Below, in pieces: positions 1-42,613 of a DNA stretch of 42,613 nt. A model generated the notes under the pieces. It ran no database searches. It was given only the letters and a program-made list of their open reading frames with translations, and was not told where the DNA came from. Position 1 is the stretch's first letter; every line of letters begins with the position of its first letter. Origin of the DNA: an uncultured Planctomycetaceae bacterium (GTDB taxonomy: Bacteria; Planctomycetota; Planctomycetia; Planctomycetales; Planctomycetaceae); the NCBI GenBank assembly GCA_937916515.1, contig CALFSX010000131.1, positions 1 through 42,613 on the forward strand, written 5' to 3'. The position numbers and the translations under genes are program-made.

Positions 1-52
1 AAATCGTCGCCTGAAACAACTTCTCTGAACACAACATTTGACAGTAACTCCC

Positions 53-140
53 TGACAAGGGCTTTGTCCTTGACCCGGTGGCGTGGATGGCGACAAGACA
101 TGGGACGTCCGAATCGCCGAGCCGCACCGTTGTCGCTCCG
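53..140 (+). repeat. Dispersed intergenic repeat family 1, copy A
   Basis: The segment runs from TGACAAGGGCTTTGTCCTTG through GACCCGGTGGCGTGG and GAATCGCCGAGCCGC to GTTGTCGCTCC. It matches six other copies in this window (12200-12270 -, 12436-12525 -, 18488-18575 +, 23435-23538 +, 35736-35824 +, 35933-36020 -). The leading palindrome is slightly degraded here. A TGA sits where other copies have the stop codon of an upstream gene, but that frame is closed at position 26, so no gene end is visible. An apparent reading frame over 78-458 is a by-product of the repeat and not a gene. Confidence 0.85.
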
Positions 141-173
141 CAAGCAGCAGGTAGGCCGGACCATGCGACCGCC

Positions 174-215
174 AATCTGCCCGAGCAGCGCGTGCGGCCG
201 CTATTGCATCGAAGC
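174..215 (-). repeat. Family 2 repeat (42 bp), inverted copy of 18658-18699
   Basis: The reverse complement of this stretch (GCTTCGATGCAAT, GCGGCCGCACGCGCTGCTC, GGCAGATT) is nearly identical to 18658-18699, with about two differences. Both copies lie just beyond a family 1 repeat (copies A and D). Function unknown. Confidence 0.75.
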
Positions 216-312
216 ATTCAGCAAATAATTTGTTGCAGCCACAGTTCGCGCCTACGGCAATTCCAGGCGCTTTGCCAAAGAGTTCTGTGCGGTTGCAGAG
301 TCATGTTCTTCA

Positions 313-383
313 GCCACAGATTCACACAGATCTTCATAGATGAAGACCTGACTTATCTGTGGACATCCGTGAATATCTGTGGC
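313..383. repeat. Palindromic intergenic repeat (GCCACAGAT ... ATCTGTGGC)
   Basis: Arms GCCACAGATTCACACAGAT at 313-331 and ATCTGTGG...TGAATATCTGTGGC ending at 383 form an imperfect inverted repeat around CTTCATAGATGAAG, which is itself palindromic. From general knowledge, similar CACAGAT/ATCTGTG intergenic palindromes occur in many environmental bacterial genomes. Apart from this and the two repeats above, positions 1-450 show no gene. Confidence 0.6.
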
Positions 384-450
384 CTAAAGATTTTGCGACC
401 GAATTCCAGACGAGCATCTCCGCCGCTCCCCTGCTCCTCATCGCCCTTCA

Positions 451-1392
451 CTAAATGATCGACGTCTCAGTTTTCGCGTGCAGCAGTCCAAGTATACCGA
501 GGCCATAGAACGTGTATTCCGCGTCGGCTTGTTGATCCCAACTGGCACCTCGAAAACCGCCGGTCGGAAATTCGATTTGAGTTTCCAGCCACTCTAAAAT
601 TCGAGGCGGTTTGATGATGTCGCGGCGACCGAGGTCGTGTCCGGTTAACAGGCCGGTAAACGTGGATAGTCCGTCGGCAAAGGGAATGCGAGTGTTCGCC
701 TGAAAGCCGCCTTCTGAACTAACAACGTCGGTCAGAAAGCCCTGCACATCGTCGGCGATGTCGGATTCCATGGCGTTCAGGCTGTTCAACAAAGCTACGG
801 CAGCAGCGGTCGGGTTTGTCCCGCTGCGTTTCATGGGCGCGATTTCCACAAAGCCGCCGTCGTCGCGTTGTCGGTCGTAAAGAAACTGAATCAGGCGATT
901 TGGTCGCGGCACCTGTTGCCCGATAAGTTCGTAGGTGAGGCTGACCATGAATGAATGATAGGTGCTGCCCGCCGATCCTTCTGTACTTTTGGCGTAGCCG
1001 CCATCGGCGACTCGCGTGGCTTCCAGCTTTTGGGCGACCTGGTCGGTGAAGTCGGCTGGTGAATTTTCCAGCAAATCGGGGCCTCCGGCTGCCTGAACGA
1101 CCAAAGCGCTATACAGCCAGCTAAGAAGGTCGATGACTCCCAGATCCAGCGGAGCAAACTTTGACAGGAAGTTGCTGACCCTGGAATTCGCTTCCTGTTC
1201 CAGTCCGCCGGTGACCGCGAGTGCTCGAACGGCAAATCCGGTGTAGTACAGGTCCGATTCTCCCTCGCGTCCTCGGAAGCCACCATCTGGCATTTGTTGA
1301 GTGAAAAGAAAGTCGCGGTGGCGTTGAACGCGAGATGCATCCAGTTGTGTGAGTCCCTGAGCGACTCGGTCAGCCAGCTGAAAAAGGTACAT
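451..1392 (-). CDS. Prenyltransferase/squalene-oxidase repeat protein (geranylgeranyl transferase beta-subunit-like)
   Basis: The protein is about 313 residues. It carries repeated motifs of the protein-prenyltransferase beta-subunit/squalene-cyclase alpha-alpha barrel: PDGGFRG, ADGGYAK, DDGGFVE, SEGGFQAN and PTGGFRG, spaced about 50 residues apart, each ending a helix-turn-helix unit. This is the fold of the Rab geranylgeranyltransferase beta subunit. Proteins of this type are common in planctomycetes, but their substrate is not known, and protein prenylation should not be assumed. The ATG at 1392 was chosen as start because MYLFQLADRV begins the first helix; a TTG seven codons upstream (1413) is possible. 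The gene diverges from guaA across about 200 bp, which must hold both promoters. No signal peptide is visible, so it is probably cytoplasmic. Confidence 0.8.
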   Translation of the reverse strand: MYLFQLADRVAQGLTQLDASRVQRHRDFLFTQQMPDGGFRGREGESDLYYTGFAVRALAVTGGLEQEANSRVSNFLSKFAPLDLGVIDLLSWLYSALVVQAAGGPDLLENSPADFTDQVAQKLEATRVADGGYAKSTEGSAGSTYHSFMVSLTYELIGQQVPRPNRLIQFLYDRQRDDGGFVEIAPMKRSGTNPTAAAVALLNSLNAMESDIADDVQGFLTDVVSSEGGFQANTRIPFADGLSTFTGLLTGHDLGRRDIIKPPRILEWLETQIEFPTGGFRGASWDQQADAEYTFYGLGILGLLHAKTETSII

Positions 1393-1595
1393 TTTTATCT
1401 GATTTCCGCCCAAGGCAGGCGTCGTGGTGTCGGTGGATGACGAGTTTCAAGGGATTTTGCCGAGTCCGCTATGACACGGCCAGGAACATTGAGAAACGCT
1501 GCATACTTGTTATCCTGCGACGTTTCCCCTTTAGGTTTACGAAACCAATTTGGCGGCCACTTTACAAGCCGTTGCCAGATTAAGCGAACAAACTG

Positions 1596-3191
1596 ATGAC
1601 AGGATCACCTTCCGCCAACGATTTGGCGAAGTCTGCGAACAATGCACTTGGTCAGGACGAAGTCGTTCTGGTAATGGATTTTGGCTCACAGACGGCTCAA
1701 TTGATTTCGCGCCGCGTGCGAGATCAAAACGTGTTTTGCCAGATCGTGCGTCATGATCTAACGGCGGAACGCATACGAGAACTAAATCCTAAGGGGTTAA
1801 TTCTTTCCGGCGGTCCTGCCAGTGTTTACGGCGACGGCGCGCCCAAAGTGGATCCGGCAATTTTTGAATTGGGAATTCCGATCCTGGGCATTTGCTATGG
1901 AATGCAGATTACCTGTCACACGCTGGGTGGGAAAATCCTGCCGGCCAAGTCGCGAGAATTTGGGCGAGCGCCTTGTACTGTCGCGTCTGCCAATCCGTTG
2001 TTCAATGGGATTCCGGAAACGTTCACCGCATGGATGAGTCATGGTGATCAGGTTGACACCTTGTCCGGCAGTTTTGATTCGATTGCTTCGACATCGACGT
2101 GTCCGAATGCTGCGATCAAGCACCAGGATCTTCCGGTCTACGGAATTCAGTTTCATCCTGAGGTGACTCACACGCAGCACGGCGGAAAGTTGCTGGGCAA
2201 CTTTGTTCGCGAAATTTGCGGCTGCAAAGGCACATGGAAAATCAGTTCGCTGATCGAAGAACAGAAGCAGCTGATTATCGACCGCGTTGGCTCAAATCAG
2301 GTGATTTGCGGGCTTTCTGGAGGCGTCGATTCTTCCGTGGTTGCCGCGTTGATTTCAGAAGCGATCGGCGATCAGCTATCTTGCATTTTCGTCGATAACG
2401 GTTTGCTGCGAAACGGTGAACGCGATCAGGTTGAAAAGCATTTTATCGACCATTTCAAAACCGACCTGCATGTCGTAGATGCTCGCGAGCGTTTTCTGGG
2501 TGAGCTGGCTGGTGTGTCAGATCCTCAGAAAAAACGGAAGATTATTGGCAAAGTGTTTATCGATTGTTTCAAAGACGAAGCCAAGTCGATACCGAACGCA
2601 AAATTTCTGGCTCAGGGAACTTTGTATCCCGACGTAATTGAAAGCGGAGCGAACCCGGACGGTCCTGCGGCCACGATCAAGTCTCACCACAATGTTGGCG
2701 GATTGCCAAAGGAACTGGGCTTTGAGCTGATTGAGCCCTTGCGAGATTTGTTCAAGGATGAAGTTCGCCGAATGGGTGTCGAACTGGGACTTCCCGAAGA
2801 AATGGTGTGGCGACATCCATTTCCGGGGCCCGGCCTGGCGGTTCGCTGTTTGGGCGAAGTTACTGAAGAGCGTTTGGCCATCATTCGCGAAGCAGACGCG
2901 ATTTTAATTGAAGAGCTTTACGCGGCGGGTTTGTATCGCGATATTCAACAGGCTTTTGTGGTGTTGCTGCCCGTGCAGTCTGTCGGTGTGATGGGCGATG
3001 ATCGCACGTATGAAAACGTCGCTGCAATTCGAGCTGTGGAGTCGGAAGACTTTATGACGGCTGACTGGTTTCCGTTTCCGCATGAAGTGTTGCAGAAAAT
3101 TTCCACGCGAATTATCAACTCGGTGCGTGGCATCAATCGAGTGGTCTATGACGTGAGCTCCAAGCCGCCGTCGACAATTGAGTGGGAATAG
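1596..3191 (+). CDS. guaA: GMP synthase (glutamine-hydrolysing)
   Basis: Converts XMP to GMP using ATP and glutamine, the last step of guanine nucleotide synthesis, in the cytoplasm. Of its 531 residues, the N-terminal class I glutamine amidotransferase domain (about 22-210) has the nucleophile Cys100 in GICYGMQ and the His187/Glu189 pair in FHPEVTH. The ATP pyrophosphatase domain has the PP-loop SGGVDSS at 241-247. The C-terminal dimerisation domain ends with the family signature PPSTIEWE. All catalytic residues are present and the length is normal. The roughly 20 residues before [11 protein letters not shown] are an extension over most homologues. ATG 1596 lacks a strong ribosome-binding site, so the true start could be slightly different. 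No guaB lies nearby. Confidence 0.98.
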
Positions 3192-3442
3192 GTGGACGGC
3201 TGTTGACGTTCTGGTGCCGCCGCTGTTATGTCCGGTTGGTGTTTTGGGCCGTGAATTTCACGCCAAATTGGCGACTTACAGGTCGCGCCGCGGCAGAAAA
3301 TGCCGAAAAAGCCAAAAACGTTGCCGAAACACGTCTTTCGGTAATTTGCGTGATTTGGTATTACTTGCGCCAGACACGGACGTTTCGCGCTGGCTCGGGG
3401 GAAGAGCCACGCATTTAATTCATTCGCTGGGGAAGGATTCCC
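3192..3442. other. Intergenic region, no gene seen
   Basis: A 251-bp gap between guaA and the DUF11 protein. Short open frames exist in several phases but have no ribosome-binding site or recognisable protein. A weak hairpin CCGAAACACGTCTTTCGG occurs near 3326-3343. The region probably holds the promoter of the downstream gene. Confidence 0.5.
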
Positions 3443-6400
3443 ATGCAAAGTTCATTCTGGAAAACCGTTGCCGTTGTTGGTGTGATTGGCATCGGCAGCC
3501 TCGCAATTCTTGAAGTCCAAAACCGTCTGAAGTTACCGAATACTGCGGTTTCTGAATCGACGGAAGAGACCGATGCTTTGGCAAAGCAAATTGCTGAAAC
3601 GGGTGATCAATCCGTCGAGGCATTGCTGACTAAGTCGCAGTTCGAACAAATGATGGTGACCACCGATTCTGGTCAGCCGCAGTTCGACATGACAGAACCG
3701 GAGCCTCAGCTGCAGGAAACTCAGCTAAAGCCGACGCCAGTTGCACAGGCAGATCAACAGTTTTTCAGCAGCGAGCCCGTTGCCCCGCAACAGGTGACTC
3801 CGCCTGTGAATACCAATGTTCGAGCTGAGCAATTGGTTCAGGGCGGCAATCCTTTTGGTGCGCAAACTGCGTTCAGCGATGCCGGTTTGGATGATGCCGG
3901 AGCTGTTACCGCAGTTGCCGCTAACTATCAGGGCCAGCCTCAGCCTGTTGAGCCGGTCGGGTTTCAGGATGAAACGTTTGGCGAAGATGAAACTCCGAGC
4001 ACAACGCAGCCGTTTCGCCGCGATGATGTGGCTCCTGCGGCTGAGCCGGAAGCGGCTTCTCCATTTTCATTGTTTGGTGCAGACTCAGATACTGAGCCCG
4101 CTAAGCCTGCCGCAGATACACGTCAGCCTGAACTACCGCTAAGCAACAATCCGTTTCCGCCAGCCGCTAACAATCGCGCTGGTTCCATGCAGTTCATTAA
4201 TGGTGCTGCCTCGTCTAACGGAACATCAACGAGCAGCGCTGCCACGAATGCAAATTCAGGCCAGACCAGCGGTTCGCCATTTTATCAAGAAGATGCTGCT
4301 CCCCTGCGTCCGACTCCACCTGCTGATCCTGTTCCGTTTCAGGAATTTGGTCCTTCAGGTCGCGGTTCCGACGCAGCCCCCACGTTGGAAGTTCCCGCTT
4401 TTGGCGATCCTGGTTCTGGACGCAGTACTTTGCCGACTCCGCAGCCGGAATCTATGGAAGAAGACGGCTTTGGTGCGGCAGGTGGACTTTTCACCGAAGA
4501 TGAAGATCTGGTTCCAACTCCAGTGGAACCGAATTCAGCTACTCCAGATTTCAACCAGCCAGAACCCAATCGTGAGATCTTTCAACCACAGCCTCGTCCA
4601 GAACCTGTGCGAGCAGCTCCGGAATTGAATAACTCTTTGCCGTTCGCAGAAGATGCGGAGACCGATATTGCGCCGCGAGTGCTTGATGTGCCAGCGTTGG
4701 AAGCTCCCGGTCGGCTAAGCATTCCGGAAACTCGTCCAGAGATACCCAATAGCCCTCGTTATGAGGATCGGACCGACTTCAATACGAATTCACCAGACAT
4801 TCGACCGTTTCCGAATAAGCCCAATTCTACGCCTACGCTGAATTTTCCAGAGCCAAGTCGTCCGCTTTCCAATGGCACACGTGAATTCAACGGTGGCGGA
4901 GTAAATGGTGGCAGCGATGTTAGAGAATTCGATAACAACGGATCGCGTGAGTTCGGGTCGGAACTGAACATTGTCCCACGAAATTCCAATGGCAGCGGTG
5001 GCTCGCGTGAGTTCAGTGGCGGTTCCAGCTTTCCGCAGCCAGCCACTCGCACAAATCGCGATACTCAGATTCGCCAGGTTTCTGGTGTGATGCGGCCTAA
5101 TCTTGTGCTTCAGAAAGATGCACCTGAAAACGCGACCGTTGGATCACCACTGGAATACACAATTTCTGTCAGCAACGAAGGCGATGCCACAGCTTTCGAA
5201 GTGTTGGTTGAAGACGAAATGCCTACCGGAGCAACAGTTGATGGAGCGAATCCACAACCTGAAGTTGACCGTACGACTCGACGAATGGTCTGGAAGTTTG
5301 CTGAAGTCGCTCCCGGCGAAACAAAGCGAATTGTGGTCCGAGTTACGCCAACTGGCGAAGGCACATTGGACACCGTGGCATCAGTGAAGTTTAAGTCGCG
5401 AGTAAAGGCGACTACCGTGATTACTGCTCCCAAACTGCGTTTGGAAATGGTTGGTCCGGACGAAGTGAAGCTTGGTGAAGAAGTTCCTTACCGCTATATC
5501 ATCACCAATGAAGGCAGTGGAGAAGCGCGTGACGTATTCGTGCGAACTGTTCTTCCAGCCAGCGGTGGTTTGAAACATCCTCAGGGGCGAGACCTGGAAT
5601 ACGAAATCGGAAACATGACACCCGGTCAACAGCGTGAGCTTGTGCTGGCTGTTGTTGCCGCTGAACCAGGTGAATTTAAGACTGAGGCTGAAGTTTCCGC
5701 AACAGGTGGAGCGAAAGACCAGGCCGCCTATCGGACAAACGTTATCGGGGCTCAGCTGCAGATTGTTCGTCGAGGTCCCAAGCGTCGTTTTGTTGGACGT
5801 CCGGCAACTTATGAAAACATCGTCAGCAACGAAACCAACTTCGATGCTGTTGACGCTCAGGTGGTTGAATCCGTACCAACTGGTATGCGATTTATGAACG
5901 CTTCTTCGGGTGGACAGTACGACGCCGCGTCAAGAACTGTTACGTGGCGAATCAATCGTCTTGGACCTGGACGTCAGGAACAACTGCAGATTGAATTGAT
6001 GCCGGAAGACGCGGGTGCCAGAGAAAGTATCGTTAAGATCTTCGAAAACGCAGGTCTGCAAAGTGACGATTACGTTTCAACAACAGTTGTTGAAGATTTG
6101 CACAACGTTGGTGCCAAGATGACTCGGCTGGACCAGCCGATGGCCGTTGGTGAAACGTTTGGCTTCACAATTACGATCGACAACCGTGGAACGGCAGATG
6201 CAACCGACGTTCAGTTGATGGTTGAGGTTCCATCAGGCATTAACGTGATTGGTGCCGGCAGTAAAGACAATCAAGCAAAGTTGCAACCGGGCAATGTTGT
6301 TCAGTACAGCACAATTGTACGGATCGCTCCCAACGAGCAGCAAAGCTTTGAAATTAAGATGGAAGGCAAAGAGCCTGTCCAGAATGGTCTTGTGAAAGCG

Positions 6401-6475
6401 AAAGTCAACTACAAGCAGATGCAGGAAGAACTGATTGTGTCTGAATCGGTCACGATTTATCGGGACCAGTTTTAG
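3443..6475 (+). CDS. DUF11-repeat envelope protein, membrane-anchored
   Basis: A 1010-residue exported protein. Residues 1-25 (KTVAVVGVIGIGSLAILEV) form an uncleaved-type membrane anchor or signal. Residues about 60-530 are low-complexity, rich in Pro, Ser, Asn, Glu and Gly, and include four short REF motifs in an Asn/Gly stretch near 485-530. From about 550 there are four Ig-like repeats of the DUF11/CARDB type, each opening with a pattern such as VGSPLEYTISVSNEGDATA, VPYRYIITNEGSGEA or FGFTITIDNRGTADA and ending in a P-T-G beta turn. Large DUF11 proteins are typical of planctomycete cell envelopes, where a structural role is presumed. The ATG is preceded by GGGGAAGGA at good spacing. A strong terminator follows, so it is probably monocistronic. 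The exact function is not known. Confidence 0.85.
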   Translation: MQSSFWKTVAVVGVIGIGSLAILEVQNRLKLPNTAVSESTEETDALAKQIAETGDQSVEALLTKSQFEQMMVTTDSGQPQFDMTEPEPQLQETQLKPTPVAQADQQFFSSEPVAPQQVTPPVNTNVRAEQLVQGGNPFGAQTAFSDAGLDDAGAVTAVAANYQGQPQPVEPVGFQDETFGEDETPSTTQPFRRDDVAPAAEPEAASPFSLFGADSDTEPAKPAADTRQPELPLSNNPFPPAANNRAGSMQFINGAASSNGTSTSSAATNANSGQTSGSPFYQEDAAPLRPTPPADPVPFQEFGPSGRGSDAAPTLEVPAFGDPGSGRSTLPTPQPESMEEDGFGAAGGLFTEDEDLVPTPVEPNSATPDFNQPEPNREIFQPQPRPEPVRAAPELNNSLPFAEDAETDIAPRVLDVPALEAPGRLSIPETRPEIPNSPRYEDRTDFNTNSPDIRPFPNKPNSTPTLNFPEPSRPLSNGTREFNGGGVNGGSDVREFDNNGSREFGSELNIVPRNSNGSGGSREFSGGSSFPQPATRTNRDTQIRQVSGVMRPNLVLQKDAPENATVGSPLEYTISVSNEGDATAFEVLVEDEMPTGATVDGANPQPEVDRTTRRMVWKFAEVAPGETKRIVVRVTPTGEGTLDTVASVKFKSRVKATTVITAPKLRLEMVGPDEVKLGEEVPYRYIITNEGSGEARDVFVRTVLPASGGLKHPQGRDLEYEIGNMTPGQQRELVLAVVAAEPGEFKTEAEVSATGGAKDQAAYRTNVIGAQLQIVRRGPKRRFVGRPATYENIVSNETNFDAVDAQVVESVPTGMRFMNASSGGQYDAASRTVTWRINRLGPGRQEQLQIELMPEDAGARESIVKIFENAGLQSDDYVSTTVVEDLHNVGAKMTRLDQPMAVGETFGFTITIDNRGTADATDVQLMVEVPSGINVIGAGSKDNQAKLQPGNVVQYSTIVRIAPNEQQSFEIKMEGKEPVQNGLVKAKVNYKQMQEELIVSESVTIYRDQF

Positions 6476-6505
6476 TCGTGACGCTTCTGGTGTAAGAAAA
6501 ACGTG

Positions 6506-6540
6506 AAGGCAGTCTCGATGCATCGGGACTGCCTTTTTTT
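6506..6540 (+). terminator. Rho-independent terminator of the DUF11 gene
   Basis: AAGGCAGTCTCGATG pairs with CATCGGGACTGCCTT (one G-U pair) and is followed by a run of T. It lies 30 bp after the stop codon at 6475. Confidence 0.93.
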
Positions 6541-6882
6541 ATCTGCATCGCCGGATTCCCGGAATTCGACTGCTGTGGCCTGCCTTGTGTTTTCTCACCC
6601 CCACAACTGACGGGATTTTCGCTGACTGGTTGATCAATATTCGCTGTGCTAACATCCTGCTAACGCACAGTAGGTTCTGCTTTGGACGACGTGTTTTCCG
6701 AAAGTCAGTGTTGTTTGTGGGTTTCGTAACCTGCGTCGATTGGATGACGACTTCTTTTGAAGCAGCGGCACAGCGTGTCCTGCGGAGGAAGAATGCGGTG
6801 TGATGTTCTTGAATTCGTTCAATTTGCAAGCGATTCAGTCGGGTGCAGAGTTTGACGAGTCTTCATTTCAGGAGAAAATTCG
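6541..6882. other. Intergenic region upstream of the STAS gene, no gene seen
   Basis: Small frames here have atypical composition and no supported start. A near-repeat GCTGTGCTAACATCCTGCTAAC around 6643-6665 could be a regulatory site. The promoter of the STAS gene is expected in this interval. Confidence 0.4.
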
Positions 6883-7248
6883 GTGTCTGAAGTTCTTGAT
6901 AGCTTTGAAATCGAATGGCACGGAAACGTTGTCGTTGTGGTTCCAGCGAAGAGTGTCGAATCTCTGAACTGGGATCTTGTTGAGCAGGCGGCTGATGTAA
7001 TTATGGAGCCCCTGGCCACTCAAGAGGTGCCACTTGTTGTTGTGGACCTGAAAGATGTTGGCTACTTTGGTTCCGTGTTTCTGGCACTGCTATTGCGATG
7101 TCATAAGTTTCTAAAACGCCGAGGCGGTGAACTTGTGCTGTGCGGAACAAATGAAACGGCCAGAGAGTTGCTGAAGATAACGGCGCTCGACACGATCTGG
7201 GCTATCTATGAAACTCGCAAAGAAGCGATGCAGGCGATCGACGGATAG
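6883..7248 (+). CDS. STAS-domain protein (anti-sigma factor antagonist-like)
   Basis: A 121-residue single-domain protein starting with GTG at 6883, behind a GGAG about 10 bp upstream. It has the STAS layout: beta strand [12 protein letters not shown], then [39 protein letters not shown], then [27 protein letters not shown] proteins of the SpoIIAA/RsbV group bind anti-sigma kinases and are switched by phosphorylation of a Ser in the DSSG motif. Here the equivalent stretch is FGSVF. The first Ser (Ser64) is kept, but the position matching the phospho-Ser is Val65. If this alignment is right, the protein cannot be phosphorylated at the usual site and may be a constitutive or purely structural partner. 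No kinase or sigma factor gene is adjacent. Confidence 0.85.
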
Positions 7249-7502
7249 CACAGCAGAGGCCTGAAAGCAGCCATTGAACAGGCACGCTGGTGTGCTGCAG
7301 GATTGTCGCCAATTGCGATCGCCAAAGCGGTTGTGAGCAGGGTGTGTGTTCGTGTTTTACGCTGGCATTCAAAACATTGTTCTGTAAGTCGCCTGTCGGG
7401 TTTTGAATGCGGCCTTTTGTGATTGCAAACAACGCTAAGTTGTACTGCGTGATGATTCATGCGGTGTTGGAAATAATACAGTACGCTTGGAGGCGTTAAT
7501 CA

Positions 7503-8540
7503 ATGTCCAGGAAACGTCACATCACGCACCCACGGGAATCCGAAGGCGACGTGATTGAACATCTTGCAGAGTTGCGGCACCATTCGGAGCTGATTCAGGA
7601 AATCAAAGACACGGCCGACAAGTTGGCTGCTGACGGTGCAACTCGTGGCGATCTGAAGATTCTTAGCCGTGCTTTAAGAGAACTGCGGTATGCGTTTAAG
7701 GTGTTCACGCCTTATCGGCGAAATCGCAAGGTGACTGTTTTTGGATCTGCCAGAACAAAGCCCGAAGATGCGGAATGGAAGCAGGCAGAACATTTCGGCA
7801 AACGAATTGCCGAAGAAGGCTGGATGGTTGTGACGGGTGCCGGCGGCGGCATCATGGAAGCAGCTCACGCGGGTTCCGGCCGCGAAATGGCCATGGGGCT
7901 GAACATTCTGTTGCCCTTTGAACAGGAAGCCAACCCGGTCATCAATGGCGACGAAAAGCTGGTCAACTTGAAGTATTTCTTTACACGCAAGCTGTTGTTT
8001 GTAAAGGAAGTTCATGCCGTTGTTTCGTGTCCGGGTGGTTTCGGAACACAGGACGAAGCATTCGAAACATTGACGCTTGTGCAGACCGGCAAACGCGACC
8101 TGATGCCAATGGTCTTTCTGGACAAGCCAGGCGGAACATACTGGTCTGGCTGGCTGGAGTACATCAAAGCCGAGTTGCTGGAAAAGGGCATGATTTCGCC
8201 CAGCGACTTAAGCCTGTTCAAGGTGACTGATGACGTTGAAGAAGCCGTGGATGAAGTGCTGGATTTCTACAGCGTCTATAACAGCATGCGTTTTGTTCGC
8301 GATCGATTGGTGCTGCGACTGCATCGCGAACCGACCGACCAATTGATGGAACGGCTGAACGATGAATTTCAGGATGTTGTTGAATCGGGTCGGATTGAAA
8401 AGGCTGAGATGCACAAGATTGAAGCCGATGACGAACACCTGTGCGAGCTTCCCAGAATTGCCTTCGCATTCAATCGCCGCGCTGTTGGTCGGTTGAGAGA
8501 AATGGTGGACGTGCTGAATCGGGAACTTGGCGGCGATTAA
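7503..8540 (+). CDS. LOG-family protein (nucleotide 5'-monophosphate nucleosidase-like)
   Basis: The 345-residue protein has a central Rossmann-like LOG domain, formerly annotated as lysine decarboxylase-like. It contains [27 protein letters not shown] and the family signature PGGFGTQDE at 177-185. LOG proteins bind nucleoside monophosphates and split the N-glycosidic bond. The N-terminal 80 residues and the C-terminal helical region after about 265 extend beyond the minimal domain of about 190 residues, so the plant-type cytokinin-activating role cannot be assumed. ATG 7503 follows GGAGG at about 7 bp. It is followed 39 bp later by the DUF3859 gene, suggesting co-transcription. Cytoplasmic. 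Confidence 0.88.
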
Positions 8541-8579
8541 AGACGACCCCTGGATTTCACCAGGCGTTGACAGTGACAA

Positions 8580-8972
8580 ATGGCAAAACGCAAACCGGAA
8601 ATCCGGATTCGTACATTCGGCATCTATTCAAAATGGGACAGCAGTGACAAGCTGCTGCCCCGAATTACTGAAGTGACGACTCGCGTTCCTGCGCTGATTG
8701 ATATCGAATTTGGCTTTGTGGTCAATGTGAAAGCGGCTAAGAATCAGCGGCTGTCGTTTTGTATTGACCATCCCGGAATTCTGGACGCGGATGGCAATCG
8801 CCGTCGGCCGTTTGATGGGGTTGAATACGTTAAGACCAACGATTGGGATTTCTATTTGGGAGACACCATTTGGGCTCCGATCAGCGACAAGCTTGGTAAG
8901 TGGCATCTGTCCGTGAATCTGGACGACCACGCAATTGCCGAAAAGACGTTTGAAATCTATGCCGTTAAATAG
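8580..8972 (+). CDS. DUF3859-type protein
   Basis: A 130-residue protein without a signal peptide. The N-terminal FGIYSKWD, the central VNVKAAKNQRLSFCIDHPGILD and the C-terminal WHLSVNLDDHAIAEKTFEIYAV resemble the uncharacterised DUF3859 family, predicted to be a beta-sandwich. No catalytic motif is recognisable. It starts 39 bp after the LOG gene on the same strand and is likely in the same transcript. Function unknown; the family assignment is from memory of the pattern. Confidence 0.7.
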   Translation: MAKRKPEIRIRTFGIYSKWDSSDKLLPRITEVTTRVPALIDIEFGFVVNVKAAKNQRLSFCIDHPGILDADGNRRRPFDGVEYVKTNDWDFYLGDTIWAPISDKLGKWHLSVNLDDHAIAEKTFEIYAVK

Positions 8973-9065
8973 CTGCGGCTTGCTTGATGATATTGATAAG
9001 TCGTCAAATCCATAGTTTTCGGGCCGGGCCGATGTGGTGAGTGTACAAAGGAAAGGTGCGTTGAA

Positions 9066-9845
9066 TTGGCTGCCGCAGAACATAACCCATACGCTCCGTC
9101 ATCAGTTGAGGTGCTGAATCGCTCTGGTGCGGAGCCTTCTCTGCGTGCCTGCTTTTCAGGTTCACTCACCGATCTGACTGACCGACCTGAAGGATGGCTT
9201 CGCAGTGGACTGCGTCTGCTATTGGTGTGCATGGTTTCTTACATTTGCGTTTGCTTGTTCTTTTACGTCGCTGGTCTTTTCCAGTTTGCGCCAACGGCCA
9301 GCCACTTTGCGTATCTGCGGGCGAGCTACTACCTGAACACTGTCATCTTGGTTTTTTCGATTCTTGCTTCGATTTTCCTGGTTGCTGGTACGTCGGCTTT
9401 TAGGGTATTGGCGTGTGTTTGGTCGGCCAGCCTTTTGCTGATTTTAATTTTGCGGAACATCTGGAAACCGAAACTTGGCGGTTCTTTGTGGCTCGACCTG
9501 TCATTTTTGGCTCTATTCATTTTCGCAATGTTCATGAGTTTCATTTTGTTCAGTCGTCTTGCCCGAGATCAGGTAACGGTACAACGAGCCCGGATTGCAA
9601 TGCTTGGAAGGCTTGCTTTATTTCTGTTGAACATCTTTCGCAGGTCAGATCATTTTCACGTTCCAGGTTTTCTCTCTGAGCAGGTTTTTCATTTGCCTTT
9701 AGTGCGATTGCTATTAGTCTTGTTTTGGTTAGCCGTGTCTTTGCTGGAGATTCGCGTGGTGTTTGAGGTGTTGCGATCGCATGTGCAGCCAATCACGCCA
9801 CCTGAGCAGCGGTTGGTGGTTGATGCGGCGCAAGTCGATTTCTGA
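9066..9845 (+). CDS. Multi-pass membrane protein, hypothetical
   Basis: A 259-residue protein starting with TTG at 9066, behind GGAAAGG. The N-terminus AAAEHNPYAPS carries the NPY...P motif often seen at the start of planctomycete membrane proteins. Hydrophobic segments lie at about 48-70, 87-108, 112-130 and 140-165, with a further one near 215-235, giving five or six transmembrane helices. No conserved catalytic residues are seen. It may be co-transcribed with the LOG and DUF3859 genes, since the gap of 93 bp holds no terminator. It converges with the lipoprotein gene 45 bp away. Confidence 0.7.
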   Translation: MAAAEHNPYAPSSVEVLNRSGAEPSLRACFSGSLTDLTDRPEGWLRSGLRLLLVCMVSYICVCLFFYVAGLFQFAPTASHFAYLRASYYLNTVILVFSILASIFLVAGTSAFRVLACVWSASLLLILILRNIWKPKLGGSLWLDLSFLALFIFAMFMSFILFSRLARDQVTVQRARIAMLGRLALFLLNIFRRSDHFHVPGFLSEQVFHLPLVRLLLVLFWLAVSLLEIRVVFEVLRSHVQPITPPEQRLVVDAAQVDF

Positions 9846-9890
9846 GTTGACTGGTGCGCGTTGCGATGGAGGTGTCGGTGTGGGGTGCCG

Positions 9891-10823
9891 TTACAGGGCT
9901 TCAGACTTCAGTTGTGCGGCGACATCTTTGATGGCGGCTATGACAACCTGCTGCATCTGTGATTCAACGGAAGTGCTGTCTGTTTTCTTCGCATAACTTG
10001 TCGCGGTCATTGAAACTGTCCTGGCAGGTTTGTCTTTTGGTTTCAGACTAACTTCCAGTTGCAGTTGGCAATTCCAGCCCGAACGCTTGTTGTCTGTGAG
10101 TTCCGTGGGCAGTGTTTGAGGTGCAACGGCCAGCTGCCTGTCACGTTCGATTTTCTGGTTGCGTTTTTTGATCGGGGTGACGACTGTGGCGTTCCAGATT
10201 CCCTTGATGACTTTGTCTCCGAAAGAATCATCGTTCCCTTGATTGTGGGCAGACGTTGGAAGGCCGAGTTCGCGTTGAGTCCTTTTTATTTCCCGCTCCG
10301 AACGTTCAATTTGAGCTTTGCGTTCTGCGTCCAGTCGCTCTTTTTCTTGACGGTCGTCGTCCCAGTTTTTGTAGTCGTAAAGCAGTTCTTCTTCGCCGCG
10401 ATCTCGTTCATCCAAAGCGACTTGGAAAGACTGGATGTGAATGCTGACGGTTTCGTATCGCAGGGCGTCCTGCAGGCTGTCAAGAATGGCTTTCCGAGCC
10501 GTCTTTTCGAAGCCAGGTTGGAAACTTTCCAGTGGCAAAATAGTGACGGCATCTCGCCAGCGGTTGGGGTTTGTTTCGCCCGGATAGAACTGCTTTTCCA
10601 GTGGCGGGCGATCGTCGCTAAAGATGACCGTCGGTTCAAGCCGGTTGGAAACCGTTGAAATTATTGGCGCACCTTCCACCACAAGATCGACCTTCGGCGC
10701 CTCGTCGGCAGAAAATGCCGCCGCAACAACAGATTGCTTTGATCGTTGTTGGTGGACGCAGCCCGTCGCTATTGTTGAAATTAGCAGCCCAAAGAGCAGA
10801 TTTGTGGCGATCCTTGCCGTCAT
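9891..10823 (-). CDS. Putative lipoprotein with charged helical segment
   Basis: The 310-residue product begins with a signal peptide, LLFGLLISTIATGC, where Cys22 is a candidate lipidation site (A-T-G-C, an acceptable but not ideal lipobox). Residues about 140-190 (KNWDDDRQEKERLDAERKAQIERSEREIKRTQRELG) form a strongly charged, probably coiled-coil helix. The C-terminal part has beta-rich patterns (WNCQLQLEVSLKP, ARTVSMTATSYA) and ends in an amphipathic helix. No known family was recognised. It may sit in the envelope facing the periplasm. The gene stands alone between convergent and divergent + strand genes. Confidence 0.7.
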   Translation of the reverse strand: MTARIATNLLFGLLISTIATGCVHQQRSKQSVVAAAFSADEAPKVDLVVEGAPIISTVSNRLEPTVIFSDDRPPLEKQFYPGETNPNRWRDAVTILPLESFQPGFEKTARKAILDSLQDALRYETVSIHIQSFQVALDERDRGEEELLYDYKNWDDDRQEKERLDAERKAQIERSEREIKRTQRELGLPTSAHNQGNDDSFGDKVIKGIWNATVVTPIKKRNQKIERDRQLAVAPQTLPTELTDNKRSGWNCQLQLEVSLKPKDKPARTVSMTATSYAKKTDSTSVESQMQQVVIAAIKDVAAQLKSEAL

Positions 10824-11189
10824 AAAGCTTCTGGTTTATCAAATCCCGCAATCATTCCGGTTGTGAGATTATAGATCGGCACCAAATTCACCACAATCTC
10901 GCTAAATTTCAGCGTGTTTGCTGTTCGTTGTGAATCAACTGGCAGGCTGACTGAGCGGCTGCTTTGTGGTTGGCGCAGGTGGCTGCGAATTTAGTCAAAA
11001 GCACGCGATTTGGCGGTTGATTCGGAGCGTCATTTTGTTTGGTTTGAAGCTTCCGTTGCTAATTTATCCGCGAAAAGTGTTTAGAATCTTTTTTTCCCCG
11101 GCACTACTCGGGGAGATTTTGGTTGAATGTTTTAACGTCCTTTCCAAGTCGGGCCTTCAAAGCCCTGTTTTTCCTTTCAGGAGCGGTCA
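10824..11189. other. Divergent intergenic region
   Basis: This 366-bp gap lies between the lipoprotein (-) and the secreted Gly-rich protein (+). A T-rich block followed by CCCCGGCACTACTCGGGG (11096-11113) forms a small hairpin. GGGCCTTCAAAGCCC then T5 (11153-11172) lies just before the ribosome-binding site AGGAG of the + gene and could be a leader hairpin. No gene is seen. Confidence 0.4.
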
Positions 11190-12122
11190 ATGAAATCGTC
11201 TCGTTTTCTAAAACTATCTTTCGCCGCATGTGCATTGGCGATTCTTGTGACAGCTTCGGCCGACGCTCAACCGCCAGCCGGTGGTGGTCGCGGTCAACGA
11301 GGCGGACAGCCCGGTCAGGGTGGTAATCGTCAACGCGGTGGTTTTGGCGGATTCGGTGGCGGTGGCCCAGGCGGTGGCGGTCCGGGAATTGATCGAGCCA
11401 CGTTGCTGGGAGTTGAACAGGTTAAGGACGAGCTGAACATTGATGACGGCCAGTCATCTGTGATTGCTGCAGCTTTGGAAGCGTACCAGGCTGAACGCCG
11501 CGAATCGGCTCCTGACTTTTCCAAGGTTCGCGAAATGTCTGAAGAAGACCGCACAGAATTTTTTGCCAAGATGCAGAAAGATCGCGAAGCTCTAAGTTCA
11601 AAAACGGACACCGTGTTGAACACGTTGTTGATGCCAGAACAGGTGACTCGCCTGGACCAGATTGTGTTCCAGATTAAGGCTCGAACTGGCCTGATCGCGA
11701 TGATCAAAACTGACGAAATGAAAAAGACTCTAAGCATCACCGATGAGCAACTTGTGAAGCTGGACGCCGCCGAAAAAGAAGCTCAGGAAGCTTCAGCCAA
11801 AATGCGAGAAGAAATGCGTGGAGCATTCCAGCCGGGTCAGGGTGGAGAACGTCCGGACTTCACAGAGATGCAAAAGAAAATGGAAACAGCTCGCAAAGAA
11901 GGCGAAGCCAAAGTTATGGCCGTGCTGACCGACGCGCAGCAGGCAAAGATTGCTGAGCTGAAAGGCGAAGAATTCAACCTCGACATGCGATCTCTAATGC
12001 GTGGCGGTGGCGGCGGCCGTGGTGGGTTTGGCGGACCTGGTGGCCCAGGCGGCCAACGTCCAGGTGGTGATGGCGGTCAAGGCGGAAACCGACGTCGACC
12101 ATCGACTGATGAAGCAATCTAA
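11190..12122 (+). CDS. Secreted Gly-rich protein with LTXXQ-like repeats
   Basis: The 310-residue protein starts at an ATG with AGGAG seven bases upstream. It has a Sec signal peptide (about 1-26, cleavage predicted after ADA) and Gly/Gln/Arg-rich tails at both ends (about 28-65 and 270-305). Between them is a helical, charged domain with segments like LSITDEQLVKLDAAEKEA, LMPEQVTRLDQIVFQ and LTDAQQAKIAELKGEEF. These resemble the LTXXQ helices of the Spy/CpxP periplasmic chaperone group. Similar Gly-rich proteins are frequent in planctomycetes. A periplasmic or envelope role is inferred; no partner is visible nearby. Confidence 0.75.
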   Translation: MKSSRFLKLSFAACALAILVTASADAQPPAGGGRGQRGGQPGQGGNRQRGGFGGFGGGGPGGGGPGIDRATLLGVEQVKDELNIDDGQSSVIAAALEAYQAERRESAPDFSKVREMSEEDRTEFFAKMQKDREALSSKTDTVLNTLLMPEQVTRLDQIVFQIKARTGLIAMIKTDEMKKTLSITDEQLVKLDAAEKEAQEASAKMREEMRGAFQPGQGGERPDFTEMQKKMETARKEGEAKVMAVLTDAQQAKIAELKGEEFNLDMRSLMRGGGGGRGGFGGPGGPGGQRPGGDGGQGGNRRRPSTDEAI

Positions 12123-12199
12123 GGCCGACTTTGGGTTAACCGGTTGGATCACATTTTAGAGTCTTACTCAAGCGCGAACCGTGCGTCGTGTATGTTGGT

Positions 12200-12270
12200 C
12201 GGAGCGACAACGGAGCGGCTGGGCGATTGGAACGATCTACGCCATTGGGGCAAGGGCGAAGCCCTTGTTG
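12200..12270 (-). repeat. Dispersed repeat family 1, copy B (shortened)
   Basis: On the minus strand it reads CAACAAGGGCTTCGCCCTTG, then a shortened middle, then CGCCCAGCCGCTCCGTTGTCGCTCC. About 20 bases of the usual middle segment are missing. The far flank (TTTTAGAGTCTTACTCAAGC near 12152) is shared with copy G, showing that some copies extend to about 125-140 bp. Confidence 0.8.
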
Positions 12271-12320
12271 GGAAACGATTTTGAAATGGATTCCGATTAA
12301 GTGCCTGGCTTGAAAAACGA

Positions 12321-12350
12321 ATGGCGATGCTGTCTTCAGCATCGCCATTT
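12321..12350. terminator. Hairpin terminator, possibly bidirectional
   Basis: ATGGCGATGCTG, loop TCTT, CAGCATCGCCAT form a perfect 12-bp stem. It is followed by TTTTCT on + and, in the other direction, by TCGTTTTTC. It lies about 200 bp past the secreted Gly-rich gene and about 170 bp past the end of selO, so it could serve both. Confidence 0.8.
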
Positions 12351-12435
12351 TCTATTGATGGGTTTGTGGTTGTCGTTGCGGTTTACACAACAAGGTTTGA
12401 TGTTGCTTTAGAGTCGCGAGGAAGCACGCATCATT

Positions 12436-12525
12436 CTCGTAGCGACAACGGAGCGTCTCGGCGGTTCGAACGTCCTATGTCTTCCAGTCAACCACGCCAA
12501 TGGGTCAAGGGCGAAGCCCTTGTTA
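12436..12525 (-). repeat. Dispersed repeat family 1, copy C, joined to the selO stop codon
   Basis: On the minus strand the selO stop TAA (12525-12523) runs directly into CAAGGGCTTCGCCCTTGACC, then TTGGCGTGG, GGAAGACATAGGACGTTCG and CGTTGTCGCTACG. The orientation is sense with selO. A GACTCTAAA tail around 12407-12415 is shared with copies B and G. Confidence 0.88.
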
Positions 12526-14172
12526 TGAACTGCAGCTTAGCATCGAGCATCCGGCACGTTCGCGAGCCCATTCAGGACGCTTTGCAAAAAATGTTTCTTC
12601 GTGTTCCGGCTGTTCGTCGTAAGGATGTCTAAGCAAATCCAGCAGTGCGTTGACCATTGAATGGTCGCCCTGCTCCGCCTTGTCGATCGCCAGTTGCGCC
12701 ATGTAGTTTCGCAACACGTATTTCGGGTTGACGGAATCCATCAAGGTGCCACGTTGCTGGTCGGAGAGTTCATTACTCGCCAGTCTCTGGCTGTAACGCT
12801 TTAGCCAATCGATGGTGGCTTTCAGGGTGTCGCCTGCCAATTCGCCGGGCTTGTAATACGCTTCCTTCAGTGGTTCCAGCAGCGTTTCTCCGTCCGCGTC
12901 GCTGGCGTTTGCTGGGACGTTTTTGAGATTGCGGAAGAAAATGGTCATGTCCGTTTCGGTCAGCTGAAGCGTCTTCAAAAGATCGTTAATCAGTGGCTCA
13001 TCCGTTTCCGGAACAAAACCGGATAGTCCCAGTTTAGCAGCCATCATGCTGAAGTAGCCTTTGTTGAACGTGTCTGCATACAGTTGCAGCGAGTCTTCCA
13101 GAGGACCAGGTTCTTCAGTTAACTGCACGATTGCGTTGGCCAGCTGATACAGATTCCAGTGTGCAACTGTTGGCTGGTTTCCGAAGCGATAGCGACGACC
13201 GCTGGCGTCTGTGGTGTTGGGTGTCCAATCCGGATTGTAATCTTCCAGCCAGCCATATGGCCCGTAGTCGATTGTCAGCCCCAGGATCGACATGTTGTCG
13301 GTGTTCATAACTCCGTGAACAAAGCCAACTCGCTGCCAGTGGACAATCATCTCCGCCGTTTTCGTGCAGACTTCGCGAAACCAATGGAAGACGATTTCGT
13401 TGGCAACAGGTTCGTCGTTAGCGTGTGTGTTGTTGTCAATCAGGTGCGGGAAGTCATTGCGAATTGTGAAGTCGACCAGTGTGCGGAGGGTTTCAATATC
13501 CTGTCGAGCGGCAAAAATCTGGAAGTTGCCGAATCGGGTAAACGACTTTGCAACTCGACACACGATTGCTCCCGGTTCCAGTTGTGGGTTGCCGTCGTAG
13601 AACATGTCGCGTCGAACTTTTTCTCCGCTAAGAATCAGGCTTAACGCTCTGGTGGTTGGTACTCCCAGGTGATGCATGGCTTCGCTGCACAGGAATTCTC
13701 GCACGCTGGATCGCAACACGGCCAGCCCGTCGGCGGTTCGTGAATACGGTGTGGGACCAGCGCCTTTCAGTTGCAGAGTCCAGTGTTCATTGCCGGCGTT
13801 CCGGGCCTCGCCAAGATTGATCGCTCGACCATCACCCAGTTGTCCCGCCCAGTTGCCAAACTGATGTCCGCCATAGCACATAGCGAACGGGTCCATGCCC
13901 GGCAGTACCTTGTTGCCGGCAAAGATGTCTGCAAATTCAGAGCTGCGGCAGGTCGCTTCATCCAGGCCCAGCATTGCAGCCACTTCGCGGGAATAGGCGA
14001 CTAATTCCGGAGCGGCGACTTCCGTCGGCAACACTCTGGAGTAACAGGCCTTTTGAACCTGTCGCCGACTATTCACGGCGATTGGATCGGCCGGCAGTTG
14101 ATTTGTAAATCGATTGTCGAAAGTCAGGGCATCAAGCGTCACGGTTTTGGCAGACGTGTTGAGATGAAGCAA
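12523..14172 (-). CDS. selO: Protein adenylyltransferase SelO (YdiU/UPF0061)
   Basis: A pseudokinase-fold enzyme that transfers AMP from ATP to Ser/Thr/Tyr of target proteins; in E. coli it links to redox stress. The 549-residue product has FDNRFTNQLPADP near the N-terminus, YGGHQFGNWAGQLGDGRA, LQLKGAGPTPYSR with Lys136, HGVMNTDN with Asp292/Asn293, and the metal-binding DYGP with Asp302. It ends in CSMLSCSS, where Cys547 occupies the penultimate-region site that is selenocysteine in some animal homologues. The start is uncertain: TTG 14172 gives a short leader, and GTG 14142 also fits. The stop codon abuts a family 1 repeat. It diverges from the cytochrome-like gene. Confidence 0.96.
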   Translation of the reverse strand: MLHLNTSAKTVTLDALTFDNRFTNQLPADPIAVNSRRQVQKACYSRVLPTEVAAPELVAYSREVAAMLGLDEATCRSSEFADIFAGNKVLPGMDPFAMCYGGHQFGNWAGQLGDGRAINLGEARNAGNEHWTLQLKGAGPTPYSRTADGLAVLRSSVREFLCSEAMHHLGVPTTRALSLILSGEKVRRDMFYDGNPQLEPGAIVCRVAKSFTRFGNFQIFAARQDIETLRTLVDFTIRNDFPHLIDNNTHANDEPVANEIVFHWFREVCTKTAEMIVHWQRVGFVHGVMNTDNMSILGLTIDYGPYGWLEDYNPDWTPNTTDASGRRYRFGNQPTVAHWNLYQLANAIVQLTEEPGPLEDSLQLYADTFNKGYFSMMAAKLGLSGFVPETDEPLINDLLKTLQLTETDMTIFFRNLKNVPANASDADGETLLEPLKEAYYKPGELAGDTLKATIDWLKRYSQRLASNELSDQQRGTLMDSVNPKYVLRNYMAQLAIDKAEQGDHSMVNALLDLLRHPYDEQPEHEETFFAKRPEWARERAGCSMLSCSS

Positions 14173-14410
14173 ATAGCAAAACGGTCAAAAGCTGTCGCAA
14201 CAGCCAGCATGTCTGATTCATTGTTGAACAGAATTGCAAACGGACGGCGAACTTCAATAATAGTAGGGTTCCTGTCGCTCGAATGCAGGACCGAACGTCC
14301 GATCCACCGGGATATATCTTGACCCGAAGCCGAGTGAATGGTACTTTCTTTACAAACATAATTAATTCGAGCGTCGATTCTTCCCGCCTTTTTCTGCAAA
14401 AGTTCCCACC

Positions 14411-16933
14411 ATGCAGCGTCGCGCCGTTCATATTTTTTCGGCAATTCTTGTGTGTACCGCTTCGGTTTTGGCCGACGAGAATGCTGAGTTCACGCAGGAT
14501 CAGGTTGAGTTCTTTGATTCACAGGTTGTTGACCTGTTGAAGTCCAACTGTCTGAGCTGCCATTCCGGAAAGTCTCCCAAAGGTGCGTTGAACCTGACGA
14601 CGCGCGCTGGAATTTTGCAGGGCGGCGATTCCGGACCAGCGGTTGACCTCAAGGATCATGCAGAAAGTTACCTGATTCAGGCGATCAATTACGAGGGGTA
14701 CGAGATGCCTCCGTCTGGCCAAATGTCGCCTCAGCAAATTGGTGTGCTGACCAAGTGGGTGGAAATGGGTTTGCCGTGGCCGAAGGACCTTCACGAAATT
14801 GAATTCGAAGTTCACGCTGGACCGCCACCGGTCAACGAAGAGAACAAGAAGTTCTGGTCGTTTCAGCCGGTCAGGTTGCCAGAAGTTCCTGCCGTAAAAC
14901 AACCTGGCAATAACGCGGTTGATGCGTTCATTCGACACAAACTGGAAGCCGCCGGACTTACTCAATCGCCCGCCGCTGATGCTCGTGAACTTGTTCGACG
15001 AATGCACTACGACCTGTTGGGGTTGCCTGCAGAACCAATGGAACTTGATCGCTGGACGGCAAAGATTTCGACAGCGAATGCTGGTGAGCTAAATCAATCT
15101 GCCATCGCAGAACTGATTGATCATCTTCTGGAATCGCCTCACTACGGCGAACAATGGGGCCGGCATTGGCTGGACCTTGTTCGGTACGCAGAAACCAACA
15201 GCTACGAAAGAGATTCTGCCAAGCCGCATGTGTGGCGATACCGGGACTATGTCATTCAGGCATTTAATGATGACAAACCGTACGATCAATTTGTGACGGA
15301 ACAACTTGCGGGTGACGAACTTTCGGAACCCACGGCTGATTCTTTTGTTGCCACGGGCTACTATCGTTTGGGACGCTGGGACGACGAACCAGCCGATCCG
15401 AAGTTGGCGATCTATGATGAATTCGATGACATTGTGACCACAACAAGTCAGACGTTTCTGGGGCTGACAGTCAACTGTGCTCGCTGCCACGATCACAAGA
15501 TCGATCCGATTCCACAGAAAGACTACTACCGAATGGTGGCGTTCTTTCGCAACATTCAGCGTTATGGACAGCGCAGTCAGGAATCGGTTCTTAGTGCATC
15601 TGTCATGCAGATTGATCGCCCGGCAGACGCTCGATCGTATCAACAGGCGATTGCCAATTACGACAAGAGTTTGAAGGATGCTGAAAAGCAGGTTAGCAAG
15701 ATCGAAAAACTGATTTTGAATGATCTGCAGGACGTTGAAAAAGAAGACTTCCAGTACGAAGCGAATCGTGTTCGGATCGTTGAAAAACGCCAGGGCGGGA
15801 TTCTGGATGACCGGCAGGTTAAGAACTACAAGAAACAGTTTGAAAAGCTTCAGCACCTTAAAGCCAATAAACCAACAGGACTCGCTTCTGCACTGTGCGT
15901 TAAAGAAGACGTCACAAATATCAAGCCAACGTATCTGTTGACTCGTGGAAGTCCTCACGCCGAAGCCGATGAAGTCACGCCCGGATTTCCTTCAATTCTG
16001 TCTCCTCCGGACGCCGTTATTCCGCCAATGCCTGAAGGGGCCCAGACTTCCGGGCGTCGCAAAGTTCTGGCACAGTGGATCACCAGCGCCGACAATCCAT
16101 TGACAGCTCGAGTGATGGTGAATCGCATCTGGCAATACCACTTTGGGCGAGGCATCGTTCGGTCATCCAGTGATTTCGGTTTTCAGGGCACCAAACCTAC
16201 CCATCCGGAACTGCTGGATTGGTTGGCTGTAAAATTTGTCGAAAGTGGATGGTCCGTTAAGGCGATGCACAAGCTGATCATGAGTTCGTCGGCTTATCAA
16301 ATGTCGTCTCGACCGAGCGAACAATCGTTTGCCGTTGATCCTGTTAACGATTTGCTGTGGCGTTTTGACATGCGGCGGTTGTCTTCCGAAGAAATTCGAG
16401 ACACCATATTGTGGGTCAACGGCAGCCTGAATAAGGACCGCATGTTTGGTCCCAGCATTTACACCGACATTCCGGCAGCCGTTAAAGCGGGCCAGTCTCA
16501 ACCTGGTTCTGGCTGGGGCAATTCCACGCCGGATGACAAAGTGCGCCGCAGTATTTACATTCACGTCAAGCGGTCGCTGCTGGATCCGTTCATCGAATCG
16601 TTCGACTTTGCAGACACCGATCAAACATGTCCGGTTCGCTTTGTGACAACTCAGCCAACTCAGGCATTGGGAATGTTAAACAGCGAGTTTATTCTGCAGC
16701 AGGCCAGCGTCTTTGCCGAATTTATTCGTGAGACAAGCGGCGATTCTGCGGAGTCACAGGTGACAGCCGCGTTAACAAGAGCCATGCAGCGCAAGCCGAC
16801 TCAGGTTGAAATTGAACGCGGGCTTGAGCTGATTGAATCGCTGAAACAACATAACAACATGAACGACGAACAGGCCCGAAAGTACTTCTGTCTGGTCGCC
16901 TTGAATCTGAATGAATTGATGTATCTGGATTGA
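14411..16933 (+). CDS. Planctomycete cytochrome-type PSCyt1/DUF1549/DUF1553 protein
   Basis: The 840-residue protein has a Sec signal (about 1-21). A PSCyt1 haem-c domain carries CLSCH at 47-51 with a possible axial Met99 in YEMPPSG. DUF1549 follows at about 165-370 and DUF1553 at about 555-810 (RKVLAQWITSADNPLTARVMVNRIWQYHFGRGIV). DUF1549 contains a second CxxCH, CARCH at 356-360, which is usual for that family. Planctomycetes encode many such proteins next to DUF1501 partners; they are thought to act outside the cytoplasm, but their substrates are unproven. A charged helical insert (about 415-500) separates the two DUFs. It is followed 96 bp later by the DUF1501 gene, likely as an operon. 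Confidence 0.93.
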   Translation: MQRRAVHIFSAILVCTASVLADENAEFTQDQVEFFDSQVVDLLKSNCLSCHSGKSPKGALNLTTRAGILQGGDSGPAVDLKDHAESYLIQAINYEGYEMPPSGQMSPQQIGVLTKWVEMGLPWPKDLHEIEFEVHAGPPPVNEENKKFWSFQPVRLPEVPAVKQPGNNAVDAFIRHKLEAAGLTQSPAADARELVRRMHYDLLGLPAEPMELDRWTAKISTANAGELNQSAIAELIDHLLESPHYGEQWGRHWLDLVRYAETNSYERDSAKPHVWRYRDYVIQAFNDDKPYDQFVTEQLAGDELSEPTADSFVATGYYRLGRWDDEPADPKLAIYDEFDDIVTTTSQTFLGLTVNCARCHDHKIDPIPQKDYYRMVAFFRNIQRYGQRSQESVLSASVMQIDRPADARSYQQAIANYDKSLKDAEKQVSKIEKLILNDLQDVEKEDFQYEANRVRIVEKRQGGILDDRQVKNYKKQFEKLQHLKANKPTGLASALCVKEDVTNIKPTYLLTRGSPHAEADEVTPGFPSILSPPDAVIPPMPEGAQTSGRRKVLAQWITSADNPLTARVMVNRIWQYHFGRGIVRSSSDFGFQGTKPTHPELLDWLAVKFVESGWSVKAMHKLIMSSSAYQMSSRPSEQSFAVDPVNDLLWRFDMRRLSSEEIRDTILWVNGSLNKDRMFGPSIYTDIPAAVKAGQSQPGSGWGNSTPDDKVRRSIYIHVKRSLLDPFIESFDFADTDQTCPVRFVTTQPTQALGMLNSEFILQQASVFAEFIRETSGDSAESQVTAALTRAMQRKPTQVEIERGLELIESLKQHNNMNDEQARKYFCLVALNLNELMYLD

Positions 16934-17029
16934 TCGCTTCCTGTAAACGGTGACATTTTCGGTGCAAGCTTCGTTTCATTTCAGACAACAGCTGGTCGTT
17001 TCGACAGCTTCTTTTGGACGCAACATATT

Positions 17030-18487
<1,458 letters not shown>

Positions 18488-18490
<3 letters not shown>

Positions 18491-18575
18491 CAAGGGCTTC
18501 GCCCTTGACCCGGTGGCGTGGTGTGCGGGAAGACGTGGGTTGTTTGAATCGCCGAACCGCGACGTTGTCGCTATG
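18488..18575 (+). repeat. Dispersed repeat family 1, copy D, joined to the DUF1501 stop codon
   Basis: TAG of the upstream gene runs straight into CAAGGGCTTCGCCCTTGACC, then GGTGGCGTGG, GGGAAGACGTGGG, TTGAATCGCCGAACCGCGA and CGTTGTCGCTA. Sense orientation to the upstream gene. The palindrome could also act as a 3'-end hairpin, although no T-run follows. Confidence 0.9.
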
Positions 18576-18657
18576 TCGGTCTGCCGTAGGTCGGATCGAG
18601 CGTGTGCCGCGTGCCGGAACAGCGCGAACCCTGGCTAAATTACCTTAGTCGCTGAAG

Positions 18658-18699
18658 GCTTCGATGCAATGGCGGCCGCACGCGCTGCTCCGGCAGATT
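18658..18699 (+). repeat. Family 2 repeat (42 bp)
   Basis: GCTTCGATGCAAT, GGCGGCCGCACGCGCTGCTC, CGGCAGATT is the near-exact inverted counterpart of 174-215. A GTAGGTCGGATCGAGCG upstream (18586-18602) also resembles GTAGGCCGGACCATGCG at 151-167, so the shared unit may be composite. Confidence 0.7.
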
Positions 18700-18766
18700 T
18701 TTGGTTTGCTTGTCCGGCCGACTTGCTGCGAACATAGATGAAAAAACCAAGCACAACAGCACACGG

Positions 18767-19714
18767 CTACTGACGCGAGGTCGCTGGCGATTCTGTGGCC
18801 AGCAGGCTTCGCTTGGTTCCCTGCCAGTGGCGAATGTCGATTTGAAACGGAGCGGGAGCGTCGTCGAAGCCGTTATAGCTGCGGTGGTATTCGGCCATGC
18901 GTTCCAGTTTTTGAGCGACCGTTAGTTCTGCTGGATGAGCGGTTGTTGGTGCTCGGCCCCACAGGATTTCAGAATTGCCTTTGGAGACCAGGCGATACTG
19001 CAGGTCGTCTGTTTGGTCTGCCAGAGCAACCTGTCGTGGAGCCACAATCGCTTTAAAGCCCAGCATCTTCCACCACGACTGCCCTGCCTCGTTTTCGCGA
19101 GTCAACACGGCGGCCAGTTGAGCGGCACCGATGACAGCCGGATCGCCCCACGATTCGCCTCGACCAATCGGCACGCTGGCCACTTCGCGAATGACCGGAT
19201 ACCGATCGATGTCGGCGGTGCTAAAGTCTTTCTCGGGCAGCAGATAGCCATGTTTGTCGATGGGCAGATAGCCGCCGCCCGGAACTTCCACCATCGCGAC
19301 AGGTTCGCGATACACAACTTCCACGTGAACTCGCGCTGGAAACGACTTCTTCACCTGTTGAAGACGTTCGATCCATGGGTGAGTGTGAAAGGCCAGAGCG
19401 ATCTTTTCGCTAAGAGCCGGATCCAGCAGCGACAAAGATTCATCAAAGCCAGCTCGTTCGAAAACACGTTCAACAAGATCAACGGGCACCCAGTGAGGCG
19501 GCGGCGTGATGCTAAGTTCAGATACGCCGATTCGATATTCTTCGCGATTTTCCAGGCTTGGCAATTGGCGTTCAAACTGAGGCCAGCACAACCAGGCAAA
19601 TGCCAGAGCTGCCGCGATCACCAGGCGCATTGGTCGAAACATCCACCGCACCAGCCGTTGGGTTGGTGTGAGAGACTTCACTGGTTTCTTACGTGTGGTC
19701 GTTCCTCTGGCCAT
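18767..19714 (-). CDS. FtsQ/DivIB-like cell-division protein
   Basis: A 315-residue bitopic membrane protein with a basic cytoplasmic N-terminus, one transmembrane helix at about 30-46 (LVIAAALAFAWLCWP) and an extracytoplasmic region. The latter opens with a POTRA-like segment containing HPWIERLQQVKKSFPARVHVEVVYREPVAMVEV and then GYLPIDKHGYLLP, the classic FtsQ/DivIB pattern in which the POTRA domain leads into the beta domain. FtsQ organises the FtsQLB divisome subcomplex. No other dcw genes lie near. Planctomycetia are known for lacking FtsZ, so a solitary FtsQ-like protein is notable. The ATG is supported by the positively charged start. Confidence 0.75.
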   Translation of the reverse strand: MARGTTTRKKPVKSLTPTQRLVRWMFRPMRLVIAAALAFAWLCWPQFERQLPSLENREEYRIGVSELSITPPPHWVPVDLVERVFERAGFDESLSLLDPALSEKIALAFHTHPWIERLQQVKKSFPARVHVEVVYREPVAMVEVPGGGYLPIDKHGYLLPEKDFSTADIDRYPVIREVASVPIGRGESWGDPAVIGAAQLAAVLTRENEAGQSWWKMLGFKAIVAPRQVALADQTDDLQYRLVSKGNSEILWGRAPTTAHPAELTVAQKLERMAEYHRSYNGFDDAPAPFQIDIRHWQGTKRSLLATESPATSRQ

Positions 19715-20152
19715 TTGTTCGTCGATGTCAATCCGGTTGCACTGCCCTTGGGATGGGAGAACGGAAGCAAGAATTGCGTCCGATTCGAGCAGGTCAACAC
19801 TATAAATTTCGGCAATTGGCGTTGCGGTCTGATTGGAATCGCCCGGTTATACGGACATTTCCCAAGCCTGCCACAACCCGTTGAAACACAATGAGTTGCC
19901 GCATTGTAATTTTGACACACTGAACGTAAGTCGGCATCTGTTTGCCCGGAATCCGTCTGCAACAACCAGCGATTTCTGCCGAAGCTACGGAACTTACCGC
20001 TTGGGCAAACTAGGCAGAATTGTCGAAGCAGCGACCAAGCGGCTGTGAACTCCAAACGAAACATAAGCACCTGCCGCCCCCGAGCTGACATCGAGGGCTC
20101 ACAGCGTCTGTGCGACAATTCGTTTGCTGTGCACAGTCTGGTTTGTTGAAGT
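19715..20152. other. Intergenic region between FtsQ-like and BlaR-like genes
   Basis: A 438-bp stretch with no convincing gene; a long minus-strand frame has Cys/Arg-rich, shadow-like composition. GCCCCCGAGCTGACATCGAGGGC near 20078-20100 forms a hairpin downstream of the BlaR-like gene but has no T-run. The promoter of the FtsQ-like gene should lie in 19715-19850. Confidence 0.4.
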
Positions 20153-22170
20153 CTATTTTGCGGTGGCGATTTTCTCAGGCACAACCAGCTTGCCAAAGTC
20201 GATCGGGTCCGCGGAAGTTGGCGTGACTTTGGCGACAGCCGTCCAGCGCTGTTTGGCCCATTCGATTCCCTCGTCAGCGGTCACCTGCACTTCGCAAACG
20301 CAGTCCTGGGAAAAATTGTCGAAAGCAAACTTTCCGTGTTCGTCGGAATCAATCTGTCCGCTGATCGTGTCGGGTACGGAAGCTTCCACAATGTTACCGT
20401 CTGCATTGCGAGGATAAATCACGTATCGAACACTGCGACCAGCCGCCGCTTTTCCATTTGCATTTACAAGTTGGCCGTTCACACTTGATCGGGGTTTACT
20501 CTCAACTGTGATCTCTTTGGCCCGGCCGTCCCATGCGACATACGCGCCGCCGTAGTCGAATGCGGAAGGCTTTGCGGGCAGAAGTCGCGTTAGCGGCTCT
20601 TTGCGTCGATTCAGGTCATCCTTCGACGCCTGCATCATGTAGATCGTTTCGGGACCACGAGATAGAGATAGTGATTGAAAGGGTAGGGGTTGTGGGGGAG
20701 CCGAGAGTTTGCGGATTTCATGAATGGTCAGCTGAGTCAGCGTGTCGGAGTGAAAATCCTTTCTGGCATCGATGCCCCCAGACAATTGGACGCGATTTTC
20801 TGGTTGGTGAGCGAACATTACGGATGTGTTGCGGCGGGTGCGATCCGGGACCGGATTCGCGATCGTCCAGTCACCATCTGCAGACTGTATCTCATAAAGG
20901 CCGGTTTCGTTCGTAGTGACGGTTGCCTGAATGCTACCTCTTCGAGTGTATTCGAGGTGAAGAGGCGCACTCAGAGGCCACAAATGGGATTTTTCGAGCG
21001 TGAAATGCCGTGTAAGTCGCACGCTAACTCCGGTCAGTGCATGTTTGTCTGGGCCGCCGGTAACCAGGCCGCTGATTTGATTTGAATTTGTAAAGTTTAG
21101 AACGATGTTTGTGCAGCGTGAATCGTCAAGCGTTGTACGTAGAGTTGCCGTGCTGAATTGGTTTCTATTTTGAGCATGCATTCCCACACAACATCTGCCC
21201 GGAACGCGAAATGAAAATCGACCTTGCGAATTCGTGAACGCTTCGCCGGAGTTTGCAATTGAATGCCGATGTCTCGTTAAAGAAAAAAACTGAATTGTAC
21301 TCTTGTGTCCGGCATTGGCTCGCCCGCTTCACTTAAAACGGTCCCGGTGACGTTCCTCATTTTGTCTACGGTCAAGTCTACTCTCTGACTGGTTGTGTGA
21401 GGCGTGGTAAATGTATTGCCCAGTGAGAGTGGTGGAAATCCAGAGTTTGCAAATTCCACGATGGTATATTTCTGCCTGAGGCAATCATCAGGAACCCAGC
21501 CGATTGTCGCTTCACCGTGTTCGTCGGTAGTGGGATAAAAACGGGATGCCAGTGTGGAATTCACGAACGCCAGGGTGGAAAAGTCATGGGCGTACTGAAA
21601 GTGCGGTGCAACGACAACTCCGGCCACAGGTTCAAGAGGGATGACTGACTCGAAGTCCGCAAACCTCACACCTTGCAGTTCCGATAAGTCAATTGGCTTG
21701 GGGGTCTGTACGCGAACGACAAGGGGCAAAGTCGGAGCCAGCGTCGATGTTGTCGCTTCTACGTTATCCACCCGCGAAAGATCGGCAAACTCAAGTGCGA
21801 ATTTGTCCTTCAGGGCGAAGACGTGGCTTTGGATACTGCTGCTGGTTATCACCAATTCGCTATCGATAACGGAGACCGTGGCGCGCCCTGCGGCATCGGC
21901 GTCTGCCACATCAACAATGTTTTCTGTGACGGATTCATCCAGTTCTGAAGCCGGAATTGCTCTCAGCAAGCCAAAGGCAAGTATCAGCAACGGCGCGATG
22001 GAAATCACCAGTGACGCTCGCAGCAGTCGACACTTCAGCGTGGCCGACAAAGGATTCGCCAGGCGAATGAAGAACACTGTTAACATCAGAATAACGGTGG
22101 ACGACAGTGTCAGGTTGATCAGTGCATTGACTGTAGGAAGCCAGGCGGAAACGAAGAAGGATGGCATCAT
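20153..22170 (-). pseudogene. BlaR-like membrane protein with carboxypeptidase-regulatory repeats, frameshifted and without M56 peptidase
   Basis: The reading frame starts at 22170, overlapping the blaI-type stop (ATGA junction), and runs to 21277 in one phase. It continues to 20153 in another. The break lies at a 7-base homopolymer (A7 at 21283-21289 on +). One extra base restores an open frame of about 672 residues and completes a carboxypeptidase-regulatory unit (VTGTVLSEAGEPMPDTRV joined to FTNSQGRFSFRVPG). Residues 1-70 hold two transmembrane helices like the start of BlaR1/MecR1. The M56 peptidase with its HExxH is absent: the chain goes straight into a linker and four regulatory beta-sandwich repeats. 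A sequencing error, a true decay event or slippage at the homopolymer could explain the break. It is probably a sensor that lost its protease. Confidence 0.65.
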
Positions 22171-22547
22171 TGCTGAGTCTCCTTGCGAGCTGCGTCGATT
22201 AGTTTCTGCATGCGATCGAGCGTTTCGGGTGTGACGTCATCAGACACATCCAGCAACGCGGCCACCACGCTGTCTGGCTGGCCGCTGAAGAATGTCGCCA
22301 GCACGTTCTTCAAGGCAGAGCGGCTGGTTTTTTCCACCTTTGAGGCGGGGCGATAGAGGTATCGTTTACCGTCCTGACGCTGCTTCAGAAGTTTTTTCTG
22401 GACCAGCATTCCCAGCATAGCTCGCACGGTGGAATAGCTTGGCGGGCTGTCCAGTTCTTTAAGAACGTCGGCCACAGAAGCTTCCTTCAGCCGAAAGACG
22501 GCCTCCACAATCTGCCGCTCGCGTTTTCCCAGTTCCATCGAAGTCAT
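22167..22547 (-). CDS. BlaI/MecI/CopY-family transcriptional repressor
   Basis: A 126-residue winged-helix repressor. LGKRERQIVEAVFRLKEASVADVLKEL and SYSTVRAMLGMLVQKKLLKQRQDGKRYLYRPA form the N-terminal DNA-binding domain. The C-terminal half (RSALKNVLATFFSGQPDSVVAALLDV, followed by LDRMQKLIDAA) is the dimerisation region where BlaR-type proteases normally cut. It starts at ATG 22547 behind GGAG and overlaps the BlaR-like gene by 4 bp, so the two are translationally coupled. A 13-bp inverted repeat just upstream is the likely operator. With no M56 protease in the partner, how repression is relieved here is unclear. No beta-lactamase gene is nearby. Confidence 0.93.
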   Translation of the reverse strand: MTSMELGKRERQIVEAVFRLKEASVADVLKELDSPPSYSTVRAMLGMLVQKKLLKQRQDGKRYLYRPASKVEKTSRSALKNVLATFFSGQPDSVVAALLDVSDDVTPETLDRMQKLIDAARKETQQ

Positions 22548-22564
22548 GTTGACGCTCCAGTCGG

Positions 22565-22604
22565 ATGTGCTACCTGATTAGCACATGCTGCTCAGGTAGC
22601 ACAT
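22565..22604. promoter_or_regulatory. Putative BlaI operator, 13-bp inverted repeat
   Basis: ATGTGCTACCTGA (22565-22577) and TCAGGTAGCACAT (22592-22604) are perfect inverted copies separated by 14 bp. They lie 18 bp before the repressor start. The spacer also contains GCACAT, giving an overlapping imperfect dyad with the left arm (TGTGCTACCTGATTAGCACA). Self-regulating BlaI-family operons carry operators in this position. Confidence 0.75.
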
Positions 22605-22965
22605 TGTGTCAAGGGCAGAACGCGATCGGCCTGCAATGTTTGGCCGCGCCGTTTTTTGGGCGGTCTGATCGTGCTGGTGTAAAGGCCCTGCAAGCCTCTG
22701 GGGCAAGCTCAAGGGGGGCGAAACACGCGCAGTCCCGAAAGTTGATAAGCAGAAACGGTGGATGAGTGGCAAACGCACGATCAATTGCCTGGTCTCGTTC
22801 TCAATCACGCGTTGTCGTGATTGACGCTACCTGAAAAAACGGCAGACTAGTTGACGTGAGGTGCGCATTGCCCACCGGATGGGAATTATTTTGATACGCG
22901 GATGCACGTCAGTCTGCGATCAAGCGGTTGGAATTTCGAAGGCACGATGAAAGGTTACCCGATCC
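22605..22965. other. Divergent intergenic region with hairpin and a third operator half-site
   Basis: A 361-bp region without a gene. TCAATCACG, loop CGTTGT, CGTGATTGA (22801-22824) is a perfect 9-bp stem. Immediately after it, GCTACCTGA (22826-22834) repeats the core of the BlaI operator arm. This site lies about 130 bp before the DoxX-like gene and could bring it under the same repressor. Confidence 0.45.
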
Positions 22966-23415
22966 ATGGCTGCGACAGACGCCGAGAGTCTATTGAATAT
23001 ACAGCAGGCGACTGGAAAGCAGGTTCGTCTGCCCAAAGTGACGTTGATTTTACGACTTCTGTTTGCTGTGTTCTTGTTCGGTACAGGAATCATGACAATG
23101 GGGTTTGGGTTTAGAGGTTATCCGATCGGAGATCCACCTCGGCCAGTTGATCATCTGATGCAGGCGCTGCAGGAAACGGGCTATCTGATTTTCTGGGTGG
23201 GGCTGTTCAAGTTTGTGACCGGAACTCTGATGTTCGCGAAACGGACGACTCCACTTGCGATCGTGATGGCGCTGCCGTACACCGTTAACATAATCTTGTA
23301 TTGTTTCTTTGTGGCTCCTCAATACCTGCCGATTGGTGTTCCTGATCTACTATTGAACGTGTTTCTGATTTACGCCTACTTCGACTGGTATCGAGGCGTC
23401 TTCGATCCGTCATGA
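22966..23415 (+). CDS. DoxX-like four-helix membrane protein
   Basis: A 149-residue protein with four predicted transmembrane helices at about 25-47, 68-88, 93-113 and 118-138. The pattern LRLLFAVFLFGTGIMTMGFGF, ETGYLIFWVGLFKFVTGTLMFAKRTTPLAIVMALPYTVNIILY matches the DoxX/DUF417-like layout: a family-typical TGYL...K...G.L segment followed by PLA...P..VNI. DoxX relatives are small inner-membrane proteins with varied, often redox-linked partners. The start at ATG 22966 is chosen because the frame opens there with MAATDAES. It diverges from the blaI-type operon. A family 1 repeat begins 20 bp after its stop. Confidence 0.7.
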   Translation: MAATDAESLLNIQQATGKQVRLPKVTLILRLLFAVFLFGTGIMTMGFGFRGYPIGDPPRPVDHLMQALQETGYLIFWVGLFKFVTGTLMFAKRTTPLAIVMALPYTVNIILYCFFVAPQYLPIGVPDLLLNVFLIYAYFDWYRGVFDPS

Positions 23416-23434
23416 TTGTTTCTGTTCCTACGAA

Positions 23435-23538
23435 ACAAGGCCTTCGTCGTTGACTTGGTGGCGTGGCACGCGGGAAGACGTGGAACGCGGGAAGACGTGG
23501 AACGCTCGAATGGCCGAGCCGCGACTACGTCGCTACGG
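23435..23538 (+). repeat. Dispersed repeat family 1, copy E, with internal duplication
   Basis: ACAAGGCCTTCGTCGTTGACTTGGTGGCGTGG opens a diverged copy (shown here as its leading parts ACAAGGCCTTCGTCG, TTGACTTGGTGGCGTGG). CGCGGGAAGACGTGGAA occurs twice in tandem (about 23469-23502), which no other copy shows. It ends with GACTACGTCGCTACGG. It lies 20 bp after the DoxX-like stop, in sense orientation. Confidence 0.82.
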
Positions 23539-23664
23539 TAAACGGGTGTGCACTGTTTGAAGGGAATTCTAACGAAGCGGTTCAGCGACTGCGGCCTCCC
23601 TTTCTTCTGTCTGCCATGTCGCTGGGACAATGGTGAATTCTTGTGAGAGTCATAGGCTGAAACA

Positions 23665-24423
23665 ATGAGCGATCTTCCGGTGCCCGATTTGCTGAAAAAC
23701 AAGCGATCCGTCAGTGAAATATTGAGAGTCTGGATTGCTGATGGCGATCTTACGTTGACTCTCGATCCTGACTCGTCGATGAGGCCTGAGCTCTGGGGGC
23801 TTGTTCTTGTTGAGATTGCTCAGCACTATGCCAAGGCTGTTGCAGTCGAGGCCGAGCAGAATAGAAGTCAGGTCTTGAATGTGGTTCAGCGAGTGTTTAA
23901 CGCAGAACTTGAAAAGCTCTGCAAGCAGGACGGCACATCGAAGGCCACATGCCCGACAGACTCTGCAGCGCTTGATTCAAATCGCGAAAGTGCCGTAACA
24001 ATTGAAGAAGCGAAGGAAATGTGGCGGGCTCATTTTGCGAGGGTGAGGCAGCGTCGATTGCACGAGGCCGAAACGATTATTCGGCTAAGCCAGGCAGCTG
24101 GTGTTACGGAGGATTCCCTGATTGTGCTTCGGTATTGCTGTGTCACAACCAACGCGGATGACGCACAGTCGCTCAGCAGGAAACTATCTGAAGATGATGA
24201 AGTCACCATTCAAAAAACTGCCACACCGAATGAAGGATGGAACGTAATTGGTGCGACGGAGGATGAGGGATTCTGCATTACTTTCGATGAACTGACTGAG
24301 TGGGTGAAATATATTGCTGACGTCGCAAGCGCCTTCGGCTGTTCGTTTGCATCGTGGGAATTCCACGACGCTGAGACGGGAATGACCTGGAAGAGTTCCG
24401 ATGTGGATACGAGTCACTTATAG
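23665..24423 (+). CDS. DUF5076 and RraB-like two-domain protein
   Basis: A 252-residue soluble protein. Residues about 15-70 (ILRVWIADGDLTLTLDPD...WGLVLVEIAQHYAKAVAVE) resemble DUF5076, a small domain of unknown role. Residues about 130-245 resemble the RNase E inhibitor RraB fold: a helix with the D-x-x-x-I-x-x-L pattern, a strand LIVLRYCCVTTNADDAQSLSRKLSEDDEV, then GWNVIGATED, ITFDELTEWVKYIADVASAFGCSFASWEF with the terminal W-E motif. RraB binds RNase E and alters mRNA decay. Fusion of these two parts is inferred from pattern only. The start ATG 23665 follows a weak ribosome-binding site. The gene stands alone between repeats. Confidence 0.6.
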   Translation: MSDLPVPDLLKNKRSVSEILRVWIADGDLTLTLDPDSSMRPELWGLVLVEIAQHYAKAVAVEAEQNRSQVLNVVQRVFNAELEKLCKQDGTSKATCPTDSAALDSNRESAVTIEEAKEMWRAHFARVRQRRLHEAETIIRLSQAAGVTEDSLIVLRYCCVTTNADDAQSLSRKLSEDDEVTIQKTATPNEGWNVIGATEDEGFCITFDELTEWVKYIADVASAFGCSFASWEFHDAETGMTWKSSDVDTSHL

Positions 24424-24555
24424 CTGTCGCCATATGGTCAGTCCGAAATGAAATTGTTTCCAGACATGTTGGTCGGAGTCATTCTGCTAACGTTACCCAT
24501 AACGTAGGCTTGGTCATATTCCAAAGTGCATAGTCAATGCAGGCTGGGCATTACC

Positions 24556-24653
24556 CACCATTCGGTTGTTTAGGTCTACGTGTTTGGCTCGTATCGAGAA
24601 AAACATGTTGTCGGGTGAACCGGAGTTTTGACCGATCGATTGTTTGTTTGAGG
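24556..24653 (+). repeat. Direct repeat unit 1 upstream of the RAYT relic
   Basis: ACCATTCGGTTGTTTAGGTC, ACGTGTTTGGCTCGTATCGAG, AAAAACATGTTGTCGGGTGA (given in parts) through CGATCGATTGTTTG closely matches 24779-24876 in the same orientation, with roughly 90 percent identity by eye. A REP-like palindrome (CTGGGCATTACCCACC, 24543-24558) lies at its left end. Confidence 0.8.
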
Positions 24654-24688
24654 TAGATCTCGATTGGAATTGTTTGCTTTGTCCCTTT

Positions 24689-24781
24689 GGTGGGCGATGC
24701 CCACCCTACAGATTGGAGCGTTCTATGTTGACATTGCCCTGGCATCTTGGGCACGTTAATGTAGGGTGGGCGTCGCCCACC
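24689..24781. repeat. Inverted pair of REP-like palindromes (REPIN-like)
   Basis: GGTGGGCGATGCCCACC followed by CTAC (24689-24709) and GTAG followed by GGTGGGCGTCGCCCACC (24761-24781) face each other across about 50 bp. Each is a GGTGGGC/GCCCACC hairpin with an asymmetric GTAG tail. That is the structure expected of a REP doublet mobilised by a RAYT. Confidence 0.82.
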
Positions 24782-24876
24782 AATTGGTTGTTCAGGTCTG
24801 CGTGTTTGGCTCGTGTCGAGAAAAACATGTTGTTGGGTGAACGGGAGTGTTGACCAATCGATTGTTTGCTTTGATC
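24779..24876 (+). repeat. Direct repeat unit 2 upstream of the RAYT relic
   Basis: Second copy of the unit at 24556-24653, beginning ACCAATTGGTTGTTCAGGTC and running past GAGAAAAACATGTTG to CAATCGATTGTTTG. The REP pair lies between the two units. Confidence 0.8.
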
Positions 24877-24880
24877 GTCT

Positions 24881-24900
24881 GGTGGGCGATTCCGACCCTA
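24881..24900 (+). repeat. Degenerate REP-like palindrome before the RAYT relic
   Basis: GGTGGGCGATTCCGACCCTA is a decayed copy of the GGTGGGCGATGCCCACCCTA palindrome, 14 bp upstream of the transposase start. Confidence 0.7.
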
Positions 24901-24914
24901 TCTGGGATGCTGAT

Positions 24915-25565
24915 ATGTCGGACTATCTACGTTACTTTGTTGCGGGTGGAGCCTGCTTTTTCACTGTGGTGACACATCATCGTTGACATTTGTGTCAGGA
25001 TGAAGGCAACGTCGAATTACTGCGATCCGCAATCACAATCGTACGCCGCGAAATGCCGTTCGATATTGTTGCGGCGGTTGTGCTTCCAGATCATATGCAC
25101 TTCATTTGGTCGCTCCCGCCGGGTGATTCGGACTACTCAAAGCGTATCGGGAAATTTAAAGCGCAGTTCACCAAAACGTTTCATGAAGACAGCAAACAAA
25201 AATCAGTGGTGTCAGCATCCAGAGCGAAGCATCGGGAAAGCGATGTTTGGCAACGCCGGTTTTGGGAACACACCATTACCGATGAAGACGAATTTCAGCG
25301 GCTGTTTGATTACATTCATTTTAACCCTGTCAAACACGGATACGCCGTTTGTCCGCATGACTGGAAGGCAAGTAGCTTTATCAAATGGGTGGAACGCCGC
25401 GTTGTTGATCAACGATGGGGATGTTCGTGCAACGGTCGTACTGTGAATATGAACTTTCAAAGCGTTGAGGAACTGTTGGCGAGTAGGGTTGGTGAATATC
25501 TCTGCGAGGTTTTGTGTGTTGGTGATTGGTGGGCGGTGCCCACCCTACGGCGCTACGGCGCATGA
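24915..25565 (+). pseudogene. RAYT (REP-associated tyrosine transposase), nonsense-interrupted
   Basis: An IS200-like Y1 transposase of the RAYT group, which moves REP palindromes. The frame opens at ATG 24915 (MSDYLRYFVAGGACFFTVVTHHR), hits an in-frame TGA at 24984-24986, and continues unbroken in the same phase to 25565. The TGA could derive from CGA (Arg) by one change. The downstream part keeps the HUH motif in LPDHMHFIW and the catalytic-Tyr region FDYIHFNPVKHGY, so only the first beta strand is cut off. TTG 24990 could restart translation but would lack that strand. The last residues (VGDWWAVPTLR) are encoded by a REP palindrome, so the original C-terminus may have been shorter. Flanking REP copies on both sides support the RAYT assignment. 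Confidence 0.85.
25528..25548 (+). repeat. REP-like palindrome at the 3' end of the RAYT relic
   Basis: GGTGGGCGGTGCCCACC followed by CTAC. Same sequence class and orientation as 24689-24709; it overlaps the last codons of the transposase frame. Confidence 0.85.
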
Positions 25566-25591
25566 AGAAAGCAGGCCGGAGCCTGCTTTCT
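25566..25591. terminator. Terminator between the RAYT relic and gyrA
   Basis: AGAAAGCAGGC, loop CGGA, GCCTGCTTTCT form a perfect 11-bp stem with T-rich flanks on both strands. It lies 35 bp beyond the gyrA stop (minus strand) and immediately after the RAYT frame. Confidence 0.85.
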
Positions 25592-25625
25592 GTTGGTTAC
25601 TGACTGACTGGTTTCGGTCAGATGC

Positions 25626-28442
<2,817 letters not shown>

Positions 28443-28804
28443 CCTGAAAACTCCTTATGGGCTCGTCAGCCCTGGTCATTTGCAGCACATCCACCCGAGT
28501 TGCGATCAGCAAGAGCTGTTGCGACAACGAAGCAGATTTGGCACGAAAAACGGAGGCTGTAAAACCTCCTAAATCTTTGTTCAATAATGATTTACGACCA
28601 TTGCTGAACACCCCCTGAGTTTAGCAAAAAACACACCGATTCACAATTCACCGTTGCTTCAATTTGGAGGAGTTTACTGTGTTAAACAGGGCTTAACCCT
28701 GCATTTGATTGTGTTTGCGTGAATGGACTTCAGTACCGCCGCCATTTACCATCGTGGATTCTGTTTTACGTAACCAATCCACACTGATTGAACGGGTGCT
28801 GAAT
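28443..28804. other. Divergent intergenic region (gyrA / SGNH hydrolase)
   Basis: A 362-bp gap. GGAGGCTGTAAAACCTCC (28550-28567) and CAGGGCTTAACCCTG (28687-28701) are small hairpins. Promoters for both genes should lie here. A frame from 28709 runs into the hydrolase but its first 32 residues do not look like a signal peptide. Confidence 0.45.
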
Positions 28805-29515
28805 ATGTCGATTTCGCGTTGTTTGTCTGTTGTTTGCCTGATGGCATTGTCTCGTTCTGGTTTGCCGCAGCTTGTTGCTCAGGGGCCAACTGTGGCGGCT
28901 GCGACCAGCCCGGAAAAGTGGGAAACGGACATTCAGGCATTCGAAAAAAAGATCATTGGCGGAACGTCGAAGCCGGGCAGCGTGTTGTTCATCGGAAGTT
29001 CCAGCATTCGCAAATGGGATCTGCCGAAGTGGTTTCCGGATCACCAGTCGATCAATCACGGATTTGGCGGTTCAGAAATTTCCGATTCACTGTATTTCTT
29101 TGATCGTGCGGTAACTTCTGTTAAGCCCAGCTTGATTTTGTTGTATGCCGGTGACAACGACATTGGAAAAGGCAAGACGGCAGAAATTGTGCATCAAGAC
29201 TTTCGGAAGTTCGTGAAGCTTGTGCGTGAAAAGTTGCCACCTCAAACAACCGTCGCTTTCATTGCGATCAAACCCAGCATTAAACGTTGGAATCTGCGTG
29301 AAGAGATTGTCAAAGCCAACAGCCTGATTGCCAAAGATTGCGAAGCCGATGCAACTCTGGAATACGTCGATGTCTGGACTCCCATGCTGGGCGACGATGG
29401 CACTCCAACGCCCGACCTGTTTGTCAAAGACGGATTGCATCTTAGTGACAAAGGCTACCAGATCTGGACCGACGCTGTGATGAAACTGATGCCACAGGCA
29501 GCGTCTGTTAAGTAA
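28805..29515 (+). CDS. Secreted SGNH/GDSL-family hydrolase
   Basis: The 236-residue product starts with a Sec signal (MSISRCLSVVCLMALSRSG), which decided the ATG at 28805 over an upstream in-frame start. SGNH blocks are in order: block I FIGSSSIRKW (nucleophile Ser66 in G-S-S-S), block II GFGGSEI, block III AGDNDI with Asn118, and block V DGLHLSDKGY with Asp209 and His212. These enzymes are esterases or lipases acting on acyl groups of lipids or polysaccharides. The substrate is not predictable, but export suggests an envelope or external polymer. No operon partner is evident. Confidence 0.88.
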   Translation: MSISRCLSVVCLMALSRSGLPQLVAQGPTVAAATSPEKWETDIQAFEKKIIGGTSKPGSVLFIGSSSIRKWDLPKWFPDHQSINHGFGGSEISDSLYFFDRAVTSVKPSLILLYAGDNDIGKGKTAEIVHQDFRKFVKLVREKLPPQTTVAFIAIKPSIKRWNLREEIVKANSLIAKDCEADATLEYVDVWTPMLGDDGTPTPDLFVKDGLHLSDKGYQIWTDAVMKLMPQAASVK

Positions 29516-29655
29516 GTGATGGCTTGTCAGTGGCGGCGCACTGTAAGTCACGTCGAATACGTTTAACGCGACTTTCAACTGCTGGGTGTAACTTCTGTCA
29601 TTGTGATATCATGCTTTGATTCGTCTTTTTGCAATATTCGCTAAGTAGCATAACC

Positions 29656-30954
29656 ATGAACAACGCACGCCAACTTATTCATCCTCGTGATGAAATCATG
29701 CAAACGATGGATCGCATCTATCGTTATCGTATGACGACAACGTCCGGCGGAAATTTGTCCGTGCGTGATGATGCAGGAGACATCTGGATTTCGCCTGCTC
29801 GAGTCGATAAGGGTAACCTGACTCGCAATGACATTGTTTGCGTCAAGCCGGATGGCTCCGTAGAAGGTTTACACCCTCCTTCGTCTGAATTCCCGTTTCA
29901 CAAAGCGATCTACGATGCTCGCCCTGATATTCGCGCAATCGTGCACGCTCATCCGGTGGCGTTGGTGGCTTTCAGTATTTGTCGTCAGGTTCCGGATACG
30001 AAGCTGTTTCATCAGGCTCATTCGGTTTGCGGCAAAACCGGCTTCGCGCCGTATGCGCTGCCGGGCAGCAAGCAGTTAGGCACCAACATCGCGGAAAGTT
30101 TTGCGGCTGGCTGTGATAGCGTGATATTGGAAAATCACGGAGTGGTAGTGGGAGGCGATTCGTTGTCGCATGCGTTTCAACGATTTGAAGCGTTTGAATT
30201 TGCTGCCAAGACAATTGTCAAAGCGAAGCAGGTTGGTGATGTACGCTATCTGACGGACGCACAGCTGCAGCAGGCTCACAACCGCAGTGTGGCGCTGGAG
30301 ACATTTGAACCGCCAGCAGCGACGTCTGAAGAAATGGAACTGCGTCGGCAGTTGTGTGCGTTTATTCGTCGAGGGTGCCGGCAACGTTTGTTAATCAGCA
30401 CCGAAGGAAGTTTTTCGGCGCGGCTAAGCGGCGATTCATTCGTGATTAGTCCAACTCAGCAGGATCGCGAAACTCTGGACGTGTCTGATCTGGTGCTGGT
30501 GAATGGCGGACGTCGCGAGGTTGGCAAGAAGGCCAGTCGAGCCGTGTTTGCTCATCAGGCGATTTATCAGAAGCACCCGCACGTTCAGGCGATTGCGTTC
30601 GCTCATCCGGTCAACGCCACAGCATTTAGTGTGACGACAACCAGGTTGGACGTGCGCACGATTCCTGAAAGCTATGTGTTTCTGCGGGATGTTGGTCGAG
30701 TACCGTATGGTGTTCAGTATTTGAATGATGGCAGCATGGCGTCGGCTGTGTCTGCAGCGTCTCCTGCGGCACTGCTGGAAAACGATGGCGTGTTGATTAC
30801 GGGTTCCAGCGTGCTCGACACTTTTGATCGTCTGGAAGTTCTGGAATCAACGGCAGAAGCTGTAATCAACGCAGGTGCCATTGGTACTGTTGCCACAATG
30901 CCCGACAGCGCAATCGACGAGCTTTGTGAAGCATTTGGATTGAAGTTCAGTTAG
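29656..30954 (+). CDS. Tandem class II aldolase/adducin-domain protein
   Basis: A 432-residue protein made of two class II aldolase domains. Domain 1 (about 8-195) keeps the zinc site and catalytic acid: Glu78 in PSSEFPFH, His97 and His99 in VHAHP, His161 in LENHG. Domain 2 (about 228-410) aligns over its length but has Ala296, Phe315 (AFAHP) and Asp377 (LENDG) at three of these four positions, so it is probably inactive. Relatives cleave sugar phosphates such as fuculose-1-phosphate, but the substrate here is unknown. The ATG at 29656 was preferred to a TTG nine codons upstream. Cytoplasmic; no sugar-kinase gene adjoins it. Confidence 0.87.
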
Positions 30955-31161
30955 CGGGAATTGCTGACACGTTGTTTGATGAAGCGTCGATTGTTGCATT
31001 TTGGCAACGTGTCTTATTTTTCCAGCAAGGCCGCTCTGTCAGAAGATTGAACGGAGATCTTTCGTCAACTTGTCCGCGTAAGATCATTCCGCAATTGCTT
31101 CGACGTTGGGGTGTCATAATTCACCGAATAAATCATCAACTGTTCCTGTTGAGATTCGGGC

Positions 31162-31884
31162 ATGAAGGGCACTATCACAAACGGGCTTGAAATTCTTGCG
31201 ACCGGACTTGGTCCGTATGTCGAAACTCGCCTGCGCGAACGCCTGGGTGACAACTGGACAACCGCTGGCAGTGTGGCTCACGTGATAAACTCCGTTGATC
31301 GAACTAAGTGGGACGCTCAGGTGGTGCTGGTGTTGATGTGGGAAAACTGGAATGCCGTTTTTCGCCACGAACTTAGTTTTGTAGAGCGCAGCCTGATTAG
31401 CGAGCTTCGCGAATTCCGAAACCGTTGGGCTCACCAGCAGCAGGTGAGTTTGCGAGATACCTATCGCTGCATTGACGGAATTGAACGGCTGTTGCAGGCT
31501 GTTCACAGCACGTCTGTTGAGCAGGCCAGTCAGCTTCGTCGCGAAACTTTGAAGTTGCTGTACGACGACGAACTGGTGGAGTCCAACCTGACGGCTCGCG
31601 ATTGGTTTACAGCGGCTGTTGCGGCGGTATGTGCATTTTTGATTGTTGTTGTGGTTTTGGAATACCTGAGGCAGCCGTTGTCGTGGGTGCTGGCGGCGCT
31701 CACCACGATTGTGTTTTCGCGATTTGTTTACCTGACGACTCGCGAAAGGATTGTGGTGAACACAGGACCACGCCATTGTGGCCACTGTTCGCGTGTTTAT
31801 TACGGTGCTTTTTGTCCGTATTGCCAGCCACACGTTGCAAGCAGGAAACCTACGTCGGAAATTCCAGACGCAGTTGTTTCCTGA
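31162..31884 (+). CDS. Membrane-anchored Swt1-type HEPN protein with zinc ribbon
   Basis: The 240-residue protein starts with an Swt1-like HEPN domain (about 12-120): LGPYVETRLRERLGDNW, WDAQVVLVLMWENWNAVFRHELSFVERSLISELREFRNRWAHQ. Arg86 to His91 form the R-x4-H HEPN ribonuclease motif. Two hydrophobic segments (about 151-168 and 172-190) follow. The C-terminus has a zinc ribbon with CxxC pairs Cys206/Cys209 and Cys218/Cys221. HEPN RNases act in toxin-antitoxin and abortive infection systems, but not all HEPN proteins cut RNA. The combination with membrane helices and a ribbon is unusual to me. It converges with a Crp-type regulator 31 bp away. Confidence 0.72.
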   Translation: MKGTITNGLEILATGLGPYVETRLRERLGDNWTTAGSVAHVINSVDRTKWDAQVVLVLMWENWNAVFRHELSFVERSLISELREFRNRWAHQQQVSLRDTYRCIDGIERLLQAVHSTSVEQASQLRRETLKLLYDDELVESNLTARDWFTAAVAAVCAFLIVVVVLEYLRQPLSWVLAALTTIVFSRFVYLTTRERIVVNTGPRHCGHCSRVYYGAFCPYCQPHVASRKPTSEIPDAVVS

Positions 31885-31930
31885 CGTTCGCGGTTTCGGC
31901 TTTTTTGCTGCGACTTCAAGCAGGAAACAA
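31874..31930. terminator. Inverted repeat between convergent HEPN and Crp genes
   Basis: TTGTTTCCTG (31874-31883) and CAGGAAACAA (31921-31930) are perfect inverted copies whose 37-bp loop contains a T-run. The arms overlap the last codons of both genes. A possible shared transcription end, though the loop is large for a standard terminator. CAAGCAGGAAAC also occurs at 31837-31848, inside the HEPN gene. Confidence 0.5.
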
Positions 31931-32611
31931 CGCTGTGTTAAAGAACGCTGTATTGCTGATGGTCATGCGCCGCTGGTTGATTTTTAAAACGCCTTCGGCC
32001 TGAAGTTCCCCCAAAGTTATCGTGACAGTTTCTCTGGTGGCCCCGATGATGCTGGCCATGTCCTGATGAGAAATCTTTTGAGCGATGATGACTCCATCTG
32101 CAGTTGGCTGTCCGTAAGTTTTTGTAAGTTCGCTTAACAGGTGAATCAGGCGTTCGCGGCTGGTTCGGAATAACAACGACTTCAGGCGACCTTCCGCTCG
32201 GCTAAGTTTTGCGGCGAAGTGTTTTGCCAGCTTGTTAGCAACGGCCGAAGATTCGTTTAGCAATTTCTTTAAAAAGTTCTGCGGTACTTCAACAATCGAC
32301 GACCTTTCAACAGCTTCAGCGAACTCATTTCGGAGTTCGTCACCCTGATTGAAGATTGACAACTCACCAAACAGTTCGGCAGGTTCTACAAATCCCAGAA
32401 TCGCCTGTTTGCCGTCGGTGGCCGGATGAAAAGTTCGCACGCGTCCGCGCCCCAACAGCAAAACGGTGTCGGCTGTGTGCTTTGGCGTATAGACCATCTG
32501 TCCGCGACTGAATTCTCGACAATGGCAATGTTGTTCGAGCAAAAGTAACTGCTCCGCTGCCAGGTCATGAAAGATGTCACACTTTTTCAGATACCAGTAA
32601 TTGTCGTTCAT
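31916..32611 (-). CDS. Crp/Fnr-family transcriptional regulator
   Basis: The protein is about 231 residues. An N-terminal cyclic-nucleotide-binding-type beta roll (FHDLAAEQLLLLEQHCHCREFSRGQMVYTPKHTADTVLLLGRGRVRTF and FGELSIF) is followed by a long dimer helix and a C-terminal winged helix (ISHQDMASIIGATRETVTITLGELQAEGVLKI). The recognition helix is ATRETVTITLGEL. Three N-terminal Cys (11, 29, 31) do not match the four-Cys iron-sulphur pattern of Fnr. A cAMP-contacting Arg motif is not evident, so the ligand is unknown. ATG 32611 was preferred to a TTG eleven codons upstream. Its targets cannot be told from the sequence. Confidence 0.9.
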   Translation of the reverse strand: MNDNYWYLKKCDIFHDLAAEQLLLLEQHCHCREFSRGQMVYTPKHTADTVLLLGRGRVRTFHPATDGKQAILGFVEPAELFGELSIFNQGDELRNEFAEAVERSSIVEVPQNFLKKLLNESSAVANKLAKHFAAKLSRAEGRLKSLLFRTSRERLIHLLSELTKTYGQPTADGVIIAQKISHQDMASIIGATRETVTITLGELQAEGVLKINQRRMTISNTAFFNTALFPA

Positions 32612-32935
32612 GATTTCGTGTTGCAGCGAATTTCGCTGATTCAATGTTGTTGAACCAATTGTTGGGCCTTCGTGTCAGATTCAGGCGGATTTACACCGTC
32701 GGAATCCTTCGCCCATTGCTGAATACCGCTCTTCGCGACCGATTAATTTACCGAATCAGGTTGGTACACCTTGAGACGACCTTGAAGCCGTTTACCTTAC
32801 TCGGGTTGAAGTCAAAAGCTGGAAGAAACCGTCAGTGGCTGAATTCGCGAAATTTCCTGGGCTGAATGGCATCGCCGGAATGGATTTCGCAGGCTAGAAT
32901 CGCACGTTCAGAGCTCGTTACACTGGAAGAAAACG
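32612..32935. other. Divergent intergenic region, no gene seen
   Basis: A 324-bp gap between the Crp-type gene (-) and the aminotransferase (+). An open + frame over 32644-32865 is rich in Arg/Leu and lacks a ribosome-binding site. Presumed to hold both promoters. Confidence 0.4.
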
Positions 32936-34171
32936 ATGAGAAGCGAATCAGAAGTACTTTTTGAAGACACGCCGTTCAAGATCCCTGTCGCAGAACGTGT
33001 GAAGCGTTTGCCACCGTATATGTTCGGTGCGATCAACAAACGAAAATACCAGCTTAGAGTCGATGGCGTAGACGTGATTGACCTTGGCATGGGAAATCCC
33101 ACGGACCCGCCGGATCCGCTGATCGTTCAAAAGATTGAAGAAGCCCTGGCGGATTCTCGTAACCATCGTTATTCCGTCAGCAACGGTATTGGCAACCTGC
33201 GCAAAGAAGTCTCGTCGCGTTATTGGAAACGTTACGGCGTGCGGCTTGATCCGGACAGCGAGGTGCTGGCGTGTATCGGTTCCAAAGAAGGCTTCAGTCA
33301 TATGTGCCTGGCGCTGATGGGGCCAGGAGACACCGCCATTGTGCCGTCACCCTATTTCCCGGTTCACGTCTACGCCGTCATGCTGGCGTCTGGCAACGTG
33401 ATTACTCTGGACACGCGCGAACCGGAAACGTTTCTGCAAAACATTGCCTACACGTGCGAACACCTTGTTCCCAAGCCCAAAGTTGTGGTCGTGAATTTTC
33501 CTCACAACCCCACAGCAACCGTGATTGAAAAAGAGTTCTATGTTGACCTTGTTAAGCTGGCCAAAAAGCATGGCTTTCTTGTGATCAGCGACTTTGCTTA
33601 TGCGGACATTTGCTACGACGGCTATGAAGCTCCCAGTTTTCTGGCGACACCGGGGGCGATTGATGTCGGTGTGGAAATGACTTCGATGAGCAAAAGCTAC
33701 AGCATGGCTGGCTGGCGAATTGGCTTTTGCTGCGGCAACAAAGAAATGGTTCGAGCTCTGGCGACAATCAAGGGCTACTACGACTACGGAATTTTTCAGC
33801 CGATCCAGATTGCTGCGATTGTGGCCATGCGTCATTGCGATGCAGCCGTTGAAAGCATCACCAAAGAATACCAAAGTCGACGTGACGTGTTGTGCGAAGG
33901 CCTGACTCGATTGGGCTGGGACGTCACTCCACCAAAAGCCGGCATGTTTGTGTGGTCTCAAATGCCGAAAGAATGGCGTCACATGGGATCGATTGAATTT
34001 GCAATGAAGCTGCTTAACGAAGGCGGCGTCGCTGTGAGTCCCGGTCGAGGATTCGGAGATGATGGCGAAGGCTGGCTGCGTTTGGCGATCGTCGAGAACA
34101 GCCAGCGATTGCGTCAGGCGGTTCGTCAAATCGACAAGTGCCTTAGCAAAGATGGAGTTGCTTCTGAGTGA
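32936..34171 (+). CDS. alaC: AlaC-like PLP-dependent aminotransferase
   Basis: A fold-type I aminotransferase of 411 residues. It matches E. coli AlaC (glutamate-pyruvate transaminase) through most of its length: [89 protein letters not shown] and [21 protein letters not shown]-binding Lys253, Asn191, Asp219 and Arg261 are present. It probably makes alanine from pyruvate with glutamate, but LL-diaminopimelate aminotransferases share this fold, so the amino-acid choice is inferred. ATG 32936 follows a GGAAG. A short hairpin with T6 (34234-34259) follows as a likely terminator. Confidence 0.88.
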
Positions 34172-34233
34172 TCAGCGCTTGGTTGCGGCGGCGTTTTCGG
34201 CTGGTTAACTGGACAGCGACATGTATCAATCAG

Positions 34234-34259
34234 CCGCACGGCGTTAGCCGCGGTTTTTT
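34234..34259 (+). terminator. Hairpin terminator after the aminotransferase, inside the MITE-like element
   Basis: CGGC, loop GTTA, GCCG with flanking CC/GG pairs is followed directly by T6, 62 bp after the alaC-like stop codon. Confidence 0.6.
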
Positions 34260-34333
34260 CGTCATCCGCGCAAACCGGGTTCAACGCCTAAACGGCTGAT
34301 GTGGTGATTCTCGACGCAGCCTGAATTGAATCG

Positions 34334-34400
34334 TTTAACCTGACTCGAAGAGGAGGCCGCACGCAATCAGCCGCAGACCTCCTCTACGAGTCGGGTTAAA
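34334..34400. repeat. Long inner inverted repeat of the MITE-like element
   Basis: TTTAACCTGACTCGAAGAGG plus AGG pairs with CCTCCTCTACGAGTCGGG plus TTAAA, 21 of 23 bases matching, around a 21-base loop. As RNA it would form a very stable stem. No T-run follows. Confidence 0.75.
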
Positions 34401-34556
34401 CATGAATTCCGTAATTTTCCACCGTTTAAGGTATAACAGAAATACTAACCATTCATTTAACGTGCCGCTGTCCAATTAATCGCCCCTTCAGATCCGCGAT
34501 GAATTTCTGGAAATATGGCTCGGCTTAAACAGTCTTGCTGCAACAGAAAAACGCAT

Positions 34557-34592
34557 AAAGCCTCGGACTTTCAAGAGTCCGGGGCTTTGTTA
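34557..34592 (+). terminator. Hairpin terminator without an obvious upstream gene
   Basis: AAAGCCTCGGACT pairs with AGTCCGGGGCTTT (one G-U pair), then a T-rich tail GTTATTTC. It lies about 390 bp after the last + strand gene, so it could end a small RNA beginning in 34400-34540. No other feature is seen in 34480-34697. Confidence 0.65.
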
Positions 34593-34697
34593 TTTCATGG
34601 TCACTTGTAATTGCATCGTCAGAAGCGTCACATATCTGCGTCAGGCTGCTTGTTGTGGTCAGCCGTTAAACCTTGACGCTTTTGGGGAACCTTCTTG

Positions 34698-35738
34698 ATG
34701 CTTCGCCAGCTTGCTTTTCTTTGTTGTTCTATCGTGTGTGCCGCTTCTTTTGCCGACGGCAGTAACGGTCGATTCGATATCTATTTTATCGATGTCGAAG
34801 GTGGCGCGGCGACGTTGCTGGTCACCGGCGAAGGTGAATCTGTACTGATCGATTCCGGGTACCCGGACAATCATGGTCGAGACAAAGATCGCATTATTGG
34901 CGTGGCGAAAAACGTCGCCGGGTTGTCGAAAATTGATCACGCTGTGGTCTCACACTGGCACATGGATCATTATGGCAATCATGCGGTTGTTGCTGCAGAA
35001 TTTGGAATCGGGACTTTCTGGGATCGAGGCATTCCGGACACACTGCAGGAAGACCGTTCGTTTGAAGAACGCATCGCAGCTTACCGATCCGCCTCTCAAA
35101 ATGGATCGAAGTCACTTAACGTCGGCGATCATATTCCGTTGAAGTCTGGCAAGACAAAGTTGACTGCCACAGTGCTGACGTCAAGTCGTGACGTTGTTGC
35201 GAATACCGGAACACCGAATCCCTTTGCCGACCGTCATCAGCAACGCGACTCAGACGCTTCGGACAACGCAGCCAGTCTAAGCGTGTTGTTTCAGTTTGGA
35301 GACTTTCGATTTTTCACATGCGGCGACCTGACGTGGAATATCGAAGGCAAGTTAATGACCCCCAACAATCCCGTGGGGACTGTCGATCTGTTTATGGTTA
35401 CGCATCACGGCTTGCCGACCAGCAACAATCCCGCTTTGGTATTGGCAGTTGACCCGACGGTTACCGTGATGTGCAACGGGCCAACCAAAGGTGGCGCTGA
35501 AGAAACTTTGAAAACGCTGCGTGAAGTTAAGTCTCTAAAAGACATGTATCAGTTGCACACAAACGTAAAGCTGGCCGCCGAACTTCAGGCCCCGACAGAC
35601 TTCATCGCCAATTCCGGCACGACAGATACGTGTAAAGGTCAATGGGTCAAAGCCAGTGTCGCGCCCGATGGAGCCAGCTATACCGTCCAAATCGGACCAA
35701 AAGGCAAACAACGCACCTATACGACTCGAACCCACTAA
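34698..35738 (+). CDS. Secreted metallo-beta-lactamase-fold hydrolase (ComEC/Rec2-like)
   Basis: The protein is about 346 residues, starting at ATG 34698 behind GGGGAA. It begins with a Sec signal (MLRQLAFLCCSIVCAASFADG). The metallo-hydrolase core has VSHWHMDHYGN with His86, His88, Asp90 and His91, followed by FTCGDLTW and VTHHGLPTSNN, where further metal ligands fall. The opening DIYFIDVEGGAATLLVTGEGESVLIDSGYP matches the ComEC-type branch of the superfamily. Free-standing secreted members are hydrolases of unknown substrate; DNA uptake is not implied, because the membrane channel is absent. The TAA stop (35736-35738) forms the first codon of a family 1 repeat. Confidence 0.87.
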   Translation: MLRQLAFLCCSIVCAASFADGSNGRFDIYFIDVEGGAATLLVTGEGESVLIDSGYPDNHGRDKDRIIGVAKNVAGLSKIDHAVVSHWHMDHYGNHAVVAAEFGIGTFWDRGIPDTLQEDRSFEERIAAYRSASQNGSKSLNVGDHIPLKSGKTKLTATVLTSSRDVVANTGTPNPFADRHQQRDSDASDNAASLSVLFQFGDFRFFTCGDLTWNIEGKLMTPNNPVGTVDLFMVTHHGLPTSNNPALVLAVDPTVTVMCNGPTKGGAEETLKTLREVKSLKDMYQLHTNVKLAAELQAPTDFIANSGTTDTCKGQWVKASVAPDGASYTVQIGPKGKQRTYTTRTH

Positions 35739-35824
35739 CAAGGGCTTCGCCCTTGACCCGGTGGCGTGGCATGCCGGAAGACGTGGGACGTTCTAATCGC
35801 CGAGCCGCGACGTTGTCGCTACGG
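35736..35824 (+). repeat. Dispersed repeat family 1, copy F, joined to the metallo-hydrolase stop codon
   Basis: TAA then CAAGGGCTTCGCCCTTGACC, GGTGGCGTGG, GGAAGACGTGGGACGTT, AATCGCCGAGCCGCGA, CGTTGTCGCTACGG. The sequence is close to the consensus. Sense orientation to the upstream gene. Confidence 0.92.
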
Positions 35825-35932
35825 AAAGATGTTTGCGCTGAGTGTGCGTTTTGTAGAGTTGTTTTCTCACGGTGCTGCGCCGCATTTAGAGTCTTATTCA
35901 AAATGAAGCGCGCACGGTGCGCGCATGTTGTT

Positions 35933-36020
35933 CGTAGCAACAACGGAGCGGCTCGGCGATTCCAGCGTTCCATGGTTGGCAGCCAACCACGCCACTGGGT
36001 CAAGGGCGAAGCCCTTGTTA
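35933..36020 (-). repeat. Dispersed repeat family 1, copy G, inverted relative to copy F
   Basis: On the minus strand it reads TAACAAGGGCTTCGCCCTTG, GTGGCGTGG, GTTGCTACGAA. It faces copy F across 108 bp, so both together form a 285-bp inverted pair. The inner flank has GCGCGCACGGTGCGCGC (a palindrome) and TTTAGAGTCTTATTCA shared with copy B. No gene on the minus strand ends at its TAA. Confidence 0.9.
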
Positions 36021-36137
36021 GGTATTGTCCCTCGTGGTGAAACCTGAGGGGCAATGCCGTTGCTGTTCAACTTATTCAAGACGCATGTAAGTCGGTAGTT
36101 CAACGTGACATCGATTGGATCACCACCGGAACGACCG

Positions 36138-37124
36138 TTATTCCTCTCGCGCTTCGTTGAGCAGTCCAGGCATAATCCAGGCCAGTTGCAGCGAGACGGA
36201 AATCAAGAGCAGCAGAATAAAGCACTGGGCGAGCGCCAGTAAAACAACGGAGATAATCATTACCCAGCCGAGCCAGCCTGAAATTGCTCTTTTTGAGAAC
36301 AGCATTGTCAGCCCCAATCCCGTCACAAAAGCCACGGGCACTGACAAACTATGAGCGAGCACGGCACGGTTTAGCAGTTTCTGATGCTTCATGAAGTCGG
36401 CACATCCAACCAGAAACCAACAGCCGATAGCCTGCTGCACCATCCTCCAGATTACGATTACTCCCGCAATGACCAGCATAACTCCGGCGTCGCTGAGTGA
36501 AGGAATCAGCATCAGTCCCAATCCCAGAATCGGCGTTAACAGATCAACAATTATGTTCTTGCCCGCAATATGACCGACTCCAGTTTCCGAAGGTGCCAGG
36601 CAGCACAGAACATGAGACACAAACAGCAGAAATATGCACCCATCAAAAACCCAGTCAAGGAACGGGATTGTCTGTGACGGATTAATTGCTGGAGCTGGAC
36701 TGTCTGGGCTTAAACTCTGTTCAACGGCTGTGATAACGACAGGAATCAATATTGCTGTCATAGCCGCAACCGCCACTACAAAGATGCTTAACGCGATTCC
36801 CTGCAACAGCAAACCAGCTCGCAGAATTGCCCACCCACGATCCGGCTTATTGGAAGTTGGGTTGTTTCGATTCTTGCGGCGTTGCCTAGGACGATTTGCG
36901 TCCGTGATTGGAACAAAGGCGAAGGGGTTGATCGGTTTGTCTGTGAGTAGTTTTTGTTCTAAGGATGGTTCAGGGGCAGCCGTTGATTCTGAGGCGATAT
37001 TGACGACGGTTTCAGAATCCGGAATGTCCACCATGGTACAACATTTGGGACACGGCACTCGCTTTCGGAAATGCTTCTCCGTTGCCCGCAGGCGAATACC
37101 ACATGTTGTACATGTTACTTGCAT
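36138..37124 (-). CDS. Zinc-ribbon multi-pass membrane protein
   Basis: The 328-residue protein opens with a small zinc ribbon: CTTC (Cys5, Cys8) and CPKC near 25-28, in MQVTCTTCGIRLRA...VPCPKCCTMVDIP. A Pro/Arg-rich linker (about 45-95) follows, then six or seven hydrophobic helices from about residue 100 to the end. A ribbon plus membrane domain is common in planctomycete proteins of unknown role. No enzyme motif is visible. ATG 37124 is supported because the ribbon begins immediately. It stands alone on the minus strand. Confidence 0.75.
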   Translation of the reverse strand: MQVTCTTCGIRLRATEKHFRKRVPCPKCCTMVDIPDSETVVNIASESTAAPEPSLEQKLLTDKPINPFAFVPITDANRPRQRRKNRNNPTSNKPDRGWAILRAGLLLQGIALSIFVVAVAAMTAILIPVVITAVEQSLSPDSPAPAINPSQTIPFLDWVFDGCIFLLFVSHVLCCLAPSETGVGHIAGKNIIVDLLTPILGLGLMLIPSLSDAGVMLVIAGVIVIWRMVQQAIGCWFLVGCADFMKHQKLLNRAVLAHSLSVPVAFVTGLGLTMLFSKRAISGWLGWVMIISVVLLALAQCFILLLLISVSLQLAWIMPGLLNEAREE

Positions 37125-37728
37125 CAGCTAACACGACCTGAAATCCTCAAGGCTTTCTCACTGTTGCGCTATGGCAGATCATACGGAAAGAGTGTCTGTT
37201 TTATTCATGCTGTACCAGTAGAAAACTGAATTTCCTGTCCATTCATGGTCTCTTTTTGTGTTCAGCACTTTCGCCGACTGGTCAGCTTATCGATAGCGCG
37301 TTCAAATGCGACAGCAGGTGTGCATGTAACAGTTTAGTCGCTCGCGTGCGGACGGTGTCTTTGGAAGGGGAAATCGCAAAAGCTGCTATGTGGGAATCGT
37401 GAACTTATCAGACGCGCGTTCCTTATCGCGTTCCCTCCCCTAATTGTGTTCCTGTCCCGTCGCCCACAATAAAAGCGGTGGCGATCCAGACACCAAGGTT
37501 GCGTGGAGCCAGTGACACCCCCAAACCAGGGGTATTCGAGTTGCCGCTCGCCACTCCCGCTGTCACTGGCGGACCTACTGCGAGCAATCTTAGGGATTTT
37601 GATCCGAGGCAGGCTGTAACAAGAAATGAACTGACCGAAATGTCGTCCTGGAAGCTGGACAAAATGAATCGGTTGAGTCACCCTAGAAGGATGATCTAGC
37701 TGTTTCCCAGGACCTGTCTGCCCATACA
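37125..37728. other. Large intergenic region upstream of the helicase-nuclease
   Basis: A 604-bp stretch without a convincing gene; minus-strand frames over 37334-37987 overlap the helicase start and look like shadows. It contains the structured element at 37508-37570, and the promoter of the helicase gene is expected here. Confidence 0.5.
37508..37570 (+). ncRNA. Candidate three-way-junction RNA element
   Basis: GCCAGTGACA (37508-37517) pairs perfectly with TGTCACTGGC (37561-37570). Inside are CCCC/GGGG (37519-37532) and CGAG/CTCG (37537-37550) hairpins. The three stems would form a junction about 160 bp before the helicase start. No known riboswitch class was recognised, and it could equally be a DNA-level repeat. 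Confidence 0.35.
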
Positions 37729-40700
37729 ATGAATCTGTCTGCTGCTCTCGACGTGAGTCGAAAAGAACTACTCGAACTCGGTGCGCGGAATCGGCTGATC
37801 CATACGCCACTGGAAGGAAAACGAAAATCGTGGGTTCCCATCGTCGACGAACGCACCGACCAGATCTTTGACATTCTGGTTCGCAACGACAAGTCGATGG
37901 CCTTTCTTCCGTCGGATGCTCCTCCGGATTCCACGGACGAAGCGACCAAGGAAATTCAAATCGTCGATCGCGATGCCAAGCCAGCATCCGAAACCGTCGA
38001 TTTCACAGAAGTCGCAGACGGCGATGATGGGGTGCTCGATCAGCATACTGATTTGTTTCTGCAGACCAGTCTGGCGGCTGACAGTCTCGGTAAACGCCTT
38101 CTTTCAACTTTTCGCGACGCTCGTACTGCTGAGGAAGAACAAGGGGTCGGCATCCTCTATTTGGCTTGCGGCTTCCTACAATGGACAGAAGCGAAATCAT
38201 CATCGACTCGCCGATTCGCTCCTCTGTTGCTGTTGCCCGTGGAACTTACGAGAAACTCAGCGGGGACGGAATTTCGGCTTCGCTTTCGCGATGACGAGAT
38301 TGTCACAAATCTGTCTATACAAGCTCGGCTGCGCGAAGACTTTGGTATCACTCTACCGGATCTTCCCGACGATTTGACGGAAGACGACGACTGGACACCT
38401 GAGACTTACTTCAACCAGATACGCGAACAGATTTCGGACCGCGAGGACTGGAAAATCGACAGCAATCGTATGCTGCTGTGGTTTTATTCGTTTACCAAAT
38501 TCCTGATGTTTCGGGACTTGTCGGACGCCGCGTGGCCGGACGATCGCCCTCTCTCAGAAAACCCGTTGCTGGAATCGCTCCTTGGTGACGGCATGTCTCC
38601 GGAGGTCGCTGGGCCGGCAATTTGTGGTGAGGCCGATGTTGTAGACAGTGTGTTGAATCCGGCAGACGTCGTTCATATCGCGGACGCCGATTCCTCGCAA
38701 GCTGTCGTTATCGAGGAAATTGCTCGAGGCCGAAGCTTGGTCGTGCAGGGGCCTCCGGGAACGGGAAAATCTCAGACGATTACGAATGCCATCGCTGCCG
38801 CCGTACACGCTGGGCGGAAGGTGTTGTTCGTTGCTGAAAAGATGGCCGCGCTCCAGGTGGTCGAGCAGCGACTTGTCAGTGCAGGCCTCGGCTCGATGAT
38901 GCTTCAGCTTCACAGCCACAAGGCTCGCAAGCAGGAAGTGCTGGAAGACCTCAGACAGACTTTCGAACAAGGGCAACCGGTCAGTGATGAGCAAATGCCG
39001 CAAGATGAGTTACGTGAGTTAACCCAGCAATTACGCCAACACGGGGCAGCTCTGCACGGCAAGATTAAGGAAACTGGTTGGACGCCACACCAGGCTTTGT
39101 CAAAGTCGCTTAAGTCGAAGTTGGCAGGCCTGTCTGCTGCGGATCGAACGGATGACAGCGTGGTGAACTGGTCCCAAAGAGACTACCAGCGATCCAGGCA
39201 GTGCGTCCTGGCCCTTGACCAGACACTCGCACAAACCGGACCATTGCAGAGCCATAGTTGGCGTGGCGTCCGATGCGCCCCACTGACTCCGGCTGATACG
39301 GATCGACTTGCGCTGTCAATTTCCCGACTGCGAAAACGAGTTAACCAACTACTCGCCGCAGGTAAGTCGTTTTCCGAAATCCTTGAAGTGGAACGGCCGG
39401 AAAAATTGACGGACTTTCCAGGATTCATCGGGCTTATCACGCACCTTGGAAAGCTTCCATCGACCGCTGACCGTAGTACTCTTACGGACAAACGCTGGCA
39501 CTCAAACACTCAGGTCTCCGAGTCTCTAAAGGCGATCCGCGTCGCCCGAAATGGTCGCGCCGAAGTTGAAGAAAACTTCATTGATGCCGCATGGGGGATT
39601 GACTGGACTCCAATACGAATTGCCATCGCGGCACGGGGAAGAAGTTGGTTCCGCTTTCTGTTTGGTGACTACCGCCGTGCGGCAGCAACGTTTCGCGGGG
39701 TAGCTCGAAATGGGGTTCCAAATGCGATCGATGAGCAGTTGGCGTTGATTGATCGCATGCAGGCAGCTCAAAAACTTCAAAACGATCCTAATCGCGATAG
39801 TGATCTGTGCGGACAATTGTTTGGGGCTGCGTGGCAGCAGGATTCATCGGGGTTTCCCGATGAAGCAACACTGGATCGAGCGTTAGGGATCGTGGATTGG
39901 ATTAGCGGCTGCGAAGAATCCGAACTGCTGCAACAACATGCTCGGCGACTTGCAGCCAAAGGGGCCAGCTTGAAAACACTGGCGCCTGCAATGGATGCAG
40001 TGAAATCTCATTTCAAAGCCACGGATAAAGAATGGCGAGAATTGGTGGCCTATTTGAAATTGGAACTGGGCGAAGCGCTCAATGCTACGTCGCCAAGAGA
40101 TGTCCCACTTCTGCAACTAAGCAACCATCTCGGCTCGTGGCTAGAAAATACCGAACAGTTAAGCCACTACACGAATGCTCAGAAGTACCTGTCTGAATTA
40201 ACGTCTGTCGGCCTGTCGAATTTTGTGAGCAGCATCAAGCAGGGGAATGAGACGCAGGGACGATTGCTCGATGCGCTCGACTATCGCCTGGCGGATTCAC
40301 TCTGGTCGTGGTCGTGGAGGAATCGGCCTGAACTCTCGACGTTTGAAGGGAGTTCTTTTGAGGCTCTGCGTAAGCGATTCGCAGAACTCGACGAGCTTAA
40401 GATCAGCCACAGTAAACTGGAGGTCGCGCGGAAGCACCACGAGAATATGCCGTCGTCGGCAGCGAACTCCGGGCAGGTCAGCCTGCTGCGTCGTGAAATG
40501 AATAAGAAAAGGCGGCATATGCCGTTGCGGAAGCTGTTGCGTGAGGCGGGCCAGGCGGTTCAGATGATCAAGCCAGTATTCTTGATGAGCCCGCTGTCGG
40601 TTTCCCAATATCTTGAACCGGGTGGCGTTGAATTCGATCTCCTGATTATTGACGAGGCCAGCCAGGTGCAGCCCGTCGATGCGCTCGGGGCTGTTTCGCG

Positions 40701-42504
40701 GTGCAAGCAGATTGTTGTCGTCGGTGACCAAAAACAGTTGCCGCCAACGAACTTCTTCGGCCGCGTATCGGGAGGAGGCGAAGACGAAACAGACGATTCG
40801 ACCAACGCCGGTGACCTTGAGAGCATTCTTGGACTATGCGAGGCTCAGGGAGTTCCCAGTCGCATGTTAAGCTGGCATTATCGCAGTCAACATGAATCGC
40901 TGATCGCCGTCAGCAACAAGGAGTTTTACAAAAGTCGTCTGTTCGTGGTCCCAAGTCCGCTCGCCTCAGGGGCGCTGGGCGTGAAGTTTCATTTCACTGA
41001 GAACGGGTGCTTTGATCGCGGAGGTTCTGCAACGAACGCTGCTGAGGCTCGGGCCGTCGCGGTTGCCGTGATGCAGCACGTAAAAAACACCCCCGATGTT
41101 TCACTGGGAGTCGCTGCGTTCAGCGAGGCGCAGGCACGGGAGATTCAGGATCAACTTGATTTGCTGCGTCGCGACGCGCGACAGCACGATGAATTCTTTA
41201 CGCGTTCCGACCTCAACCGCTTCTTCATCAAGAGTCTCGAAAACGTTCAGGGTGATGAGCGGCAAGTGATTTTCATATCGATCGGTTATGGCAAAGACAA
41301 GAACGATAAGATGACGATGAACTTCGGGCCGTTGAATCGGGAAGGTGGGGAACGGCGCCTGAATGTACTGATAAGCCGTGCTTCACAGCGATGCGAGGTG
41401 TTCAGTTCGATTAAGGCAGAGGATATCGACCTGTCACGCACCAAAAGCGTCGGCGTGACCGCCCTGAAGACGTATCTGCAATTCGCTGAGACTGGCGACA
41501 TGGAGATTGCACAGTCGGTCGGTGACGCAGACAGCATTTTTGAAGAACAAGTCGCTGCGGCACTAACACGTTGCGGGTTGGAAGTCGACTTTCAGATCGG
41601 CGTTGGCGGTTTTCGAATCGATCTTGGGATTAAGGATCCCGAAAATCCAGGGCGCTACTTGATTGGCGTTGAATGTGATGGAGCTCAGTATCACAGCGCA
41701 CGATGGGTGCGAGATCGTGATCGATTACGTCAGGCAATTTTGGAATCTCGTGGGTGGATTATCTATCGCATCTGGAGCACAGATTGGTTTCAACGCCCTG
41801 ATGAACAGGTACAGAAGGTTCTGGAAGCTGTTGACCAAGCGCGAATCGAATGGGAGTCTCGTGATTCGGAAGGAAGTCACTCATCACCACGCGAAGAGGG
41901 TGGCTCTGCTGAAGTTCAATGGGAGAGAATGGAAATCGATGAGCCTGCTGAAGACTCAATCGCTGCTCCGTACGTTGAATGCCGCCTGACCATTCCCAAC
42001 TTCAGTGGCGGACCAGCCGATTTACAAAAACAGGCCCTTGCTCAACTGATCGAGCGCATTGTAGAGAAGGAAGCCCCGATCCATGCCGATGAAATCGGGC
42101 GGAGATGCATTTCGATCCTTGGGCAGGGACGTCTTGTCGCCAGTCTGAAAGAGAAAATCGGTAGTGCGCTGAGCATGCTGGAAAAGGGCGGACGCGTGGA
42201 ATTGATCGAAGACTTCGCCTGCCGTAAGGGGCAGCAGGACTTTCCGGTGCGATTTCGGAAGGATCTGGACAATTCCAGCCTGCGAAAAGTTGACACGATT
42301 TTTTCCGGCGAAATCATTACGGCTGTAGTCTCCACCGTTGAGTGCAACGTCGGTCCCACGAAGTCGGAAGCGTCATCGGCCGCAGCGAAACTGCTCGGAA
42401 TATCAAACAGCAAAAAGTTTCAAGAAGCGGTGTGGGCGGCGATAGACAAGCTGCGGTTACATGGAAAACTCGATGTGCGTGACGACAAGATATTCGTTGT
42501 TTGA
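37729..42504 (+). CDS. DUF4011 / SF1 helicase / Vsr-like nuclease / DUF3320 protein
   Basis: A 1591-residue cytoplasmic protein. The N-terminal DUF4011 region (about 5-290) has SRKELLELGARNRLIHTPL and YLACGFLQWTE. The UPF1-like SF1 helicase has Walker A GPPGTGKS at 341-348 (Lys347), a long helical insert, Walker B LLIIDEAS with Asp975/Glu976, GDQKQLPPTNFF and a C-terminal RecA lobe ending NVLISRASQRCEVF. An MTES_1575/Vsr-type PD-(D/E)xK nuclease follows (about 1275-1390): FRIDLGI, then IGVECDGAQYH with Glu1315, Asp1317 and His1322, then RDRDRLRQAILESRGWIIYRIWSTDWF. DUF3320 (about 1430-1580) closes the chain. Catalytic motifs look intact. Such proteins are often found in phage-defence or mobile regions, so a DNA-targeting defence role is inferred. 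No methyltransferase or other partner gene is visible. Confidence 0.92.
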   Translation: MNLSAALDVSRKELLELGARNRLIHTPLEGKRKSWVPIVDERTDQIFDILVRNDKSMAFLPSDAPPDSTDEATKEIQIVDRDAKPASETVDFTEVADGDDGVLDQHTDLFLQTSLAADSLGKRLLSTFRDARTAEEEQGVGILYLACGFLQWTEAKSSSTRRFAPLLLLPVELTRNSAGTEFRLRFRDDEIVTNLSIQARLREDFGITLPDLPDDLTEDDDWTPETYFNQIREQISDREDWKIDSNRMLLWFYSFTKFLMFRDLSDAAWPDDRPLSENPLLESLLGDGMSPEVAGPAICGEADVVDSVLNPADVVHIADADSSQAVVIEEIARGRSLVVQGPPGTGKSQTITNAIAAAVHAGRKVLFVAEKMAALQVVEQRLVSAGLGSMMLQLHSHKARKQEVLEDLRQTFEQGQPVSDEQMPQDELRELTQQLRQHGAALHGKIKETGWTPHQALSKSLKSKLAGLSAADRTDDSVVNWSQRDYQRSRQCVLALDQTLAQTGPLQSHSWRGVRCAPLTPADTDRLALSISRLRKRVNQLLAAGKSFSEILEVERPEKLTDFPGFIGLITHLGKLPSTADRSTLTDKRWHSNTQVSESLKAIRVARNGRAEVEENFIDAAWGIDWTPIRIAIAARGRSWFRFLFGDYRRAAATFRGVARNGVPNAIDEQLALIDRMQAAQKLQNDPNRDSDLCGQLFGAAWQQDSSGFPDEATLDRALGIVDWISGCEESELLQQHARRLAAKGASLKTLAPAMDAVKSHFKATDKEWRELVAYLKLELGEALNATSPRDVPLLQLSNHLGSWLENTEQLSHYTNAQKYLSELTSVGLSNFVSSIKQGNETQGRLLDALDYRLADSLWSWSWRNRPELSTFEGSSFEALRKRFAELDELKISHSKLEVARKHHENMPSSAANSGQVSLLRREMNKKRRHMPLRKLLREAGQAVQMIKPVFLMSPLSVSQYLEPGGVEFDLLIIDEASQVQPVDALGAVSRCKQIVVVGDQKQLPPTNFFGRVSGGGEDETDDSTNAGDLESILGLCEAQGVPSRMLSWHYRSQHESLIAVSNKEFYKSRLFVVPSPLASGALGVKFHFTENGCFDRGGSATNAAEARAVAVAVMQHVKNTPDVSLGVAAFSEAQAREIQDQLDLLRRDARQHDEFFTRSDLNRFFIKSLENVQGDERQVIFISIGYGKDKNDKMTMNFGPLNREGGERRLNVLISRASQRCEVFSSIKAEDIDLSRTKSVGVTALKTYLQFAETGDMEIAQSVGDADSIFEEQVAAALTRCGLEVDFQIGVGGFRIDLGIKDPENPGRYLIGVECDGAQYHSARWVRDRDRLRQAILESRGWIIYRIWSTDWFQRPDEQVQKVLEAVDQARIEWESRDSEGSHSSPREEGGSAEVQWERMEIDEPAEDSIAAPYVECRLTIPNFSGGPADLQKQALAQLIERIVEKEAPIHADEIGRRCISILGQGRLVASLKEKIGSALSMLEKGGRVELIEDFACRKGQQDFPVRFRKDLDNSSLRKVDTIFSGEIITAVVSTVECNVGPTKSEASSAAAKLLGISNSKKFQEAVWAAIDKLRLHGKLDVRDDKIFVV

Positions 42505-42613
42505 TCTCTCGGTGCCTGACCAGATGCCCAAGAGAAGAAACGCAAAAGGGGACATTGACAATAGTGTTCGGCACGGCAAGTGCTGATAGTTTGATTCAGT
42601 GGTGTCAGTCCCA
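42505..42613. other. Window end, no gene seen
   Basis: 109 bp after the helicase stop. CAAAAGGGGACATTGACAAT resembles sequence found at the ends of some transposase-linked repeats, but too little is present to assign it. Confidence 0.3.

What the first reader, a model, noticed from the sequence alone, without database searches (positions are those of the whole stretch)
12436..36020. Dispersed repeat whose first bases abut the stop codons of three unrelated genes
Seven copies of a roughly 90-bp repeat occur in the window (53-140 +, 12200-12270 -, 12436-12525 -, 18488-18575 +, 23435-23538 +, 35736-35824 +, 35933-36020 -). In three of them the palindrome CAAGGGCTTCGCCCTTG directly follows the stop codon of selO (TAA), the DUF1501 gene (TAG) and the metallo-hydrolase gene (TAA), always in sense orientation. 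A fourth copy starts 20 bp after the DoxX-like gene. An element that inserts precisely at stop codons, or a shared 3'-end RNA signal spread between genes, would be a new kind of intergenic system. That three of seven copies abut a stop by chance seems unlikely.
Basis: partly seen in the sequence, partly recalled or inferred. Interest (0 to 1): 0.78.

Follow-up and report, generated by a model that had tools for sequence, protein, structure and literature searches.

The report
Mobile hairpin repeat at stop codons
A small hairpin-ended mobile DNA repeat, present in hundreds of copies in this bacterial genome, lands just after the sequence CCTAA and so often sits exactly behind a gene's TAA stop codon, more often than its target sequence alone predicts.

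Summary
The repeat is a 132-bp transposase-free element: a hairpin starting at its first base (CAAGGGCTTCGCCCTTG), a second hairpin near the right end, and a fixed right end ...GACTCTAA. It lies 3' of a conserved flank CCTAA, without target duplication. This is the anatomy of palindrome-associated elements moved by IS200/IS605-type single-strand transposases. The genome holds 421 pattern copies, 7 congeners none; 2 of 169 other family genomes matched (43 and 2 copies). The "stop codon" is usually the TAA of the target, and most copies are not at stops. Even so, stops are favoured. In 1.46 Mb, 42 of 185 copies abut a sense stop exactly, and 26 of 59 in a second genus. With the same pentamer, stop sites have about 7-fold higher odds of occupation than other gene-edge sites. 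Homologs without the element end at the same codon (SelO 7/7, DUF1501 7/7, a third gene 7/7), so the stop came first. Stop-abutting copies more often lack the right end yet keep the left hairpin, hinting at retention as a 3' RNA structure. Whether insertion bias or selection causes the excess is open.

The parts
56..140 (+). copy 1, left part only, flank CCTGA; near contig start, no upstream gene held
12156..12267 (-). copy 2, with right end GACTCTAA, flank CCCAA, 255 nt downstream of SelO stop
12408..12522 (-). copy 3, with right end GACTCTAA; first base follows SelO stop TAA
12523..14142 (-). SelO gene; C-terminus SCSS*; stop TAA is the left flank of copy 3
17030..18490 (+). DUF1501 gene, stop TAG is the left flank of copy 4
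18491..18575 (+). copy 4, left part only, directly after DUF1501 stop
23436..23537 (+). copy 5, degenerate, with a 17-nt internal duplication, 20 nt after the upstream gene
34734..35738 (+). metallo-beta-lactamase-superfamily gene, stop TAA is the left flank of copy 6
35739..35823 (+). copy 6, left part; directly after the stop; faces copy 7
35886..36017 (-). copy 7, complete 132-bp element, flank CCTAA, 120 nt downstream of the gene at 36138-37034

Best explanation
It is a non-autonomous, palindrome-associated mobile element of the IS200/IS605 (single-strand, HUH/Y1 transposase) type. Shown: a 132-bp unit with a hairpin at base 1, a second hairpin before the right end, right end CTCTAA, left flank CCTAA, no target duplication, no room for a transposase gene, serial insertion behind its own right end, and hundreds of copies in one species with none found in 7 congeners. 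Inferred: a Y1 transposase acting in trans cuts single-stranded DNA after CTAA and joins the element there. Because TAA is a stop codon, insertion after a CC-TAA gene end leaves the gene whole. Shown: such sites are occupied far more often than equal sites elsewhere. Inferred: the excess comes from insertions there being harmless and the left hairpin being kept at gene 3' ends, possibly because it acts in the mRNA, as REPs near stop codons do. In some genes the stop is now the element's own in-frame TGA 18 nt in, adding QGLRP to the protein.
For: Consensus flank and ends. Right end is element-borne: of 78 copies scored as full length, 42 had a left flank other than CTAA, and only 1 of those had matching left and right tetramers. 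The consensus folds better than shuffles as DNA (z -3.3, 0 of 200 shuffles as good); as RNA less clearly (z -1.7, 9 of 200). Right hairpin: among 41 of 63 full copies chosen for pairing, each of 9 pairs shows 2-11 double compensatory changes and 3-8 broken cells. Distribution: 421 copies own, 0 of 7 congeners, 3 of 170 family genomes including own. Stop excess: 35 of 148 copies with an upstream gene, 7 of 21 in a second sample, 26 of 45 in G012. Same-pentamer occupancy: CCTAA 15/23 at stops, 7/35 at other sites within 30 nt of a gene edge, 15/158 farther; four weaker pentamers 17/87, 9/266, 9/1077. Within the same intergenic region 38 observed against 14.35 expected of 148; in regions up to 150 nt, 11 against 5.6-6.2 of 24. 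Homologs end at the same codon; G001 has the same last bases ctcc-TAA without the element. Stop-abutting copies: right end missing in 29 of 42 against 43 of 116 (p 5e-4); positions 1-17 and 18-31 less diverged (p 0.012, 0.007) while 40-85 equal.
Against: The mobilising enzyme is not identified: none of the 6 Y1 transposase genes found in this genome has the element's ends beside it; the nearest copies lie about 1.4 kb or more away. The left hairpin begins at base 1, whereas Haloquadratum PATEs have a longer 5' spacer (PMC3119063, passages). 72 of 158 scored copies lack a recognisable right end. The hairpin-conservation test is weak: uncorrected, not significant among copies that keep the right end (p 0.22 and 0.42), and most stretches were chosen for holding near-perfect copies of positions 1-31. 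Promoter-type selection does not explain the excess in convergent regions (15 observed, 6.52 expected of 35). In G012 flanks at stops are mostly CCTGA while CCTAA is the commonest nonstop flank, which needs a later TAA-to-TGA drift.
Confidence: 0.68

Rival explanations
1. The stop excess is only the target sequence: insertion is uniform over CTAA-like sites outside genes, and TAA stops are simply among them.
For: Nonstop copies carry a similar CC(T/C)AA flank, and target choice alone predicts some abutting copies: about 7 of 155, or 11-14 of 127-148 within the same intergenic regions.
Against: Observed 35-42; same-pentamer odds about 7 against other gene-edge sites (p 8e-4 and 5e-6); excess holds in convergent regions; a second genus also has many abutting copies (26 of 45).
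Confidence: 0.12
2. True coupling of insertion to gene ends: the coding strand is exposed as single strand where translation stops (for example in R-loops behind the last ribosome), so the transposase works preferentially there. This could hold together with the best explanation.
For: Observed over expected falls from the stop outward on the sense side (10, 5, 2.3, 0.4 at 0, 1-10, 11-30, 31-100 nt); young and old copies show a similar stop fraction (9/34, 10/35, 9/34, 7/35); in two orthologous genes of two genera, copies that look like each genome's own subtype sit at the same stop.
Against: Antisense copies also cluster 11-30 nt upstream of start codons (17 observed, 5.1 expected), which this does not predict; selection after random insertion gives a similar picture.
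Confidence: 0.25
3. The foot CTAA/CTGA belongs to the element and supplies stop codons to genes it truncates, as reported for GTAG REPs; only in-frame arrivals survive because the other two frames of the element are open for about 36-39 codons.
For: 18 of 19 genes that run in sense into the element do so in frame 0 and end at its TGA 18 nt in (12 of 12 in G012, 6 of 7 own); frames 1 and 2 stay open; one such protein ends 10-22 residues before the ends of its seven 48-51% identical homologs (read by eye).
Against: For copies directly after a stop, homologs lacking the element end at the same codon in 4 of the 6 genes compared with close homologs (SelO 7/7, DUF1501 7/7, P0009 7/7, L140 1/1; P0009's homologs range from 40 to 63% identity); in the other two the homolog differs by 5 and 2 residues.
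Confidence: 0.15
4. The repeat is a fixed functional 3' RNA signal (terminator or stabiliser) spread by selection rather than a transposon.
For: Stop-abutting copies keep positions 1-31 and more often lack the right end; REPs within 15 nt of a stop are reported to affect translation in E. coli (PMC12306157, passages).
Against: 74 copies behind antisense gene starts, a tandem array, nested insertions, target flank and sporadic species distribution fit a mobile element; the consensus has no T-run right behind the left hairpin.
Confidence: 0.08

Closest known systems
PATEs, palindrome-associated transposable elements (Haloquadratum, PMC3119063, passages read)
   Same: no terminal inverted repeats, palindromes near both ends, no target duplication, no transposase gene, conserved 4-5 bp 5' targeting sequence outside the element, many copies
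   Different: left palindrome starts at base 1; no cognate IS605-type element found here; strong excess directly behind stop codons; bacterial
GTAG/CGTC REP sequences with RAYT (PMC3733652, passages and section 15 read; PMC6006769, passages and section 27 read)
   Same: high-copy extragenic hairpins with a tetranucleotide foot, often close to 3' ends of genes, termini sometimes supplying the stop codon
   Different: foot is CTAA (mostly CTGA at stops in G012), not GTAG; unit is 132 bp with two different hairpins and a fixed right end; not found flanking a transposase gene
Class 3 TnpA-Y1 associated structures with CnGA foot (PMC6006769, section 27 read)
   Same: reported mainly from planctomycetes, acidobacteria and proteobacteria; can be high-copy hairpins with a CnGA foot, described as resembling both IS and REPtrons; this genome has two Y1 proteins with NHVH and Y....Q motifs
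   Different: those structures flank the gene; here no copy lies next to the two genes (nearest a partial copy about 1.8 kb away); the class assignment is by motif only
E. coli REPs within 15 nt of stop codons (PMC12306157, passages read, citing earlier work)
   Same: hairpin close behind a stop codon, possible effect on translation and mRNA
   Different: distance here is exactly zero and set by the target sequence; no RNA data

Membership tests
PATE | no terminal inverted repeats | tested here: met
   left CAAGGGC..., right ...GACTCTAA unrelated
PATE | palindromes near both termini | tested here: met
PATE | no target duplication | tested here: met
   left and right tetramers do not covary
PATE | conserved short 5' targeting sequence outside the element | tested here: met
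   CCTAA, present in element-free ortholog L218
PATE | too short to code for a transposase | tested here: met
   132-bp consensus
PATE | palindromes related to those of a resident IS605-type transposon | tested here: inconclusive
   no element ends beside the six Y1 genes found by Pfam PF01797; TnpB-only elements were not searched and the assembly is in 343 contigs
IS200/IS605 family (autonomous) | Y1 HUH transposase gene inside the element | tested here: not met
   132 bp, no such gene; it would be a derivative only
IS200/IS605 family (autonomous) | cleavage by TnpA on single strands, circular ssDNA intermediate | not testable with these tools
   needs biochemistry
REP/RAYT (REPtron) | GTAG-type foot at the hairpin | tested here: not met
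   foot is CTAA
REP/RAYT (REPtron) | copies flanking a RAYT gene | tested here: not met
   the window's own RAYT-like gene has different, GTAG/CTAC-flanked hairpins
Class 3 TnpA-Y1 associated repeats | CnGA foot, gene flanked by copies | tested here: inconclusive
   foot CTAA own, CTGA at most stops in G012; gene C107 lies at a contig end with no copy in the 20 kb held; gene in C184 has only a partial copy about 1.8 kb away

The most novel reading that the evidence does not exclude
A single-strand transposon that is directed to translation-termination points on the coding strand, so that a stop codon is its privileged landing site, and whose left hairpin is then kept as a 3' mRNA structure and, in some genes, as the C-terminal coding end (QGLRP*).
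Probability: 0.22. Interest if true: 0.82.

Novelty: new variant of a known kind. Interest (0 to 1): 0.57.

Why it matters
It gives a clear case in which a mobile repeat's target sequence contains a stop codon, so that the element can spread next to genes without breaking them. It also offers many natural replicates to ask whether a hairpin placed exactly behind a stop is kept for an RNA role, and whether single-strand transposition follows translation. Seven congeners show no copies by pattern, so filled and empty gene ends can be compared.

Tried and rejected
Target sequence alone as the cause of the stop excess: rejected by same-pentamer and within-region tests.

Target duplication or MITE with terminal inverted repeats: rejected.

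Rfam family: none in the window at gathering thresholds.

The repeat as part of ancestral coding sequence: rejected for SelO, DUF1501 and P0009. The hydrolase of the window was not compared with homologs. Among the 79 stop-abutting or read-through genes, 29 had a non-self homolog in the fetched loci, mostly distant, with end differences from 0 to well over 10 residues; these were not used as proof. The MurJ-like read-through gene (P0008; name from recall) was inconclusive because C-terminal tails vary.

Decayed native stop as the origin of all read-through cases: the codon before the element is one step from a stop in 5 of 6 own cases and 5 of 12 G012 cases (read by me), and one own case is shorter than its homologs. 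Not settled.

Finding the transposase: six Y1 genes in the genome, none with the element at its flanks. IS91-type, IS110-type and TnpB genes were not searched.

A second hairpin module (CGAGGC.GTGCCTC) first looked like an independent family; 32 of 34 copies follow TCTAA, TCCAA, TCTGA or TTTAA, 17 of 34 directly at a scored right end of the first element, and 0 of 34 abut a stop.

Sister families in congeners with another left hairpin: none by pattern; one weak, diverged match in G005.

Dropped before counts: copies whose left end was not aligned (7 of 168 nhmmer hits; 2 of 26; 7 of 66); copies with no upstream gene; tandem followers (10 of 185). Gene ends come from my own hexamer-based gene caller, not from an annotation.

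Full report
WHAT IS THERE. The window is a whole contig (C131) of an 8.33-Mb genome in 343 contigs. I take it for a planctomycete: the named contigs that carry the exact 31-nt pattern belong to one Planctomycetaceae MAG, HKST-UBA52 (2 stretches), and DUF1501 genes abound (94 matches in this genome); no record names the genome itself.

ANATOMY. From 143 copies within 4 mismatches in 1.09 Mb of the genome (window plus 60 stretches), the five bases before the palindrome are not free: C 56%, C 70%, T 60%, A 82%, A 83% (140 usable copies). In 63 copies with a recognisable right end the consensus unit is 132 bp, starting CAAGGGCTTCGCCCTTG and ending ...GCATCATTTTGAGTAAGACTCTAA; the last five bases are TCTAA in 35 of 63 and the five bases before the element CCTAA in 22 of 63. 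Left and right tetramers do not covary, so there is no target duplication. The left hairpin is nearly invariant in these copies, which were chosen by similarity there. The right hairpin varies: among 41 of 63 copies selected for pairing, each of nine pairs has 2-11 double compensatory changes and 3-8 broken cells. Elements are found serially behind TCTAA right ends and in an 87-bp tandem array. This is the plan of an IS200/IS605-type single-strand element without its transposase.

DISTRIBUTION. 421 copies (up to 3 mismatches in 31) in this genome; 0 in 7 congeners and 43 in G012, another genus; 3 of 170 family genomes including this one, the third (G096) with 2. One G096 copy and the gene end before it look the same as a G012 copy, so that match may be a mis-binned contig.

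STOP CODONS. With genes called by a hexamer model, 35 of 148 copies having an upstream gene start at the base after a sense stop (28 TAA, 5 TAG, 2 TGA); the next distances are 2, 3, 4, 5, 5, 8. A second sample of 20 stretches (5 taken for Y1 genes; 6 of the other 15 hold copies already listed) gave 7 of 21. Combined, of 185 copies: 42 directly behind a stop, 43 sense at other distances, 74 behind an antisense gene start, 6 read through, 3 other overlaps, 10 tandem followers, 7 without upstream gene. In G012, 26 of 45 copies with an upstream gene (59 in all) abut a stop.

IS THE TARGET ENOUGH? No. CCTAA sites are occupied in 15 of 23 cases when TAA is the stop, in 7 of 35 within 30 nt of a gene edge and in 15 of 158 farther away. 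For TCTAA, ACTAA, GCTAA and CTTAA the figures are 17/87, 9/266 and 9/1077. Odds for stop against edge are 7.5 (p 8e-4) and 6.9 (p 5e-6); edge against far is 2.4 (p 0.085) and 4.2 (p 0.004). Placing each copy at random among weighted sites of its own intergenic region, with copies cut out, predicts 14.35 of 148 at stops; 38 are seen; in convergent regions 6.52 of 35 are predicted and 15 seen. In regions up to 150 nt the excess is smaller, 11 seen against 5.6-6.2 of 24. Many sampled stretches were chosen for holding near-perfect copies, which raises all occupancies but not obviously the ratio. Antisense copies also crowd 11-30 nt upstream of start codons (17 against 5.1), so part of the effect is a gene-edge effect.

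WAS THE STOP THERE FIRST? Yes in the genes tested closely. SelO ends ...SCSS* in 7 of 7 homologs of 63-72% identity (2 congeners, 5 family genomes); SelO hits of about 40% identity were not compared this way. DUF1501 ends at the same codon in 7 of 7 congeners. A third gene (P0009; homologs of 40-63% identity) does in 7 of 7, and G001 shows the same last bases ...ctcc TAA followed by unrelated DNA. A 74-aa gene ends alike in G012 without the element. Two other pairs differ by 5 and 2 residues. In two orthologous genes, G012 and this genome each carry a copy, by eye of their own subtype, at the same stop, most simply two independent arrivals.

READ-THROUGH. 19 genes run in sense into the element; in 18 (12 of 12 in G012, 6 of 7 own) the frame is the same and the gene ends 18 nt in at CAA GGG CTT CGC CCT TGA, adding QGLRP (the odd one, in L168, is in frame 1). 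The other two frames of the element stay open for a median of 36-39 codons, so selection can explain the phase. One such protein (P0007) ends 10-22 residues before the ends of its seven 48-51% identical homologs (read by eye), so there the element may supply the stop.

RETENTION. Copies behind stops lack the right end more often (29 of 42 against 43 of 116, p 5e-4). They are less diverged in positions 1-17 and 18-31 (p 0.012 and 0.007) but not in 40-85 (p 0.36); among copies that keep the right end no difference is significant. This is suggestive of the left hairpin being kept at gene ends; the test is uncorrected, and the sample was partly chosen by positions 1-31.

KNOWN RELATIVES. The features match palindrome-associated transposable elements as described for Haloquadratum (PMC3119063, passages read), except for the base-1 hairpin and the partner transposon, which was not found. 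REPs near gene 3' ends, and GTAG REPs whose ends supply a TAG stop, are in print (PMC3733652, section 15), as is an effect of REPs less than 16 nt from a stop on translation in E. coli (PMC12306157, passages). Class 3 Y1 proteins, reported among others from planctomycetes, come with hairpins bearing a CnGA foot (PMC6006769, section 27); this genome has two proteins with the NHVH and Y....Q motifs, but no copy lies beside them. Three searches of the paper library aimed at planctomycete or stop-adjacent repeats showed no title about this element among the rows listed (12-15 each).

VERDICT. A real, strong association with a plain first cause (a CCTAA target whose TAA can be a stop), plus an excess that the target does not explain. 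Shown: anatomy, flank, distribution, excess on the part sampled, native stops in the genes tested. Inferred: single-strand transposition by a Y1 enzyme in trans, and the reason for the excess.

Noticed in passing
window 24990-25565 (+), hairpins between about 24533 and 25547: A RAYT-like Y1 transposase gene with several GGTGGGC..GCCCACC hairpins flanked by GTAG/CTAC: an ordinary-looking REP/RAYT system, different from the repeat studied.
   Followed up: partly
window 144-251 and 18622-18729: A 108-nt inverted repeat pair, 79% complementary, lying close behind copies 1 and 4; another dispersed repeat.
   Followed up: no
L064 about 10540-11151 in minus-strand coordinates (G000:C318): Tandem array of eight 87-bp left-part units, the last followed by a right end; head-to-tail growth of the element.
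   Followed up: no
fetched stretches, e.g. L066 6582, L072 8878: Second hairpin module CGAGGC.GTGCCTC..AAGTCTAA sits mostly behind TCTAA-like junctions (34 copies) and was never seen abutting a stop; looks like a composite longer element.
   Followed up: partly
own genome, antisense copies: Copies behind antisense genes cluster 11-30 nt upstream of start codons (17 seen, 5.1 expected); the target read on the other strand is TTAGG, close to a ribosome-binding site (the likeness is recalled).
   Followed up: partly
G000:C107:185-751 and C184 (L075, L078): Two Y1 proteins with NHVH and Y....Q motifs resembling class 3 TnpA; one sits at a contig end.
   Followed up: partly
L199 (G096:C373) and L131 (G012:C295): The same gene end with the same repeat variant in two genera; possible mis-binned contig.
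   Followed up: no
G012 copies behind stops: Flanks at stops are CCTGA (15 of 26) but nonstop flanks CCTAA (5 of 19) and CCTGA once, consistent with stop codons drifting TAA to TGA after insertion in a TGA-rich genome.
   Followed up: partly
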